Source: Streptosporangium sp. NBC_01755 (GTDB lineage: Bacteria; Actinomycetota; Actinomycetes; Streptosporangiales; Streptosporangiaceae). From it: a stretch of DNA of 64,000 nt. Under the pieces are notes generated by a model, which had not been told where the DNA came from, ran no database searches, and saw only the letters and a program-made list of their open reading frames with translations. The stretch lies in NCBI RefSeq assembly GCF_035917995.1, contig NZ_CP109131.1:5208001-5272000 (forward strand), in the 5' to 3' direction. The number at the start of each line of letters is the position of its first letter. Position 1 is the stretch's first letter. A program made the translations under genes and the position numbers. This document shows, piece after piece, positions 1 through 64,000 of this stretch.

Positions 1-1
1 A

Positions 2-445
2 CCCGCCGCCGCTCCCGCCACTGAGCCACCGATGCCCCAGATGCCCCAGATGCCCCAGATGCCACCGACGCCACCGACGCCACCGACGTGGCCGATGTCG
101 CCGATGTTCGGGCCGGGCGCCGAGGTCGGCCCGCGGGTGTGGGCCCTGCACGAGCGCGGTCTCGCCCATGACGTCGTCGAGGTCGCCTCGGTCTCCCAGC
201 CGTACGGCTTCCGCGAACTCGAACACCTCGCCCGCCTGCACGACGGGGGGTTCTCGCTCGCCGAGCTGGTGATGCGGTTGGAGTTCGTCGACCTGATCGC
301 CGACGAGGACTTCGAGGCCTACGGCGTGCAGGGCGAGCGGCTCTGGGAGATCCGCCGGTTCGCCGGTGCCTGGGTGGAGGACATCGGGCTGCGCCGCGCG
401 GAGGAGGGCGACATCGACTACGACGACGTCCCCGACCCGGACTGA
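2..445 (+). CDS. C-terminal part of a hypothetical protein, possibly AbiEii-like nucleotidyltransferase
   Basis: The reading frame is open to the left edge of the window, so the true start lies outside; the ATG at 32 is inside a Pro-rich linker. About 30 residues of low-complexity sequence (PQM units, then PPT units) are followed by a folded domain of about 110 residues ending in an acidic tail (YDDVPDPD). The part with FRELEHLARLHDGGFSLAEL and the aromatic/acidic stretch before the end resembles the C-terminal half of AbiEii-type nucleotidyltransferase proteins, but no catalytic motif is visible in this fragment. The linker is encoded by 9-bp tandem repeats. Function is a weak guess. Confidence 0.6.
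   Translation, partial: PAAAPATEPPMPQMPQMPQMPPTPPTPPTWPMSPMFGPGAEVGPRVWALHERGLAHDVVEVASVSQPYGFRELEHLARLHDGGFSLAELVMRLEFVDLIADEDFEAYGVQGERLWEIRRFAGAWVEDIGLRRAEEGDIDYDDVPDPD
32..90 (+). repeat. Short 9-bp tandem repeats inside the first coding region
   Basis: Units ATGCCCCAG (three copies plus a partial) run into units CCACCGACG (three copies). They encode the PQM and PPT repeats of the linker. The array keeps the reading frame, so copy-number change would only alter linker length. Confidence 0.8.
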
Positions 446-930
446 GCGACGCGGGGAAAGCGGCGGCACGGTCGTGGTGAGCTTTCAAACCGGAAAGAGG
501 CAGGGCGCATACCCGCCCGCCCGCCGGGCAGGTGACGGCCCTCTCTGCCGAAGGAGTGCTGATCATGATACCGGGTAAGCAGGAGAGGCGGCCGGGGTCG
601 ACCGCGTCGATTCGAAGGGGGCCGCATTGTCAGAGGCCCGCTCGCCTGCCGTCCGCCTGCCGCTCGCCTGCCGTCCGCCTGCCGTTCGTCAGGGTGAAGG
701 CATCGCGGTGGTACTGGCGCGGTTGTGTAAATTCATATCGTTCACAAAGGAATAATTCGGGCGCCGGGTCGATGGTCTGATTCGCTGTTCGGCGAACCGG
801 GCATCCCCGCCTGTGCGAAGCCTCTCCTTCGCGCCGGGGTGCCCCATCGGGCGCGCGCCGCATTCGATCTCCCGATCCCGTCCGTGCGGGACGAAGATCG
901 GGGCGCGACGATCGTTACGGCTACCACCGG
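446..930. other. Non-coding stretch upstream of the hut promoter
   Basis: No convincing gene. At 643-686 there are four copies of an 11-bp unit (CGCCTGCCGTC type). At 721-760 there is an unusually A+T-rich patch with an imperfect inverted repeat, TTGTG (723-727) facing CACAA (743-747), which could be a regulatory site. Long open frames on the minus strand here are the extension of an antisense shadow of hutU. Confidence 0.6.
643..686 (+). repeat. 11-bp tandem repeat, four copies
   Basis: CGCCTGCCG starts at 643, 654, 665 and 676, an exact 11-bp period in non-coding DNA. Similar-period GC-rich arrays occur at 36072-36185 and 50465-50563. Confidence 0.75.
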
Positions 931-966
931 GGGGTGTCGCGGGCATGTCGCCCGCGACACCCCTTT
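931..966 (+). terminator. Strong hairpin ahead of the hutU promoter
   Basis: A perfect 14-bp stem, GGGGTGTCGCGGGC (931-944) with GCCCGCGACACCCC (950-963) and a 5-nt loop, is followed by TTT. It lies just before the -35 box of hutU, so it probably stops transcription entering from upstream. Confidence 0.6.
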
Positions 967-988
967 GCCGTGGTACCCCTCTCCCGAG

Positions 989-1033
989 TTGACCTGTAGC
1001 CTCCAGGTGACAAATATGAATGCATTCATTCAT
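989..1033 (+). promoter_or_regulatory. hutU promoter overlapped by a palindromic operator
   Basis: A TTGACC -35-like box (989-994) is followed 17-20 nt later by an AAATAT/TATGAA -10 candidate (1012-1020). The palindrome ATGAATG-CATT-CATTCAT (1016-1033) covers the -10/start region, the position expected of a repressor site. The same arrangement, CTGAATG-N4-CATTCAG, occurs at 4750-4767 before the amidohydrolase-hutF-hutI operon. The RpiR-type protein at 2937 is the natural candidate to bind it; that link is inferred. Confidence 0.65.
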
Positions 1034-1054
1034 TCCTGATGGGGAGGTCCGGGC

Positions 1055-2710
1055 ATGACCGGCAGCCGGGTTGTGCGCGCGCCGCGCGGTACCATGCTCA
1101 CCGCCAAGGGGTGGCCGCAGGAAGCGGCGCTCCGCATGATCCAGAACAATCTGGATCCCGAGGTGGCCGAGCATCCGGAACAGCTCGTCGTCTACGGCGG
1201 CTCGGGCAAGGCCGCCCGCGACTGGCGCTCCTTCGACGCGATCACCCGCACTCTGACCACCCTGGAGGGCGACGAGACGCTGCTGGTGCAGTCCGGTCGT
1301 CCCGTCGGCGTGTTCCGCACCCACGAGTGGGCACCCCGGGTGCTCATCGCCAACTCCAACCTGGTGCCCGACTGGGCCAACTGGGAGGAGTTCCGGCGCC
1401 TGGAGGCCGCCGGACTGACCATGTACGGGCAGATGACCGCGGGCTCCTGGATCTACATCGGCACCCAGGGCATCCTGCAGGGCACCTACGAGACCTTCGG
1501 CGCCGTGGCCGCCAAGCGGTTCGGCGGGAGCCTCGCGGGGACGATCACGCTGACCGCCGGGCTCGGCGGCATGGGCGGCGCGCAGCCGCTGGCCGTGACC
1601 ATGAACGGCGGCGTGGTGATCTGCGTCGACTGCGACCCCAGGTCGATCGACCGGCGGATCGAGCACCGCTACCTGGACGTCCGCGCCGCCGACCTCGACG
1701 AGGCGCTGCGCCTGGCGTACGAGGCCCGCGACCAGCGCAGGCCGTTGAGCATCGGGGTGGAGGGCAACGCGGCCGAGATCGTGCCCGAACTGCTCCGCAG
1801 GGACGCCGAGATCGACGTCGTCACCGACCAGACCTCCGCTCACGACCCGCTGATGTACCTGCCGATCGGTGTGGCCTTCGAGGACATGGCCGACGAACGG
1901 GAGAAGGACCCGGCGGGTTTCACCCGCAGGGCCCGCGAGGCGATGGCCGCTCACGTGGAGGCCATGGTCGGCTTCCAGGACGCCGGAGCCGAGGTCTTCG
2001 ACTACGGCAACTCGATCCGGGGCGAGGCCCGGCTCGCGGGCTACGGTCGCGCGTTCGACTTCCCCGGCTTCGTGCCCGCCTACATCAGGCCGCTGTTCTG
2101 CGAGGGCAAGGGCCCGTTCCGCTGGGCCGCGCTCTCCGGTTCCCCCTCCGACATCGCCAAGACCGACCGCGCGATCCTGGAGCTCTTCCCAGACAACGAG
2201 CCGCTTGCCAGGTGGATCCGGATGGCCGGGGAGAAGGTCCACTTCCAGGGCCTGCCCGCCCGTATCTGCTGGCTCGGATACGGCGAGCGCCACCTGGCCG
2301 GAGAGCGGTTCAACGACATGGTGGCCTCGGGGGAGATCGAGGCCCCGCTGGTGATCGGCCGCGACCACCTCGACTGCGGCAGCGTCGCGAGCCCGTACCG
2401 GGAGACCGAGGGCATGGCCGACGGCTCCGACGCGATCGCCGACTGGCCGCTGCTGAACGCCATGCTCAACGTCGCCTCCGGTGCCGCGTGGGTCTCCATC
2501 CACCACGGCGGCGGTGTCGGCATCGGCCGCTCCATCCATGCCGGCCAGGTCACCGTCGCCGACGGCACCAGGCTCGGTGCCGAGAAGCTCAACCGGGTGC
2601 TCACCAACGACCCGGGCATGGGGGTCATCCGTCACGTCGACGCCGGCTACGACGAGGCCGTCGCCGTGGCCGAGGAGCGAGACGTCCGCATCCCGATGCG
2701 CGAGTCCTGA
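1055..2710 (+). CDS. hutU: Urocanate hydratase
   Basis: Converts urocanate to 4-imidazolone-5-propanoate with tightly bound NAD+, the second step of histidine breakdown. The 551-residue length matches the family. Visible are the NAD-binding stretch [14 protein letters not shown] near residue 165, the essential cysteine at about residue 405 in [14 protein letters not shown], and the C-terminal [15 protein letters not shown] and [15 protein letters not shown] blocks. The ATG at 1055 follows GGGGAGG at 1041-1047. It is transcribed alone from a promoter carrying a palindromic operator. The next pathway enzyme, hutI, lies 4.6 kb downstream. Confidence 0.97.
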
Positions 2711-2718
2711 TCGGGCAT

Positions 2719-2772
2719 GCGGGTCCCGGCCGGACACGCGGGTCCCGGCCGGACAGCCGGGCTCCGGCCGGG
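2719..2772 (+). repeat. 19-bp direct repeat downstream of hutU
   Basis: GCGGGTCCCGGCCGGACA occurs at 2719-2736 and again at 2738-2755 (period 19), followed by a degenerate third copy. The unit is rich in CCGG and could fold, but no T-run follows, so a terminator role is only possible. Confidence 0.6.
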
Positions 2773-2936
2773 GGCGTGCCGGCCCTGGTCGGATGCGTTG
2801 TCTCCCGTCGAACGGGAAGTACCCGACCGGGCACCGATCCGCGTACCGTGTCCCGATCTCGGGGGCGCGGATCCCTTCGGCGCCGCTCCCTCCCGTCCCG
2901 CCCGGGTGTATGAACGACAGCGGGACGGGGAGGGGA

Positions 2937-3794
2937 ATGCTCGTGGGGCATCGAGCGGTTGGAGAGGACGTGGGGGACGGACTCGATCAGCTTCTGGGGG
3001 GGCGGCGGCTGTCGCCCGTGCAGCGGCGGATCGCACGCTACCTGGGCGATCACCTGTCCGAGGCCATCTTCCTGTCCAGCGTGGAGCTGGCCGAGCGGGC
3101 AGGGGTCAGCCAGCCGTCGGTGACGAGGTTCGCGATGGTGCTCGGTTTCGCGGGCTTTCCCGAGCTCAGACAGGCGCTACGGCCCCTCGTGGTGGGCGGG
3201 CGGAAACCGTCGCGGGCCAACGACCTGCAGACGGCCATAGACGTGGAGATCGACAACCTGCGGAGCGTACGCGACGCACTGGGCGACCCCGCCGACATCT
3301 CGGAGCTGGGTGTCAGGCTGGCGGGATGCGAGCCGCTGCCGGTGCTGGGCCTGCGGGTGTCGAGCGGGCTGGCCACCACGTTCGCCTACTTCGCGCGCCG
3401 GATCCACCCTGACGTCCGCCTGCTGACCCACGGCGGTTCCGAGCTGGCCGACGGCCTGTACGCCGCGCGCCGCGCGGGAGCGAGCTGGCTGGTCGCGGTG
3501 ATCCTGCCCCGTTACCCGGCCGAGGCCGTACAGGCGCTGCGCGGCGCCCGGGACCTCGGCCTGCGTACGGCGGTGATCACCGACCGGCGGGACGTGCCCT
3601 TCGAGGCCGACGTGATCCTGGCCGCCCCCGTCGGCGAACGGCTGGTCTTCGACTCGCACGCGGCGCCGCTGACCCTGGCCATGGTGCTGGTGGAGGCCAT
3701 GGCGGACGCGGCGCCGCTGCGCACGCAGGCCCGGTTGGAGGAGTACGAACGGATGACCGACCAGGCGGGGGTCTTCACCGAGCGGTTCGACTGA
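2937..3794 (+). CDS. MurR/RpiR-family transcriptional regulator
   Basis: About 285 residues with the family layout: an N-terminal HTH domain (residues 1-85, including SVELAERAGVSQPSVTRFA) and a C-terminal SIS sugar-isomerase-fold domain (about 120-250) that usually senses a phosphosugar or pathway metabolite. The GGGGAGGGG at 2927-2935 could serve ATG 2937 or GTG 2943; I chose the ATG. The open frame extends far upstream, but that part overlaps hutU in another frame and looks non-coding. Sitting between hutU and hutF-hutI, both preceded by TGAATG-N4-CATTCA, it is probably the local hut regulator (inferred). Confidence 0.85.
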   Translation: MLVGHRAVGEDVGDGLDQLLGGRRLSPVQRRIARYLGDHLSEAIFLSSVELAERAGVSQPSVTRFAMVLGFAGFPELRQALRPLVVGGRKPSRANDLQTAIDVEIDNLRSVRDALGDPADISELGVRLAGCEPLPVLGLRVSSGLATTFAYFARRIHPDVRLLTHGGSELADGLYAARRAGASWLVAVILPRYPAEAVQALRGARDLGLRTAVITDRRDVPFEADVILAAPVGERLVFDSHAAPLTLAMVLVEAMADAAPLRTQARLEEYERMTDQAGVFTERFD

Positions 3795-3972
3795 CATCCG
3801 TGCCCGGGTGAGAGCGGCGGGAGCATCCGGCCGCCGGTTTCGCCGAGGCCGGCACGGTCCGCCCGAATGGCTTTCGCTGCCCGTACGGCTTTCGCCACCC
3901 GGGCGAGAACACCGTCGCCGTGCCGCCGGAGTGCCGCCGGCCGGAGATCTTCCAGCGAGTAAGGTGATCGAC

Positions 3973-4653
3973 ATGCCTGTACGTCCGACCGCGCTGGTCA
4001 CCGGCGCCTCGCGAGGGGTCGGTGCCGCGATCGCCCGCGCCCTGGCCCCCACCCACGACCTGCTGCTCGGCGGCCGCGACCCCGAGGCGCTGGCCCAGAT
4101 GGCCTCCGCCCTGCCCGGCGCGCGGCCCTGGCCGGTGGAGCTCACCGCCGTCACGGAGGCCGACGTCGCCGCCGTCGACCGGCTCGACGTGCTGGTGCAC
4201 AGCGCGGGCGTGCTGCACCTGGGGCGGGTGGCGGAGACCCCGGCAGAGGTGTGGCGTCACACCATGGAGGTCAACGTGATCGCGGTGGTCGAGCTGACCC
4301 GGCTGCTGCTGCCCGCCCTGCGCGCGGGGCACGGTCACGTGGTGCTGATCAACTCCGGCTCCGGGCAGCGGGCCGGCGCTAGCTGGGGCTCCTACTCGGC
4401 GAGCAAGTTCGCGCTGCGCGCCTTCGCCGACGCGCTCCGCCTGGAGGAGCCGGAGCTCCGGGTGACGACGATCTATCCGGGACGGGTCGACACCGACATG
4501 CAGCGTGAGGTCCGGGTCCGGGAGGGCGGCCCCTACCAGCCGGAGAAGTATCTGAACGCGGACTCGGTGGCCAGGGTGGTGCAGGCGGCCCTGACCGCGT
4601 CCCCCGACGCCCACGTCACCGAGATCACCGTCCGTCCCGCCGCAGGCCTCTGA
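3973..4653 (+). CDS. Short-chain dehydrogenase/reductase (SDR)
   Basis: A 226-residue classical SDR. The Rossmann glycine motif TGASRGVGAA is at residues 10-20, the NAG-like element appears as HSAGVLH, and the catalytic Tyr141-x3-Lys145 lies in YSASK with an upstream Ser in INSGSG. The ATG at 3973 has an AAGGTG ribosome site. Classical SDRs oxidise or reduce alcohols/ketones with NAD(P); the substrate cannot be read from sequence. It lies between the RpiR regulator and the M20-hutF-hutI operon but has no obvious step in histidine degradation. Confidence 0.9.
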   Translation: MPVRPTALVTGASRGVGAAIARALAPTHDLLLGGRDPEALAQMASALPGARPWPVELTAVTEADVAAVDRLDVLVHSAGVLHLGRVAETPAEVWRHTMEVNVIAVVELTRLLLPALRAGHGHVVLINSGSGQRAGASWGSYSASKFALRAFADALRLEEPELRVTTIYPGRVDTDMQREVRVREGGPYQPEKYLNADSVARVVQAALTASPDAHVTEITVRPAAGL

Positions 4654-4726
4654 GCTGAGGGCGCGGTCGCCGCCCGGCTCCTCGCCCGGCGACCGGAGTG
4701 GGCCTGTGCGGCAAGGGGGGAATCGG

Positions 4727-4778
4727 TTGAGGGTGCGGCGGACTCGCATCTGAATGGAATCATTCAGATAATGGGAGG
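4727..4778 (+). promoter_or_regulatory. Promoter/operator of the M20-hutF-hutI operon
   Basis: TTGAGG at 4727-4732 could be a -35 box. The palindrome CTGAATG-GAAT-CATTCAG (4750-4767) has seven-base arms and a four-base spacer, matching the site at 1016-1033 before hutU. GGGAGGG at 4773-4779 is the ribosome site. Confidence 0.65.
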
Positions 4779-5954
4779 GTGTTCGACGAGATGTGGGGTG
4801 CCATCGCGCACCTCGGACGTGATGGCCGGACCCGGGGCTACCTGCGAGACGCGTGGTCGCCGGCGGATCTGGAGCTTCGGCGCTGGTTCGGACAGGAGGC
4901 GGCCAGGCGCGGCCTCGACCTGAGGGAGGATCGCAACGGCAACCTGTGGGCCTGGTGGGGTGACCCGTCGGCGCGGCCCGGGGTGGTCACCGGCAGCCAC
5001 CTCGACTCGGTGAGGCAGGGCGGTGCCTTCGACGGCCCCCTGGGGGTCGTGTCGGCCTTCGCCGCCCTCGACCTGCTGCGGGCCAGGGACTTCCGGCCCG
5101 CGCGCCCCCTGGGGATCGCCTGTTTCACCGACGAGGAGGGCGCCAGGTTCGGTGTCCCGTGCGTCGGCTCCCGCCTGCTGACCGGGATCCTGGACCCTGA
5201 CAAGGCGCGCGCCCTGACCGACGACGAGGGCGACTCGCTGGCCGAGGTGCTGCGCAGGGCAGGGCGTGACCCGGGCGCCCTGGGCCGGGACGAGGAGACC
5301 CTGCGGCACATCGGGGTCTTCGTCGAGCTCCACGTCGAGCAGGGCAAGGACCTGGTCCACCGGGACGCGCCGGTCGGCGTCGCCTCGGCCATCTGGCCGC
5401 ACGGCCGCTGGCGGTTCGACTTCCACGGCCAGGCCAACCACGCCGGCACCACCAGGCTGGCCGACCGCGACGACCCGATGCTGCCCTTCGCCCGTACCGT
5501 GCTCCACGCCCGCCAGGCCGCCGAGCGCGGCGGCGTGGTCGCCACCTTCGGCAGGATGCGTGTGTCGCCCAACAACGCCAATGCCATCCCCGGACTGGTC
5601 AGCGCCTGGCTGGATGCCAGGGGCGGTGACGAGGACGCGGTCAGGGCGCTGGTCGCCGAACTGACCGAGTTCTCCGGTGCCGAGGTCAGCGTCGAGTCGT
5701 GGACCCCGGTCGTGGACTTCGACGCGGTCCTGCGGGAGCGGGTCGCCGCCGCCGCGGGGGGCGCACCCGTCCTGCCGACCGGGGCCGGACACGACGCGGG
5801 CATTCTCGCGTCCGCGGGTGTGCCCAGCGCGATGGTGTTCGTCCGCAATCCGACGGGCATCTCTCACTCTCCGGACGAACACGCGGAGACGGCCGACTGC
5901 CATGCGGGGGTCACCGTCCTCGCCGCGACGCTGGAGGACCTGTGCGCGAGCTGA
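4779..5954 (+). CDS. M20-family amidohydrolase (allantoate amidohydrolase / N-carbamoyl-amino-acid hydrolase type)
   Basis: About 391 residues of the M20/Zn-peptidase fold. Metal-site motifs are GSHLDSVRQGGAFDGPLGV (His near residue 74, then Asp), DEEGARF, HVEQGKDL, and the late HDAGILA; the middle dimerisation part carries the FHGQANHAGTT signature. The GTG at 4779 overlaps the ribosome site, so the in-frame ATG at 4791 is an equally good start. It overlaps hutF by 13 nt, so the two are coupled. Its operon position suggests it may hydrolyse N-formyl-L-glutamate made by HutF, replacing the missing hutG; that is inference from context, and allantoate is the annotated family substrate. Confidence 0.9.
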   Translation: MFDEMWGAIAHLGRDGRTRGYLRDAWSPADLELRRWFGQEAARRGLDLREDRNGNLWAWWGDPSARPGVVTGSHLDSVRQGGAFDGPLGVVSAFAALDLLRARDFRPARPLGIACFTDEEGARFGVPCVGSRLLTGILDPDKARALTDDEGDSLAEVLRRAGRDPGALGRDEETLRHIGVFVELHVEQGKDLVHRDAPVGVASAIWPHGRWRFDFHGQANHAGTTRLADRDDPMLPFARTVLHARQAAERGGVVATFGRMRVSPNNANAIPGLVSAWLDARGGDEDAVRALVAELTEFSGAEVSVESWTPVVDFDAVLRERVAAAAGGAPVLPTGAGHDAGILASAGVPSAMVFVRNPTGISHSPDEHAETADCHAGVTVLAATLEDLCAS

Positions 5955-7303
5955 ACTACTGGTGCGAGCTGGCCTGGCTGCCACCGGGCGAGGCCGTCGC
6001 AGGGGTGCTCGTCAAGGTCCACGACACCGTGATCTCCGAGATCGTCACCGGTGTGGCGACCCCGCCGGCCGGAGCCGTCCGGCTGGCCGGGCTGACCATC
6101 CCCGGTCTGGCCAACGCGCACTCCCACGCCTTCCATCGCGCCCTGCGCGGGGTGACGCAACGTGAGAAGGGCAGTTTCTGGACCTGGCGCGAGCAGATGT
6201 ACGGGGTGGCGGGGACCCTCGACCCCGAGTCCTATCTCAGACTCGCCAGGGCCGCGTTCGCCGAGATGGCACTGGCCGGCATCACCTGCGTCGGGGAGTT
6301 CCACTACCTGCACCACGGTCCGGGCGGCAGGCGCTACGACGACCCGAACGTCATGGGCCACGCGCTCGTCCAGGCGGCGCGCGACGCGGGGCTGCGCATC
6401 GCGCTGCTGGACGCCTGTTACCTGACAGGCGGCGTCGGCACCCCGCTGAGCGGTGTACAGCTGCGGTTCGGTGACGGCGACGCCGACGGGTGGGCCGCCC
6501 GGGCGGAGGCGCTCACGGCCCACTACCGGGGCGATCCGGATGTGGAGATCGGCGTGGCAGTGCACTCGGTCCGCGCGGTCAGGCCCGAGCAGATACCCGT
6601 GGTCGCCGAGTTCTCCCGCCACCACGCGGTCCCGCTCCACTCCCATGTCTCCGAGCAACGGGCGGAGAACACCGCCTGCGTGGAGGCGTACTCCGCGAGC
6701 CCGGTCCAGCTGCTGGAGGCGCACGGCGCGCTCGGCCCCCGCTCGACCGCCGTGCACGCCACGCACCTGTCGGACGTGGACGTCGCGCTGCTCGGCGGCT
6801 CCGGCACACGCGTGTGCATGTGCCCGACGACCGAGCGCGACCTCGCCGACGGCATCGGGCCGGCCAGGGCGCTGTTCGACGCGGGGGCGCCCATCACGCT
6901 CGGCTCGGACAGCCACGCGGTCGTCGACCTGTTCGAGGAGGCCCGCGCGGTCGAGCTGGACGAGCGGCTGGCCACCGAGCGGCGCGGCCACTGGTCGGCC
7001 GCCGAGCTCCTGCACGCCGCCACCGCCGCGGGACACGACTCGCTCGGCTTCGCCTGCGCGGGCATGCTCGTCCCCGGCGCGTGGGCCGACCTGGTGTCGC
7101 TGCGCCTGGACTCGGTCCGTACGGCGGGCGCCTCCCCGGCGCACCTGGCCGAGACCGTCGTCTTCGCCGCCGCGGCCGCCGACGTGCACTCCGTGGTGTC
7201 GAGTGGCCGCCGCGTGGTCACCGACGGCAGGCACGCCCTCGGTGACGTGGGCGGCATGCTCACCGAGGCGATCACCGAGGCGCGAGGGGGAAGGTCGGCA
7301 TGA
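5942..7303 (+). CDS. hutF: Formimidoylglutamate deiminase
   Basis: An amidohydrolase-superfamily enzyme of 453 residues that deiminates N-formimidoyl-L-glutamate to N-formyl-L-glutamate and ammonia. Metal ligands are visible in [13 protein letters not shown] (HxH, near residue 60), [16 protein letters not shown] and LGSDSHA. The HutF-type [15 protein letters not shown] segment follows the first motif. The GTG start at 5942 lies inside the end of the preceding gene and gives the usual family N-terminus; the longer upstream frame belongs to that other gene. The end overlaps hutI by four bases (ATGA). Confidence 0.93.
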
Positions 7304-8472
7304 CGGGCGAGGACCGGCAGGTGAGGAGCATCCTCTTCGATCGCATCGGACTGCTCTACACGGGCGATCCGGCGCGGGAGGAGATCGAGGACGCCGCGCT
7401 GGTGGTGGAGGACGGCGAGGTGGTGTGGGTGGGGCCCACCGGCGCGGCTCCCTGCGCCGACGAGCGGGTGGACACCGAGGGGCGCTGCGTGATCCCGGGC
7501 TTCGTCGACAGCCACGCCCACCTCGTCTTCGCCGGCGACCGCACGGCCGAGTTCGCCGCCCGCATGGCGGGCCGGCCCTACACGGCCGGTGGCATCCGCA
7601 CCACGGTGTCGGCCACCCGCGCCGCCTCCGACGTCGAACTCGTGACGCGCACCGCCGCCCTGGTCTCGGAGATGCTCACCCAGGGGACGACCACGCTGGA
7701 GATCAAGAGCGGTTACGGCCTCACGGTAGAGGACGAGCGCAGGTCCCTGGAGATCGCGCGGGGGTTCACCGAGGAGACCACCTACCTGGGCGCGCACGTG
7801 GTGCCCCCCGACGCCTCCTCGGCCGACGAGTACGTCCGCACGGTCACCGGGGAGATGCTGGAGGCCTGCGCGCCGCACGCCCGGTGGGTCGACGTGTTCT
7901 GCGAGCGCGGCGCCTTCGACGCCGACCAGAGCAGGGAGATCCTTCTCGCCGGGATGAAGGCGGGGCTGCTGCCGAGGATCCACGCCAACCAGCTGGGCGA
8001 GGGCCCCGGGGCGCGGATCGCCGCCGAGGTGGGCGCGGCCTCCGCCGACCACTGCACCCACCTGACCGACGACGACGTCTCGGCGCTGTCGTCGGCGGGA
8101 GTGGTGGCCACCCTGCTGCCCGGCGCGGAGTTCTCCACCCGCTCGCCCTACCCGGATGCCCGTCGCCTGCTGGACGCCGGGGTGACGGTCGCGCTGGCCA
8201 CCGACTGCAACCCGGGTTCCTCCTTCACCTCCTCCATGCCCTTCTGCGTGGCGCTGGCGGTCCGCGAGATGCGGATGACGCCGCTGGAGGCGATCAGGGC
8301 GGCCACGTACGGCGGGGCCAGGGCGCTGCGCCGCGGGGACGTCGGCACGCTGCGGGTGGGAACCAGGGGGAACCTGGTGATCCTGGACGCCCCGACGTAC
8401 GTCCATCTCGCCTACCGGCCGGGGGTGCCGCTGGTGACACAGGTGTGGAAGGAGGGGCGCCGTCTGGTCTGA
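7300..8472 (+). CDS. hutI: Imidazolonepropionase
   Basis: Hydrolyses 4-imidazolone-5-propanoate to N-formimidoyl-L-glutamate. It has 390 residues with amidohydrolase metal motifs [19 protein letters not shown] (HxH), [33 protein letters not shown] and the C-terminal [17 protein letters not shown], all diagnostic for HutI. The ATG overlaps the hutF stop (ATGA), so the M20, hutF and hutI genes form one translationally coupled operon. No terminator with a clear T-run follows. Confidence 0.96.
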
Positions 8473-8608
8473 CCATTTTTGCCAGGGGCAGCCGTCGGCC
8501 TTGTCACGGAGTCGGGGGACATCCTCCCTGAGGAGGAATTCGAAACCATTCTCCAGGCGTACTTCTTGAGGGAATCTTTGCTCTGATCCAGCCGTTGAAA
8601 AGTCAAGC

Positions 8609-8655
8609 GACGTGTCCGCGCGCATTGGGGCGTTGAGCGAGCGGGTGGACACGTC
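8609..8655 (+). promoter_or_regulatory. Inverted repeat in the leader of the sigma-factor gene
   Basis: GACGTGTCC (8609-8617) is mirrored exactly by GGACACGTC (8647-8655) with a 29-nt spacer, ending 28 nt before the sigma-factor ATG. It could be a paired operator or a leader hairpin. TTGAAA at 8595-8600 is a possible -35 box, but no good -10 follows at the usual distance. Confidence 0.4.
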
Positions 8656-8683
8656 ATAAGCAGCCGGAGCGAGGTGCCATCGG

Positions 8684-9622
8684 ATGGCAAGGCCGACGGG
8701 GAATCGGACGCAGGATCAGCACGTCTCTGACAGAGACCTGCTCGGGACCTACCTGGCAGAGATTGGAAGGGTGCCCCTGCTCACCGCGGAGGAGGAGGTG
8801 GAACTCGCCAAGCGGATCGAGGCGGGTCTCTTCGCGGAGCAGTTGCTGGACGGCGGGTTGACGGAGCCGCGGATCGCGGACGCCGCCGATGAGGAGCTTG
8901 AGCGACTGGCCGTTTCCGGGCGAAGGGCCAAGGATGAATTCATCCAGGCCAATCTACGTCTTGTGGTGGCGGTGGCGCGCAAATATTCGGGGCGGGGAAT
9001 GCCGCTGATCGATTTGGTTCAGGAGGGCAACCTGGGGTTGGTCCGCGCGGTTGAGAAGTTCGACTACCGGCGCGGTTACAAGTTCTCGACTTATGCCACC
9101 TGGTGGATCCGGCAGTCCGTGGGGCGCGCCATCCACGAGCAGGCCCGGCCGGTCCGCCTGCCCACCCACGCGGGTGAGCAGATGACCAGGCTGATGCGGG
9201 TCCGCCGGGACATGCTGGCCGAGTCCGACGCCGAGCCGACCGACGCCGATCTCGCGGCGGTGCTCGAACTGCCCATCGAGCGGGTCCGCGAGCTTCGCCG
9301 CTGGGCCTCCGACCCCGTCTCCCTGCAGCTGGGTGTGGGCGACGAGGACGAGACCGAACTCGGCGACATGATCGCCGACGACACGTGGGCCGATCCCGAG
9401 CAGCAGGCGATGGACGTCCTTGAACGTGAGCGTCTGGAGGAGTGGCTGACGGGTTTGGAGGGGCAGACCCGCGAGATGCTCCGCTGGCGCTACGGCCTGA
9501 TGGACGGCCGCGAGCACACGCTGACCGAGGTCGGCGAGCGCTACGGCATCGGCCGGGACCGTGCCCGTCGCATCGAGCGCGACGCCCTGGCCCGGCTGCG
9601 GAAGATGGCCACGGCCGCCTGA
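8684..9622 (+). CDS. RNA polymerase sigma factor, primary-like (sigma-70 group 2)
   Basis: A 312-residue sigma-70 protein with regions 1.2 (SDRDLLGTYLAEIGRVPLLT), 2 (IQANLRLVVAVARKYSGRG, DLVQEGNLGLVRAVEKFDY, KFSTYATWWIRQSVGRA), 3 and 4 (LTEVGERYGIGRDRARRIE). It lacks the long acidic region 1.1 extension of HrdB/SigA, so it is a non-essential principal-like sigma of the SigB/HrdD sort rather than the housekeeping sigma. The ATG at 8684 follows GAGCGAGGTG. It is a single-gene unit ending at a strong terminator. Confidence 0.93.
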   Translation: MARPTGNRTQDQHVSDRDLLGTYLAEIGRVPLLTAEEEVELAKRIEAGLFAEQLLDGGLTEPRIADAADEELERLAVSGRRAKDEFIQANLRLVVAVARKYSGRGMPLIDLVQEGNLGLVRAVEKFDYRRGYKFSTYATWWIRQSVGRAIHEQARPVRLPTHAGEQMTRLMRVRRDMLAESDAEPTDADLAAVLELPIERVRELRRWASDPVSLQLGVGDEDETELGDMIADDTWADPEQQAMDVLERERLEEWLTGLEGQTREMLRWRYGLMDGREHTLTEVGERYGIGRDRARRIERDALARLRKMATAA

Positions 9623-9632
9623 ACGACCCGCG

Positions 9633-9672
9633 ATCCGGCACGCCCCCTGTGGGGCGTGCCGGATTCGTTTTC
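9633..9672 (+). terminator. Rho-independent terminator of the sigma gene
   Basis: A perfect 14-bp stem, ATCCGGCACGCCCC (9633-9646) with GGGGCGTGCCGGAT (9651-9664) and a CTGT loop, followed by TCGTTTTCC. Confidence 0.85.
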
Positions 9673-9852
9673 CCGGGGCCGGCGCTGCTTCGCCCGGACG
9701 AGGGGACATGGCGGGCGTGGCGGCGGTCATGCGTGTGGTCATCGGCAGCCCGCTGAAGAGCCCGGCGGTTGCTCGCCCGGGCACCTTTTGGGTCATCTAT
9801 AAGTCAAGGCACGCCCGGTCCGAAACTTGATGGAAACATCATGCGGCCGAGA

Positions 9853-9890
9853 TTCACAGATGCGAAACACGCAGAGTCGCGCCTTGAAAC
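9853..9890 (+). promoter_or_regulatory. GlnR-type binding site before amt
   Basis: Four half-sites at exact 11-bp spacing: TTCAC (9853), GAAAC (9864), AGTCG (9875), GAAAC (9886). This fits the Streptomyces GlnR box gTnAc-n6-GaAAc-n6-GtnAc-n6-GaAAc, with the third element weak. Two more GAAAC words occur at 9822 and 9833, also 11 bp apart. It sits about 120 nt before amt, so nitrogen-limitation control by GlnR is expected (inferred). The rest of 9673-10007 shows no gene. Confidence 0.7.
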
Positions 9891-10007
9891 GGCGGAAGAA
9901 CACGCTGTGGCGCAACGTCAGTGCGCGGCCGGTCGATGGAGCCCAGGAAGCGATCACTGCGACTGTGAAACCGGCCACACGCCATTTGTAAGGGAGGGTC
10001 GCGTCGA

Positions 10008-11656
<1,649 letters not shown>

Positions 11657-11659
11657 CCG

Positions 11660-13936
11660 GTGAGAGGCGACACTCGCTCGTACGCCGCGGCCCGTAAGGA
11701 ACGGGCCGCGGACATCGACCGCTGGCTGACAGACCTGGTCAGGACCGCCTGCGGCACGCCGTACGGGCACAACGGGGGAACGACGAGAAACGACGAGCGC
11801 GGCGCCCTCAGTGGAGTCGCGCTCGTCGCGGTCGGGAGCCTGGGCCGCTCGGAGCTCGCGCCGGGCAGCGACCTTGACCTGGTCCTGCTCCACGACGGGC
11901 GAGATGACGTGGCGCGTATCGCCGACCGCATCTGGTATCCGATCTGGGACTCCGGGATCGGCCTCGACCACTCGGTGCGGACCGTGGACGAGGCGGCGAG
12001 GGTGGCCGGGGAGGACCTCAAGGCGGTCCTCGGGTTGATCCAGGCCCGGCACGTGGCGGGAGACCAGGAGCTGACGCGGTCGGCGCGCGAGGTCGTGCTC
12101 GCCGAGTGGCGGGCCGACTCCCGGCGCCGCCTGGGCGAGCTGCGCGACGCCGCAGACAAGCGTGCGGAGGCGAGCGGGGAGCTGGCGTTCCTCCTCGAAC
12201 CCGACATCAAGGATTCCCGCGGCGGCATCCGTGACGTGCAGGCGATGCAGGCCGTGGCTGCGGCCTGGGTCGCCTCGGCTCCCGGCCCGCGAGTCCGCGA
12301 GGCCTACGAGCTGCTGCTCGACATCCGGCACGGCCTGCACCTGGTGACCGCCCGAGGCGTCGACCGGCTGGTGCTCCAGGAGCAGGACGCGGTCGCCGGG
12401 ATCCTCGGCCTGCTCGACGCCGAGGCGCTGATGCGCAGGCTCGCCGAGGCCGCCAGGACGATCGGGCACGCCTTCGACGCCACCTGGCGCACCGTCGACC
12501 GGCTGCTGACCGGTCCCACCCCCCGTGGCCGCCGCCCGCTCGCCGACGGAGTCGTCGAGCACGGCGGAGAGGTCGTGCTGGCCCGCGGGGTCAACCCCCG
12601 CAAGGACCCGACCCTCGTGCTGCGCGCCGCCGCCGCCGCCGCAGAGGCGGGACTGCCGCTGGCACCCGCCACGGTCACCACGCTGGCGGCCCAGTCGCCA
12701 CCACTCCCCGTGCCCTGGCCGGACGAGGCGCGCGATGCCCTGGTGGCCCTGCTGGGCGCCGGGCGCGCGGCCGTGCCGGTCTGGGAGGAGCTGGACCAGG
12801 CGGGAGTGCTGGTCCGCCTGCTGCCCGACTGGGAGCGGGTGCGGCACCGCCCGCAGCGCAACCCGGTGCACCGCTACACGGTCGACCGGCACCTGATCGA
12901 GGCCGCGGCCGGGGCCGCCTCGTTCACCCGCGAGGTCTCCCGGCCCGATCTGCTGCTCATATCGGCGCTCCTGCACGACATCGGTAAGGGATATCCCGGC
13001 GACCACTCCACCACCGGCGCCGTCGTCGCCCGCGACATCGGGACCCGGATGGGCCTGCCCCCGGCGGACGTCGACACCCTGGAGACCGTGGTCCGCCATC
13101 ACCTCCTGCTGCCCGAGACGGCCACCCGCCGCGACCTGGACGACCCGGTGACGATCTCCCGGGTGGCCGAGGCCGTCGGTACGCGCGAGGTCCTCGAACT
13201 GCTGGCGGCCCTCGCCGTGGCCGACGGCCACGCCACCGGGCCCGCCGCCTGGAACTCGTGGAAGGCCTCGCTGGTCACCGATCTGGTACGCCGGGTCCGT
13301 TCGGTGCTCTCGGGCACCCCGCTGCGGCCCGCGCCCTCGCTCTCGGTGGAGCAGGCGTCCCTGGCCCGCCACGGCGGAGGCGCCGTACGGATCAACGGGG
13401 GAGCGGTCACCGTGGTCGCGCCGGACCGCGCCGGGCTGCTCTGGCGTGCGGCCGGGGTGCTGGCCGCGCACCGGATGGTGGTCCGCGCCGCGTCGGCCGC
13501 TTCGGCGGGGGCGACCGCCGTGATCGAGTTCTCGGTCGTCCCCGAGTACGGCTCGCCGCCCGACCCCGCGACGCTGGAGGCGGACCTGCGGCTGGTCCTG
13601 GCCGGCCGCCTCGACATCGAGCAGCGTCTCTCCAGGAGGAGCAGGTCGCTGCGCCCGACCCGGGTGCCGGTGGCGCCGCCCAGGGTGAACCTGCTGGACG
13701 ACGCGTCGAACACCGCGACGGTCATCGAGGTGCGAGCCCATGACCGTCCGGGACTTTTGTGGCGCATTGGTAGAGCGTTTGGTGAATGTGGCCTTGACGT
13801 ACGGGCTGCCCGTGTGGAGACTCTCGGCGCAGAGGTGGTGGACGTCTTCTACGTGGTCGACAGAGCCGGCCGCCCGCTGACCGACGAGGTCCAGCGAGCT
13901 CAGATACGCGACCAGGTGCTGGCTGCCCTGCGGTAG
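11660..13936 (+). CDS. glnD: PII uridylyl/adenylyltransferase and removing enzyme
   Basis: A 758-residue GlnD. Domains in order: nucleotidyltransferase (GSLGRSELAPGSDLDLVLLHD, residues about 55-78), helical linker, HD phosphohydrolase (ALLHDIGKGYPGDHS, about 430-450), and two C-terminal ACT domains (VVAPDRAGLLWRAAG near 580 and VRAHDRPGLLWRIGR near 685). It is shorter than the roughly 890-residue E. coli enzyme, as in other actinomycetes, where it adenylylates PII. GTG at 11660 directly follows glnK. In Streptomyces ffh comes next; here a 32-kb block intervenes. Confidence 0.95.
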   Translation: MRGDTRSYAAARKERAADIDRWLTDLVRTACGTPYGHNGGTTRNDERGALSGVALVAVGSLGRSELAPGSDLDLVLLHDGRDDVARIADRIWYPIWDSGIGLDHSVRTVDEAARVAGEDLKAVLGLIQARHVAGDQELTRSAREVVLAEWRADSRRRLGELRDAADKRAEASGELAFLLEPDIKDSRGGIRDVQAMQAVAAAWVASAPGPRVREAYELLLDIRHGLHLVTARGVDRLVLQEQDAVAGILGLLDAEALMRRLAEAARTIGHAFDATWRTVDRLLTGPTPRGRRPLADGVVEHGGEVVLARGVNPRKDPTLVLRAAAAAAEAGLPLAPATVTTLAAQSPPLPVPWPDEARDALVALLGAGRAAVPVWEELDQAGVLVRLLPDWERVRHRPQRNPVHRYTVDRHLIEAAAGAASFTREVSRPDLLLISALLHDIGKGYPGDHSTTGAVVARDIGTRMGLPPADVDTLETVVRHHLLLPETATRRDLDDPVTISRVAEAVGTREVLELLAALAVADGHATGPAAWNSWKASLVTDLVRRVRSVLSGTPLRPAPSLSVEQASLARHGGGAVRINGGAVTVVAPDRAGLLWRAAGVLAAHRMVVRAASAASAGATAVIEFSVVPEYGSPPDPATLEADLRLVLAGRLDIEQRLSRRSRSLRPTRVPVAPPRVNLLDDASNTATVIEVRAHDRPGLLWRIGRAFGECGLDVRAARVETLGAEVVDVFYVVDRAGRPLTDEVQRAQIRDQVLAALR

Positions 13937-14012
13937 CCGTGGATGATCGCTTTTGTCGCCTTCGTAACAATCAAAGGTGATATGTCGGTTTTGTCGACTC
14001 TCTCACGTGACC

Positions 14013-14030
14013 TTGTGGTCTGATGTTGTC
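14013..14030 (+). promoter_or_regulatory. Possible conservon promoter element before cvnA1
   Basis: TTGTGGTCTGATGTTGTC, about 34 nt before the TTG start, partly matches the TGTGCTCnAAT word found before cvnA2, cvnA3 and cvnA4. This is the weakest of the four matches. Confidence 0.3.
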
Positions 14031-14063
14031 CACCTGTGTCGTGATTGAGGGGTAGCGAGAGCT

Positions 14064-17039
14064 TTGGCGACGGCGACATCCGAGAGCGGGGGTGCTTCGG
14101 CACCCGACCGTGGCAAGCGGCCTGCCGCCCGGTTCGGCCTGAGGAACTGGCGTGTCCGTTCGCGTCTGACGGCTCTGATCCTGGTGCCGACCACGGTGGG
14201 TGTCCTGCTTGCCGGTACGCGCGTGGTGGCCTCCGTCGACAGCGTCGCCGGATACCAGCGGACCGCCGCCGCGGCGGAGTACTCCGGCGGCCTCCGGGAT
14301 CTGGCCCAGGCGCTTGGATTGGAACGTGACCGAGGCGCCTGGGCGTCGTTCCAGCCCTCGAACAAGGGGTTGGAAGAGAGCGAGGAAGCCCAGCGGAAGG
14401 TGGTCGACGCGCTGGTCAAGAAGGTGCTGCTGGAGGTCCAGGCGATAGACGACTCCTACGGGTCCCGAACCGTCGAGGCGGCCAAGAGCGTCGCCTACCA
14501 GCTGGAGGGCATTTCCGAGCTGCGCCGCCTGCCGGGCACGACCCGTGTGGAACGTTACAGCCACATGATCGCCCCGCTGCTCAAGCTCCATGAGGAGCTC
14601 ACACTGGTCAGTGACGATTCGGAGATCATCGGCAACGCCCGCGCGCTGAGCGCCCTGGCGTACGCCAAGGAGGAGGTCTCCAGGCAGCGCGCCCGCCTGC
14701 TGGCCGGTTACTACGCGCCCTCGCTGATCAATCCGCAGGAGATCGAGAAGTTCATCGCCTCCCGTTCCCGCATGAACGAGTTCGAGGCGGACTTCAGCGT
14801 CGAGGCGAGCCCGGCCAACAGCTCGCTTCTCGTCACCTCCATGATCGACGAAAGGGTGCACCGGGCCGAGCTGACCAAGTCCAGGGCGATCGTGCTCGCC
14901 GGCGACCCCCGTTACACCGGGCGGCTGCTGCCGGGTTCCAACGAGGTCAAGCAGTGGTTCTCGGACAACACCGCGGTCCTCGACCTGATGCGGAAGGTCG
15001 AGACCAAGGTCGCCGGTGACGTGGTCGCCAGGGCACGGGCGCTGGAGGACACCGAGCAGCGCACCGCGATCATCACATCGGCTCTGATCCTGCTCCTGCT
15101 CCTGTTGGTGCTCGGCCTCACCGTCGTCATCGCCCGCTCGATGGTGACGCCGCTGCGCCGCCTGCGAGCCGAGGCGCTGGAGGTCGCGGGCTTCAGGCTT
15201 CCCGAGGTCGTGCAACGGCTGCGGGTCTCCGGCGACACCAGGACACCCGACATCGCCCCCATCTCGGTCGAGACCACCGACGAGATCGGCGAGGTGGCCA
15301 AGGCCTTCGACGAGGTCCACCGGCAGGCCGTGCGCCTGGCCGCCGAGGAGTCCGAGCTCCGTTCCAACATCAGCGCGATGTTCGTCAACCTGTCGCGTCG
15401 CACGCAGACCCTGGTCGAGCGGCAGATCTCGCTGATCGACGGCCTGGAGAAGGGGGAGGAGGACGGCGGCCGCCTGGCCGACCTGTTCAGGCTCGACCAC
15501 CTGGCCACCCGTATGCGGCGCAACTCCGAGAACCTCCTGGTCCTCGCCGGTCACGAGCCGCCCCGCAGGCGCAGCCGGCCCGCCAAACTCGTCGACGTCG
15601 TGCGCGCCTCCCTATCCGAGGTGGAGGACTACGAGCGGGTCCAGGTCAAGGTGCACCGTACGATCTCGGTCGCGGGCAGTGCCGCCAACGACATCGTGCA
15701 CCTGGTCGCGGAGCTGGTGGAGAACGCCGTCCAGTTCTCTCCCCGGGCCAGCCGGGTCGTGGTCTCCAGCAGCGCGATCGAGGGCGGTGGCGCGCTGCTC
15801 GCGGTCAGCGACCCGGGTATCGGCATGACCCACGAGGAACTGGTCGAGACGAACCGCAGGCTGGCGGATCCGCCCGTCGTCGACGTCTCGGTGTCGCGGC
15901 GCATGGGCCTGTTCGTGGTCGGCCGCCTGGCGCTGCGCCACGGCATCCGGGTGCAGTTGCGCCCGCAGGAGGGCGGTGGCCTCGTCGCCATGGTGCTGTT
16001 CCCGCCCGAGATCCTCGTGCAGGAGGTCCAGCCGGTGCAGACGCCCTCCTGGGGGACGGAGCAGGCGGTCTCGCGGGACTTCTCCGCCCAGGCGCCCACC
16101 GGCGGTCCGCCCGTCCAGCGGCCCTCGTACGGACAGGCCCAGCCCTCATTCGGGCAGTCCTCGTTCGGACAGGCCCAGCCCTCGTTCGAGCAGTCCTCGT
16201 TCGGACAGGGGCAGTCCTCGTTCGGGCAGAGCTCGTTCGGACAGGGTTCGTTCGGGCAGGCGTCCATCCCGGACGCACCCTCGTTCGGTTCGACCTCGCT
16301 GCCCGGTGACCATACCGCTCCGGGACGGCAGGACTCCGCCGGTCACATCGACTCGTCAGGTGCTCCGGCAGGTGGCGCGCCACTGCCCAAGCGCCAGGTC
16401 GGCGGGATGAAAGGCAACGGGGGTGTCTCCGCTCCCGGCTCCCCCTCCCGGGGAGAGTCCTCATACGAGCACGAGTACGAGTACGAGTACGAGTACGAGT
16501 ACGAGGGGCCGGCGGCTGGGACGATGCCCACGGTGGGCGTCTCCCCGCTCGAACCCGAGCAGGAGGAGTACCTGCCCATCTTCGCCTCGGTCGAGTCGGC
16601 CTGGTTCCGCCGCGCGGACGGGCCGGGTGAGCAGAAGGACGGGCCGGTGGAAGACAAGGTGCCCACGTCCTCCGCACCGGTGAGCAGGTCCGGAGAGCCG
16701 GAGGCGGCCTGGGCGGAGGAGTCCATGCCCCCGGCGGGCGCGGAGGCGGGCGACCCGGACGGCTGGGACACCCCCTCCGACGTCGGCTGGCAGGCCGCCC
16801 AGGCGGTGAGTGCCCCCACCCTCGGCGGGATCACCGCCGCGGGCCTGCCCAAGCGCATTCCAAGGGCGAATCTCGTACCGGGCACGGCCGCTCCCACGCC
16901 GTCCAGCCCGATGCCGTCGCCGTCCCCGGACAGGGTGCGCAACCGTCTGACGAGTTTTCAGCAGGGGGTGCGACGAGGTCGCGCCGAAGTGGCCGAAGCC
17001 ACTACCGGGAGCCTTATGGACAAGGAGGAGGGCTCGTGA
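14064..17039 (+). CDS. cvnA: Conservon 1 sensor histidine-kinase-like protein CvnA with low-complexity tail
   Basis: 991 residues. After a short Ser/Gly-rich start come TM1 (about 35-55), an extracytoplasmic helical NIT-type sensor region, TM2 (about 337-358), HAMP, a dimerisation helix with FRLDHLATRMRRNSENLLVL (His near 478) and a HATPase_c domain (N-box ELVENAVQF, G1 DPGIGM, G2 MGLFVVGRLAL). Residues 650-991 are a low-complexity cytoplasmic tail: SFGQ repeats, an EY repeat, then the shared motifs EEYLPIFASVESAWF, GLPKRIPRANLVPG and RNRLTSFQQGV. A TTG start at 14064 is used. It overlaps cvnB1 (GTGA). In S. coelicolor, conservon products form a membrane-associated GTPase complex. Confidence 0.92.
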   Translation: MATATSESGGASAPDRGKRPAARFGLRNWRVRSRLTALILVPTTVGVLLAGTRVVASVDSVAGYQRTAAAAEYSGGLRDLAQALGLERDRGAWASFQPSNKGLEESEEAQRKVVDALVKKVLLEVQAIDDSYGSRTVEAAKSVAYQLEGISELRRLPGTTRVERYSHMIAPLLKLHEELTLVSDDSEIIGNARALSALAYAKEEVSRQRARLLAGYYAPSLINPQEIEKFIASRSRMNEFEADFSVEASPANSSLLVTSMIDERVHRAELTKSRAIVLAGDPRYTGRLLPGSNEVKQWFSDNTAVLDLMRKVETKVAGDVVARARALEDTEQRTAIITSALILLLLLLVLGLTVVIARSMVTPLRRLRAEALEVAGFRLPEVVQRLRVSGDTRTPDIAPISVETTDEIGEVAKAFDEVHRQAVRLAAEESELRSNISAMFVNLSRRTQTLVERQISLIDGLEKGEEDGGRLADLFRLDHLATRMRRNSENLLVLAGHEPPRRRSRPAKLVDVVRASLSEVEDYERVQVKVHRTISVAGSAANDIVHLVAELVENAVQFSPRASRVVVSSSAIEGGGALLAVSDPGIGMTHEELVETNRRLADPPVVDVSVSRRMGLFVVGRLALRHGIRVQLRPQEGGGLVAMVLFPPEILVQEVQPVQTPSWGTEQAVSRDFSAQAPTGGPPVQRPSYGQAQPSFGQSSFGQAQPSFEQSSFGQGQSSFGQSSFGQGSFGQASIPDAPSFGSTSLPGDHTAPGRQDSAGHIDSSGAPAGGAPLPKRQVGGMKGNGGVSAPGSPSRGESSYEHEYEYEYEYEYEGPAAGTMPTVGVSPLEPEQEEYLPIFASVESAWFRRADGPGEQKDGPVEDKVPTSSAPVSRSGEPEAAWAEESMPPAGAEAGDPDGWDTPSDVGWQAAQAVSAPTLGGITAAGLPKRIPRANLVPGTAAPTPSSPMPSPSPDRVRNRLTSFQQGVRRGRAEVAEATTGSLMDKEEGS
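16141..16260 (+). repeat. SFGQ-coding repeat array in cvnA1
   Basis: In-frame degenerate repeats (TCGTTCGGACAG/TCGTTCGGGCAG type) encode six SFGQ units plus one SFEQ, separated by 0-4 residues; an SFGS follows just downstream. The product segment is rich in Phe, Gly, Gln and Ser. Confidence 0.85.
16466..16505 (+). repeat. Hexanucleotide TACGAG repeat in cvnA1
   Basis: TACGAG/CACGAG units in frame encode YEHEY followed by EY dipeptides, an acidic-aromatic run. It is a plausible slippage site; loss or gain of whole units would keep the frame. Confidence 0.85.
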
Positions 17040-17458
17040 CGACCCTGAGTCATGAGGCACGCAGGTTCGACTGGCTGATCACCGAGTTCGTCCGCGGCAC
17101 ACCCGGTGTCGCGCACGCGGTGTGCGTCTCCGCCGACGGGCTGAGGGTCGCCGGCTCGGAAGGGTTTCCGGCCGACAGGGCCGACCAGCTCGCCGCGGTC
17201 GCGGCGGGTCTCCTCAGCCTGACCGTGGGTGCCTCCCGCGTGTTCGACGGAGGTTCCGTCACCCAGACCGTGGTCGAGATGGAGCGCGGACTGTTGCTGG
17301 TCATGGCGATCAGCGACGGTTCCGCGCTCGCCGTGCTGGCCTCTCCCGACTGCGACATGGGTCTGGTGGCGTACCAGATGACCCTGCTCGTCGAGCGGGC
17401 CGGTCAGGTGCTCACCCCCGCGCTCCGTGCCGAGCTGCAGTCTTTCCGGGGCCGGTAG
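17036..17458 (+). CDS. cvnB: Conservon 1 roadblock/LC7-domain protein CvnB
   Basis: A 140-residue single roadblock/LC7 domain of the MglB-like group, starting with the conservon-typical FDWLITEFVRGTPGVAHAVCVSADGL and containing [14 protein letters not shown] and CDMGLVAYQMTLLVERAG. Roadblock proteins bind and regulate small Ras-like GTPases, here presumably CvnD1. The GTG at 17036 overlaps the cvnA1 stop and the 3' end overlaps the start of cvnC1 by one base, so expression is tightly coupled. Confidence 0.93.
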   Translation: MTTLSHEARRFDWLITEFVRGTPGVAHAVCVSADGLRVAGSEGFPADRADQLAAVAAGLLSLTVGASRVFDGGSVTQTVVEMERGLLLVMAISDGSALAVLASPDCDMGLVAYQMTLLVERAGQVLTPALRAELQSFRGR

Positions 17459-17859
17459 TGACCGGGTCCGTGTCGGGGTCGTCCGTGGGGAGGCCGGTGC
17501 GCGGGATTGACGGAACCGAGGACGACGAGCCCCTGTTCCGTCCGTACACCGTCACCGGTGGCAGGTCGGAGCCCCGTTTCCACCTGGCGATGGAGACGTT
17601 GGTCTCCTCTTCCTTCATCATGGAGGAGGACCTGGCTCTGCTCAGCCCCGAGCAGGATGCGATCATCAGGCTCTGTCGCTCGTATCGTTCCGTGGCTGAG
17701 ATCTCGGCTCTGCTGAGGGTCCCGCTCGGCGTGGCCCGCGTTCTGGTGGCGGATATGGTCGACGAGGGTTTCGTCCGCATCCACCAGCCACGTCTCAACG
17801 GGGGACAACCGGATCTCAACATGCTGGAAAGGGTGCTCAGTGGACTTCGCAGGCTCTAG
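17458..17859 (+). CDS. cvnC: Conservon 1 DUF742 protein CvnC
   Basis: 133 residues of the DUF742 family: an N-terminal FRPYTVTGGRSEPRF box, a helical middle, and a winged-helix-like part (YRSVAEISALLRVPLGVARVLVADMVDEGFVRIHQ) ending in LERVLSGLRRL. The GTG at 17458 shares its G with the cvnB1 stop; the longer upstream frame is cvnB1 read in another frame. The last 20 bases also encode the start of cvnD1. The role in the conservon complex is not established by sequence. Confidence 0.9.
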   Translation: MTGSVSGSSVGRPVRGIDGTEDDEPLFRPYTVTGGRSEPRFHLAMETLVSSSFIMEEDLALLSPEQDAIIRLCRSYRSVAEISALLRVPLGVARVLVADMVDEGFVRIHQPRLNGGQPDLNMLERVLSGLRRL

Positions 17860-18162
17860 CCGCGGCGGCGGCCTGACATCGACGAAAATCGTTGTCGCGG
17901 GGGGATTCGGTGTCGGTAAGACCACGTTCGTGGGGGCGGTGTCGGAGATCCTGCCGCTGACCACGGAGGCGGTGATGACCGACGCCAGCGCCGGGATCGA
18001 CGATCTCGACCTCACACCGAACAAGACCACCACCACGGTCGCGATGGACTTCGGCCGTCTCTCGCTGGACCGCGACCTGATCCTGTACCTGTTCGGCACG
18101 CCCGGCCAGCACCGGTTCTGGTTCATGTGGGACGACCTGGTCCGCGGCGCGATCGGCGCGGT
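17822..18162 (+). repeat. Long direct repeat copy 1 (cvnC/cvnD junction)
   Basis: 341 bp matching 45252-45592 at a constant offset of 27,430 with mismatches only at 18059 (C/G) and 18148 (C/T). Similarity continues beyond in patches, for example 18203-18240 with 45633-45670. Confidence 0.95.
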
Positions 18163-18430
18163 GGTCCTGATCGACACCCGGCGACTGGCCGAGGGCTTTC
18201 CCGCGATCGACTACTTCGAGGAGGCCAAGCTCCCCTTCGTGGTCGGTATCAACGGCTGGAACGGGGAGTTCCCGCACAACGAGGACGAGGTGCGGGAGGC
18301 TCTGACGCTGGCCCCGCACATTCCCGTCGTGCGGACCGACGCCCGCTCCCGCGACTCCGTCAAAGGCACGCTGATCACTCTGGTCGAGCATGTTCTGCGG
18401 GTCCGCGCGGCCTACGGCACGTCTGCGTAG
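17840..18430 (+). CDS. cvnD: Conservon 1 GTPase CvnD
   Basis: A 196-residue Ras-like GTPase of the bacterial MglA-related type. The P-loop is GGFGVGKTTF; the G3 region is FGTPGQHRFWFMWDDL; the usual G4 NKxD is replaced by NGWN; the C-terminus has TDARSRDSVKGTL. The GTG at 17840 lies within the end of cvnC1. Bases 17822-18162 are almost identical (two mismatches in 341) to cvnC4/cvnD4 at 45252-45592, evidence of recent gene conversion. It ends conservon 1. Confidence 0.93.
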   Translation: MDFAGSSRGGGLTSTKIVVAGGFGVGKTTFVGAVSEILPLTTEAVMTDASAGIDDLDLTPNKTTTTVAMDFGRLSLDRDLILYLFGTPGQHRFWFMWDDLVRGAIGAVVLIDTRRLAEGFPAIDYFEEAKLPFVVGINGWNGEFPHNEDEVREALTLAPHIPVVRTDARSRDSVKGTLITLVEHVLRVRAAYGTSA

Positions 18431-18584
18431 CCCCTGCCGCATCCGGGTGGGTTCGTGGTCCGCGACCATCTCGTAGGTGAATAAAACCGGTATTCCATCC
18501 GTAGTTGGAGCTCCAGATTCCAGTCACCGCTTCGCCAGGAATACGCATTTATTGAGCTGTGTTCGCTTGGCCCCATAGGTCGAT

Positions 18585-18600
18585 ATGTGCTCGAATTGCC
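18585..18600 (+). promoter_or_regulatory. Shared conservon promoter word before cvnA2
   Basis: ATGTGCTCGAATTGCC lies in an A+T-rich leader 67 nt before the GTG start. Near-identical ATGTGCTCAAATTGC is at 31429-31443 before cvnA3, and TGTGCTCCAATAACC at 41063-41077 before cvnA4. Confidence 0.5.
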
Positions 18601-18652
18601 GAGAACCGCAGGAAATTCGACCGGTGGTTCATCCACCGAGAGGCAGCGTTCG

Positions 18653-21394
18653 GTGAGCACACAGAGGATCCAAGCCGCGGGCAGCGGCCTACGCCCGCGG
18701 AACTGGCGGGTGAGGCGGCGCCTTGTCGCGCTCATCCTGGTGCCCACGATCGCCGCGGTGCTGCTCGGCGGGGTCCAGGTGCTCGCCTCGATGAGTGCCT
18801 CGAACGACTACCGGCGGATCAACGACCTGGCCCGGCTCTCCGGCCACGTCGGCGCGCTCACCCACGAACTGGCCAAGGAACGTGACCACACCGCCTGGTT
18901 CATCGCCCTCGGCCGCCCCGCGAGCGGGGTGAAGAACGTGCGGGCCCAGATGGACCTGGTCGACGGTGCCGTGACACGCGTTCGCGAGAGCGGTGCCCTG
19001 CTCGGCAGGGAGGTGAGCGGCCGTACCCGGGACGAGGTCGAGACCGCGATCACCCGCCTGGACGACCTCCCCCCGTTGCGTACCCAGGCCCTGGGGTCGA
19101 CGCTGCTACCCGACGCGGCCATCGCCGCCTACACCCCGGTCATCGCCGATCTGATCTCCCTCCACGACGAGCTCGGCAAGGGCACCGCCGACGACGTCCT
19201 GTTCGGCCAGGCCCTGACCCTGGACGCGCTCGCCCGCGCCAAGGAGGCGGTCTCGTTCCAGCGGGCGCTGCTGACCGTGGTGCTGGTGGCGGGGCGGTTC
19301 GAGCAGGAGCAGATGGAGCAGTTCCTCGGCGCGCTCTCCACGGAACGCAACGAGAGGAAGGCCTTCGCCGCCGAGGCCGGAAGCCGGGACCGCCGCCTCT
19401 TCGACGAGGCGGTCAACGGCCGTACCGCCGACCGCGCCGAGTTCCTCCGCGAGCTGGTCCTGCTCCGCGTGGCCTCCGGCGTCTCGCTGAAAGGGCTGGA
19501 CCCGGCGGAGAAGGACGACGCCGAGGAGTGGTTCGATGCGGCCACCGTCGTCGTCGACCAGATGCGCGGGGTCGAGGAACGGCACGCCCGGGACATCGTG
19601 GTACGCAGCCAGCAGCTCGGTGACGCCGAGCAGAGCCGCGCCCTGATGGTCGCCATGGCCGTCGTCACCCTGCTGGCGCTCGTGCTGGTGATCACCATCT
19701 GGGTGGCGCGCTCGCTGGTCAGCCCGCTACGGCGGCTGCGCGGGGAGGCGTTGGAGGTCGCCGGGGAGCGGCTGCCCGCGTACGTCCAGCGGGTCCGCGA
19801 GTCGCGCGAGGGGGAGGTCGTCGCGGACGTGCCGCCGATCGGGGTGCTGTCCCGAGACGAGATCGGCGAGGTCGCCAGGGCGTTCGACGAGGTACTCAGG
19901 GAGGCGGTGCGGCTGGCGGGCGACGAGGCCAAGTTGCGGAACACGGTGAACGCGATGTTCGTCAACCTCTCCCGGCGGAGCCAGAACCTGGTGGAACGCC
20001 AGCTCAGCCTGGTCGAGCGGCTGGAGCGCGGCGAGCGCGACGACCAGCGGCTGGCGGACCTGTTCAAGCTCGACCACCTCGCCACCCGCATGCGCCGCAA
20101 CAGCGAGAACCTGCTCGTCCTCGCCGGGCAGGAGGTGGCACGGCGCTGGAGGCAGCCTGTCGAGCTGATGGACGTGGTCAGGGCCGCGCTGTCGGAGGTG
20201 GAGAACTATGAGCGGGTGACGAACCGGGTCCAGTCGGAGGTCGCCGTCGAGGGTCCCGCGGTGAGCGACGTGGTCCACCTGCTGGCCGAGTTGGTGGAGA
20301 ACGCCGTCTCGTTCTCGCAGACGAACACCAGGGTCACGGTGTCCAGCAGCCGGATCGAGGGCGGCGGTGTGATGGTCTCGGTGACCGACCAGGGCATCGG
20401 TATGACGCCGGACGAGCTCTCCCAGGCCAACTGGCGGCTGGCCAACCCGCAGGCCGCCGACGCGTCGGTCGCCCGCCACATGGGTCTGTTCGTGGTCGGC
20501 CGCCTCGCGGTCAAGCACGACATCCGGGTCCGGCTCCGCCACCAGGAGTCCGGCCTGACCGCGATGATCCTCCTCCCGGAGACGCTCCTCGTCACGCCGC
20601 CCGACGCGCCCCAGCAGGTCGGCTACCCGCAACTCTCCGGCGCCCTCCCCGCGGGTGTCTCGCCCTTTACCGGCCCGTCGTTCCCCGCCGGTGCCGAGGG
20701 CCTGTCCCGGAGGGCCCCCGTGCTCGCGGCCCCCACCGCGCAGGTCCCCGCACAGGCATCCCCCGCACCCGGGTGGGACAGGCGGCCGGACGCGAACGCG
20801 CCGAGCGTGTGGAGCCCGCCCGTGGAGCGGTCCCGCTCGCGGGGGGAGTTCCCAGAGCCGGACTCCGGCCTCTTCGGCAGCCTTCCCGGCCCGCTCGACT
20901 CCTTTCCAGGTCAGGTTCCGGCGGACGGGACAGGGCCGCTGCCCAGGATGGGGGCCTCGCCGCCGGCACAGCGGGACGAGTTCCTGCCGATCTTCGCCTC
21001 GGTCGAGTCCGCCTGGTTCAGGATCGCCGCCTCCTCCGGAGAACCCGGCGCGGAGCCAGACGGTTCCGCTGCCGCGGCCCCTGGCGACCCCGTCCCGGGG
21101 AAACTCCGGGACGAGCCCGAAGCGTGGTCCTCGCCAGGTGACGGAGGCTGGCAGGCCGCCCAGGCGGCGAGCGCCCCCGCACACGGCGGTACGACCGCGG
21201 CCGGCCTGCCCAGGCGCACTCCCAAGGCCAACCTGGTGCCCGGCTCCGTGGCGCCGCTCGCGCGGGCACAGTCGCACCCGGAACCGGGCGCGGCCCCGGC
21301 CCCGGTCTCGGCCGAGCGGCTCCGCGACCGGATATCGAGCTTCCAGCAGGGCGTGCACAGGGCGCGCAACGAGCTCTCGAACGGGGATCGGTAG
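18653..21394 (+). CDS. cvnA: Second sensor histidine-kinase-like protein CvnA (reduced conservon)
   Basis: 913 residues with the CvnA plan: NWRVRRRL then TM1, NIT-type sensor region, TM2 (MVAMAVVTLLALVLVITIWV), HAMP, dimerisation helix FKLDHLATRMRRNSENLLVL, HATPase_c (ELVENAVSF, DQGIGM, MGLFVVGRLAV) and a Pro/Ala-rich tail carrying DEFLPIFASVESAWF, GLPRRTPKANLVPG and RDRISSFQQGV. The GTG at 18653 has GAGAGG nine bases upstream; the GTG at 18587 is less likely because it falls in the putative promoter word. It is followed by a cvnC gene only; no cvnB or cvnD is present. Confidence 0.9.
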   Translation: MSTQRIQAAGSGLRPRNWRVRRRLVALILVPTIAAVLLGGVQVLASMSASNDYRRINDLARLSGHVGALTHELAKERDHTAWFIALGRPASGVKNVRAQMDLVDGAVTRVRESGALLGREVSGRTRDEVETAITRLDDLPPLRTQALGSTLLPDAAIAAYTPVIADLISLHDELGKGTADDVLFGQALTLDALARAKEAVSFQRALLTVVLVAGRFEQEQMEQFLGALSTERNERKAFAAEAGSRDRRLFDEAVNGRTADRAEFLRELVLLRVASGVSLKGLDPAEKDDAEEWFDAATVVVDQMRGVEERHARDIVVRSQQLGDAEQSRALMVAMAVVTLLALVLVITIWVARSLVSPLRRLRGEALEVAGERLPAYVQRVRESREGEVVADVPPIGVLSRDEIGEVARAFDEVLREAVRLAGDEAKLRNTVNAMFVNLSRRSQNLVERQLSLVERLERGERDDQRLADLFKLDHLATRMRRNSENLLVLAGQEVARRWRQPVELMDVVRAALSEVENYERVTNRVQSEVAVEGPAVSDVVHLLAELVENAVSFSQTNTRVTVSSSRIEGGGVMVSVTDQGIGMTPDELSQANWRLANPQAADASVARHMGLFVVGRLAVKHDIRVRLRHQESGLTAMILLPETLLVTPPDAPQQVGYPQLSGALPAGVSPFTGPSFPAGAEGLSRRAPVLAAPTAQVPAQASPAPGWDRRPDANAPSVWSPPVERSRSRGEFPEPDSGLFGSLPGPLDSFPGQVPADGTGPLPRMGASPPAQRDEFLPIFASVESAWFRIAASSGEPGAEPDGSAAAAPGDPVPGKLRDEPEAWSSPGDGGWQAAQAASAPAHGGTTAAGLPRRTPKANLVPGSVAPLARAQSHPEPGAAPAPVSAERLRDRISSFQQGVHRARNELSNGDR

Positions 21395-21396
21395 CC

Positions 21397-21807
21397 GTGC
21401 GGGCCGACAACTCCGACGGTGGGCAGGACAGGCGCTTCGGGGACGAGCCGGAGTACGGCGAGCCGGTCGAGGAGGAGAGCTCGCTGGTCCGGATGTACGC
21501 CGTGACCGGAGGGCGGATCGTGCCGAGCGCCAAGCTCGCCATGGAGGCGATGGTCTCGACCTCGACCACGGCCCAGCTCGGCCTGTCCTACATCCGGGAG
21601 TATCGCCTCATCAGCGATCTGTGCCGCCGGGTCCGCTCGGTCGCGGAGATCTCCGCCCTCCTGGGCGTCCCCCTCGGTGTGACCCGTGTCCTGGTCTCCG
21701 ACATGGAGTCCGAGGGCCTGGTGCGGATCCACCACCCCAAGGTCGACGCGGCGGGCCCCGGTCCCGACATTCTCGAACGCGTCCTCAGCGGCCTCGACCA
21801 GATCTGA
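21397..21807 (+). CDS. cvnC: DUF742 protein CvnC of the reduced conservon
   Basis: 136 residues with the DUF742 core: VRMYAVTGGRIVPSAKL, RSVAEISALLGVPLGVTRVLVSDMESEGLVRIHH, and LERVLSGL at the end. It starts with GTG two bases after cvnA2. Its 3' end lacks the dual-coding overlap that begins cvnD in the three full conservons, and the next gene is convergent, so cvnD was lost or never present here. The product could serve a CvnD from another conservon. Confidence 0.88.
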   Translation: MRADNSDGGQDRRFGDEPEYGEPVEEESSLVRMYAVTGGRIVPSAKLAMEAMVSTSTTAQLGLSYIREYRLISDLCRRVRSVAEISALLGVPLGVTRVLVSDMESEGLVRIHHPKVDAAGPGPDILERVLSGLDQI

Positions 21808-21859
21808 GGCCGGTCGGGGCCGGTCGGGGCCGGTCGCGGGGCCCGCCGGGGACGGCGGG
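21808..21859. terminator. Convergent intergenic region with 10-bp repeats and a short hairpin
   Basis: GGCCGGTCGG-type units are repeated three times after cvnC2, followed by CCCGCC (21842-21847) facing GGCGGG (21854-21859). It lies between two convergent genes and may end transcription from both sides, though no T-run is seen. Confidence 0.4.
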
Positions 21860-22819
21860 TCAGCTCGGGGCGAGCCACCACCGGGCGGCGACGAGCTCGG
21901 CCACCAGGGTCTCGGTCAGGAGCGCCACGTCGGGATCGTCGTCGTGGCGGTAGCGGATGGAGGCCTTGGCGCCGGGAAGGTCGCCGCCGACGGTCAGGAC
22001 CGTGGAGCCGCGCTGCCGAATCCACTCCATGGCCTGCTCGTCGTAGCGGGAGCCGGGGAACAGGATGGCGCGGTAGTCGAGGGTCTTGGTGAGGTAGACG
22101 TCCACATGGGCCCAGTCACCGGTCTCGCACGCGTCGGCGGCCCTGCGTGGTCCCTCCCGGAACATCAGGGCCGACTGCTCGGCGGAGGACAGGTGCTCGG
22201 CGGGGGCGATCGTGTAGACGCCGTGCGGGCCGTCGAGCAGTGCCGCCGCCGGTTCCAGCCACTCGCCGCGGCGCTCCAGCAGATCGGCGGTGGCCTCGGC
22301 TGTACGGCGGAGTAGCGCGGGCACATCCCCGCCGGAGGCGGTGAGGCGGTTTCCGAGTGCCAGGAGCAGGGCGAGGGTGTGCTGGAAGGTCCGGCAGGCC
22401 ACGCCACCGCGCTCCTCGCCGGCCAGCATCAAGGCCACCAGGTCGGCGCCCTCGGTGACCGGCGAGCCCGGCACGTTGGTCAGCGCGACGACGAAGGACC
22501 GGCCACGGTGGCGGGCGAGGGCGTCGAGGGTCTCCCTGCTGCCACCGGTGGCGGAGATGGCGACCACCAGGGTGTCCGGGCTCGGCGGGTAGGTCAGGGC
22601 GGCGGAGGCGTACTCGGCCACCGCGTCCACTCCGGCCGCCCGCAGGCGCAGCGCGGCCACCCGGGCGGCGTACCGGGAGCTGCCCATGCCGAGGAAGACC
22701 ACCCGCCGTATCCCGGAGGGAATTCCGGGATACGGGTCGTCGGCCTCCAGCGCGCTTGCCAGGCCGGTCAGCGCGGCCGGCTTGGCCTCCAGATCGGCGA
22801 GGTACAGCTCGGGAATCAC
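21860..22819 (-). CDS. SIS-domain sugar isomerase/deaminase-like protein
   Basis: 319 residues with two SIS subdomains, as in the isomerase half of GlmS and in AgaS/FrlB-type enzymes. The first has VVFLGMGSSRYAARVAALRLRAAG and VVAISATGGSRETLDAL; the second has VYTIAPAEHLSSAEQSALMFREGPRRAADACETGDWAHVD, where the conserved glutamates of GlmS-like domains would fall. GTG at 22819 has AAGGAGAG just upstream; an ATG at 22849 that overlaps the preceding gene (ATGA) is an alternative adding ten residues. Paired with an amino-sugar-kinase-like gene, it probably isomerises or deaminates a phosphorylated amino sugar (inferred). Confidence 0.85.
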   Translation of the reverse strand: MIPELYLADLEAKPAALTGLASALEADDPYPGIPSGIRRVVFLGMGSSRYAARVAALRLRAAGVDAVAEYASAALTYPPSPDTLVVAISATGGSRETLDALARHRGRSFVVALTNVPGSPVTEGADLVALMLAGEERGGVACRTFQHTLALLLALGNRLTASGGDVPALLRRTAEATADLLERRGEWLEPAAALLDGPHGVYTIAPAEHLSSAEQSALMFREGPRRAADACETGDWAHVDVYLTKTLDYRAILFPGSRYDEQAMEWIRQRGSTVLTVGGDLPGAKASIRYRHDDDPDVALLTETLVAELVAARWWLAPS

Positions 22820-22845
22820 GTGCTCTCCTTCATCGGTTCCAACGG

Positions 22846-23871
22846 TCATCGGTAGCGCGACCGCAGCACGCCCATCGGGGCGTAGCGCCAGCGGGGAAGG
22901 TGCCGGGCGGCGTATACCAGCTCGCGGCACTCCTGCTCGATCTCGAAAGGGCGCAGCAGGGAACGGTCCAAAAGGGTGGCGTGCCCCAACTCGGCCAGGC
23001 GTCCCAGGTAGGCCGACTCCAGGGTGGCGCGGGCCGCGACGGCCCACTCGGCGATCATCGCGGGGTCGGCGTCGCGGCGCCTGACCGCGACCTGACCGAC
23101 GTGTTCGAGGCTCGTGGTGAGCTGGGCGAGGTCGCGGGCGGCGGGCTGGAAGGGGTTGGCGTCCGCGACGGTCGGGTTGCCGTCGAAGTCGATCACCGCG
23201 TACCCGTCCCGCCAGCGGAGCATCTGGCCGACGTGCAGGTCGCCGTGGATGCGGATCAGCGGGGTGGCGCCCGTGGCGGCCGGCGGTGCCAGTTCGGCGC
23301 GGAGTGCGCCGGCGTGGGCCGCGAGCCACTCGCCGTCCTCGCCGTCGGTCAGTGCCAGCGCCTCCTCCAGCGCCTCGCCGGCCCGGAGTGACCACGGGCC
23401 CTCCGCCGTCCGTACCGGGTCGGGGAAGGTCGTCGACGGGGTCGCCATCGCCGCGTGCAGGTCGGCCGAGAGGACGCCCAGGTCGGCGGCGAAGGAGGTC
23501 CCGAAGGAGACGGCCTCGTCCACGCACCACTCCCAGCCGTCCCTCGCTTCGGGGAGGTAGGCGGTGACGAGGGCGAGCAGCGTCTCGGAGCCGTCGTCCG
23601 CGCGCCGGGAGAGGGACGCGTAGGGCGTGGCGGTCGCGGTGAAGCCGACCGATGTCAGGTGCGCGAACACGTCGGGCGCGGGCGCCGGGAGCGGTACGGG
23701 CGGGGTGAGCCATTTGACAACCACCCTCTCGCCGACGACCACCGAGTGGTTGGTCTGGTCGACGTCGAACCCTCGCTCACCCGTCCGGGCACCCCTGTCG
23801 ATCAATGACAATTGAGTGTCGGTTGAGAAAACCGGGACAGCCGGGTCGGGAAGCGGATGGAACCGGCGCAC
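22846..23871 (-). CDS. Maltokinase / glucosamine-kinase-family sugar kinase
   Basis: About 340 residues of the aminoglycoside-phosphotransferase-like fold. An N-terminal cap leads to VVVKW (nucleotide-binding Lys), and the C-lobe has the Brenner motif IHGDLHVGQ and the metal-binding YAVIDFDGNP. HGDxHxGQ is typical of maltokinases (Mak) and the related actinobacterial glucosamine kinases. The start is uncertain: GTG 23871 is chosen, but the frame stays open to a TTG at 23985 and shorter TTG starts exist; none has a clear ribosome site. Its stop overlaps the possible ATG of the SIS gene, so the two form an operon. Confidence 0.82.
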   Translation of the reverse strand: MRRFHPLPDPAVPVFSTDTQLSLIDRGARTGERGFDVDQTNHSVVVGERVVVKWLTPPVPLPAPAPDVFAHLTSVGFTATATPYASLSRRADDGSETLLALVTAYLPEARDGWEWCVDEAVSFGTSFAADLGVLSADLHAAMATPSTTFPDPVRTAEGPWSLRAGEALEEALALTDGEDGEWLAAHAGALRAELAPPAATGATPLIRIHGDLHVGQMLRWRDGYAVIDFDGNPTVADANPFQPAARDLAQLTTSLEHVGQVAVRRRDADPAMIAEWAVAARATLESAYLGRLAELGHATLLDRSLLRPFEIEQECRELVYAARHLPRWRYAPMGVLRSRYR

Positions 23872-24124
23872 GCTGAAGGGGGAGGTATCCGTGCTGGTCA
23901 GAGCGCTGAGGAGCGCGCTGCTCCGGCCGTCGCCGGCTCGGGGAACCGTGTCGAGCCGGTTCCAGATTGAAGCTGGATTTAACAAGCGGACCCAACTTTC
24001 CAGGGATGATGTCGTGGGAAGTCTTGCTCAAGATAATGTTGACTGCAACACTCCTGGTTTGGTCTGCCGTGTCCCCTACGGCCGGTCTACCCCACTTACG
24101 CTGAATTTCGAAGGAGTAGCGGCC

Positions 24125-25249
24125 GTGTCCCGCACTCGGTATACCCGTAGTCTCCCGGCCGTCGCTTTGACCGCCGGCCTCGCGCTCGCAGTCTCCGCAT
24201 GTGGAGGAGGGGGCGCGGACACCGCCGCACCCGCCGCCAGCGCCTCGTCTGCGCAGCTCAACCCCAACGCCGATCTGTCCAAGCAGAGCCTCACCATCTC
24301 CGTCTGGGACGGCTACACCCCCAAGGAACTGGCCGCCGAGGTCAAGGACAAGCTCAAGACCGACCTCAAGGTCACCCTGCACGACACCAACGAAGCGATC
24401 ATGGCGAAGCTCACCGGTGGCGCCGACACCGGGCTCGACGTTGCCTTCGTCTCCGGTCAGTACGCCCAGGCCCTCAACGAGGCCGGCCTGCTGGAGCCGC
24501 TCCACCCCGAGCTCATCCCGAACCTCGCGAACCTCTATCCCGAGGCCAAGGAGCTCTCCTACGACAAGGGCAATGTCTTCTCGGTTCCCTACACCTGGGG
24601 CACCACCGGCATCTGCTACCGGACCGACCTGATGAAGACCGCTCCGACCAGCTGGAACGACCTTCTCGACCCGCCCGCCGAGGCGGTGAAGAAGGTCACC
24701 ATGATGACCACCGAGCGCTGGCTGGCCCTGCCCGCCATCAAGGCGCTCGGCTACTCGGTCAACACCAAGAACGACGAGGAGATCGCCAAGGTCAAGGCGA
24801 AGCTGCTGGAGGCCAAGCCGAAGCTGCTCGGCTATGACGACACCACCTTCGGCGACAAGCTCAAGAGCGGCGAGGCCGTGATGGTCGAGGCGTGGGACGG
24901 CTGGTGCCCGACCACCGAGGAGAACATCAAGTTCGCGGTGCCGAAGGAGGGCAGCGACCTGTGGGTGGACACCATGGTCGTGCTGAAGTCCTCCAAGAAC
25001 AAGGAGGCGGCACACGCCTTCATCAACTACATCCTGGACCCGAAGGTGCACGGCTGGGCCGCGGAGAACATCCTCTACAAGGTCCCGAACAAGGCCGCCA
25101 TGGACGCGATGAACCCCGAGCTCAAGGCTGCCAACGCCCCGCTGCAGATGAGCCCGTCCGACCTGCTCAAGGGTGAGTCGATCATCGACCTGGGCGAGGA
25201 CTCACTGAAGTTCACCAAGCTCGCGACCGAGGTCGCGGCCCAGCAGTGA
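24125..25249 (+). CDS. Polyamine-type ABC transporter substrate-binding lipoprotein
   Basis: 374 residues. A lipoprotein signal (RYTRSLPAVALTAGLALAVSAC) ends in an AVSAC lipobox, followed by an Ala/Ser linker and a PotD/PotF-like periplasmic binding fold (ISVWDGYTPKELAAEV, VPYTWGTTGICYRTDLM, VEAWDGWCP). The GTG at 24125 follows AAGGAG at the proper distance; the longer upstream frame is leader sequence. It heads a four-gene operon with two permeases and an ATPase. The ligand could be spermidine/putrescine or another cationic compound; sequence alone does not decide. Confidence 0.92.
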   Translation: MSRTRYTRSLPAVALTAGLALAVSACGGGGADTAAPAASASSAQLNPNADLSKQSLTISVWDGYTPKELAAEVKDKLKTDLKVTLHDTNEAIMAKLTGGADTGLDVAFVSGQYAQALNEAGLLEPLHPELIPNLANLYPEAKELSYDKGNVFSVPYTWGTTGICYRTDLMKTAPTSWNDLLDPPAEAVKKVTMMTTERWLALPAIKALGYSVNTKNDEEIAKVKAKLLEAKPKLLGYDDTTFGDKLKSGEAVMVEAWDGWCPTTEENIKFAVPKEGSDLWVDTMVVLKSSKNKEAAHAFINYILDPKVHGWAAENILYKVPNKAAMDAMNPELKAANAPLQMSPSDLLKGESIIDLGEDSLKFTKLATEVAAQQ

Positions 25250-26127
25250 CACGCTCCACCACCTCCGGCGCGTCCGTGCGATCACGGGCGCGCCGATCGC
25301 GTGCCCTGGGAAGGCTCGTCTTTCTGGGGCCCGGACTGACGTACCTGATCGTCCTGCTGCTCATCCCGCTGGCGCTGCTCATCGGCTTCACGGTGTTTCG
25401 CCGGGGACGGTTCGGCGGGGTGGTCTACGAGCTGACGGGGGAGAACTTCACCCGCCTGCTCGACCCCCTCTATCTCGACGTGGTGATCGGCTCGCTGAAA
25501 CTGGCCGCGATCGCCACGCTGATCGCCCTGCTGGTCGGCTACCCGACGGCCTACCTGATCGCCCAGCTCCCGCGGAAGTGGAAGACGATCGCGCTGGTCG
25601 CGGTCGTGCTGCCGTTCTGGACCAACTTCCTGGTGCGCATCTACGCCTGGATCGTCCTGCTGAGCGGTCCCGGGCTGGTCAACAGCACCCTGATGGACCT
25701 GGGGCTGATCGACAAGCCGCTGGAGCTGCTCTACAACCAGGGCACCATCGTCACCGGCCTGGTGTACTCGTACCTGCCGCTGATGGTCCTGCCGCTGTAC
25801 GCGGCGATCGAGAAGCTGGACCCGCAGCTCCGTGAGGCGTCGGCCAACCTCGGAGCCGGGCCCGTCCGCACGTTCGCCTCGGTGACGCTGCCGCTGACCC
25901 TGCCGGGCGTGTTCACCGGTTGCCTGTTCGTGTTCGTACCGAGCTTCGGCAACTTCATCATCCCCGAGCTGCTCGGCGGTGGCCGTTCCATCATGGTCGG
26001 CAACCTGATCAGGGACCAGTTCCTCAAGGCGCGCGACTGGCCGTTCGGGTCCACCCTCGCACTGGCGCTGCTCGCCGTGCTGATCGTCCTGCTGCTCCTG
26101 CAGGCATGGAGTGCCCGACGTGCGTAG
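25246..26127 (+). CDS. Polyamine-type ABC transporter permease (PotB-like)
   Basis: 293 residues with six membrane segments and the permease EAA loop EASANLGAGPVRTFASVTLPLTLPG. The region NFLVRIYAWIVLLSGPGLVNSTLM is typical of PotB/PotH. GTG at 25246 overlaps the stop of the binding-protein gene (GTGA). It forms the first half of the membrane channel with the next gene product. Confidence 0.93.
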   Translation: MTRSTTSGASVRSRARRSRALGRLVFLGPGLTYLIVLLLIPLALLIGFTVFRRGRFGGVVYELTGENFTRLLDPLYLDVVIGSLKLAAIATLIALLVGYPTAYLIAQLPRKWKTIALVAVVLPFWTNFLVRIYAWIVLLSGPGLVNSTLMDLGLIDKPLELLYNQGTIVTGLVYSYLPLMVLPLYAAIEKLDPQLREASANLGAGPVRTFASVTLPLTLPGVFTGCLFVFVPSFGNFIIPELLGGGRSIMVGNLIRDQFLKARDWPFGSTLALALLAVLIVLLLLQAWSARRA

Positions 26128-26893
26128 ACCCCGACTGCTGTACGTCCCCTTCTGGGCGACCTACGTCTTCCTCTACACGCCGATCGTCGTGCTCGTCGCG
26201 ATGTCCTTCAACGCCGGCGAGTCCCCTTACGTCTACGAGGGTTTCAGCCTGGAGTGGTACGGCGTGCTCGCCGGGAACGCCGGCATCCGCGAGGGCCTGG
26301 TCAACACGCTGATCGTCGCGGTGGGCTCCACGGCGCTGGCCACGGTGCTCGGCACCCTGCTGGCCGTGGGCCTGGCCCGCCACACCAGGTCGCGGGTGCT
26401 CGACGCGCTCGGCGTGCTGCCGGCCGTCCTTCCCGACCTGGTGCTGGGCATCGGCCTGCTGGTGTTCTACGCCACGATCAAGTCGACCCTCGGGCTGCAC
26501 TCGGTGCTGCTGGCCCACACGGTGTTCGGCATGGCGTTCGTGGCCGCGGTGGTCCGCACCCGGCTCACCCACGCCGACACCTCCCTGGAGGAGGCGTCCA
26601 GGGATCTGGGGGCGACGCCGTTCACGACGTTCGTCCGGATCACCCTGCCGCAGCTGGCACCGGGCATCGGTGCCGGCGCGCTGCTCGCGTTCACCCTCTC
26701 GATCGACGAGTTCGTCATCGCGTTCTTCACGGCGGCGCCAACCACGCCGACCCTGCCCATCGTCATCTACTCAATGGTCCGCTTCGGGGTCACCCCCGAG
26801 ATCAACGCTCTGGCCACGCTGCTGCTGCTCGTGAGCTTCACCGCGGTGATCGTGACCCAGCGGATGACCCGACTGACGGAGTCGCTGTCCTAA
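26111..26893 (+). CDS. Polyamine-type ABC transporter permease (PotC-like)
   Basis: 260 residues with six membrane segments, a PotC/PotI-like start (LLYVPFWATYVFLYTPIVVLVAMSFN) and EAA loop EASRDLGATPFTTFVRITLPQLAPG. GTG 26111 lies inside the end of the preceding permease gene; GTG 26120 is an alternative. It ends in TAATG, shared with the start of the ATPase gene. Confidence 0.93.
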   Translation: MPDVRRPRLLYVPFWATYVFLYTPIVVLVAMSFNAGESPYVYEGFSLEWYGVLAGNAGIREGLVNTLIVAVGSTALATVLGTLLAVGLARHTRSRVLDALGVLPAVLPDLVLGIGLLVFYATIKSTLGLHSVLLAHTVFGMAFVAAVVRTRLTHADTSLEEASRDLGATPFTTFVRITLPQLAPGIGAGALLAFTLSIDEFVIAFFTAAPTTPTLPIVIYSMVRFGVTPEINALATLLLLVSFTAVIVTQRMTRLTESLS

Positions 26894-27918
26894 TGCTGAA
26901 GATCACGGGTGTCAGCCGCCGGTTCGGTGACGTCACGGCGCTGTCGGACGTCTCCCTGGAGATCCGGCAGGGCGAGTTCTTCGCGTTGCTCGGCCCCAGC
27001 GGCTGCGGTAAGACGACACTCCTGCGGATCCTGGCCGGCTTCGAGTCGCCAGACGAGGGCACCGTCACGCTCGACGGCGACGACCTGCTCGGCCAGGCGG
27101 CCCACCGCCGCCCGGTCAACCTGATGTTCCAGTCGTACGCGCTCTTCCCGCACATGACCGTGGCCAGGAACGTCGCGTACGGCCTGGAGCGGGAGAGGCT
27201 GGGCAGGGCGGAGATCCGCAAAAGGGTCGACGAGGTCCTGGAGAAGGTCGGGCTGGCGGCGATGGCCGGGCGCAGGCCGCATCAGCTCTCCGGCGGCCAG
27301 CGGCAGCGGGTCGCGCTCGCCCGCGCGATCGTCAAGCGGCCACGCCTGCTGCTGCTGGACGAGCCGCTGTCCGCGCTGGACAAGAAGGTGCGCGCGGAGA
27401 TGCAGCTGGAGCTCAAACGGCTGCAGAACGAGGTCGGCATCACCTTCGTCGTGGTCACTCACGACCAGGAGGAGGCCATGTCGCTGGCCGACAGGATCGC
27501 GGTCTTCAACGCCGGCGGGGTCGAGCAGGTGGACGCCCCGGTGGAGCTGTACGAGCGTCCGCGCACGCCGTTCGTCGCCGGTTTCGTGGGGGCCAACAAC
27601 ATCTTCGCGGGCAGGGCCTGCTCGGTCGGCCTGGCCAGCGAGGGGCTCGGCATCCTTCCCGGCACGTCGGGCCTGCCCGACGGCACGCCCGCGCTGCTCG
27701 CCGTACGGCCGGAGCGGCTCAGGCTGGGCGACGAGGGCGTGCTGAGCGGAGAGGTCGTCGACGTGAGCTTCTACGGCGGCGTCTCGCACGTGTCGGTACA
27801 GGTGAGCGGGCGTCCGGAGCCCGTGCTGGTGGCCACCCAGGGGGCCACCCAGGTCCAGGCGGGCTCCGAGGTGACGCTCGGCTGGGCGGAGGGGGACGGA
27901 GTGCTGATCCCTCAATGA
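26893..27918 (+). CDS. Polyamine-type ABC transporter ATPase (PotA-like)
   Basis: 341 residues. Walker A GPSGCGKTT (near residue 36), Q-loop FQSYALFPHM, signature LSGGQRQRVALARAI, Walker B LLLLDEP and switch His in VVTHDQEEAM are intact, followed by a TOBE domain (LAVRPERLRLGDEG). The ATG at 26893 overlaps the preceding stop (TAATG). The open frame further upstream is a shadow of the permease gene. The 3' end overlaps the convergent TetR gene by 7 bp. Confidence 0.94.
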   Translation: MLKITGVSRRFGDVTALSDVSLEIRQGEFFALLGPSGCGKTTLLRILAGFESPDEGTVTLDGDDLLGQAAHRRPVNLMFQSYALFPHMTVARNVAYGLERERLGRAEIRKRVDEVLEKVGLAAMAGRRPHQLSGGQRQRVALARAIVKRPRLLLLDEPLSALDKKVRAEMQLELKRLQNEVGITFVVVTHDQEEAMSLADRIAVFNAGGVEQVDAPVELYERPRTPFVAGFVGANNIFAGRACSVGLASEGLGILPGTSGLPDGTPALLAVRPERLRLGDEGVLSGEVVDVSFYGGVSHVSVQVSGRPEPVLVATQGATQVQAGSEVTLGWAEGDGVLIPQ

Positions 27919-28520
27919 GACGAGTCGAGCGGGTTGTTCGTCGCGGTCCTGGCGTAGTCGAGGATGAGTTCCGCCGCCTCCTGCGGGCCGATCATCGGGT
28001 GGCGGGCCGTTATGCGATAGCCGTACGCATCTTCGAGCGCGACCAGGTTGCGGGCGATGAGCAGGGAGTCGCCGGAGAGCGTGAAGGTCTCCAGCGCGGC
28101 CCCGGTGTCCAGGATGCTCTGGTAGAGCGAGACCTGGCGGTCGTAGAGGGTGGTCAGCAGGAGCGCGTACATCCTGTTGCGGGGCGCGGCGCCGCCGAGC
28201 TCGTTGAGCAGCCGGACGTCCGGGTCGTCCGGGCCGTGCGGCAGTCCCGAGCGGATGGTCACGACGAGCTTCTCCGCGGGGTCGCGCGTGCCCTTGATCC
28301 GCTTGAGTCGCTGCTCGTAGAAGCGCTCCATCCCGGCATGGTGGGCGTCGACCAGCAACTCGCTGAGGCGCGGGTAGTGGTACAGGACGGCGCCGGAGGT
28401 GAGCCCGGCCTCCTCGGCGACATGGTTGAGGTGCACCCCATCGGTGCCGTGCCGGATGATCGCCCGATGCGCGGCCGCGATGAGATCCAGGCGCCGGTCC
28501 GCCCGTCCCTTGCGCGTCAT
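27912..28520 (-). CDS. TetR-family transcriptional regulator
   Basis: 202 residues. The N-terminal HTH covers about residues 10-55 (LIAAAHRAIIRHGTDGVHLNHVAEEAGLTSG and AVLYHYPRLSELL), followed by an all-helical ligand domain. The ATG at 28520 follows a GGGGG stretch; the frame is open further upstream, but that sequence is promoter-like. It is divergent from the glycosyltransferase-aldehyde dehydrogenase genes and convergent with the ABC operon. AGAAT-N6-ATTCT (28595-28610) in the shared upstream region is a possible operator. The ligand is unknown. Confidence 0.88.
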   Translation of the reverse strand: MTRKGRADRRLDLIAAAHRAIIRHGTDGVHLNHVAEEAGLTSGAVLYHYPRLSELLVDAHHAGMERFYEQRLKRIKGTRDPAEKLVVTIRSGLPHGPDDPDVRLLNELGGAAPRNRMYALLLTTLYDRQVSLYQSILDTGAALETFTLSGDSLLIARNLVALEDAYGYRITARHPMIGPQEAAELILDYARTATNNPLDSSH

Positions 28521-28645
28521 ATTCCCCCGCTCGTTGAAAATCATGCTCTGTGCCGGGGGCCGTAGTGACCGTTTTCCCGCATTTTTGCTAGCCGAGAATT
28601 TCACCATTCTTCAAAAGCCGCAACCTCTAGACGCAAGGAGGCGTG

Positions 28646-29917
28646 ATGTCTCTCACGATCCTGTTCATGCCGGAGAGTGCCTACGGGCCGACGAACAACT
28701 GTATCGGCATCGGTGACATTCTTCGTAAGCGCGGACATAGAGTTGTTTTCGCAGCTGAGGCCTCCTGGAAGGGGAAATTGGCGGCCCTCGGATTCGAGGA
28801 GGACCTGGTCGATCTCGCACCGCCGGCCGAAGAGGAGCAGGACGCCGGGCAGTTCTGGAAGGACTTCATCAGGGACACCGCCCCGGAATACCGGAAGTCG
28901 ACCCTGGAGCAACTGGAGACGGTCACCAAGCCGATCTGGGACGCGCTTATCGACGGCGTCAAGTACTGCGAGCCTCAGTTGAAGGGGATTATCGAGCGCG
29001 TCCAGCCGGACGTCATCGTCGAGGACAACGTCATCACCTTCCCCGCGCTGCTGACGGCGGGCAAGCCGTTCGTCCGGATCGTCTCCTGCAACCCGCTGGA
29101 GGTGCGCGGCGAGGGCGTCGCCCCGGTCTTCTCCGGGCTGCCCGCCGACGACCGGTCGCAGTGGGCCGCCTTCAACGCCGAGCACGACCGCACCCACCGT
29201 GAGATCTGGACCGCCTTCAACGAGTGGGTCGTCGAGCAGGGCGCCGACCCGCTGCCGGACCTGGACTTCATCCACGAGGGTGACCTCAACCTCTACGTCT
29301 TCCCCGAGATCGCCGACTACGTCGACGCCCGGCCGCTGGGCGACTCCTGGCACCGCCTGGACTCCTCGGTGCGTGAGACGGAGGGCGGTTTCGAGCTCCC
29401 CGCGTCGCTGGCCGGGCAGGACGGCCCGCTGGTCTACTTCTCGCTGGGCTCGCTCGGCTCGGCCGACGTCTCGCTCATGCAGCGGGTCATCGACGTGCTG
29501 GCCACCACCCCGTACCGTTTCATCGTCTCCATGGGTCCGCTGCACGAGGAGATCAAGCTGGCCGCCAACATGTGGGGCGCCGAGTTCGTCCCGCAGACCA
29601 AGATCATTCCTCTGGCGGACCTGGTCATCACGCACGGCGGCAACAACACCACCACCGAGGCGCTGCACTTCGGCAAGCCGATGATCCTGCTGCCCCTGTT
29701 CTGGGACCAGTACGACAACGCGCAGCGCGTCCACGAACTCGGCTACGGTGTGCGCCTGTCCACCTACGCCTTCTCCGCCGAGGAGCTGACCGGCGCGCTG
29801 GACAGACTCCTGGGCGACGGCGCGCTCCGCGAGCGCCTGGCAGCCGCGGGCGAGGAGATCCGCGGACGGGACGGCCTGCGCAGGGCGGCCGACCTGATCG
29901 AGCGGGCCGGCGCCTGA
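28646..29917 (+). CDS. UDP-glycosyltransferase-like protein (GT1/MGT family)
   Basis: 423 residues with the GT-B fold. The C-terminal donor-binding half shows LVYFSLGSLG, FVPQTKIIPLADLVITHGGNNTT and GKPMILLPLFWDQYDNAQRV, the usual GT1 nucleotide-sugar signature (HGGxxT, PxxxDQ). The N-terminal half begins ILFMPESAYGPTNNCIGIGDILRKRGHRV, the acceptor domain. ATG 28646 has AAGGAGG just upstream. No biosynthetic cluster surrounds it; its partner is the aldehyde dehydrogenase 34 nt downstream. The acceptor is unknown. Confidence 0.88.
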   Translation: MSLTILFMPESAYGPTNNCIGIGDILRKRGHRVVFAAEASWKGKLAALGFEEDLVDLAPPAEEEQDAGQFWKDFIRDTAPEYRKSTLEQLETVTKPIWDALIDGVKYCEPQLKGIIERVQPDVIVEDNVITFPALLTAGKPFVRIVSCNPLEVRGEGVAPVFSGLPADDRSQWAAFNAEHDRTHREIWTAFNEWVVEQGADPLPDLDFIHEGDLNLYVFPEIADYVDARPLGDSWHRLDSSVRETEGGFELPASLAGQDGPLVYFSLGSLGSADVSLMQRVIDVLATTPYRFIVSMGPLHEEIKLAANMWGAEFVPQTKIIPLADLVITHGGNNTTTEALHFGKPMILLPLFWDQYDNAQRVHELGYGVRLSTYAFSAEELTGALDRLLGDGALRERLAAAGEEIRGRDGLRRAADLIERAGA

Positions 29918-29951
29918 CGGCTCTCCGCACCACCACGATGAGGGAAGTTCC

Positions 29952-31358
29952 ATGGGCAAGTTGATCAATCCGGCGACCGGCGAGCTCCTGGGGGAGCCGG
30001 CCGACACCCCTGTCGAGGAGGTGGCCGCCGCCGTGCGGCGGGCCCGCGTGGCGTTCCAGGAATGGAGCGCCGCGACCCCGGCCGAGCGGGCCAGGGTGCT
30101 GCTGCGTTTCGCCGATCTCGTCGAGGCCGACGCCGAGGAGCTCACCCGGCTGGAGGTCGCCGAGAGCGGCAAGCCCGCGCCGGTCTTCCGCGACGGCGAG
30201 TTGCCGTTCGCGGCGGACAACCTCCGCTTCTTCGCCGGGGCGGCCCGTTCGCTGGACGGCACCGGTGCGGGGGTGCTCAGCTCCGGCTACACCTCGGTGC
30301 TCGTGCGCCGCCCGGTCGGCGTCGTCGGATCGATCGCCCCGTGGAACTTTCCCCTGGTCATGGCGGTGTGGAAGATCGGCCCCGCGCTCGCCGCGGGGAA
30401 CGCGGTGGTCATCAAGCCCGCCCCGCAGACGCCCGGCACCACGCTGCGGATGGCCGAGCTGTTCGCCCGCGCGGGCGCGCCCGACGGCCTGCTCCAGGTG
30501 GTGCTGGGCGGCGCCGAGGTGGGCGAGGCCCTCGTCACCGACCCGGGCGTCGACATGGTGAGCGTCACGGGCTCCACCGCGACCGGCCGCGCGGTCATGC
30601 GCGGTGCCACGGGCTCCCTGAAGCGGGTTCATCTGGAGCTCGGCGGCAAGGCTCCGGCGCTGGTCTTCGGGGACGCCGACCTGTCCGAGATGGCCAGGGG
30701 CGTCGCGATGGGCGCCACCTACAACACCGGCCAGGACTGCACGGCCGCGACCCGTGTCTACATCTCCCGGGAGGTGTACGACGAGGCGGTCGAGGCGCTC
30801 CACGCGACGCTGGCGCGGATCAGGGTGGGCGACCCCTGGGACCCGGCCACCGACATCGGCCCGCTGATCTCCGCGGGGCACCGCGACCGTGTGCACGGCT
30901 TCGTGGAGCGATCCGTCGCCGCGGGTGCCTCCGTGCTCTGCGGCGGCGCCCCGCTCGAAGGGCCCGGATTTTACTACCCGCCGACGCTGATTTCCGGTGC
31001 GACCCAGGACAGTGAGATCGTTCAGGGTGAACTCTTCGGCCCGGTGCTGGTCGCCCTGCCCTTCGACGGAGAGGACGAGGCGGTGCGGCTGGCCAACGAC
31101 ACCGTCTACGGGCTGGCCTCGTCGGTCTGGTCTGCGGACGTGGCCAGGGCGCTGCGCGTGTCGCATCGGCTCGATGTGGGCGTGACCTGGGTGAACGACC
31201 ATCTGCCCATCGCCTCTGAGGCACCGCACGGCGGGGTCAAGGGGAGTGGCTTCGGCAAGGACATGAGTCAGGAGGCGGTTGGGGAATACTCTGTGACCCG
31301 CCACCTGATGATCAAGCACCAGGCTCCGGAGGTGAGGGATTCCTTCAGACCGGCCTGA
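29952..31358 (+). CDS. NAD-dependent aldehyde dehydrogenase (gamma-aminobutyraldehyde dehydrogenase-like)
   Basis: 468 residues of the ALDH superfamily. Motifs include the APWNFPL cofactor segment, SVTGSTATGRAVM, the general base Glu229 in LELGGKAP and catalytic Cys263 in NTGQDCTAA, plus the late GVKGSGFGKDMSQEA. The closest functional groups are betaine-aldehyde and 4-aminobutyraldehyde dehydrogenases. With a polyamine-type importer nearby, oxidation of 4-aminobutanal from putrescine is a reasonable role (inferred). ATG 29952 follows GAGGGAAG. Confidence 0.92.
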   Translation: MGKLINPATGELLGEPADTPVEEVAAAVRRARVAFQEWSAATPAERARVLLRFADLVEADAEELTRLEVAESGKPAPVFRDGELPFAADNLRFFAGAARSLDGTGAGVLSSGYTSVLVRRPVGVVGSIAPWNFPLVMAVWKIGPALAAGNAVVIKPAPQTPGTTLRMAELFARAGAPDGLLQVVLGGAEVGEALVTDPGVDMVSVTGSTATGRAVMRGATGSLKRVHLELGGKAPALVFGDADLSEMARGVAMGATYNTGQDCTAATRVYISREVYDEAVEALHATLARIRVGDPWDPATDIGPLISAGHRDRVHGFVERSVAAGASVLCGGAPLEGPGFYYPPTLISGATQDSEIVQGELFGPVLVALPFDGEDEAVRLANDTVYGLASSVWSADVARALRVSHRLDVGVTWVNDHLPIASEAPHGGVKGSGFGKDMSQEAVGEYSVTRHLMIKHQAPEVRDSFRPA

Positions 31359-31428
31359 CAGCTTTGTAGCCGTATGTCCTTTTTTTGGGGATTTATCGGC
31401 TTTTACTCCATTCGAAGTGACATAAAGG

Positions 31429-31443
31429 ATGTGCTCAAATTGC
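31429..31443 (+). promoter_or_regulatory. Shared conservon promoter word before cvnA3
   Basis: ATGTGCTCAAATTGC lies 54 nt before the cvnA3 start in an A+T-rich leader, and differs by one base from the word before cvnA2. Confidence 0.5.
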
Positions 31444-31483
31444 TTTCGCCGCTTCCGAATTCGGCGAGGGGTTACGTAGGCCA

Positions 31484-34423
31484 GTGATGACACAAGACCG
31501 CCGAAGCCACCGCGCGTCAGGGGGCAGTCGACTCCTGCCGGCGAACTGGCGTGTGCGTCCACGTCTGGTCGCGCTGATCCTGCTCCCGACCGCCGCGGCC
31601 ATCCTGCTCACCGGCCTCCAGTTGACCACCGCCCTCTCCACGGCCGGTGAGTACCGCCGGATGACCGAGGTCGCCTCACTGGTCGAGTCGCTCGGCACGC
31701 TCTCCCACGAGATGGCCGAGGAGCGCGACCTCACCGCCTGGTACGTCGCCGGTGCCAACCGCACCCGGCTCACCAAGGTCAGGGAACAGCGTGGGGTGGT
31801 CGACCGGAGCAGCAAGCAGACGCTGGCCGCCGTGGAAGCCCTCGACGAGTCGCAGGCGGCCCGTGTCCGTACCGAGGTCACCCAGATCCGCGGCTGGCTC
31901 GACGGTCTCCCCGGCCTGCGCAGACTGATGACCGACGGCAGCGTGCTGCCCCGGGCGGCCCTCGGCATGTACTCCCGGATGATCGCCGACTTCATCACCC
32001 TCCACGACGACCTGGGGCGCAGTGGCGGCGACGAGCGCCTCATCGGTGACGCGCTCGCGCTGGGCGCGCTGAGCCGGGCCAAGGAACAGGTCGCCAGGCA
32101 GCGGGGCACCCTCCTCGTCAGCTTCCTGGACCGCAAGTTCGACTTCGACGACCCCGCCGACCTGCTGGGCGCGTACCGGAGCCAGCAGAGCGAGGAGAAC
32201 GCCTTCCGCGCGACCGCCTCGGCCGCCGACGTCAAGAAGTTCCGCGATGTGGTCAACGGCCCCAAGATCGACCAGGCCGACTCCATGCGCGCCCTCGTCA
32301 TGTCCTTCATTCGGGAGAACAAGCCGCTGGAGCGGATCGGTACCGGCTGGCTCAGGAGCGCCGACACCTGGTACACCGCCTCCTCCGCGATCGTGGACAA
32401 CATGCGGACCGTCGAGCGCGGCCTGTCGGCCGCGGTGGTGGCCCGCAGCCAGGAGATGGAGGCCGCGGAACAGCGCAGCGCCGCGATCTCCGGTGCCTCG
32501 ATCCTGGTCCTGCTGGTCCTGATCCTGCTCATCACCGCCTGGGTGGCCGGCACGCTCGTCCGGCCGCTGCGCAAGCTGCGCAGCGAGGCGCTTGAGGTGG
32601 CCGACAGCCGGCTGCCCGAGACCGTCCGGGCGCTGCGGGAGTCCGGAGACCACGCTCCGAACATCGAGGTGCCCTCCATCGGGGTGGCCTCCCGCGACGA
32701 GATCGGGGAAGTGGCCAGGGCCTTCGACGAGGTTCACCGCGAGGCCATCCGGCTGGCGGGTGACGAGGCCCGGCTGCGAAGCAACATCAACGCGATGTTC
32801 GTCAACCTCTCCCGGCGCACCCAGTCGCTCGTGGAACGCCAGATCGACCTCATCGACGACCTGGAGCAGGGCGAGCAGGACGAGGGCCGGCTGGGCAGCC
32901 TCTTCAAGCTGGACCACCTGGCCACCCGCATGCGCCGGAACTCCGAGAACCTCCTGGTCCTCGCCGGTCAGGAGCAGAGCCGCCGGTGGAGTGAGCCTGT
33001 TCCGCTCAGCGACGTGGTCCGCGCCTCGCTGTCGGAGGTCGAGAACTACGAGCGGGTGAACCTCCGGGTCGAGTCGGGCATCTCGATCATCGGCCACGCC
33101 GTCAACGACATCGTCCACCTGGTCGCGGAGCTCGTCGAGAACGCGATCTTCTTCTCGCCGCAGGACACCAAGATCACGGTGACCAGCAACGGCAACGAGA
33201 TGGGCGCCGTCATCCTGGCGGTCACCGACGCGGGCATCGGCATGAGCGACGAGGAACTGGCCGAGGCCAACCGGCGGCTGGCCGAGCCCCCCGCGGTGGA
33301 CCTGTCGGTCTCCCGCCGGATGGGCCTTTTCGTGGTCGGCCGGCTGGCCACGCGCCACGGGATCAGGGTCCAGCTCCGGCGCCCCGAGACCGGTGGCCTG
33401 AGCGCCGTCGTGCTCCTGCCGGCGCAGGTGGTGGCCCAGGGCACGGTGATGCCCGAGATGGCGATGGCCGGACAGGGCGGCATGCCGCCCGGTTTCTTCG
33501 GTGATCCCGCGAACTCGTTCTCCTCCGTCAACCCCGACCCGTTCGGCTCCGTTCCGAACCTGGACCCGTTCGGGACCGGTGCCGGGCCCGGTGGCCGACC
33601 GCAGGCCGGCCTCGGGCAGCCCGCCCAGGCGCCACCCCAGCCGCCCCAGGTGCCGGCGCCGATGTCCGGAGACCTCTGGTCGGGGCCGGTGGTGCCCGCC
33701 TCCGCGGTGGAGGACCTGTGGTCGTCGCCGCTGACGCCGACCCCGGCGCCGTCGTTCCCCTCGGCATGGTCCGAGACCTCCTCGTCCGAGCTGTGGACGC
33801 CGCAGCGGCTGGAGCCGGTGGAGAACACCCAGGCCCTTCCCGTGGTCGAGGTGTCGCCGACGGAACCGGAGCCGGAGGAGTTCCTTCCGATCTTCGAGGC
33901 GGTGGGGTCCGACTGGTTCCGCAGCAGCGCGTCCGTCGCACCCGAGCAGGAGCAGGGGGCCGATCTCGATCCCGATCCCGAGCCTGTCGCCGAGACCAGG
34001 CCTCGGCCGCTGGAGCCACGGGTCAGGCGGGGGCCGCAGGGGCTGGAGACCCAGAACTTCCCGAAGGTCTCGGATTCCATGCCGCAGCCGCAGCCGCAGC
34101 CGCAGCCGATCAAGCCGGTCATGCCGGCGGCCGAGAGGCAGCCGTGGAGCACCCCCTCAGATCAGGGCTGGGCAGCCGCCGAGGCCGCCAAGAAGCCCAT
34201 GGAGGGCGGCGTGACCGGATCGGGCCTGCCGAAGCGGGTGCCCAAGGCGAACCTCGTTCCCGGAGCCGCTTCGGCGGCACCGGCTGCGCAGCCCCTCTCG
34301 ATGCCGCCGATATCGGCGGATCGGGTGCGCAGCCGCCTGTCCAGTTTCCAGCAAGGCGTACGGCAGGGGCGCGCTGAGATGAGCGAACGCGCCAAGGCCG
34401 TCGAGGGAGAGAACCAGCAGTGA
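31484..34423 (+). CDS. cvnA: Conservon 3 sensor histidine-kinase-like protein CvnA
   Basis: 979 residues. NWRVRPRLVALILLPTAAAILLTG forms TM1; a NIT-type sensor region follows; TM2 is near residues 335-355 (ASILVLLVLILLITAWVAG), then HAMP, FKLDHLATRMRRNSENLLVL and HATPase_c (ELVENAIFF, DAGIGM, MGLFVVGRLAT). The tail from about 650 is Pro- and Phe-rich (NPDPFGSVPNLDPFG), has a Q-P repeat and keeps EEFLPIFEAVGSDWF, GLPKRVPKANLVPG and RSRLSSFQQGV. The start is GTG 31484 or ATG 31487, with GAGGGG a little far upstream. It overlaps cvnB3 (GTGA). Confidence 0.92.
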   Translation: MMTQDRRSHRASGGSRLLPANWRVRPRLVALILLPTAAAILLTGLQLTTALSTAGEYRRMTEVASLVESLGTLSHEMAEERDLTAWYVAGANRTRLTKVREQRGVVDRSSKQTLAAVEALDESQAARVRTEVTQIRGWLDGLPGLRRLMTDGSVLPRAALGMYSRMIADFITLHDDLGRSGGDERLIGDALALGALSRAKEQVARQRGTLLVSFLDRKFDFDDPADLLGAYRSQQSEENAFRATASAADVKKFRDVVNGPKIDQADSMRALVMSFIRENKPLERIGTGWLRSADTWYTASSAIVDNMRTVERGLSAAVVARSQEMEAAEQRSAAISGASILVLLVLILLITAWVAGTLVRPLRKLRSEALEVADSRLPETVRALRESGDHAPNIEVPSIGVASRDEIGEVARAFDEVHREAIRLAGDEARLRSNINAMFVNLSRRTQSLVERQIDLIDDLEQGEQDEGRLGSLFKLDHLATRMRRNSENLLVLAGQEQSRRWSEPVPLSDVVRASLSEVENYERVNLRVESGISIIGHAVNDIVHLVAELVENAIFFSPQDTKITVTSNGNEMGAVILAVTDAGIGMSDEELAEANRRLAEPPAVDLSVSRRMGLFVVGRLATRHGIRVQLRRPETGGLSAVVLLPAQVVAQGTVMPEMAMAGQGGMPPGFFGDPANSFSSVNPDPFGSVPNLDPFGTGAGPGGRPQAGLGQPAQAPPQPPQVPAPMSGDLWSGPVVPASAVEDLWSSPLTPTPAPSFPSAWSETSSSELWTPQRLEPVENTQALPVVEVSPTEPEPEEFLPIFEAVGSDWFRSSASVAPEQEQGADLDPDPEPVAETRPRPLEPRVRRGPQGLETQNFPKVSDSMPQPQPQPQPIKPVMPAAERQPWSTPSDQGWAAAEAAKKPMEGGVTGSGLPKRVPKANLVPGAASAAPAAQPLSMPPISADRVRSRLSSFQQGVRQGRAEMSERAKAVEGENQQ

Positions 34424-34842
34424 ACAACCAACTCAGCCAGGCCGCCCGTGGCTTCAACTGGCTGATCACCGAGTTCGTCAAGGAGATGCCCGGAGTGGCA
34501 CACGCGGTGATCGTCTCCGCGGATGGGCTCCCGCTCGCCTACTCCCAGGGGTTTCCCAAAGATCGAGCGGATCAGCTCGCCGCGATCACGGCCGGTCTGA
34601 TCAGCCTCACCCAGGGTGCCTCACGAGTCTTCGAGGGCGGCCCTGTGGCACAGACGGTGATCGAGATGCAGCGGGGTCTCCTGCTGACCATGTCGATCAG
34701 TGATGGTTCCGCGCTGGCCGTACTGGCCTCGCCGGACTGCGACATGGGCCTCGTGGCCTACCAGATGACACTGCTCGCAGAGCGTGCCGGTCAGGCGCTT
34801 ACGCCTGCGCTACGGGCCGAACTGCAGTCGGTTCAGCGATAG
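34420..34842 (+). CDS. cvnB: Conservon 3 roadblock/LC7-domain protein CvnB
   Basis: 140 residues: FNWLITEFVKEMPGVAHAVIVSADGLPLAYS, ADQLAAITAGLISL and CDMGLVAYQMTLLAERAG. It matches CvnB1 and CvnB4 over its whole length. GTG 34420 overlaps the cvnA3 stop, and cvnC3 follows 9 nt after its own stop. It presumably contacts CvnD3. Confidence 0.93.
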   Translation: MNNQLSQAARGFNWLITEFVKEMPGVAHAVIVSADGLPLAYSQGFPKDRADQLAAITAGLISLTQGASRVFEGGPVAQTVIEMQRGLLLTMSISDGSALAVLASPDCDMGLVAYQMTLLAERAGQALTPALRAELQSVQR

Positions 34843-34851
34843 GGGGGTGAT

Positions 34852-35253
34852 ATGGAGGCACCAGGTTGGCGTGGGCCCGGGGAGGAACCCCCGAACACGC
34901 CCAAGGCCAAGAGCGGGCGAGACCGTTTGATTCGCCCGTACGCTGTGACCGGGGGCAGGACCGCCCCTCGGATGCAGCTCGCTCTCGAGGCGCTGGTCTC
35001 CTCGGCGACGTTGGCGGGAGTGGATCCCACCACGCTCTCCACGGAATATCAGGCGATCATTTCGCTGTCCCGGCAGGTGCGCTCGGTTGCCGAGCTCTCC
35101 GCCCTGTTACGCATGCCACTCGGCGTGACCCGGGTACTGATCGCGGACATGGCGGCCGAGGGCCTGGTGCAGATCCACCAGCCGTCGCTGGATGCGGGTA
35201 AGCCGAATCTCAATTTGCTTGAAAGGGTGCTCAGTGGGCTTCGCAGGCTCTGA
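34852..35253 (+). CDS. cvnC: Conservon 3 DUF742 protein CvnC
   Basis: 133 residues: IRPYAVTGGRTAPRMQLALEALVSS, RSVAELSALLRMPLGVTRVLIADMAAEGLVQIHQ and LLERVLSGLRRL. The ATG at 34852 has GGGGGG at 34842-34847 as ribosome site. The last 20 bases overlap the start of cvnD3. Confidence 0.92.
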   Translation: MEAPGWRGPGEEPPNTPKAKSGRDRLIRPYAVTGGRTAPRMQLALEALVSSATLAGVDPTTLSTEYQAIISLSRQVRSVAELSALLRMPLGVTRVLIADMAAEGLVQIHQPSLDAGKPNLNLLERVLSGLRRL

Positions 35254-35800
35254 CGCCGGGATGACGTCGACGAAGATCGTCGTCGCCGGCGGGTTCGGTG
35301 TCGGCAAGACGACCTTCGTCGGCGCGGTCTCCGAGATCATGCCGCTGACCACGGAAGCGGTGATGACAGAGGCCAGTGCGGACGTCGATGACCTCTCGCA
35401 CATCCCGACAAAGCGCACCACCACGGTCGCCATGGACTTCGGCCGGGTCTCGCTGGACCGTGACCTGATCCTGTACCTGTTCGGTACGCCTGGTCAGCAC
35501 CGGTTCTGGTTCATGTGGGACGACCTCGTGAAAGGTGCGATCGGCGCGGTCGTGCTCGTCGACACCCGGAGGCTGGCCGACAGCTTCCCGGCGGTCGACT
35601 ACTTCGAGGAGGCAGGACTGCCGTTCGTCGTGGCCCTCAACGGGTTCGGCGGATCGCACGTCCACGGTGAGGAGGAGGTGCGGGAGGCTCTGACGATCTC
35701 CCCGCACATCCCCATCGTCCGGACCGACGCCCGGTCCCGTGACGCCGTGAAGTCGACCCTGATCACCTTGGTCGAGCACGTTCTCACGCTCAGGGTCTGA
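35234..35800 (+). CDS. cvnD: Conservon 3 GTPase CvnD
   Basis: 188 residues from the GTG at 35234, which matches the start position of cvnD1 and cvnD4 inside cvnC. P-loop GGFGVGKTTF, G3 FGTPGQHRFWFMWDDL, and NGFG where NKxD would be. It has diverged from cvnD1/cvnD4 at most synonymous sites, except for 35534-35593, which is identical to cvnD4 (45576-45635). The operon ends at a strong terminator. Confidence 0.92.
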   Translation: MGFAGSDAGMTSTKIVVAGGFGVGKTTFVGAVSEIMPLTTEAVMTEASADVDDLSHIPTKRTTTVAMDFGRVSLDRDLILYLFGTPGQHRFWFMWDDLVKGAIGAVVLVDTRRLADSFPAVDYFEEAGLPFVVALNGFGGSHVHGEEEVREALTISPHIPIVRTDARSRDAVKSTLITLVEHVLTLRV

Positions 35801-35807
35801 CCTCCTG

Positions 35808-35850
35808 ACGTGGGCCTCGCCCCGAGGGGGCGAGGCCCACGTCTTTCCCG
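35808..35850 (+). terminator. Terminator of conservon 3
   Basis: A perfect 16-bp stem, ACGTGGGCCTCGCCCC (35808-35823) with GGGGCGAGGCCCACGT (35827-35842) and a GAG loop, followed by CTTTCCC. Confidence 0.85.
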
Positions 35851-36020
35851 CCCCCACCCGCTCCCAACCCCGTTCCGGTGTCCGCCCCCGCATCGCGTGC
35901 CGTTCCCTCCAGGGCGTCCGTCCTCCGGGCAGATGTACCGGTCGCCTGCCGTGCCGATTGAGCAGGTGACCACCGATCTCACGGTGGTCGTTTCCTTTCT
36001 GTGCGAAAAGTGGTTGGAAA

Positions 36021-36067
36021 AGCGGCGGCCGGTGACGTGAACCTCACGTCACCGGCCGCCGCTTTTT
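36021..36067. terminator. Bidirectional terminator downstream of the methyltransferase
   Basis: A perfect 20-bp stem, AGCGGCGGCCGGTGACGTGA (36021-36040) with its complement at 36044-36063 and an ACC loop. A T-run follows on the plus strand (36063-36067) and a shorter one on the minus strand. Confidence 0.85.
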
Positions 36068-36071
36068 CGCG

Positions 36072-36185
36072 GGCCCCGCATCGGGCCTGTATCGGGCCCT
36101 GAGTCGGGCTCCGCATCGGGCCTGTATCGAGCCCCGCATCAGGCCTGTATCGGGCTGAGTCGGCCCCTGAATCGGCCCTAAATCG
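36072..36185. repeat. Degenerate 11/12-bp tandem repeats
   Basis: About ten units of the form GGGCC(C)TGTATC / GGGCCCCGCATC, each ending in ATC and restarting with GGG. The array runs into the end of the methyltransferase gene. The core ATCGGGCC resembles the reverse complement of the 11-bp array at 50465-50563. Confidence 0.75.
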
Positions 36186-37182
36186 GCAGGGCCTCCACGA
36201 TTGAGGCGCCACCGGGCAGTTCAACCTGCCGGCTGAGCCGGAAACCGGACTTGCCCAGGAGTTCGGCGTACTCGGAGGTGCTGCGTTCCATGCCCTCGCC
36301 GAAAAGGGCGAGCATTCGCATGTCGACGTCCTTGCTGATGTGCGGCCTGTCGTCGTCCGGCACCACGGCCTCCACCAGGAGCACACGGCCGTCGTCGGAG
36401 ATGGCCTCCCTGACGTTGCGCAGGATCCGTACGGAGTCCTCGTCGGACCAGTTGTGGATCACGCTGCTCAGCAGGTAGGCGTCCGCCCCGGCGGGTACCG
36501 AGGCGAAGAAGTCGCCGTCCACGAATTCGCACCGGTCTTCAAGGCCGGCCTCGGCGAAGAACTCCCTGGCCCCGCTGACGACCTGTTCCTGGTCGAACAG
36601 CACACCGCTGAGATCTGAGTGTTCCTTCAGGACCGCGGCCAGGATGTGCCCCTTGCCGCCGGCCACGTCCACCAGGGTCCGCACGCCGGAGAAGTCATAG
36701 CGGGAGGCCACGGCGTCCGCGAACGGCTGGGCCCTGACCACCATGTAGTCGTCGAACAGCGCGCCGGCCCCGGGGGTGGCCTTCAGGTAGCCGTAGAAGT
36801 GCCCGTGCCGCTCGACGAAGCCCGACCTGCCGGTGCGCACGGTCTGCGGGAGCTTGCCCATGCCGTACCAGAAGCCGTCCTCGGCGATCATCCGTACGGC
36901 GGAGCGGAGCGAGCCGGGCACGTCGGCGCGGAGGGTGGCACCCGCCTCGGTCAGCTCGTAGGTGTCGGGCGCCGCGGTCGCGACCATGCCCATGGCGGCG
37001 AGCTGGCGGAGCACCCTGCCGAGCCCGGACGGGTCGGCGCCACAGCGCAGTGCGAGCTCGTCAACGCTCAGGGCGCCGTCTCGCAGCTGGTCGGCGCAGC
37101 CCAGCTCGGCCATCGTGGCCAGGGCGGCGAAACGGGAGACGCCACCGATCGCATCCCAGACGGGTGCCTGTGGGTCGCTCAT
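36178..37182 (-). CDS. SAM-dependent O-methyltransferase
   Basis: 334 residues of the plant/bacterial small-molecule O-methyltransferase type. An N-terminal winged-helix dimerisation domain (residues 1-95, FAALATMAELGCADQLRDGALSVDELALRCG style) is followed by a class I fold with the SAM motif LVDVAGGKGHILAAVL (about 170-185) and the catalytic-His segment SSVIHNWSDEDSVRIL (near 242). ATG 37182 has AGAGAGGA upstream. It is the last gene of a minus-strand unit behind an ABC importer, so it may modify the imported compound or a product of it. The substrate is unknown. Confidence 0.9.
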   Translation of the reverse strand: MSDPQAPVWDAIGGVSRFAALATMAELGCADQLRDGALSVDELALRCGADPSGLGRVLRQLAAMGMVATAAPDTYELTEAGATLRADVPGSLRSAVRMIAEDGFWYGMGKLPQTVRTGRSGFVERHGHFYGYLKATPGAGALFDDYMVVRAQPFADAVASRYDFSGVRTLVDVAGGKGHILAAVLKEHSDLSGVLFDQEQVVSGAREFFAEAGLEDRCEFVDGDFFASVPAGADAYLLSSVIHNWSDEDSVRILRNVREAISDDGRVLLVEAVVPDDDRPHISKDVDMRMLALFGEGMERSTSEYAELLGKSGFRLSRQVELPGGASIVEALPI

Positions 37183-37307
37183 GAAAATCCTCTCTCTGCG
37201 GCGTGCGGTCCTGAGGGGGGGACCGGGTACGCCCCGGCAAGCGTGCGCGGGACCCGCGGCCCGGGCGGGGGGCGTGGATTCCGGCGGGTGTTCTCAGGGG
37301 TCGGGTG

Positions 37308-38090
37308 TCAGGGGGTCGAGGCCGACGGGCTCCGCATGCCGCGCACCAGGCGGCCGACCTCGGCGCGCAGGTGCACGAAGTCGGGATGCTCGCGGGTGGT
37401 GATCTGGTCGCGCGGTCCCGGCAGGTCCACGCGCAGGTCACCGACGATCCCGGCCGGGGCCTTGGACAGGACCACGACGCGGTCACCGACGTAGACGCTC
37501 TCGTCGATGTCGTGGGTGATCAGCACGATGGTCATGTTGTGCAGGTTGCGGACCCGCAGGGTCAGGTCTTCCAGGTCCTCGCGGGTCTGGGCGTCCACGG
37601 AGCCGAAGGGCTCGTCCATCAGCAGCAGGGCCGGTCGGTAGGCCAGGGCGCGGGCGATGGACACCCTCTGCTGCATGCCCCCCGACAGTTGCCACGGGTA
37701 CTTGGCCGCGGCGCCGTGCAGGCCGACCTCCTCCAGCGCCTCCAGCGCGGCCTGCCCGCGCTGCCGCTTGTCCAGTCCCCTGCGGCGCAGCGGGAGCGAG
37801 ACGTTGTCGGCCACCGACATCCAGGGGAACAGGGAGCGGCTGTAGTCCTGGAAGACAACGGCCAGGTTGTCGGGGGTCTGCTCGACGTGGGCGCCGTTGA
37901 GCGTGACCTGGCCGACGCTGGGCCGGAGCAGCCCCGCGATGGAGCGCAGCAGTGTGGACTTGCCGCACCCGGAGGGGCCGACGATGCACACCAGCTCACC
38001 CTGGGCGACCTTCAGGTCGATGCCGCCCAGCGCGTTGTGGGCGGTCGGCCCGCTGCCGTAGGTGTGGGACAGATTCGTGATCTCAAGCAC
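37308..38090 (-). CDS. ABC transporter ATPase (SsuB/TauB/NrtD type)
   Basis: 260 residues. Walker A GPSGCGKSTLL, Q-loop FQDYSRSLFPWMSV, signature LSGGMQQRVSIARAL, Walker B LLLMDEPFGSVDA and switch His in LITHDIDESV, all typical of the nitrate/sulfonate/taurine group. It begins nine bases after the second permease gene and energises that pair. Confidence 0.94.
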   Translation of the reverse strand: MLEITNLSHTYGSGPTAHNALGGIDLKVAQGELVCIVGPSGCGKSTLLRSIAGLLRPSVGQVTLNGAHVEQTPDNLAVVFQDYSRSLFPWMSVADNVSLPLRRRGLDKRQRGQAALEALEEVGLHGAAAKYPWQLSGGMQQRVSIARALAYRPALLLMDEPFGSVDAQTREDLEDLTLRVRNLHNMTIVLITHDIDESVYVGDRVVVLSKAPAGIVGDLRVDLPGPRDQITTREHPDFVHLRAEVGRLVRGMRSPSASTP

Positions 38091-38099
38091 AGCAGGTCC

Positions 38100-38891
38100 T
38101 CAGGTCGTCTGCTTGGCGGAGCGGTGCCAGGACAGGACACGTCGTTCGGTCGCCAGGAACGCCGAGTTGAACACGTATCCCAGGACACCGAGGACCACGA
38201 TGGTTCCCCACACGCCGGGGAAGTCGTACGACCTCTGGGCGTCCAGAAGCTGGAAGCCGATCCCGTCGACGCTGCCGACGAGTTCGGAGAGCACCATGAG
38301 GATCAGTGCCAGTGACAGGCTGACCCGGAGTCCGGCGAAGATCTTCGGCATGGCCGAGGGCAGGATGATCCGGAACAGTCGCTCACCGCCCGACAGCCCG
38401 AAGACCCTGGCGGTGTCCAGGTGCTGGCGGTCGACCTGGCGCGCCCCCTCGGAGGCGTTGATCAGGATCGGCCAGACGATGCCGAACGCGATGAAGCTGA
38501 TCTGCATCCGGGGGCCGATGGAGAACAGTGCCATGAAGAACGCCAGCAGCATGGGCGGCGGGATGGCGCGGGCGAACTGGATCAGGGGGTCGACGAAGCG
38601 GAAGAGCAGGGGGGAGCGGCCCAGGGCGACCCCGAGGACGATCCCGACGACCCCGGCCAGCACCCATCCGGCCAGCAGCCGGCCGACGCTCACGGGGATG
38701 TTCGTCAGCGCCGCGTCGGTCAGCCAGAGCCGCTCCGCGGGGCCGGTCAGCCACATCGTGTACATGCTGGTCGCGATCTGCGACGGCGGCGGGAAGCTCA
38801 GCATCTCGATGCCGCGGGTGAGAAGCTCCCACAGCACCAGAACGACGGGCACCGGCCACAGCCGGACCGCGCCGCGCAGCAGGCCGTTCAT
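38100..38891 (-). CDS. ABC transporter permease (SsuC-like), second of two
   Basis: 263 residues, about six membrane helices, with the EAA-type loop near DTARVFGLSGGERLFRIILPSAMPKIFAG. The ATG at 38891 overlaps the stop of the first permease gene (TGATG), which fixes the start; the open frame upstream is a shadow. It differs clearly in sequence from its neighbour, so the importer has a heterodimeric membrane part rather than the usual SsuC homodimer. Confidence 0.92.
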   Translation of the reverse strand: MNGLLRGAVRLWPVPVVLVLWELLTRGIEMLSFPPPSQIATSMYTMWLTGPAERLWLTDAALTNIPVSVGRLLAGWVLAGVVGIVLGVALGRSPLLFRFVDPLIQFARAIPPPMLLAFFMALFSIGPRMQISFIAFGIVWPILINASEGARQVDRQHLDTARVFGLSGGERLFRIILPSAMPKIFAGLRVSLSLALILMVLSELVGSVDGIGFQLLDAQRSYDFPGVWGTIVVLGVLGYVFNSAFLATERRVLSWHRSAKQTT

Positions 38892-39679
38892 CAGGCCACC
38901 TCCGTACGGGCGGTGTGCCAGCGGAAGACCCGCCGTTCCGCGAGCACGAACAGGCTGTTGGTGACCACGCCGATGATCCCGGTCCAGATGGCGGCGGCGA
39001 TGATGTACTCCACCGCGTCCACGCTGCCGCCGCTCTCCAGGACGTAACTGCCGATGCCCTGGGCGCCGCCGCCGAGCAGTTCCGCGCTGATCGCCACAAT
39101 GAGCGCGATCGCCGACGCCAGCCGGACGCCGGTGGCGATGAAGGGCGCCGTGCTCGGCAGGGAGACGCGCCACAGCACCGCGGACTTCCCGAACCCGAAG
39201 CTGCGGAGGGTCTCCTTGGCGAGCGGGTCGACGTCCTTGAGGCCGTACATCGTGTTGATCAGAACGGGCCAGGTCGCCGCGTAGACGATCAGGGTGACCT
39301 TCATGTCGAACCTGTCGGAGAACACGGCGAGCGCCAGCGGGATCAGCGCGATCGACGGGATCGGGCGCAGGAACTCAAGGATCGGCCGGAGCGCGCCCTC
39401 CACGCGGGGCAGGCTGCCGAGCAGGAACCCGGCTGGTACGGCGAGCGCGACCGTGATCAGTAATCCAAAGGCCCAGGCGCCGAGGGTCGAGGCGACGTCG
39501 GAGAGGAACTCCCCGTCCGTCACGAGCGTGGCTGCTCGACCGAGCACCGTGGAGGCCAGCGGGAACGAGAGCGAGCTGATCAGCCCGGCCCGGCCCGCGA
39601 CCTCCATGACGCAGAACAGCCCTGCGGTGCCGAGGGCGCCGCAGAGCAGCCTGCTGTCGAGCGGGTTACGCCGTGTCAC
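38891..39679 (-). CDS. ABC transporter permease (SsuC-like), first of two
   Basis: 262 residues, about six membrane helices, with loop KETLRSFGFGKSAVLWRVSLPSTAPFIATG. It starts at GTG 39679, overlapping the stop of the binding-protein gene (GTGA). It probably pairs with the next permease. Confidence 0.92.
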   Translation of the reverse strand: MTRRNPLDSRLLCGALGTAGLFCVMEVAGRAGLISSLSFPLASTVLGRAATLVTDGEFLSDVASTLGAWAFGLLITVALAVPAGFLLGSLPRVEGALRPILEFLRPIPSIALIPLALAVFSDRFDMKVTLIVYAATWPVLINTMYGLKDVDPLAKETLRSFGFGKSAVLWRVSLPSTAPFIATGVRLASAIALIVAISAELLGGGAQGIGSYVLESGGSVDAVEYIIAAAIWTGIIGVVTNSLFVLAERRVFRWHTARTEVA

Positions 39680-40659
39680 CCGAGGTTTCCAGGAAGGATG
39701 GTCTTGGCCTGGATCGGGCTCTTCAGGTAGCCCTGCTCGACCATCAGGTCGGCGACCCGCTGCAGGCGGGTCTCGTCAAGGCTGGTGGGGAAGGAGCCGA
39801 GGGTGATGACGGCGGCGGTCGCGGCGTCGATCTTGGTGTAGGTCGGCAGGATCTGCTCGACGGCCTTGCGGTCGGTGGCGGCGATCTGCTGGGCCTTGGC
39901 GATCGCACGCTGGAAGGCGGCGACGGTCTTGGGGTTCTCGGTGGCGAAGCTCTCCATCACGATCACGCCGGCGATGGGGAAGTCGGCGGTGGAGTCGACC
40001 ATCGTGTCGGCGAGCTTCTGGGCGCCGAGGTTCTTCTGCACCGCGGTCAGGGCCGGCTCCGTCATCCAGGCCGCGTCGACGACCTTGTTGGCCAGCTGGG
40101 CACCCATCTCGGGGAAGGGGAACTCCAGGAACTGCACGTCGTTCTCGGTGAGGCCGTGCGTCTTGAGCACCGTGGTCACCGCCAGGGTGCCGATGTTCTT
40201 GAGGCTGTTGACCGCGATCTTCTTGCCCTTGAGGTCGGCGGGCGTCTTGATCGATGAGTCCTTGGGAACCATGATGTTGAACGAGTTCGGGCTGGCCTGG
40301 TAGAGGTCTGAGATGATCTGCATCTTGTTGCCGGCCGCGACGGCCAGGAAGGCCGACACGTAGTTCGTCTGGGTGGCGTCCAGGGAGCCGCCGACGAGGG
40401 CCTGCTGGGCCTGAGCACCGCCGACCACCGGCTCGATGTTGACGGTGAGCCCCTCGGCCTTGAAGTAGCCCTTGTCCTTGGCGATGTAGAGCGCGGCCGA
40501 GTCGGGGATCGGCAGCGCGCCGATCTTGATCTGGGTCTTCTCCAGACCACCCGCGTTCGCGGCGGTGTCAGCGGGTTTGTCGGAACCTCCGCAGGCGCTC
40601 AGCACCAGGGCGGCGGCGACTCCTGCAATGACGGCCCGGCTCGCAAGTGTGAACCTCAT
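39676..40659 (-). CDS. NMT1/THI5-like ABC substrate-binding lipoprotein
   Basis: 327 residues. A lipoprotein signal (FTLASRAVIAGVAAALVLSAC) ends in an LSAC lipobox, then an NMT1/SsuA-type binding fold (IKIGALPIPDSAALYIAKDKGYF, VGGAQAQQALVGGSLDATQTNYVS). The ATG at 40659 follows AAAAGGAG; the ORF extends further upstream without support. Family ligands include sulfonates, taurine, nitrate and pyrimidine thiamine precursors; which applies is not clear. No riboswitch is evident in its leader. Confidence 0.92.
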   Translation of the reverse strand: MRFTLASRAVIAGVAAALVLSACGGSDKPADTAANAGGLEKTQIKIGALPIPDSAALYIAKDKGYFKAEGLTVNIEPVVGGAQAQQALVGGSLDATQTNYVSAFLAVAAGNKMQIISDLYQASPNSFNIMVPKDSSIKTPADLKGKKIAVNSLKNIGTLAVTTVLKTHGLTENDVQFLEFPFPEMGAQLANKVVDAAWMTEPALTAVQKNLGAQKLADTMVDSTADFPIAGVIVMESFATENPKTVAAFQRAIAKAQQIAATDRKAVEQILPTYTKIDAATAAVITLGSFPTSLDETRLQRVADLMVEQGYLKSPIQAKTILPGNLG

Positions 40660-40722
40660 GGGTCTCCTTTTAGCTGCATTAGCTGCATTTGACCGCCCCT
40701 GCCGGAGCTCGCGGTAACTCAT

Positions 40723-41169
40723 CGGGCGACATGGAGGTGGTCCCGGGAGGCATGTTGGTCAAGGGGGGTTTGCCGACCGCGGATCAGAGTAGCGGAGTAG
40801 ATCAGTCAAATTACAAGTACCACCCCTTTCGCCCCTTTCGCCCCTAAGCCACAAAGAAGTCACACGCCACCCAGTTGTCACACCCGTAACAATCAACAGA
40901 TAGATCCGCATAGCGGGCGTAGTCAAAGATGTCAATAAACCTGATCCGCAATTTTGTGGAAGTTTGTGGCTATGAGGCGGAGAGTCATCGCCCGGTTACG
41001 GATGCCATGTGCCCGTTCGGGCGGAAATGTGAGTTATGTGCTGTTGGCCGAACTCTTCCGGCTGTGCTCCAATAACCCCTACCCCATGGATGCGTCGGCG
41101 TCACCTGCACATCATTGCGTGACGCGATCCCCTCCAAGCAGACGATCCGAGGAGAGGCAGCGGAGGCCA
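40723..41169. other. Divergent intergenic region upstream of cvnA4
   Basis: Non-coding leader shared by the minus-strand ABC operon and conservon 4. It is relatively A+T-rich at 40790-40970, with several GTCACAC-type words (40860-40885). It holds the conservon promoter word TGTGCTCCAATAACC at 41063-41077. The cvnA4 frame is open back to 40954, but the extra sequence does not match other CvnA N-termini, so it is treated as leader. Confidence 0.5.
41063..41077 (+). promoter_or_regulatory. Shared conservon promoter word before cvnA4
   Basis: TGTGCTCCAATAACC, matching TGTGCTCnAAT before cvnA2 and cvnA3. A partial copy, TATGTGCT, lies at 41035-41042. Confidence 0.45.
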
Positions 41170-44100
41170 GTGAGGACAGCGTCAATCCCCAGCGAACGCG
41201 AATCCGGGCCGGCACCTGCCCGGGGATTCGACAACCAGGGGAGGCGGCCGCAGCGCGGCCCGAGCTCGGACCCGGACGGTCCTGACTCCGAAAGGTCCGC
41301 GAGGAACGGAGGCAAGCTCGCGCTCAAGAACTGGCGGGTGAGATCGCGACTGATCGCGCTCATCGTCATCCCCACGGCCGCCGCCATCGTGCTGGGCGGC
41401 CTGCGGGTCACCACCTCGATCAGCAGCGCCGCCGAGTACGAGCGCGTGCGCACCACCGCCGAACTCACCGCGGGCCTCAGCCACCTGGTCGACGAGCTAC
41501 AGGTCGAGCGGGACCTGTCGGGCCGGTACGTGGCACAGGGCAGACTGAGCACTGGCAAGTCGAACCTGCGCAAGCAGTACGAGAGCGTCGACGGTGTCGC
41601 CCGCGAGCTGCGCACCAGCATCGACGGCGTCATCAATGACAACGGCGTCGTGGAGACGTTCAGCACCCGGAGCAGGACCGAGCTCACGCAGATCCGCAGC
41701 CGCATCGACGAGCTCAAGAGCCTGCGTGACGCGGTGACGGCCACTCAGCTACCGGCCCAGCCCACGATCGCCGCGTACTCCCGTACCATCGCGGACCTGC
41801 TGGCCCTGCACGACGAGATCATTCAGGGCGGCGCGGACCAGGAGATCACCTCCAGCGCGGCCGCGTTCGCCGCGCTGGCCAGGGCCAAGGAACAGATGTC
41901 CAGGGAGCGGGCGAACCTCGCCGTCGCCCTCGCCGTCAGGGGGTTCAGCGCGGAAGGCCTCAACGCCATGCTGGCCGCCCGGGCGCAGCTCGACGGCGAG
42001 CTCGCGACCTTCCGCTCCGAGGCCTCGGTCGCCCAGCGCCAGCTCTACGACGACACGGTCAGCAGCCAGAAGAAGGACCGTGCGGCGGCACTGCGCGCCC
42101 GCGCCATCTTCCTGGCCCTCAACGGCCAGCCGCTGAGGAACGTCGACGTCTCCAGGACCGGACTCGGTGACCAGACGACCTGGTTCGACGCCTCCAGTGA
42201 CATCGTCGACCGCATGCGCACGGTGGAGAAGGGGGTCGCCGACACCCTCATCACGCAGAGCCGGGTCCTGCAGGAGTCCGAGCAGCGCGGAGCGCTGATC
42301 GCCGCCGGGCTGAGCGCGCTACTGCTCATCCTCGTCCTGGTCATCACCGCGATCATGGCGCGGTCGCTGGTCAGGCCGCTGCGCAGGCTCCGCACCGAGG
42401 CGCTTTCCATCGCCGGTCAGCGTCTGCCCGAGACCGTCCAGAGCATGCGCGAGAGCGGCGAGGTCTCGACCACCGACATCACCCCGATCGGTGTCGCCTC
42501 CGACGACGAGATCGGTGAGGTGGCCCGGGCCTTCGACGAGGTTCACCGCGAGGCCGTGCGACTGGCGGGCCAGGAGGCCACGCTGCGGAGCAACGTCAAC
42601 TCGATGTTCGTCAACCTCTCCCGGCGCAGCCAGACACTGGTGGAGCGCCAGCTCTCCCTCATCGAGAGCCTGGAGCAGGGCGAGCAGGACGAGGGCCGGC
42701 TCGGCAGCCTCTTCCGCCTCGATCACCTCGCCACCCGTATGCGCCGCAACTCGGAGAACCTCCTGGTCCTCGCCGGCCAGGAGCCCGCCCGCCGGTGGAG
42801 CCAGCCGGTCCCGCTCATCGACGTGGTCCGCGCCTCGCTGTCGGAGGTCGAGAACTACGAGCGGGTGGACCTGCAACTGTCCGCGGGCGTGGCCGTGGTC
42901 GGCACCTCCGTCAACGACATCGTCCACCTGATCGCGGAGCTCGTGGAGAACGCGATCTCCTTCTCCCCCCGGGAGACCAAGGTCATCGTCTCCAGCAACC
43001 GCATCGACGGTGGTGGCGTGATGGTCTCGGTGACCGACATCGGCATCGGCATGACCGCCGAGGAACTCGCCCAGGCCAACTGGCGACTGGCCAACCCGCC
43101 GGTGGTGGACGTATCGGTCTCCCGCCGGATGGGCCTGTTCGTGGTCGGCCGTCTTGCCCTGCGGCACGGCATCCGAGTCCAGCTCAGGCAGCAGGACAAC
43201 GGCGGCCTGACCGCCATGGTCCTGCTCCCGGAGAACCTGCTCGCCGTCACCGCCCGCCCGGGAGGCCCTCCCGGTGCCATGACGCAGAGCGGCGACTGGG
43301 CCAACTCCATGGTGTCCATGGACCGCCCGCCCGTGCTGGCAAGCCCCGACGCCCCCCCGATGCCGTCCTTCGCCTCGTTCGAGGCCGCTCACCAGAACTC
43401 GTTCTCCTCCTTCGACATGGGGCAGCAGTTCAACTCCTTCGAGGCCTCGCAGTTTCCCTTCGGAGGCGGCCAGTTCGGGCAGGCGCCCGTCGACACCCCG
43501 TGGCCGGGACAGCTTCCGCCGCCGGGCACCACTCCCGGTCACGGCTGGCCGGACGCCCCCCCGCCCGACCCCACCGCGTGGCGGCAAGGCCAGGGCAATT
43601 CGCCCCGCGGCGACGCGGGAATGTGGTCCGGGGCACCGAGCGCGCCCGCGCGCGGTGACGCCCCCGTCTGGCCCGGCGGGCAGAGCAGGGACGGCGGCCC
43701 CGACGCCTGGTCGGACTCCTCGCTCCGCGGCGGAGACTCCGGAGGATGGCCGTCCACCGGCGACTCCGGCCTGTTCGGGCGGCGTCCGTTCGACCCGGCG
43801 GACAACACCGGCCCGCTGCCGGTGATCCCCGACTCCTCGCCGATGGAAGAGGCGAAGGAGGAGTTTCTGCCGATCTTCGCGGCCGTCGAGTCCGACTGGT
43901 TCAAGAAGGTCGAGCCGGTCCCGGCCGTCGAGGAACGGGGCCAGGAGGTCGAACCGGTTCAGCCGGTCCAGGCCGTTCAGGAGACCGTCCAGCTCTCACA
44001 ACCGGTCGCCCCCGCGCAGGGGAACGGCTGGTCGTCGCCTGCCGATGTGGGCTGGCAGGCGGCCAAGGCCGCCAGTGAGCCCACACGTGGCGGGATCACC

Positions 44101-44349
44101 GGTTCCGGGCTGCCCAAGCGGGTGCCCAAGGCGAACCTGGTGCCCGGTACGGCCGCGCCCGACCTGAGCGCGGCTCCCCAAGCTCCCGTGCTCCGGCCGA
44201 CTGTCTCCCCGGAGGCGGTGCGCAACAGGTTGGCGAGCTTCCAGCAGGGAGTACGGCAGGGCCGCGCGGCAGCCAGGGGCGAAGCCGGAGACGGACGGCC
44301 GTATCCCGACTTCGGCCGGGACGTTGAAGGAAACAAGGAGGACCGGTGA
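41170..44349 (+). CDS. cvnA: Conservon 4 sensor histidine-kinase-like protein CvnA
   Basis: About 1059 residues from the GTG at 41170 (GGAGAGG and CGGAGG upstream); ATG 41086 is an alternative. A charged N-terminal extension leads to NWRVRSRLIALIVIPTAAAIVLGG (TM1), a NIT-type sensor region, TM2 (AALIAAGLSALLLILVLVI region), HAMP, FRLDHLATRMRRNSENLLVL and HATPase_c (ELVENAISF, DIGIGM, MGLFVVGRLAL). The long tail is rich in Phe, Ser, Pro, Gly and Trp and ends with EEFLPIFAAVESDWF, GLPKRVPKANLVPG and RNRLASFQQGV. cvnB4 starts 34 nt later, so unlike conservons 1 and 3 there is no stop/start overlap. Confidence 0.92.
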   Translation: MRTASIPSERESGPAPARGFDNQGRRPQRGPSSDPDGPDSERSARNGGKLALKNWRVRSRLIALIVIPTAAAIVLGGLRVTTSISSAAEYERVRTTAELTAGLSHLVDELQVERDLSGRYVAQGRLSTGKSNLRKQYESVDGVARELRTSIDGVINDNGVVETFSTRSRTELTQIRSRIDELKSLRDAVTATQLPAQPTIAAYSRTIADLLALHDEIIQGGADQEITSSAAAFAALARAKEQMSRERANLAVALAVRGFSAEGLNAMLAARAQLDGELATFRSEASVAQRQLYDDTVSSQKKDRAAALRARAIFLALNGQPLRNVDVSRTGLGDQTTWFDASSDIVDRMRTVEKGVADTLITQSRVLQESEQRGALIAAGLSALLLILVLVITAIMARSLVRPLRRLRTEALSIAGQRLPETVQSMRESGEVSTTDITPIGVASDDEIGEVARAFDEVHREAVRLAGQEATLRSNVNSMFVNLSRRSQTLVERQLSLIESLEQGEQDEGRLGSLFRLDHLATRMRRNSENLLVLAGQEPARRWSQPVPLIDVVRASLSEVENYERVDLQLSAGVAVVGTSVNDIVHLIAELVENAISFSPRETKVIVSSNRIDGGGVMVSVTDIGIGMTAEELAQANWRLANPPVVDVSVSRRMGLFVVGRLALRHGIRVQLRQQDNGGLTAMVLLPENLLAVTARPGGPPGAMTQSGDWANSMVSMDRPPVLASPDAPPMPSFASFEAAHQNSFSSFDMGQQFNSFEASQFPFGGGQFGQAPVDTPWPGQLPPPGTTPGHGWPDAPPPDPTAWRQGQGNSPRGDAGMWSGAPSAPARGDAPVWPGGQSRDGGPDAWSDSSLRGGDSGGWPSTGDSGLFGRRPFDPADNTGPLPVIPDSSPMEEAKEEFLPIFAAVESDWFKKVEPVPAVEERGQEVEPVQPVQAVQETVQLSQPVAPAQGNGWSSPADVGWQAAKAASEPTRGGITGSGLPKRVPKANLVPGTAAPDLSAAPQAPVLRPTVSPEAVRNRLASFQQGVRQGRAAARGEAGDGRPYPDFGRDVEGNKEDR

Positions 44350-44383
44350 GCGAGCTCATCATGGTCGCCAAGGAGGATGACAC

Positions 44384-44806
44384 GTGCGCGAAATGAGCCA
44401 GGCCGCCCGGGGGGTCAATTGGCTGATCACTGACTTTGTGAACAACGTCCCAGGTGTGGCGCACACGGTCGTCGTGTCGGCGGACGGTCTGCCGTTGGCG
44501 TATTCCGACGGATTTCCCAGGGACAGGGCGGACCAGCTGGCCGCGGTCGCGGCCGGCCTGATCAGCCTGACCCAGGGCGCCTCGCGGGTTTTCGAAGGCG
44601 GCGCGGTCACCCAGACCGTGGTGGAGATGCAACGAGGGCTGCTCCTCATCATGTCCATCAGTGACGGTTCCTGTCTGGCGGTGCTGGCCGCCGCCGACTG
44701 TGACATGGGACTGGTGGCCTACCAGATGACGATGCTCGTCGAGCGGGCAGGTCAGGTGCTGACCCCGGCCGTCCGTGCGGAACTGCAGTCTTCCCACTCA
44801 CGGTGA
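44384..44806 (+). CDS. cvnB: Conservon 4 roadblock/LC7-domain protein CvnB
   Basis: 140 residues: [45 protein letters not shown] and CDMGLVAYQMTMLVERAG. The GTG at 44384 has AAGGAGG seven bases upstream; the ATG at 44393 is inside. It has its own good ribosome site, so it does not depend on coupling to cvnA4. Confidence 0.93.
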   Translation: MREMSQAARGVNWLITDFVNNVPGVAHTVVVSADGLPLAYSDGFPRDRADQLAAVAAGLISLTQGASRVFEGGAVTQTVVEMQRGLLLIMSISDGSCLAVLAAADCDMGLVAYQMTMLVERAGQVLTPAVRAELQSSHSR

Positions 44807-44830
44807 CGGCGATGACGCTAGGAGGCTGCC

Positions 44831-45289
44831 GTGGCAGGCCGCGGCTGGACCGGTGAGGGTGACCCGCACGGCGGGTTTCCCTACCAATCGATGGACGACC
44901 CCCACCGGCAACAGGGTGGTCCTTCGCATCTCATGCAGCCGGCGCCGTCGGAGCAGAGCTCCCTCGTCCGCCCGTATGCAGTGACCGGGGGGCGTACCGC
45001 CCCTCGGATCCAACTCGCCCTGGAGGCTCTGGTCTCCTCGGCGACCTCTATACATCACGATTTATCCACCCGCACTCCGGAGTATCAGGCGATAAGTGCC
45101 CTGTGCCGGCAAGTGCGTTCGGTCGCTGAGATCTCCGCGATGCTCCGCATCCCGCTCGGCGTGACCCGGATCCTCGTCGCCGACATGGCCGCCGAGGGTC
45201 TGGTCCAGCTGCATCAGCCTCAGCTGGACGCGGGCAAGCCGGATCTCAACCTGCTGGAAAGGGTGCTCAGTGGACTTCGCAGGCTCTAG
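44831..45289 (+). CDS. cvnC: Conservon 4 DUF742 protein CvnC
   Basis: 152 residues, with an N-terminus about 20 residues longer than CvnC3 (Gly/Gln/His-rich), then VRPYAVTGGRTAPRIQLALEALVSS, RSVAEISAMLRIPLGVTRILVADMAAEGLVQLHQ and LLERVLSGLRRL. GTG 44831 follows TAGGAGG. Its 3' end lies in the conversion tract shared with conservon 1 and overlaps cvnD4 by 20 nt. Confidence 0.92.
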   Translation: MAGRGWTGEGDPHGGFPYQSMDDPHRQQGGPSHLMQPAPSEQSSLVRPYAVTGGRTAPRIQLALEALVSSATSIHHDLSTRTPEYQAISALCRQVRSVAEISAMLRIPLGVTRILVADMAAEGLVQLHQPQLDAGKPDLNLLERVLSGLRRL

Positions 45290-45592
45290 CCGCGGCGGCG
45301 GCCTGACATCGACGAAAATCGTTGTCGCGGGGGGATTCGGTGTCGGTAAGACCACGTTCGTGGGGGCGGTGTCGGAGATCCTGCCGCTGACCACGGAGGC
45401 GGTGATGACCGACGCCAGCGCCGGGATCGACGATCTCGACCTCACACCGAACAAGACCACCACCACGGTCGCGATGGACTTCGGCCGTGTCTCGCTGGAC
45501 CGCGACCTGATCCTGTACCTGTTCGGCACGCCCGGCCAGCACCGGTTCTGGTTCATGTGGGACGACCTGGTCCGCGGTGCGATCGGCGCGGT
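45252..45592 (+). repeat. Long direct repeat copy 2 (cvnC/cvnD junction)
   Basis: Matches 17822-18162 with two mismatches (45489, 45578). The two copies are direct and 27,430 bp apart, so recombination between them would remove everything from the end of cvnC1 to the end of cvnC4 and leave a single intact hybrid junction. Confidence 0.95.
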
Positions 45593-45863
45593 CGTGCTCG
45601 TCGACACCCGGAGGCTGGCCGACAGCTTCCCGGCGATCGACTACTTCGAGGAGGCCAAGCTCCCCTTCGTCGTCGCGGTCAACGGGTGGGACGGTAACTA
45701 CCTGCACGGTGAGGAGGAGGTACGCGAGGCGCTGACGCTGGCGCCGCACATCCCCATCTCCAGGACCGACGCCCGCTCGCGCGACGCGGTGAAGACCACG
45801 CTCATCACGCTCGTGGAGCACGCGCTCACCGTGCGGATGGCCCTTCCCGGCTGGGGCCGCTGA
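45270..45863 (+). CDS. cvnD: Conservon 4 GTPase CvnD (mosaic gene)
   Basis: 197 residues. P-loop GGFGVGKTTF, G3 FGTPGQHRFWFMWDDL, NGWD at the G4 position, TDARSRDAVKTTL near the end. The first half is nearly identical in DNA to cvnD1; bases 45576-45635 are identical to cvnD3; 45633-45670 again match cvnD1; the remainder is unique. GTG 45270 lies within the end of cvnC4. Confidence 0.93.
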   Translation: MDFAGSSRGGGLTSTKIVVAGGFGVGKTTFVGAVSEILPLTTEAVMTDASAGIDDLDLTPNKTTTTVAMDFGRVSLDRDLILYLFGTPGQHRFWFMWDDLVRGAIGAVVLVDTRRLADSFPAIDYFEEAKLPFVVAVNGWDGNYLHGEEEVREALTLAPHIPISRTDARSRDAVKTTLITLVEHALTVRMALPGWGR

Positions 45864-45884
45864 CCGCGGGAGGGCGTCAGTCGC

Positions 45885-45910
45885 ACCTCCCAGCGGATAG
45901 GCTGGGAGGT
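45885..45910 (+). terminator. Hairpin between conservon 4 and ffh
   Basis: ACCTCCCAGC (45885-45894) pairs with GCTGGGAGGT (45901-45910) around GGATAG. There is no T-run. TAGGCT at 45898-45903 could instead be a -10 box for ffh, so the role is uncertain. Confidence 0.4.
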
Positions 45911-45948
45911 CGAGTCGCAGACCTGTAGCGCAGAGGCTGGCCAATCAC

Positions 45949-47508
45949 GTGTTCGAGACGCTTTCCGACCGGCTGACATCGGTCTTCTCCTCCCTTCGAT
46001 CCAAGGGTCGGCTCTCCGAGGCCGACATCGACGCGACCTGCCGCGAGATCCGCATCGCGCTTCTCGAGGCCGACGTCGCGCTGCCCGTGGTCAAGGCATT
46101 CGTCGCTCAGGTCAAGGAGCGCGCACGAGGTGCCGAGGTCTCCCAGGCGCTGAACCCGGCGCAGCAGGTCGTCAAGATCGTCAATGACGAGCTCATCGGG
46201 ATCCTCGGCGGAGAGACCCGGCGGCTTCGCCATGCCAAGAACCCGCCGACCGTCATCATGCTCGCGGGCCTGCAGGGCGCGGGCAAGACGACCCTGGCCG
46301 GCAAGCTCGCCCGCTGGCTGCGTGAGCAGAACCACACGCCGCTGCTGGTCGCCGCCGACCTTCAGCGGCCCAACGCGGTACAGCAGCTCTCGGTCGTGGC
46401 CGAGCGTGCGGGCGTCGCGGTCTACGCGCCCGAGCCGGGAAACGGCGTCGGCGACCCGGTCGCGGTGGCCCGCCAGTCGATCGACCACGCCAAGCGGCAG
46501 CAGCACGACATCGTCATCATCGACACCGCGGGCCGCCTGGGCATCGACCAGGAGCTGATGAGGCAGGCGGCCGACATCCGTGACGCGGTCTCGCCCGACG
46601 AGGTCCTCTTCGTCGTCGACGCGATGATCGGCCAGGACGCCGTGACCACGGCCCAGGCATTCATGGAGGGCGTCGGTTTCGACGGTGTCGTGCTGACCAA
46701 GCTCGACGGCGACGCCCGCGGTGGCGCCGCACTGTCGGTCCGCCACATCACCGGCAGGCCGATCATGTTCGCGTCCACCGGTGAGAAGCTCGAGGACTTC
46801 GACGCCTTCCACCCGGACCGGATGGCCTCCCGCATCCTCGACATGGGTGACATCCTCACCCTGATCGAGCAGGCCCAGAAGACCTTCGACGAGGCCGAGA
46901 CCGCCAAGATGGCGAGCAAGCTCACCTCGGGCGAGGGTTTCACGCTGGAGGACTTCCTCGAGCAGATGATGATGGTCCAGAAGATGGGCCCCATCAAGAA
47001 CCTGCTCGGCATGATGCCCGGCATGGGACAGATGCGTGATCAGCTCAACCAGGTGGACGACCGCGACCTCGACCGCATCGCCGCCATCATCCGCTCCATG
47101 ACCCCCGCCGAGCGCCACAACCCGAAGATGATCGACGGCTCACGCCGCTCCCGTATCGCGAAGGGCTCCGGCGTGACGGTGACCGAGGTGAGCGGCCTGG
47201 TCACCCGCTTCTTCGACGCTCAGAAGATGATGAAGCGGATGGCCGGCGGCATGGGCATCCCCGGCATGCCCGGCGGTCGCAAGGGAGCCAAGGCCGCGCA
47301 GAAGAAGGCGGCCAAGGGGCGCAGGGTCAGCGGTGACCCGCGCAAGGCGGCGCTCGGCAAGGCCGCCCCCGCCGAGACCGGCGAACCCGCGACCCCGGCC
47401 GGGAACGGCCTCCTCGGCAAGCTCGGTTCCAGGCAGCAGCCGCCTCCTGGCCTGGAGCTGCCGCCGGGCTTCGACCCCTCGAAGTTCAAGCTCCCCGGTC
47501 AGAAATGA
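45949..47508 (+). CDS. ffh: Signal recognition particle protein
   Basis: 519-residue SRP54 GTPase that binds signal sequences of nascent membrane proteins with 4.5S RNA. N domain (MFETLSDRLTSVFSSLRSKG), G domain (GLQGAGKTT, DTAGRLGID, TKLDGDARGG, STGEKLEDFD) and methionine-rich M domain (EQMMMVQKMGPIKNLLGMMPGMGQM; RSRIAKGSG; MMKRMAGGMG), followed by an Ala/Lys/Pro-rich C-terminal extension. GTG 45949 gives the normal family start. It overlaps a 35-codon small ORF (ATGA). Confidence 0.96.
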   Translation: MFETLSDRLTSVFSSLRSKGRLSEADIDATCREIRIALLEADVALPVVKAFVAQVKERARGAEVSQALNPAQQVVKIVNDELIGILGGETRRLRHAKNPPTVIMLAGLQGAGKTTLAGKLARWLREQNHTPLLVAADLQRPNAVQQLSVVAERAGVAVYAPEPGNGVGDPVAVARQSIDHAKRQQHDIVIIDTAGRLGIDQELMRQAADIRDAVSPDEVLFVVDAMIGQDAVTTAQAFMEGVGFDGVVLTKLDGDARGGAALSVRHITGRPIMFASTGEKLEDFDAFHPDRMASRILDMGDILTLIEQAQKTFDEAETAKMASKLTSGEGFTLEDFLEQMMMVQKMGPIKNLLGMMPGMGQMRDQLNQVDDRDLDRIAAIIRSMTPAERHNPKMIDGSRRSRIAKGSGVTVTEVSGLVTRFFDAQKMMKRMAGGMGIPGMPGGRKGAKAAQKKAAKGRRVSGDPRKAALGKAAPAETGEPATPAGNGLLGKLGSRQQPPPGLELPPGFDPSKFKLPGQK

Positions 47509-48070
47509 GCGACGGCTCCTTCCACAGGCGTGCCAGATGGATCTGGGTGGTCATCGTCGTGGGGTTCATCCTCGTGGCCGCGCTCGAACTGCTCGGGGTG
47601 CGTCCGAAATAGGGCTCCCACCACGGCATCCCGGCCGACGGACCGTACGGCGGGTACGCGGGCCACGCGGGTGTTCCCGGGAGTGCGGGGATCTCCGGCG
47701 CCTGGGCGCCTCCCGGCAGGATCGGTGCCTCGGGCAGGAGGGGGGCTCCGAGCCGTGAGGTCGTCCCCGGCGGGGCGGGCGCTCCCGGCTGTGCCGGAGC
47801 CCCGGGCAGGAGTAGAGCCCCGGGCGGCACGGACGTTCCAGGTGGCACGGGCATTCCAGGTGGCACGGACGTTCCTCGCGGGACGTGAGAGGGCCGGGGG
47901 GCGCCGCCGTGGCCGGTTTCCGGGGTTCCGGCAGGAGACGAGGAGGACGCCGGAGGCGCGTCGGCCTGACCGGCAGGGGTCGCCCTGATGGTCAGCACCG
48001 CTCCCAGCACGGTGATGGATCCGGTCGCGGTCAGCAGCAGAGATCTGAGGGTGGTTGCCACGGCGGCCAT
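47486..48070 (-). CDS. Hypothetical Pro/Gly-rich exported protein (doubtful)
   Basis: A 194-codon minus-strand frame: a hydrophobic signal-like start (TTLRSLLLTATGSITVLGAV), then VPPGT/VPPGA and PGAP units with a six-residue beat, then an aromatic patch (MPWWEPYFG). The 715-bp gap on the plus strand otherwise has no gene beyond the small ORF. Against it: the last 40 codons lie antisense to the small membrane ORF and ffh, and no clear ribosome site precedes the ATG at 48070. The real end may be different. Confidence 0.35.
   Translation of the reverse strand: MAAVATTLRSLLLTATGSITVLGAVLTIRATPAGQADAPPASSSSPAGTPETGHGGAPRPSHVPRGTSVPPGMPVPPGTSVPPGALLLPGAPAQPGAPAPPGTTSRLGAPLLPEAPILPGGAQAPEIPALPGTPAWPAYPPYGPSAGMPWWEPYFGRTPSSSSAATRMNPTTMTTQIHLARLWKEPSLISDRGA
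47505..47612 (+). CDS. Predicted 35-residue single-span membrane protein
   Basis: A short ORF whose ATG overlaps the ffh stop (ATGA), so it would be translated by coupling. The product has a basic start (SFHRRARW), one hydrophobic helix (about residues 13-31, IWVVIVVGFILVAALELLGV) and a short VRPK tail, consistent with an inner-membrane microprotein with N-terminus inside. The arrangement and composition support it; no family is recognised. A Pro-rich ORF on the opposite strand covers the same bases, and probably only one of the two is real here. Confidence 0.5.
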   Translation: MSDGSFHRRARWIWVVIVVGFILVAALELLGVRPK

Positions 48071-48328
48071 TTAGCGCAGCAGGCCGGACTCACCAGGGGT
48101 CCGGACACACGTGGATTACCGAGATTTGCCCTCCGGCCGCCGCAGGGGATGGTCGTTGATTGGCCGGGCACCCCCGCACGTCTGGCACAATGACATGTTG
48201 GAACATCGTGACACGTGGTTGCCCTCTCACTCCCGCGTGCCATGCCTGTCCCTCGATCGGTCCTCTCCTCGTGCCCCACTCGATGAGACGCCGCTCACCC
48301 ACGCTCTAATGCAGGAGAGACCACACCA

Positions 48329-48796
48329 GTGGCAGTCAAGATCAAGCTCAAGCGGCTCGGCATGATCCGCAACCCGCAGTACCGCATCGTCATCGCCGAC
48401 AGCCGCACCAAGCGTGACGGCCGGGCGATCGAGGAGATCGGCCTCTACCACCCGAAGGAGAACCCCTCGCGCATCGAGGTCGACTCCGAGCGGGCGGCCT
48501 ACTGGCTGGGTGTCGGCGCACAGCCGACCGAGCCCGTCCTCAAGCTTCTCAAGCTCACCGGCGACTGGCAGAAGTTCAAGGGCGAGTCGGCCCCGGCTCC
48601 GCTCCTGGTCGCCGAGCCCAAGGCCGACCGCCACGCCGTCTACGAGGCCGCGGCCAAGGAGGCACTGTCTCTGGAAGCCGCCACCACGCCGAAGAAGTCG
48701 CCCCGCAAGGCGGCTCCCAAGGCTGAAGAGGCCCCCGCCGAGACCCCGGCTGAGCCCACCGCGGCCGCCGAGGAGAAGCCGGAAGGCGAGGCCTGA
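48329..48796 (+). CDS. rpsP: 30S ribosomal protein bS16
   Basis: 155 residues. The core [38 protein letters not shown] and [16 protein letters not shown] is standard bS16 (about 85 residues), followed by an Ala/Pro/Glu/Lys-rich extension of about 60 residues common in high-GC actinobacteria. GTG 48329 has AGGAGAG at 48311. It is followed one base later by the KH-domain gene. Confidence 0.97.
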
Positions 48797-48797
48797 G

Positions 48798-49040
48798 GTG
48801 CTTGAGGAGGCCCTCGAGCACCTGGTGAAGGGCATTGTCGAATACCCCGACGATGTCCAGGTTCACGCTCGCCGCATCCGCAGCGGGCGTGTGCTTGAGG
48901 TCCGGGTGCACCCCGAGGACCTCGGTAAGGTCATCGGCCGCGGTGGCCGTACGGCCAAGGCGCTTCGCACGGTCGTGAACGCCCTCGGCGACGGCAAGTA
49001 CGTCCGGGTCGATCTGATCGACCTGAACGAGGCCCGCTAG
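48798..49040 (+). CDS. KH-domain RNA-binding protein (KhpA/YlqC family)
   Basis: 80 residues with a single type II KH domain: LEHLVKGIVEYPDDVQV, RVHPEDLGKVIGRGGRTAKALRTVV, where GRGG is the RNA-binding GxxG loop. GTG 48798 immediately follows the rpsP stop. It sits in the conserved rpsP-khpA-rimM-trmD-rplS order and probably binds RNA with its partner KhpB. Confidence 0.93.
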   Translation: MLEEALEHLVKGIVEYPDDVQVHARRIRSGRVLEVRVHPEDLGKVIGRGGRTAKALRTVVNALGDGKYVRVDLIDLNEAR

Positions 49041-49065
49041 CCGGCGGACGCGTCCAATCGAGCGA

Positions 49066-49105
49066 ACGGGCCACCCGCCCAGCGTGGGTGGCCCGTCTGC
49101 TTTCT
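49066..49105 (+). terminator. Hairpin between the KH gene and rimM
   Basis: ACGGGCCACCC (49066-49076) pairs with GGGTGGCCCGT (49086-49096), followed by CTGCTTTCT. It may partly terminate transcription between the two halves of the operon. Confidence 0.6.
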
Positions 49106-49133
49106 ACCGGCACCACTATGTGAGGAGGCGGGC

Positions 49134-49649
49134 GTGCAGCTCGTCGTAGGGCGGATCGGCCGCCCACACGGACTCCGCGGAGACGTGTCCGTGGAGGTGC
49201 GCACCGACGAGCCTGACAGGCGCTTCGCCCCGGGCACCGCACTGGCCACCGACCCCGCGTCGACCGGCCCCCTGGTCGTCGAGTCCTGCCGCTGGCATTC
49301 GGGGATCCTGCTGGTCAGGTTCGAGGGCGTGAGTGATCGCGACCGCGCCGAGGAGCTCCGCGGCACCATGCTCGTCATCGACTCGGCGGACATCCCGCCG
49401 TCCGACGACCCCGACGAGTTCTACGACCACCAGCTCATCGGCCTCGCCGTGGTCAAGCCCGACGGCGAGCGGGTGGGCGAGGTGTCCGACGTGCTCCACC
49501 ACGGCCAGGACCTGCTCGTCGTACGGCGTGGAAAGGCCGAGGTCTACGTGCCGTTCGTCAAGGCGCTGGTCCCGGTGATCGACCTTGAGGAGGGCATCCT
49601 CGTCGTGGACGCCCCGGCGGGACTGCTCGATCCGGACGAGATCGTCTGA
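49134..49649 (+). CDS. rimM: 16S rRNA processing factor RimM
   Basis: 171 residues. RimM domain at the start ([25 protein letters not shown]) and a PRC-barrel C-terminal part ([40 protein letters not shown]). It assists 30S maturation through binding uS19. GTG 49134 follows GTGAGGAGG. trmD follows one base after its stop. Confidence 0.95.
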
Positions 49650-49650
49650 C

Positions 49651-50442
49651 ATGCGCGTCGACGTCATCTCGATCTTCCCCGAGTACTTCGCCCCCCTCGA
49701 CGTCTCCCTCATCGGCAAGGCCCGCGAGCGCGGCATCCTCGACGTACATCTCCACCAGCTCCGTGACCACGCCCACGACGTGCACCGCACCGTGGACGAC
49801 ACACCCTACGGGGGCGGCCCCGGCATGGTCATGAAGCCCGGACCCTGGGGGGAGGCCCTCGACGAGGTCCTCTCCGCGGACCCCGCGGCACTGCCGCGGA
49901 TGATCGTGCCGACCCCCAGCGGTGTGCCCTTCACCCAGAGGCTGGCGATGGAGTACGCCGCCGAGCCCTGGCTGCTGTTCACCCCGGCCCGCTACGAGGG
50001 CATCGACTCCAGAGTGATGGCCGAGTACGGCGCGCGCGTGCGCGTGGACGAGGTCAGCATCGGCGACTACGTGCTCGCCGGGGGCGAGGTGGCCGTGCTG
50101 GTGATGATCGAGGCCATCGGGCGGCTGCTGCCGGGCGTGCTCGGCAACGTCCACTCGGTCGTGGACGACTCCTTCGCGCCCGGCGCGATGGAGAACCTCC
50201 TAGAGGGCCCCGTCTACACCAAACCGCCCGAGTGGCGGGGGCACGAGGTGCCGGAGATCCTGCTCTCCGGGCATCACGGAAAGATCGCTCGGTGGCGGCG
50301 AGACCAGGCGCTGCGCCGTACCGCGAGGAACCGGCCCGAACTGCTGGCGGCGCTCGACCCACAGAGCCTGGACAAGCACGACAGGCAGCTCCTGTCCGAG
50401 CTCGACCTGCCGGGGACCGGCCCCGCGAACCCGGCCCCCTGA
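49651..50442 (+). CDS. trmD: tRNA (guanine-N1-)-methyltransferase
   Basis: 263 residues; methylates G37 of tRNAs. SPOUT-fold marks are [36 protein letters not shown] and the knot/SAM segment [21 protein letters not shown], then the C-terminal RPPEWRG-like [21 protein letters not shown] 49651 is just after rimM; the open frame upstream is inside rimM. Confidence 0.96.
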
Positions 50443-50464
50443 TCGTTTCCGTCCCCTGACCGGT

Positions 50465-50563
50465 GGGGCCGACACGGGGCCGACATGGGGCCGATGTGGG
50501 GCCGATGTGAGGCCGATGTGGGGCCGATGTGAGGCCGATGTGGGGCCGATACGGCGCTGACAG
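50465..50563 (+). repeat. 11-bp tandem repeat array between trmD and rplS
   Basis: About nine copies of GGGGCCGATGT and close variants (GAGGCCGATGT, GGGGCCGACAT, GGGGCCGATAC) at an exact 11-bp period. It is non-coding and lies about 240 bp before rplS. The remaining bases of 50443-50804 show no gene. Confidence 0.9.
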
Positions 50564-50804
50564 GGGGCAGGCCCGGCCGCTCTGACCGGCTGATTTCCGA
50601 TCGGTCGGGAAAATATGGCAGACTGAAGCGTTGCCGCCGACTGCCTTCCGGCCTCCAGGCCGGTCTCAGCGCGGCGCATGCGCCGCCGGGTAGACGGTTC
50701 CGGCTCCGAGACACAGTCCACGTCAGCACGCGTGTCCATCACGACGCCGCTCCGTCGCGGCCGGATGGACCTCCGTGTGCGTTTAAAAATGAGGTACCAC
50801 TGCC

Positions 50805-51158
50805 ATGCACACGCTGATCAGCGAGCTCGAGAAGTCCGCGCTCCGCACCGACATCCCGAACTTCCGGCCCGGTGACACGCTCGAGGTCCACGTTCGGGTC
50901 ATTGAGGGCAGCAGGTCCCGTGTCCAGGTCTTCAAGGGCTTCGTTCTTCGCCGCCAGGGCGGTGGCGCCCGCGAGACCTTCACGGTCCGCAAGGTCAGCT
51001 ACAGCGTCGGCGTCGAGCGCACCTTCCCGGTGCACAGCCCGGTCATCGAGAAGATCGTCCTCGTGACCCGTGGCGATGTCCGCCGGGCCAAGCTCTACTA
51101 CATGCGTGACCTGCGCGGCAAGGCCGCCCGTATTCGCGAGAAGCGCGACGCCCGCTAG
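50805..51158 (+). CDS. rplS: 50S ribosomal protein bL19
   Basis: 117 residues: [54 protein letters not shown] and a basic C-terminus. It stabilises the 30S-50S bridge. ATG 50805 has GAGG ten to fourteen bases upstream. A 360-bp leader separates it from trmD, so it probably has its own promoter. Confidence 0.97.
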
Positions 51159-51177
51159 GCGTTCGGTAGTCGCCGCA

Positions 51178-51211
51178 CTGGCCCGCGCCCTTTCCGGGGA
51201 GCGGGCCAGTC
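51178..51211 (+). terminator. Hairpin after rplS
   Basis: ACTGGCCCGC (51178-51187) pairs with GCGGGCCAGT (51202-51211), about 20 nt after the stop. There is no T-run. Confidence 0.55.
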
Positions 51212-51310
51212 GCATGTGAGGAGGTTTGACCTCCTATGGCAATACGCATGGCTATGCGGTACCCCGTCACTCGACCACTTGGTACCGCCCATCATCTAGG
51301 CTCGTCAGCG

Positions 51311-52189
51311 ATGACTAGCGAAGACCGGGAGTACGGCGCAGTCTCGCGTCGACCTGTCGAGGACGAGGTGGACGTGGTCGCCGAAGACACTCAGAAGAAC
51401 GCCGAGGGCGACAAGGACAAGAAGAAGGGCTCCTTCTGGAAGGAGCTGCCTGTCCTGATCGTCGTGGCTGTGGTGCTCGCCCTCATAATCAAGACCTTCG
51501 TGATCCAGGCGTTCTACATCCCTTCGGAGTCGATGGAGAACACCCTCCTCACGAACGATCGGGTCCTGGTCAACAAGCTCGTCTACCGCGTCCGCGACAT
51601 CGAGCGCGGCGACGTGGTGGTGTTCTCCGGTGTCGACTCCTGGGATCCCGAGATCGACCTTGAGGAGCCGTCCAACCCGGTCGCGGGCTTCTTCCACTGG
51701 GTCGGAACCGCCTTCGGCTTGGTCCCCGGCGAGAAGGACTACATCAAGCGGGTCATCGGCGTCGGCGGTGACACGGTGAAGTGCTGCGACGCCCAGGGGC
51801 GGGTGACGGTCAACGGGGTCCCCATCAACGAGGACTACCTATACCCGGGTGACGTGCCGTCCCAGAAGTTCTTCGAGGCCAAGGTCCCCGAGGGCCGCCT
51901 GTGGGTGATGGGCGACCATCGGATGGTCTCCCTCGACTCCCGCTCCCACCTGGGCGATCCCGGTGGTGGGACGATCTCGGTGGACAAGGTGATCGGCCGG
52001 GCCTTCGTGAAGGTGTGGCCGTTCTCCAGGGCCGCGACCATTCCCATTCCCGACACCTTCGGTCAGCCGGCCCTCAAAGCCGCCGCGGCGGTGGGAGGGG
52101 CGACCCCGTTCCTCGCAGGCTTCGTGGGCGCCGTGCCGCTGGTGCTGTGGCGTCGTCGCCGGCTTCAAGGCGGTGACCGAACCTCATGA
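51311..52189 (+). CDS. lepB: Signal peptidase I (first of two)
   Basis: 292 residues. An acidic/lysine-rich cytoplasmic part, one membrane span (LPVLIVVAVVLALIIKTFVIQ), then the S26 catalytic domain: Ser74 in [11 protein letters not shown], Lys146 in [14 protein letters not shown], and the WVMGDHR box; a second hydrophobic segment near the C-terminus (TPFLAGFVGAVPLVLW) suggests an additional membrane span. ATG 51311 is preferred over 51236, which would add sequence that looks like promoter. It overlaps the second gene by four bases. Confidence 0.93.
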   Translation: MTSEDREYGAVSRRPVEDEVDVVAEDTQKNAEGDKDKKKGSFWKELPVLIVVAVVLALIIKTFVIQAFYIPSESMENTLLTNDRVLVNKLVYRVRDIERGDVVVFSGVDSWDPEIDLEEPSNPVAGFFHWVGTAFGLVPGEKDYIKRVIGVGGDTVKCCDAQGRVTVNGVPINEDYLYPGDVPSQKFFEAKVPEGRLWVMGDHRMVSLDSRSHLGDPGGGTISVDKVIGRAFVKVWPFSRAATIPIPDTFGQPALKAAAAVGGATPFLAGFVGAVPLVLWRRRRLQGGDRTS

Positions 52190-52779
52190 CCGCGGAACCC
52201 GAGGCTGACAAGAACAAGAAGTCCGGCAAGGGCGGCAACCTGCGTGAGTCGCTGTTCCTGCTGGCGTGCGGGGTGGTGGTGGCGCTGCTGTTGCAGGTCT
52301 TCGTCTTCCAGTCGTTCTACATCCCGTCGGAGTCGATGGAGAACACCCTTCAGGTGGACGACCGGGTGGTCGTCAACAAGCTGCACGGTGACGCCGAGCG
52401 TGGCGACATCGTGGTCTTCAAGGGCTGGAACGGCGAGGACACCATCAAGCGGGTCATCGGGGTCGGTGGTGACACGGTGAAGTGCTGTGACGCCAAGAGG
52501 CGGATCACGGTCAACGGAGTGCCGCTCGAAGAGGGCTCCTACCTGTACTCCGAGGATTTCCCCTCGGGGGATGCGTTCCAGAAGGTCGTACCCGAGGGCC
52601 GCCTGTGGGTGATGGGCGACCATCGCACCGCCTCCGCCGACTCGCGCGCCCACGAGAAGCGGCAGGGGGACGGGTCGATCTCCGAGGACGACGTCATCGG
52701 CCGTGCCGTGGCGATCTACTGGCCGTTCTCCAGGGCCACGATCCTTTCGAGGCCGGAGAGCTTTCTCAAGGTGGGATAG
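52186..52779 (+). CDS. lepB: Signal peptidase I (second of two)
   Basis: 197 residues with one N-terminal membrane span ([20 protein letters not shown]), Ser50 in [11 protein letters not shown], Lys88 in [14 protein letters not shown] and [16 protein letters not shown]. It lacks the 40-residue insertion and C-terminal span of its neighbour. The shared blocks show that the two arose by duplication; Streptomyces likewise carry several tandem signal peptidases. ATG 52186 overlaps the preceding stop (ATGA). Confidence 0.95.
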
Positions 52780-52843
52780 CGGTACCGAATGCACCGGAGG
52801 GGGCGTACTCTCTGGTCATGGTCGCTGTGTCACCCGAGGTGCC

Positions 52844-53530
52844 ATGACGGTTGCGTTTCGCCCCAAACCCAGCGTGGTCCGGCGCGATCTAGGGCTGTAC
52901 GGCTACGAGCGGGCTCTTGACCGCCGCGGGCTCGGTCCCGTGGCGGGGGTCGACGAGGCGGGCCGGGGCGCCTGTGCCGGGCCTCTGGTGATCGCCGCCG
53001 TGGTGCTGGGCGGCCGGATCGACGGCCTGGGTGATTCCAAGCAGCTGACGGCATCCCGCCGCGAGTCGCTGTACGAGCGGATCACGGTGACCGCGGAGGC
53101 GGTGAGCGTGCTGGTGATCCCGCCGGGTGAGATCGACGCCCGTGGTCTGCACAGATCCAACATCGATGGAATGCGCAGGGTCGTGGCACGGCTTCCATGC
53201 CACCCCGGCTACGTGCTCACCGACGGGTTCCCCGTTCCCGGACTGCCCGTACCGTCACTGGGGGTGTGGAAGGGAGATCAGGTCGCGGCCTGCATCGCCG
53301 CGGCCTCGATCGTGGCCAAGGTGACGCGGGACGAGATGATGGTCGCGTTGCACGAACGCCATCCCCGGTACGGATTCGCCGTGCACAAGGGGTATGGCAC
53401 CGTCGATCATCGCAGGGCTCTCAGCACCTACGGGCCGTGTCCGGACCACCGCTTCTCGTTCTCGACGGTGGCACGGTCAGGAGCGGGCGAGGTGATGGGT
53501 GAGAATGAAGTGGGGGCCGGTGCCGTCTGA
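52844..53530 (+). CDS. rnhB: Ribonuclease HII
   Basis: 228 residues; removes ribonucleotides from DNA and cuts RNA-DNA hybrids. The acidic site is seen in [17 protein letters not shown] (Asp-Glu), [20 protein letters not shown] (Asp), and [14 protein letters not shown] ... [17 protein letters not shown] 52844 follows CGAGGTG. A nine-codon ORF (52818-52847) ends on this start and might couple translation, or may be chance. Confidence 0.95.
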
Positions 53531-53569
53531 TCGGGCGGGCCGGGGTGGGCGTTTAACAGGAGGACCGGT

Positions 53570-53893
53570 ATGAGCGCAGAGGATCTCGAAAAGTACGAAA
53601 CCGAGATGGAGCTGCAGCTTTACCGTGAGTACCGCGACGTTGTCGGCCTGTTCACATACGTCGTGGAGACTGAGCGGCGCTTCTATCTCACCAACTCCGT
53701 CGATCTCGACGTGCGGACCGCCGAGAACGGTGACGTGTTCTTCGACGTGAAGATGCAGGACGCCTGGGTCTGGGATATGTACCGGCCAGCGAGGTTTGTC
53801 AAGAATGTCCGAGTGGTGACCTTCAAGGACGTGAACGTTGAGGAGCTCGCCAAGCCCGATCTGGAGATGCCGAAGGAGGGCTTCTCCTCCTGA
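53570..53893 (+). CDS. DUF2469 family protein
   Basis: 107 residues of the actinobacterial DUF2469 family (homologue of M. tuberculosis Rv2901c): EDLEKYETEMELQLYREYRDVVGLFTYVVETERRFYL and QDAWVWDMYRPARFVKNVRVVTFKDVNVEEL. It is rich in charged and aromatic residues with no known catalytic motif. ATG 53570 has AGGAGG seven bases upstream. It always lies between rnhB and yraN; the function is unknown. Confidence 0.93.
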   Translation: MSAEDLEKYETEMELQLYREYRDVVGLFTYVVETERRFYLTNSVDLDVRTAENGDVFFDVKMQDAWVWDMYRPARFVKNVRVVTFKDVNVEELAKPDLEMPKEGFSS

Positions 53894-54090
53894 GAGGCTT
53901 TGCGGTGTTTTGACCATTGGTGAGCTGAGAGACCACTGTCCGCGGGCCGGAGTGGGGAAGGGCTCGCGGGATGGGCCCTGAGGTGTTGTCCACAGGCGCG
54001 CCCCGTGTCCGGCCGGTTGTCCACAGAGTCTCGTTCGGCTCCTTGGAGGTGGGGTGAGCTGAGCGAAGGTCGGGAACCGGAGGTGGTTCC

Positions 54091-54444
54091 ATGGCCGCGA
54101 AGGATGAGCTCGGCAAGTACGGCGAGCAGATCGCCGTCGACTATCTGCTCGCGCACGACCTGCAGATCCTGGATCGCAACTGGCGGTGCCCGGACGGGGA
54201 GATCGACGTCGTCGCCCGGGAGGGGCGCACGCTCGTCGCGGTGGAGGTGAAGACCCGCTCCGGCCGCCGTCACGGCACCGCCTACGAGGCGGTCACCGAT
54301 GCGAAGATCGCTCGCCTGCGCGTGCTCGTGGCCAGATGGGTCGCCGAGCACCAGGAGAGGTTCGACGCGATCCGCGTCGACGTCGTCGCCCTTGAGCGGT
54401 TCGCCGGGGATTTCGCCATCCGCTACGAGCGGGGGGTGTGCTGA
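54091..54444 (+). CDS. YraN/UPF0102 family nuclease-like protein
   Basis: 117 residues with a restriction-endonuclease-like fold: LGKYGEQIAVDYL, ILDRNWRCPDGEIDVVARE and LVAVEVKTRSG, where D-x-n-E-x-K forms the putative metal site. The biochemical role is not established for the family. It precedes the yifB-dprA pair. Confidence 0.92.
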   Translation: MAAKDELGKYGEQIAVDYLLAHDLQILDRNWRCPDGEIDVVAREGRTLVAVEVKTRSGRRHGTAYEAVTDAKIARLRVLVARWVAEHQERFDAIRVDVVALERFAGDFAIRYERGVC

Positions 54445-54494
54445 TGTCTCCTGGCCTGTCCGGGATCATTCGCTCCCCTTGGGGGGTGGGGTGA

Positions 54495-56120
54495 ATGGCC
54501 GTCGCACGCACGCGCTGCGTCGCCCTGGTCGGGGTGACCGGCCGTCTCGTCGAGGTCGAGGCCGACGTCGGCAGCGGCGTCGCGGGTCTGCACCTGATCG
54601 GCATGCTCGACACCGCGCTGAGCGAGGCCCGCGACCGGGTCCGCTCCGCCCTGGTCAACAGCCGATACGCGTGGCCCGACACCCGGATCACCGTCAGCCT
54701 GTTTCCCGCCAGCCTCCCCAAGCGGGGAAGCCTCTTCGACGTCGCGATCGCCGTGGCCCTGCTCGCGGCGGCCGGATTCGTGCCCGCGGCCAGGGTCGCC
54801 GAGCCGTTCTTCCTGGGTGAGCTGGGTCTCGACGGCTCGGTGAGGCCGGTGCGGGGCGTTCTCCCCGCCGTGCTGGCAGCCGTCGCCGCAGGTGCCCGCA
54901 CCGTCGTCGTCCCCGCGCGCAACGCCGCCGAGGCGGGTCTCGTGCCGGGCGTGACCGTGATCCCCGCGACCACCCTGGGCGCGCTGGTGAGCTGGCTGCG
55001 GAGCGACGAGTCGCCGGAAGGCGTCCCGGAGGGTGCGGGAGGGCTGGGCCACCGGGGTGCGCGCCCGCTTCCCCCGGGACGCCCCGGCGAGGTCGTCCAC
55101 GGCACCGGGGACGGCCTCGGAAACGATCTCGGTGACAGTGCCGGGGATGGTGCCGAGGTCGTTCCCGACCTGGGAGACGTCGCCGGGCAACCCCTTGCCC
55201 GCCGTGCGCTGGAGGTCTGCGCCGCCGGTGGTCACAATCTGTGGATGCTCGGTCCTCCCGGCACCGGCAAGACCATGCTCGCCGAGCGGCTGCCGACCCT
55301 GCTCCCGGCTCTGGAATGGGATCAGGCCCTGGAGGTGACCGCCATACACTCGGTCGCCGGGGTGCTGCCCAAGGACCGCCCCCTGCTGGTCCGCCCGCCG
55401 TTCGTGGCACCACACCACACCGCGACCGTCGCGTCCGTCGTCGGTGGGGGCGGCGGGATGATCCGCCCGGGTGCGGTCTCACTGGCCCACCGAGGGGTGC
55501 TCTTTCTCGACGAGGCGCCAGAGTTCTCGACGACGGTCCTCGACGCGCTCAGGCAGCCACTCGAATCGGGCCGGGTGACGGTCTCCAGGGCGCTGGGGGC
55601 GGTGACCTTTCCCGCCAGGTTCGCCCTGGTGCTGGCGGCCAACAGGTGCCCGTGTGCGCGGCCCTCCACCCCCGACGACCCGTGCGCGTGCGCTCCCGCC
55701 GCCCGCCGCCGCTACCTCGCCCGGCTCTCCGGCCCGCTGCTCGACCGGGTGGACGTCAAGGTCGGCCTGTTCCGGTCGACCCGGCGTGAGCTCCTCGCCG
55801 ACCGCCGTTTCATCGAGCCCAGCAGGGTGGTGGCGGAGCGGGTGCTGCTCGCCCGTGAGCGCGCCGCCAAGCGGTTCGCGAACACGCCGTGGCGCTGCAA
55901 CGCGGAGATGCCCGCCCGCGCCCTCCACACCGAATACCGGCCGCCACCCGCGGCGATGTCGCCGCTGCTCCGGCATCTCGACAGCGGCCTGCTGAGCGCC
56001 CGGGGTCTCGACCGGATCCTCAAATTGGCCTGGACCCTGGCCGATCTCGCCGGCAAGGACCGGCCGGAGCTCCACGAGACCAACTCCGCCCTCGGGCTGT
56101 GGCTGGGGGAAGAACGTTGA
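54495..56120 (+). CDS. YifB/ComM-like Mg-chelatase-family AAA+ ATPase
   Basis: 541 residues. An N-terminal Lon-protease-like ChlI domain (residues 1-170), Walker A GPPGTGKTMLAERLP near 250, Walker B GVLFLDEAPEF, a Cys cluster (NRCPCARPSTPDDPCACAP) typical of the family, and the C-terminal Mg_chelatase_C part (LLSARGLDRILKLAWTLADL). Between 175 and 235 there is a Gly/Asp-rich variable linker. ComM promotes branch migration of recombination intermediates in natural transformation in Gram-negatives. It overlaps dprA (TTGA). Confidence 0.93.
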   Translation: MAVARTRCVALVGVTGRLVEVEADVGSGVAGLHLIGMLDTALSEARDRVRSALVNSRYAWPDTRITVSLFPASLPKRGSLFDVAIAVALLAAAGFVPAARVAEPFFLGELGLDGSVRPVRGVLPAVLAAVAAGARTVVVPARNAAEAGLVPGVTVIPATTLGALVSWLRSDESPEGVPEGAGGLGHRGARPLPPGRPGEVVHGTGDGLGNDLGDSAGDGAEVVPDLGDVAGQPLARRALEVCAAGGHNLWMLGPPGTGKTMLAERLPTLLPALEWDQALEVTAIHSVAGVLPKDRPLLVRPPFVAPHHTATVASVVGGGGGMIRPGAVSLAHRGVLFLDEAPEFSTTVLDALRQPLESGRVTVSRALGAVTFPARFALVLAANRCPCARPSTPDDPCACAPAARRRYLARLSGPLLDRVDVKVGLFRSTRRELLADRRFIEPSRVVAERVLLARERAAKRFANTPWRCNAEMPARALHTEYRPPPAAMSPLLRHLDSGLLSARGLDRILKLAWTLADLAGKDRPELHETNSALGLWLGEER

Positions 56121-57397
56121 ACGACAGGCTCGCTCGGCTCACCCTGATGCGCCTGGCCGAACCAGGTGACACCGCGCTGGGCGCGCTCGTCGCCCTGCGC
56201 GGACCGCAGGCCGCCGTCACCCTGGTCCGGGAGGGCGGCGCGGACGCGGATTTCACTCGCTGGTTCGCCGATACCCACGGCCGCCCGGCTGGAGGCTCCG
56301 GTCCATGCGGCGGGGACTCGGACCCACGTGGAGGAGGTTCCGGCGCGCCCGACGTCGGGTCAGGGGCGGGCGACGGCAGGGGAGCCGCGTGGGACGGGCG
56401 GCTCGCGGCCAGGTTCGACCGGACGGTCGCCTCCTGGGCGGCCCGGCTGAGGACGGCCGATCCCGAGCGCGACCTGGCCGAGGGCGAGCGGATAGGGGCC
56501 AGGCTGGTGATTCCCGGCGACGCCGAGTGGCCGAGCCAACTGGATGACCTGGGAGGCTCCCGGCCCCATGGGCTCTGGCTCCGCGGTGACGCCGACCTGC
56601 GGTTCTCCTGCCTCAGATCCGTCGCGGTCGTCGGTTCCCGCGCCGCCACGCCATACGGCGCGCATGTGGCGGCGGAACTCGGGGCGGGACTGAGCGAGAG
56701 AGGATGGGGGGTCGTCTCCGGCGGTGCCTACGGTATCGACGGTGCCGCCCACCGCGGTGCGCTCGCCTGTGAGGCCCCGACGGTCGTCGTGCTCGCCTGC
56801 GGCGCCGACGTCGCCTATCCCAGCGCGCACCAGCAGTTGTTCGCGGCCGTTCGGGAGCAGGGGGTGCTGGTCAGCGAGTGCCCCATGGGCGCGCACCCGA
56901 CCCGGCCGAGGTTCCTGATCAGAAACCGCCTCATCGCGGCCCTGTCACGGAGCACGGTGGTCGTCGAGGCCGCGGTGCGCAGCGGGGCGCTCAACACCGC
57001 CGGGCACGCGATCGCGCTCAACCGGCATCTGGCCGCGGTGCCGGGCCCGGTGACCTCGGAGGCTTCGGCGGGGTGCCATCGGCTGATCCGCCAGGGCAGG
57101 GCCGTCTGCGTCACCGGTGCCGAGGAGGTGATCGAGCTTGCCGGAACGATGGGCGCCGACCTGGCCCCCGAGGCGCGCGGGCCGGTGCTCCCCCGTGACC
57201 GGCTCGACCCGGAGACCAGGAAGGTCGTCGAGGCCATGCCCACCCGGATCGGCGTGGGCCCGGCGACGATAGCCGTCGCCGCCGGCGTCGACCTGGAGAC
57301 CGTGCTCTCCTGCCTCGGCGGCCTGGCCGCCGCGGGCTATGTCGAGCGTGTCTCCCGGGGCTGGCGCCTCCGCTCCGATCGTCCTTCAGGCGGATAG
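56117..57397 (+). CDS. dprA: DNA-processing protein DprA
   Basis: 426 residues. The Rossmann-like core has SVAVVGSRAATPYG, GLSERGWGVVSGGAYGIDGAAHRGAL, GADVAYPSAHQQLF and FLIRNRLIAALS, followed by a C-terminal winged-helix domain (about 355-420). DprA loads RecA on incoming single strands. A Gly/Asp/Ser-rich insertion of about 40 residues near 55-95 separates the N-terminal SAM-like part. The TTG start at 56117 overlaps the yifB stop. In Streptomyces, whiG follows dprA; it is absent here. Confidence 0.93.
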   Translation: MNDRLARLTLMRLAEPGDTALGALVALRGPQAAVTLVREGGADADFTRWFADTHGRPAGGSGPCGGDSDPRGGGSGAPDVGSGAGDGRGAAWDGRLAARFDRTVASWAARLRTADPERDLAEGERIGARLVIPGDAEWPSQLDDLGGSRPHGLWLRGDADLRFSCLRSVAVVGSRAATPYGAHVAAELGAGLSERGWGVVSGGAYGIDGAAHRGALACEAPTVVVLACGADVAYPSAHQQLFAAVREQGVLVSECPMGAHPTRPRFLIRNRLIAALSRSTVVVEAAVRSGALNTAGHAIALNRHLAAVPGPVTSEASAGCHRLIRQGRAVCVTGAEEVIELAGTMGADLAPEARGPVLPRDRLDPETRKVVEAMPTRIGVGPATIAVAAGVDLETVLSCLGGLAAAGYVERVSRGWRLRSDRPSGG

Positions 57398-57501
57398 CCT
57401 TTTCCGGGCCGGGCCGGGTGTGCCTGTTCCCCCGCAGGGGAGGCGGTCGCCTCGGTGCCGGGCCGGCCCGGGACGAGCGTCGGCACGCCCATTAGTGATC
57501 G

Positions 57502-58185
57502 TCATCCGTTGGCGATCACCGTCGCGGGCGATCGCGGAGGGGAGTTCTGACCGGGCCACAGGGGGAGCAGGCGGACCTGGCCGTGGCCGAGGAGGAGCAG
57601 GGGATCGAGGTAGGCGCGGTCGCGGAGCAGGCCCCAGTGCAGGCAGGCGGTGGGGCAGTGCCCGGGGATGTCCTGGAGGACGCCGATCACCTCGCCGGTC
57701 GCCACCGCCTGCCCGCGCCGCACCGAGGGCTGAACGGGCAGGTAGGTCGTCCGCAGGCCACCGGAGTGGAGGACGGTCACCACTCCCCGATCCGCGAGCC
57801 GGTCCGCGTAACCGACCGTTCCGGCTCCCGCGGCGCGCACCTCGGCTCCGGGTGACGCGGCGAGGTCGGCGCCCCTGTGGCCGGCCAGCCACGGCTGCGC
57901 CGGTGGCGCGAAGTCCCTGAGCACCCGTGGCCGCCCGGTGAGCGGCCATCCCCAGAGCGGAGAGGGGGCGGGCGCCCGGCCCGGGCGGGTCATCCCCGCC
58001 CCGCCGGGGGCAGCCGCCCCGCCGGGGGCACCCGCGTGGCCGGTCTCTCCGCCGGAGGAACCTGTGCGGCCGGTCTCTCCGCCGGGGGACCCGGGGGCGG
58101 TCGCGCGGTGGGCGCCGGCTGCCGGAGCGGCCAGGATCAGCGAGCACAGCACGGCTCGCAGTCCCATGGCGTAGAAGGGTTTCAT
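57502..58185 (-). CDS. Secreted M23-family (LytM) peptidase-like protein
   Basis: 227 residues: a signal peptide (MGLRAVLCSLILAAPAAGA), a Gly/Ala-rich repeat linker (GGETG, GGAAAPGGAG; about residues 30-60), then a LytM/M23 domain. The zinc-site motif is seen as HRGADLAASPGAEVRAAGAGTVGYA and HWGLLRDRAYLDPLLLL at the end, although the usual HxH appears as CLHWGL, so activity is uncertain. ATG 58185 is chosen; ATG 58197 is close. The gene corresponds to the M23 gene before rpsB in Streptomyces. Confidence 0.85.
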   Translation of the reverse strand: MKPFYAMGLRAVLCSLILAAPAAGAHRATAPGSPGGETGRTGSSGGETGHAGAPGGAAAPGGAGMTRPGRAPAPSPLWGWPLTGRPRVLRDFAPPAQPWLAGHRGADLAASPGAEVRAAGAGTVGYADRLADRGVVTVLHSGGLRTTYLPVQPSVRRGQAVATGEVIGVLQDIPGHCPTACLHWGLLRDRAYLDPLLLLGHGQVRLLPLWPGQNSPPRSPATVIANG

Positions 58186-58272
58186 GCCTGTGAGCATGCG
58201 GGCCGGTGGTGAGACGGATACCGGCCGAACGGGATTCTGTGGATAGGCGGCCGAGGGTGTGCAGGAATCGCG

Positions 58273-58332
58273 TGGTCGAAGAACGCGTTCGCGAACCGGC
58301 AGCCGAACCGGCAGCCGAACCGGCAGCCGAGG
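58273..58332. repeat. 12-bp tandem repeat
   Basis: GAACCGGCAGCC occurs three times in a row, with a diverged flanking copy, in the non-coding gap between the M23 and MFS genes. Confidence 0.7.
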
Positions 58333-58460
58333 TGGGGGCCGAGCCCACCTCCGGGGAACGGCGGGCACCCGCCCGCCTGGTGGTGAGACGGCCGCGCCGT
58401 CTGGGAACGGCCTCTCGCGCCGGACCTTGGGCCTGCGACCAGAACGGCATCACATTCGTG

Positions 58461-58520
58461 GTGTGAAGAGGACGCGTGTGGAGGGGACACATGTGGAGGG
58501 GACGCGTGTGGAGAGGACGC
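58461..58520. repeat. 15-bp tandem repeat, four copies
   Basis: GTGTGAAGAGGACGC, GTGTGGAGGGGACAC, ATGTGGAGGGGACGC and GTGTGGAGAGGACGC follow each other exactly, ending 17 bp before the MFS gene stop. No gene is seen in 58198-58536. Confidence 0.85.
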
Positions 58521-58536
58521 GCGGTGGACATCGCGT

Positions 58537-59799
58537 TCAAGGTGCGGAGGATCGTTCTGTCGAAGTGTCGGCGGAGTGGCGGAGTGGGGAGAGGCCGATC
58601 CACGCGATCGTGGTCAGCACCCCGGCCGCGGAGATCCACAGCACCGGGCGGAGCCCCAGCAGCTCGCCGAGCAGGCCACCGGCCAGGCCGCCGAGGGTGA
58701 GGATGCCCTGGATCATGAAGGACATCGTGGCGTTGACCCGGCCGCGCAGCTCGGCGGGGGTCTCGCGGAAGGTGATGGCGCCCATACAGACGGCGAAGGC
58801 GACTACGGCCACACCGGAGGTCACCGCGCTGGCGGACATGAACAGGAGGCTGCGCCACGCCGGGCCGCCGGCGAGCGCCGCGACCGTGTAGTCGACGGGG
58901 AAGAGCAGGGCGGCGTAGACCAGCACCCGGTTCTCGCCGAACCGTCTGGTCAGGCGTGGCACGACGGCCGCGCCGAGCAGGCCGCCGACGCCGAAGCAGG
59001 CGGTGATCGCGCCGACCAGGCCTCCGGGCAGGTCGAGCACGTTGAGCGCGTAGATCACGAACAGCGCCATGTACACGCCGCCGAAGAAGTTGATCGTCAC
59101 CCCGCTTCCGCAGAGCGCGCGGAGCGCCGGGTGCCGGGCCACAATGCCCAGGCCCTCGCGGATCTCGGTCCACATGCCGCGTGGGGGAGCAGGCGTGTGG
59201 GTCTCCGGTGCGCCAATCCGCCGGATCAGGAACGCCGAGAGCAGGAACGACGCCGCGTCGACCAGGAGCGCGAACGGCGCGGTGATCAGCTGGACGAGCA
59301 GCCCGGCGAGACCGGGGCCACCGACGCTCGCCACGGCGAAGGCCGACTGGAAACCCGCGAGCGCCTCGGTCCGCTGGCTCTCGTGGACCACGGTGGCCAG
59401 GTGCGGGAAGTTGACCGCCCTGAAGATCACTGAGCAGGTGCCGACCACGAACGCCACCGCGATCAGCCACGGCACGGTCAGCAGCCCGGTGATCCAGGCC
59501 GCCGGGACGGTGGCCATGGCGGCGGCCGAGACCAGGTCGCAGGTGACCATGACCGGCCGGTGCCGCCTCAGCCGGTCGGCGAGGGCACCCGCCTGGAGCC
59601 CGATCAGCAGGTAGGGCAGCGAGGTCGCGGCGGTGAGCACGCCCATCTGGGCGGGGGAGGCGCCGAGCAGGACGGCGGCGGTGAGCGGCACCGCCAGCCG
59701 GGAGACCTCGGCGCCGGTCTCGGTGACGGCACGGGCGGAGAGCAGGAGCCGGTAGTCGCGCTGTCTCCTGAGCGGCACCGGCTGGAGCGCGGAGGTCAT
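58537..59799 (-). CDS. MFS transporter (drug-efflux type)
   Basis: 420 residues with about 12 membrane helices. The inter-helix loop 2-3 signature is seen as GALADRLRRHRPVMV, and the DHA3/enterobactin-exporter-like layout (FPHLATVVHESQRTEALAGFQSAF; ITFRETPAELRGRVNA) fits efflux proteins. ATG 59799 has GGAAAG a few bases upstream; the frame upstream runs through operators. It is divergent from a winged-helix regulator, with three operators between them, so it is probably repressed until an inducer appears. Confidence 0.92.
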   Translation of the reverse strand: MTSALQPVPLRRQRDYRLLLSARAVTETGAEVSRLAVPLTAAVLLGASPAQMGVLTAATSLPYLLIGLQAGALADRLRRHRPVMVTCDLVSAAAMATVPAAWITGLLTVPWLIAVAFVVGTCSVIFRAVNFPHLATVVHESQRTEALAGFQSAFAVASVGGPGLAGLLVQLITAPFALLVDAASFLLSAFLIRRIGAPETHTPAPPRGMWTEIREGLGIVARHPALRALCGSGVTINFFGGVYMALFVIYALNVLDLPGGLVGAITACFGVGGLLGAAVVPRLTRRFGENRVLVYAALLFPVDYTVAALAGGPAWRSLLFMSASAVTSGVAVVAFAVCMGAITFRETPAELRGRVNATMSFMIQGILTLGGLAGGLLGELLGLRPVLWISAAGVLTTIAWIGLSPLRHSADTSTERSSAP

Positions 59800-59817
59800 G
59801 TCGCTTTCCGGAAGGTG

Positions 59818-59877
59818 TGAAGGGAACACTTCATAACTGTGAAGGTAACCCTTCATGGTTATGAAGGCAATACTTCA
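59818..59877. promoter_or_regulatory. Three regularly spaced palindromic operators
   Basis: TGAAGGGAACACTTCA (59818-59833), TGAAGGTAACCCTTCA (59840-59855) and TGAAGGCAATACTTCA (59862-59877): TGAAG-N6-CTTCA three times with an exact 22-bp step. They fill the divergent promoter between the MFS gene and the winged-helix regulator, the usual layout for an autoregulated efflux pair. Confidence 0.85.
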
Positions 59878-59902
59878 TATTTGGAATGGGTACGGTCTGC
59901 AC

Positions 59903-60511
59903 ATGACCGAGGTACGGAAGCACAGGTCCCTCACCGACCCCACGGCGATGCGCGCGCTGGCCCACCCCGCGCGGCTCGCGATCCTGAACCGACTCCATGC
60001 CGAGGGGCCCTGCACCGCGACCGAGGTCGCCGAGGTCGTCGGGGTCACGCCGAGCGCGGCCAGCTACCACCTGCGCATGCTCGCCAAGTACGGCTTCGTC
60101 GAGGACGCGCCCGCGCGCGGCGACGGCAGGGAACGGCTGTGGCGCTCCAGCTCCGTGGGCCTGAGCGTCACCCCCGATCCGGACGACGGCCCGGACGTGC
60201 GCAGCGCCAAGGAGTTCCTGATCAAGGCCCTGCGGGACCAGGCGGCGGACGAGGTGAGACGGGCCCTGGAGAACATGGAGCGGGAGTCCCGGGAGTGGCG
60301 CGAGGCGGCGGTGTTTCATCGTGCCGTTCTGCTGGTCGACGCCGATGAGCTGAAGTGGCTGAACGAGCGGATCGACGAGTTGCTCGCCCCCTACAAGACC
60401 ACCGTCAGGGCCCGGGCGGACGCTCCGTCAGGGGCTCGGATCGCCGAGGCGCAGGTCAATCTCTTTCCTCGGGCCCGGCGCCGGCCACACGGCCTGCCCA
60501 GTGACGGGTAG
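59903..60511 (+). CDS. ArsR-type winged-helix transcriptional regulator
   Basis: 202 residues. The N-terminal winged helix (DPTAMRALAHPARLAILNRL, TATEVAEVVGVTPSAASYHLRMLAKYGFVED) is followed by a helical C-terminal part with acidic and aromatic residues. ATG 59903 is chosen because the conserved domain begins soon after; the earlier GTG lies in the operators. It most likely binds the three TGAAG-N6-CTTCA sites and controls the divergent MFS pump. The inducer is unknown; there is no cysteine metal-site motif. Confidence 0.9.
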   Translation: MTEVRKHRSLTDPTAMRALAHPARLAILNRLHAEGPCTATEVAEVVGVTPSAASYHLRMLAKYGFVEDAPARGDGRERLWRSSSVGLSVTPDPDDGPDVRSAKEFLIKALRDQAADEVRRALENMERESREWREAAVFHRAVLLVDADELKWLNERIDELLAPYKTTVRARADAPSGARIAEAQVNLFPRARRRPHGLPSDG

Positions 60512-60555
60512 GGGGTGCTTGACGCCCGGAGGTCAGGGAGAGGCTCGGTTGCGGG

Positions 60556-60587
60556 TACAATTTTTGATGGCCCATGAGTCATGGGCC
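60556..60587 (+). promoter_or_regulatory. rpsB promoter -10 box and leader hairpin
   Basis: TACAAT at 60556-60561 is a strong -10 box; no consensus -35 lies at 17 bp. GGCCCATG (60569-60576) pairs with CATGGGCC (60580-60587) around AGT, right at the expected transcript start. A leader of about 170 nt follows, which may serve feedback control by S2 (inferred). Confidence 0.5.
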
Positions 60588-60739
60588 GACTTCGCATGCC
60601 CCGTCAAGAAGCGAGATCCCTCGGTCCGGGTGAGAGCCCGGCTGGATCCGGTTCGGGGCATCAGGGCGACAGCCGCAGGTTGTCGCGGCCAACCGAGAAC
60701 AGCGCCCAGAGATAGGCGCTCCGATCTGGAGGACAATTA

Positions 60740-61675
60740 ATGTCCACCCCCGTCGTCACCATGCGACAGCTGCTCGAAAGCGGCGTGCACTTCGGCCACC
60801 AGACCCGTCGCTGGAACCCGAAGATGAAGCGCTTCATCTTCACCGAGCGCAACGGCATCTACATCATCGACCTTCAGAAGTCGCTGGCCTTCATCGACAG
60901 GGCCTATGACTTCGTCAAGGAGACCGTCGCGCACGGCGGCACGATCATGTTCATCGGCACGAAGAAGCAGGCCCAGGAGGCCATCGCCGAGCAGGCCGCC
61001 CGCGTCGGCATGCCGTACGTCAACCAGCGCTGGCTGGGTGGCATGCTCACCAACTTCTCCACCGTGCACAAGAGGCTCCAGCGCCTGAAGGAGCTGGAGG
61101 AGCTCGACTTCGACAACGTGGCCGCCTCGGGGCTCACGAAGAAGGAGCTCCTCATGCGCCGCCGCGAGAAGGAGAAGCTTGAGCGCACCCTCGGCGGCAT
61201 CCGGGACATGTCCCGGATTCCCAGCGCCGTGTGGGTCGTCGACACCAAGAAGGAGCACATCGGGATCAGCGAGGCTCGCAAGCTTCACATCCCGGTCGTG
61301 GCCATCCTTGACACCAACTGCGACCCCGACGAGGTCGACTACCCGATCCCGGGTAACGACGACGCCATCCGCGCCGTCGGCCTGCTGACCCGCGTCGTCG
61401 CCGACGCCGTCGCCGCCGGCCTCATGGCCCGCGCCGGTGCGGGCCGTGGCGACGACAAGCCGGCCGTCGCCGGTGGCGCCGAGCCGCTGGCCGAGTGGGA
61501 GCAGGAGCTGCTGGCCGGCAGTGCCGAGAGCGCCCCCGCTGCTGAGGCCGAGAGCGCCCCGGCCGCCGAGGCCGAGGTCGAGGTCGTGGAGGCCCCTGCC
61601 GAGGCCGCGGCTGCTGAGGCTCCCGCCGAGGTCGAGGCCGAGGTCGAGACCGAGAGCGCTGAGAAGCAGGACTAG
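60740..61675 (+). CDS. rpsB: 30S ribosomal protein uS2
   Basis: 311 residues: [58 protein letters not shown] and [28 protein letters not shown] are standard uS2. The last 70 residues are an Ala/Glu-rich extension ([10 protein letters not shown] repeats) typical of actinobacteria. ATG 60740 has GGAGG ten bases upstream. Confidence 0.97.
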
Positions 61676-61683
61676 GTCCTTTC

Positions 61684-61752
61684 TCGTACGGTCCGCCGTA
61701 CGACCCGCAAGACCCTTCCGGGTGGGTGTCGCTCAGTTGGGGGCACCCACCC
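61684..61752 (+). terminator. Two hairpins between rpsB and tsf
   Basis: TCGTACGG/CCGTACGA (61684-61703, TCCG loop) and GGGTGGGTG/CACCCACCC (61720-61752, 15-nt loop). They have no T-run and may adjust read-through into tsf or protect transcript ends. Confidence 0.5.
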
Positions 61753-61783
61753 GATCCACGACGATTCCCACGAGGAAAAGACA

Positions 61784-62617
61784 ATGGCTTCCGTGAACAT
61801 GGCCGACGTCAAGCGGCTTCGTGAGCTGACCGCCGCCGGCATGATGGACTGCAAGAAGGCTCTTGAGGAGTCCGAGGGCGACTTTGACCGCGCGGTCGAG
61901 CTCCTCCGCCTCAAGGGCGCCAAGGACGTCGGCAAGCGTGAGGCTCGTACCGCCTCCAACGGCCTGGTCGCCCTGGAGCAGGACGGCGACTCCGCGGCCG
62001 CGCTGCTGGAGCTCAACTGCGAGACCGACTTCGTCGCCAAGGGTGAGCGTTTCCAGGAGCTCGCGGCCCAGGTGGTCAAGCACATCCTGGCTTCCAGGCC
62101 GACCGACGTGCCCTCGCTGCTCGACTCCGAGCTCGACGGCAAGAGCGTCAAGACGCACCTCGACGAGGCCAACGCCGCGCTCGGCGAGAAGATCGAGATC
62201 CGCAGGTTCGCCGTGCTCGAGGGCGGTTTCATCGGCTCCTACATGCACAAGACCGACCCCCAGCTTCCCCCTGCGGTCGGCGTGCTCGTGCAGCTCGACA
62301 CCCCGAACGCCGACGTCGCCAAGGACATCGCGCAGCACGCCGCCGCGATGGCGCCGAAGTACCTCAGCCCCGCCGAGGTCCCGGCCGACGTCATCGAGAA
62401 GGAGCGCGCGCTCTTCGAGGAGATGACCCGCGAGGAGGGCAAGCCCGAGGCCGCCATCGGCAAGATCGTCGATGGTCGCGTCAACGGCTGGTACAAGGAC
62501 TTCACCCTTCTTGAGCAGTCCTTCGTCAAGGACAACAAGAAGTCCGTCGCGAAGTTCGCGGACGAGAATGGTGTCAAGGTCCAGGCCTTCGTCCGCTTCA
62601 AGGTCGGCCAGGCCTAA
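61784..62617 (+). CDS. tsf: Elongation factor Ts
   Basis: 277 residues; exchanges GDP on EF-Tu. The start [27 protein letters not shown], then [12 protein letters not shown]-like [26 protein letters not shown] and the C-terminal [14 protein letters not shown] are diagnostic. ATG 61784 follows ACGAGGAAAAG. Confidence 0.97.
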
Positions 62618-62667
62618 TTCCAGACACCCGCTCTTCACGTAGAGCACCAAACGAGGAGGCCGCCGCC

Positions 62668-63435
62668 GTGCAGGAGAATCCAGGACCCGCCACGTCGGCG
62701 GTTTCTTCGTACTCGGATCCGCTTCGCTGGAAGCGGGTGATGTTGAAGCTGTCCGGTGAGGCGTTCGCCGGCGGCGAGCCGCTGGGCATCGACCCGGCCG
62801 TCGTGGGTCACCTCGCGGACTCGATCGCCGAGGCCGTCCGAGGTGGCGTCCAGGTCTCGGTCGTCGTGGGCGGCGGCAACATGTTCCGGGGTGCCGCCCT
62901 CTCCGAGCGCGGGATGGACCGGGCGAGGGCCGACTACATGGGCATGCTCGGCACGGTCATCAACTGCCTGGCCCTCCAGGACTTCCTGGAGAAGCGGGGT
63001 ATCGACACCCGCGTCCAGACGGCCATCACCATGCAGCAGGTCGCCGAACCGTTCCTGCCCCGCCGCGCTATCCGCCACTTGGAGAAGGGCCGCGTGGTCA
63101 TCTTCGGGGCGGGGCTCGGCTCGCCGTTCTTCTCCACCGACACCTGCGCCGCGCAGCGAGCGCTGGAGATCGGCGCCGAGGCTCTGCTCAAGGGCACCCA
63201 GGTGGACGGCGTCTACGACGCCGACCCGCGAAAGAGTCCCGATGCCGTCCGGTTCGACCACCTCGAATATGGTGAGGTGCTGACCCGGGGGCTGGGGGTC
63301 ATGGACGCCACCGCCATCAGTCTGTGCATGGACAACAACCTTCCCATCGTGGTCTTCGACCTCATGGGGGAGGGCAACATCCTGCGGGCCGTGCGCGGTG
63401 AGAAGATCGGCACGCTGGTAAGTCCGGCACATTAG
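62668..63435 (+). CDS. pyrH: UMP kinase
   Basis: 255 residues; phosphorylates UMP. Amino-acid-kinase fold with [62 protein letters not shown] and [22 protein letters not shown] Ser/Pro-rich N-terminal extension of about 25 residues precedes the core. GTG 62668 follows GAGGAGG. It is the third gene of the rpsB-tsf-pyrH-frr unit. Confidence 0.97.
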
Positions 63436-63611
63436 GGAGCGAGCCCGACGTAGCGAGCGGAGTGGTACGCGAGGTAGGAGCGTCCCGCGAAGTGAGCGAG
63501 GAGCGGAGAGCGACCAGAAGACAGGGAGCGAGCCCGACGTAGCGAGCGGAGTGGTACGCGAGGTAGGAGCGTCCCGCGAAGTGAGCGAGGATGGTGAGTG
63601 ACCGAGAAGAC
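63434..63611 (+). repeat. 89-bp tandem duplication between pyrH and frr
   Basis: Two copies (63434-63522 and 63523-63611) at an exact 89-bp period, with the next copy starting (AGGGAGC, 63612) at the frr ribosome site. The first 69 bases of the copies are identical; the last 20 differ slightly. The unit is rich in GCGAGC/GAGCGA words and has no spacer-repeat pattern. Confidence 0.95.
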
Positions 63612-63622
63612 AGGGAGCCGCT

Positions 63623-64000
63623 GTGATCGACGAAACTCTCCTCGAAGCCGAGGAAAAGATGGACAAGGCCGTGTCGGTGGCGAAGGAAGACTTCGCCGGC
63701 ATCCGCACAGGTCGGGTCACCCCGTCGATGTTCAACAAGATCAGCGCTGAGTACTACGGGACGCCCACCCCCATTCAGCAGCTTGCCTCGTTCCACGTGC
63801 CCGAGGCGCGCATGGTCATCATCCAGCCTTTCGACAAGAGCTCGATGGCCGCGATCGAGAAGGCGATCCGCAACTCGGACCTCGGTGTGAACCCTGGTAA
63901 CGACGGGGCGGTGATCCGGGTGGCCTTCCCCGAGTTGTCGGAGGAACGCCGCAAGGAGTACATCAAGGTCGCCAGGAACAAGGCGGAGCAGTCCAAGGTC
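63623..64000 (+). CDS. frr: Ribosome recycling factor (cut by window end)
   Basis: The first 126 codons of RRF, which with EF-G splits post-termination ribosomes. [53 protein letters not shown] and [30 protein letters not shown] are highly characteristic. GTG 63623 follows GGGAGC supplied by the third start of the 89-bp repeat. The remaining roughly 60 residues lie beyond the window. Confidence 0.95.

Follow-up and report, generated by a model that had tools for sequence, protein, structure and literature searches.

A conservon array between glnD and ffh in Streptosporangium sp. NBC_01755 and its relatives, with ABC importers and a shared upstream element

How did a block of about 32 kb, rich in conservon genes, come to lie between glnD and ffh in Streptosporangium sp. 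NBC_01755, and what might its conservons do there? We analyzed a window of 64,000 nucleotides from this genome (8.15 Mb, one contig), in which all positions below are counted. Pfam scans place amtB (10008-11321), glnK (11318-11656) and glnD (11660-13936), all on the plus strand, at the left housekeeping border, and ffh (45949-47508, plus strand; SRP54/SRP_SPB) at the right one. With the end of glnD at 13936 and the start of ffh at 45949, the block borders given in a preliminary description of this DNA are exact. The same scans bear out its gene inventory of three complete cvnABCD operons and one cvnA-cvnC pair, all on the plus strand, and two ABC importers. The operon cvn-1 (14064-18430, plus) consists of a cvnA that starts closer to 14184 than to 14064, cvnB (17036-17458), cvnC (17458-17859) and cvnD (17840-18430). 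It is followed by the pair cvn-2 (18587-21807, plus), with a cvnA that starts closer to 18710 than to 18587 and runs to 21394, and a cvnC (21397-21807). Next come genes for a SIS-domain protein (21860-22819, minus), a glucosamine-kinase-like protein (22846-23805, minus; 273.7 bits, below the cut-off of 550), a PotABCD-like importer (23816-27918, plus; binding protein, two permeases, ATPase), a TetR-type regulator (27912-28607, minus), a GT1-type glycosyltransferase (28643-29917, plus) and an aminobutyraldehyde dehydrogenase subfamily protein (29952-31358, plus), which scores 626.2 bits against PRK13473 (cut-off 615) and 513.6 against the stricter equivalog TIGR03374 (cut-off 909.3). Beyond cvn-3 (31484-35800, plus; cvnA, cvnB 34420-34842, cvnC 34852-35253, cvnD 35192-35800) and an O-methyltransferase-type gene (36178-37182, minus), an NMT1/SsuA-type importer (37308-40722, minus; ATPase, two permeases, binding protein) diverges from cvn-4 (40954-45863, plus), whose cvnA starts closer to 41338 than to 40954 and ends at 44349, followed by cvnB (44384-44806), cvnC (44831-45289) and cvnD (45270-45863).

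All four loci encode a CvnA with NIT, HAMP and HATPase_c domains and a CvnC with DUF742, by Pfam; the genome holds 11 DUF742 genes in all, four of them inside the block. A Roadblock/LC7 CvnB is found in cvn-1, -3 and -4 and is missing from cvn-2. The CvnD proteins of the same three operons match ATP_bind_1 and carry the P-loop GGFGVGKT, and a simple NKxD/TKxD pattern search of CvnD gave no match. Having only A and C of the A-B-C-D order, cvn-2 is a reduced relative and not a complete conservon.

Comparison with relatives shows that the island is family-wide and not an event of Streptosporangium sp. NBC_01755 alone. The preliminary description had stated that amtB-glnK-glnD stands directly before ffh in S. 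coelicolor, an order that holds in all six genomes that we took as Streptomyces-like, and had read the block as inserted or expanded between two housekeeping units. This reading is supported, since only 76-2287 bp separate glnD from ffh in all 20 Actinomadura-type genomes measured, which come from four genera (24 genomes with the two genes on separate contigs, and one interval crossing a record end, were left out). A cvnA follows glnD by 128-291 bp in 80 of 80 glnD loci, a sample biased toward near relatives because it comprises the best 80 of 529. Among named relatives, each of the 42 complete glnD-ffh intervals contains 2-5 cvnA genes and spans 9.8-72 kb, with up to 79 kb in one further genome. 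These intervals come from 50 genomes, of which seven gave none and one, Sphaerisporangium rufum (G033), was dropped because its 3.6 kb interval contradicts a second locus (L053) in which conservon genes fill those bases. Some islands also hold unrelated genes, and those of Planotetraspora have conservons without importers. The expansion thus stands relative to Actinomadura-type genomes, but it is not confined to one genome; that related genera share the block counts against a local event and not against an ancient one.

Phylogenies indicate an old set of loci. The four form one clade (UFBoot 100 in a 64-system IQ-TREE analysis; 93 in a wider tree of 60 systems), so they arose by duplication in place. 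In both a 144-system FastTree analysis and the 64-system tree, each of cvn-1 to cvn-4 clusters with the loci that hold the same position in other genera, giving four orthogroups whose duplication predates the separation of the genera. The 144 systems were drawn from 36 of 47 island intervals and the 64 from a subset of those 36; the 60-system tree used eight of the 36, and six of 20 wider loci were excluded from it. The duplication in place suggested earlier is therefore retained, but as an event older than the genus split; a recent local duplication in this genome is ruled out by the grouping of each locus with its positional orthologues.

Upstream of the island cvnA genes lies a common element. 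In the window it reads TGTGCTCGAAT before cvn-2 (18586-18596) and TGTGCTCCAAT before cvn-4 (41063-41073, with TTGG upstream), has one mismatch before cvn-3 (31430-31440) and is degenerate, with two mismatches, before cvn-1 (14014-14024), always on the plus strand. Counted in the same sequences from which it was derived, the element occurs within one mismatch upstream of 128 of 159 island cvnA, 5 of 5 outgroup cvnA, none of 19 controls and 5 of 805 other genes; its exact core has 76 copies upstream of cvnA and none elsewhere. First-position cvnA retain it in only 23 of 47 cases, and three matches in the window alone are no more than expected by chance. The element resembles a published BldC site, that of whiI (PMC5859096), which fits the core with one mismatch, and the core contains the published BldC protomer consensus AATTXXXX(C); in the window this half-site has AATT at cvn-2 and cvn-3, TATT at cvn-4 and CATC at cvn-1. 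Such a fit is reached by 87 of 200000 22-mers drawn at random from the window and by 120 of 200000 shuffled versions of the whiI site. We regard it as a putative operator. A study of S. venezuelae (PMC6428758) reports cvn1 and cvn4 as direct BldC targets and lower expression of all seven conservons in a bldC mutant; the BldC dependence predicted here from similar site sequence differs in that the element marks most copies of an array. A tentative alternative, to which we give somewhat less than an even chance, is that the element is an ordinary promoter or the site of another regulator: in 64 sites a TTGG precedes the core by 19 nt and could be a promoter hexamer, and clear conservation is confined to one BldC half-site, the second, in direct repeat at 9 bp, consisting of weak units. 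The fit of the whiI site and the presence of the protomer consensus argue against it. A sigma-70 promoter scan at cvn-4 found nothing. A conserved leader peptide was considered because the cvn-4 copy sits in the cvnA open frame, and was rejected, since the copies are not in a constant frame with cvnA and that frame is broken by stops elsewhere. GlnR boxes, considered as the common control, were not enriched across the whole window (28 consensus matches; shuffle mean 31.7); amtB is preceded by two matches with a single mismatch (9822, 9853).

The sensors and the GTPases of the array appear to have followed different courses. NIT domains are 27-36% alike among the four paralogues versus 55-79% among orthologues, and the CvnD GTPases of the island paralogues are 80-87% alike. 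Gene conversion probably contributed, as the 5' part of cvnD-1 (17840-18162, plus) equals that of cvnD-4 (45270-45592, plus) save two mismatches. This tract was found by an ungapped scan, which used wider offsets in the final run to take in one Rhizohabitans pair; a megablast self-comparison missed it, likely owing to a 95% filter over the whole alignment. By profile, the NIT domain is of the NasR kind (E 6.3e-17), and it shares the helical nitrate-sensing fold of NasR (4akk; Foldseek E 1e-7, query TM-score 0.70, rmsd 10.5 over the whole alignment), set here in a membrane kinase-like protein and not, as in NasR, in an RNA-binding antiterminator. R58 and R191 are present in every one of 33 sensor sequences, which include all four paralogues, and we take the E-R pair aligned with R191 to be E175-R176 of NasR. 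That pair has been proposed for nitrate binding, according to a passage of PMC7496416. All four sensors could thus detect one small anion, nitrate, nitrite or similar, with copies differing only in expression or output and the importers being targets and not inputs. The NasR-like profile and fold, and the adjoining amtB-glnK-glnD, agree with this, and the invariant arginines fit a shared anion better than four unlike substrates. The low likeness of the NIT paralogues compared with orthologues suggests divided specificities instead, and we consider a common ligand unlikely, though a serious competitor.

The importers recur beside conservons across the family. Among 115 non-first cvnA genes, 64 have an ABC-importer gene immediately upstream and another 39 have one in the same gap; eight directly follow another conservon and four have other neighbours, two of these four conservons (G019, G111) being really first in their interval. 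The upstream walk was limited to eight genes. Among control conservons an importer was the nearest upstream gene in 0 of 16 (19 control cvnA, less three directly after another conservon), and at one control locus (L220) an NMT1-like importer adjoins the cvnD end. In 17 of 19 Actinomadura-type genomes the cvn-4-type importer stands head-to-head with the single related conservon, in a part of the chromosome quite unlike the island site. No island-type importer adjoins the related conservons of Streptomyces-like and most Nocardiopsis-type genomes. The associations amount to about three independent events that were passed on many times. The window's own cvn-2 is among the eight, having lost its betaine-type importer, and the tie of cvn-1 to amtB is only its position after glnD. 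Neither window importer scored above the cut-off of any substrate model: the NMT1/SsuA-type system scores 139.4 bits against TIGR01728 (cut-off 163.5), its ATPase 230.6 against its best model, ntrCD (291.8), and the PotABCD-like system 116.5 against PotD (582) and 348.4 against the potA subfamily (355.6). The interval might merely tolerate insertions in Streptosporangiaceae, with frequent importers joining it by a linkage that has no functional meaning, as its variable length (9.8-72 kb, up to 79 kb), the unrelated genes in some islands and the importer-free conservons of Planotetraspora would allow; the same head-to-head pairing elsewhere in the chromosome and the 0 of 16 among controls make this improbable. 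Cross-talk between conservons and uptake genes, which the preliminary description had raised, may occur, with only indirect support from the conserved linkage and the very similar CvnB and CvnD.

The cvn-2 pair persists without B and D. Its genes are still under selection by dN/dS, A-C pairs are kept at the same position in Streptosporangium, Planobispora and Planomonospora, and a search for cvnB or cvnD relics beside it (20991-24200) gave nothing better than E 0.27.

We favour, with a probability of roughly 0.6, a nutrient-coupled conservon array that is old and vertically inherited, with similar and perhaps shared G-proteins and BldC-like co-expression. A conservon, probably already head-to-head with an NMT1/SsuA-type importer, would have split the glnD-ffh junction in an ancestor of Streptosporangiaceae sensu stricto and, before the genera diverged, duplicated in place into the four lines cvn-1 to cvn-4, with later lineages losing or gaining copies. 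Each CvnA may respond to how much of one nutrient is available, by way of the neighbouring importer or its own extracellular NIT-type domain; these nutrients would be mostly nitrogen-containing (the ammonium side, betaine/choline type, polyamine type and NMT1/SsuA type). The signal would pass from CvnA through CvnB and CvnC to the CvnD GTPase, the CvnB/CvnD pool being perhaps alike enough for partial sharing, which would let the A-C pair use its neighbours' B and D, and the whole set may be co-expressed under a BldC-like regulator. A stricter modular form, in which every CvnA is coupled to one neighbouring importer, the signals converge on pooled, gene-converted CvnB and CvnD, BldC drives co-expression and the A-C pair borrows a GTPase, seems doubtful when taken as a whole.

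The island has the CvnA-B-C-D order and domains of the S. coelicolor conservons (AGPS) cvn1-cvn13. Conservons 1-6 there have NIT sensors, as an excerpt of PMC8510531 states, and an LPxR motif reported in the CvnA C-terminus in part of PMC4316618 recurs in all four island CvnA. The island differs from the S. coelicolor set in that its four paralogues are old, lie between glnD and ffh and, across the family, mostly stand beside an ABC importer, in having one pair without CvnB and CvnD, and in lacking, among the genes called in the interval, any P450 or GAF gene of the CvnE/CvnF type. Excerpts of PMC4316618 also describe duplicated adjacent conservons, one without the mglA/cvnD GTPase gene; adjacency and loss resemble the island, where B and D were lost together. 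Mycobacteria, according to PMC13343842, have a single AGPS, mostly the Mfp system, and no array, unlike the island. The same paper describes the conservon signal path as little understood and questions whether every NIT domain is a nitrate sensor. Among solved structures, the closest relative of the island CvnB is 9hef (E 9.8e-41), Rv3364c, which we take to be MfpD. Among open-licence PMC papers we found none on this island or its importer linkage. New here are that linkage, the shared upstream element, the contrast between sensor and GTPase divergence, and a pair lacking B and D under selection. With nameable importers beside many conservons, the array gives concrete candidate ligands, is a natural experiment in sensor and switch specificity, and, through its A-C pair, directly raises the question of whether CvnB and CvnD are common to several systems.

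Between the end of glnD (13936) and the start of ffh (45949), the window (bases 5208001-5272000) holds three full conservons (cvn-1, cvn-3 and cvn-4) and one reduced cvnA-cvnC pair (cvn-2), all on the plus strand, together with one importer cassette per strand; the dense conservon set noted in the preliminary description is thus real. Its cvnC (DUF742) genes make up 4 of the 11 in the genome (8.15 Mb, single contig). Elsewhere in this genome, at ~4094-4096 kb (L011), we observed another A-C arrangement for which neither B nor D was found; the second gene upstream encodes a group II intron reverse transcriptase, and the CvnA match crosses five in-frame TGA codons. Near 6469037 (L014) a cvnC (DUF742) stands alone, no adjacent cvnA, cvnB or cvnD having been found. 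The block is not peculiar to this genome: among the best 80 of 529 GlnD relatives, all named as Streptosporangiaceae genera, a cvnA match starts 128-291 bp past glnD in 80 of 80 (the GlnD of S. amethystogenes is 98% identical to that of the window). We sought ffh in 50 of these 80 genomes and obtained an interval from 43, of which one was inconsistent and dropped; the 42 used are 9,849-72,344 bp long and all carry two to five cvnA (4, 18, 16 and 4 intervals with two, three, four and five copies, respectively). Comparison of the interval therefore places the block as common to Streptosporangiaceae rather than as an event of one genome. In the island of Planotetraspora A-T 1434 (L135), one cvnA is inverted and ~1 kb has recently been duplicated in tandem, the copies being 95.5% identical and separated by 4.8 kb.

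An order-wide sample of 150 genomes, which overlaps the named relatives and includes the window itself, gave a GlnD match in 87 and glnD and ffh on the same contig and strand in 62. The gap between them was short (76-2287 bp) in 20 of the 62, all from four genera (g12, g18, g28 and g37), and long (9.5-79 kb) in 42; a long interval from outside the family (G051) holds no conservon. There was no GlnD match at the cut-off in 63 of the 150; one such genome (G111, 4.19 Mb, perhaps Thermobispora) kept two conservons directly before ffh (L192), and a small Nocardiopsis-type genome (L253, G058) has amtB before ffh without a glnK or glnD match. The labels Nocardiopsis-type, Actinomadura-type and Streptomyces-like are inferred, partly from grouping and gene order. 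Since amtB-glnK-glnD also adjoins ffh in 6/6 Streptomyces-like genomes examined, this adjacency is probably the ancestral arrangement. Conservon loci were examined in six of seven Streptomyces-like genomes (L221-L226), and all six carry two tandem island-type conservons at a distance of 44-56 kb from ffh; this type of conservon may thus have been loosely linked to the ffh neighbourhood before the island arose.

The four loci fall together in trees of the Cvn proteins. In a concatenated A-B-C-D tree of 64 systems the island conservons form one clade (UFBoot 100), which persists at UFBoot 93 once more distant conservons are added (60 systems) and is recovered by FastTree with 144 systems (support 0.98). 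Its sister is the one related conservon that Actinomadura-type genomes carry, with a related Nocardiopsis-type conservon joining it in the 60-system tree (support 65). In a CvnA tree of 165 sequences, each window locus clusters with the loci that occupy the corresponding position in other genera. The window paralogues share 46-52% (CvnA), 75-79% (CvnB), 50-73% (CvnC) and 80-87% (CvnD) identity, compared to 27-32%, 34-44%, 26-40% and 49-57% with the genome's other conservons. Together, these sequence comparisons indicate an in-place amplification that predates the split of the genera; duplication in place, as proposed earlier, is borne out by the single clade, but it had been dated wrongly. The cvn-2 orthogroup is a full A-B-C-D system in Sinosporangium and Nonomuraea, which indicates that the Streptosporangium-Planobispora-Planomonospora line has lost cvnB and cvnD. 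The remaining pair is under purifying selection, with dN/dS of 0.44-0.45 for CvnA (other CvnA, 0.31-0.55) and weaker constraint on CvnC (0.34-0.45, three comparisons) than in full systems (0.06-0.17).

Gene calls and clustering over the island intervals revealed recurring modules. cvn-1 adjoins amtB-glnK-glnD. Ahead of cvn-3 are genes for a PotABCD-like importer, a TetR regulator, a glycosyltransferase and an aminobutyraldehyde dehydrogenase, and an NMT1/SsuA-type importer diverges from cvn-4. The cvn-2 family has a divergent betaine/choline-type importer (OpuAC binding protein and fused permease by Pfam), frequently accompanied by a GMC oxidoreductase; the window has lost this importer, and a single gene of it is left in S. 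amethystogenes. Among 115 non-first conservons, an importer gene lies directly upstream of cvnA in 64 and elsewhere in the same gap in 39, 8 stand directly behind another conservon (including the window's cvn-2) and 4 have other neighbours; the 103 importer-linked cases represent about three inherited associations, not independent events. As controls we took 19 other conservons (6 from the same genome, 13 Actinomadura-type): an importer was the nearest upstream gene in 0 of the 16 scanned, the other three lying directly behind a conservon, and several nearest upstream genes were terpene-cyclase-type or CbiX-type. Of 189 control genes in all, 4 are similar to island importers; none of these lies upstream of cvnA, and three make up an NMT1-like importer on the cvnD side of control L220. 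Terpene-cyclase-like genes precede five controls (L009, L212, L214, L216 and L218; weak in L214), with a terpene synthase and P450 further upstream in L009, and constitute a different recurring partner set.

Outside the island, 19 of 20 Actinomadura-type genomes carry one copy of island-type CvnB, and in 17 of these 19 an ATPase 69-74% identical to that of the cvn-4 importer lies 4.1-11.1 kb off, on the opposite strand and the cvnA side; beside the island-type conservon, no cvn-4-type importer was found in G145 and its binding protein only in G153. The same search of ten further genomes found the pairing in G130 and not in the other nine, and the stretch examined around the two tandem conservons held no island-importer-like genes in 6/6 Streptomyces-like genomes. 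Its presence in Actinomadura-type genomes means that the conservon-importer pairing predates the island, into which, on the simplest account, it was carried. In another family of the class (G206), an island-type conservon on a short contig (L239) has, divergent from cvnA, an NMT1-type binding-protein-like gene with 37% identity to the island family.

A profile comparison matches the NIT domains of the sensors to NasR (E 6.3e-17), and a fold prediction with a mean pLDDT of 90.1 matches 4akk, at E 1e-7 with a TM-score of 0.70 and an rmsd of 10.5. R191 aligns with an E-R pair in the NasR profile match, which we take to be E175-R176. This pair has been proposed for nitrate binding (PMC7496416). 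R58 and R191 are invariant across the copies (33 NIT sensor sequences), which favours the main rival account, in which one small-anion ligand is common to all copies and the importers would thus be targets rather than inputs. In the reading we prefer, a nutrient signal would enter through or beside the importers. The CvnA paralogues of the window are 27-36% identical in the NIT domain (55-79% to orthologues in three relatives), 69-85% in the DHp-like region and 56-67% in the ATPase domain. Their switches carry near-identical tracts: cvnD-1 and cvnD-4, 27 kb apart, have two mismatches in the first 323 nt and are 73% identical in the remainder. Stretches of 150 nt or longer that differ at no more than two positions were seen in 17/171 cvnD, 6/163 cvnB and 1/179 cvnC pairs; G021 contributes one to each class, which looks like recent duplication, not conversion. 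The longest tract seen, in Rhizohabitans (L190), links the cvnD genes of conservons two and three over 541 nt at 99.8% identity. Gene conversion thus seems to keep the switches alike as the sensors diverge. In the preferred reading, CvnB/CvnD output would be shared among island conservons.

K-mer counts over upstream regions yielded a shared element, TGTGnTCSAAT, preceded by TTGG 19 nt before it in 64 sites. At up to one mismatch it lies upstream of 128/159 island cvnA (first 23/47, middle 61/65, last 44/47), 5/5 outgroup cvnA, 6/25 wider cvnA, 0/19 controls and 5/805 other genes, and in 4/159 shuffled island regions; because the motif was defined on the same data, the contrast with controls and outgroup outweighs the raw count. 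Exact copies number 76 upstream of cvnA and 0 elsewhere in the stretches scanned (one-mismatch copies, 61 versus 27); the window alone has three matches, no more than chance. The element contains the published BldC protomer consensus AATTXXXX(C) and is fitted with one mismatch by the 22-base whiI BldC site (PMC5859096). In Streptomyces venezuelae, direct binding of BldC at cvn1 and cvn4 has been reported, and expression of all seven conservons is reduced in a bldC mutant (PMC6428758). A putative BldC site is therefore plausible, and BldC would control the island conservons. Conservons are already known; new here is an array that is ancestral and linked to importers and that includes a reduced A-C branch.
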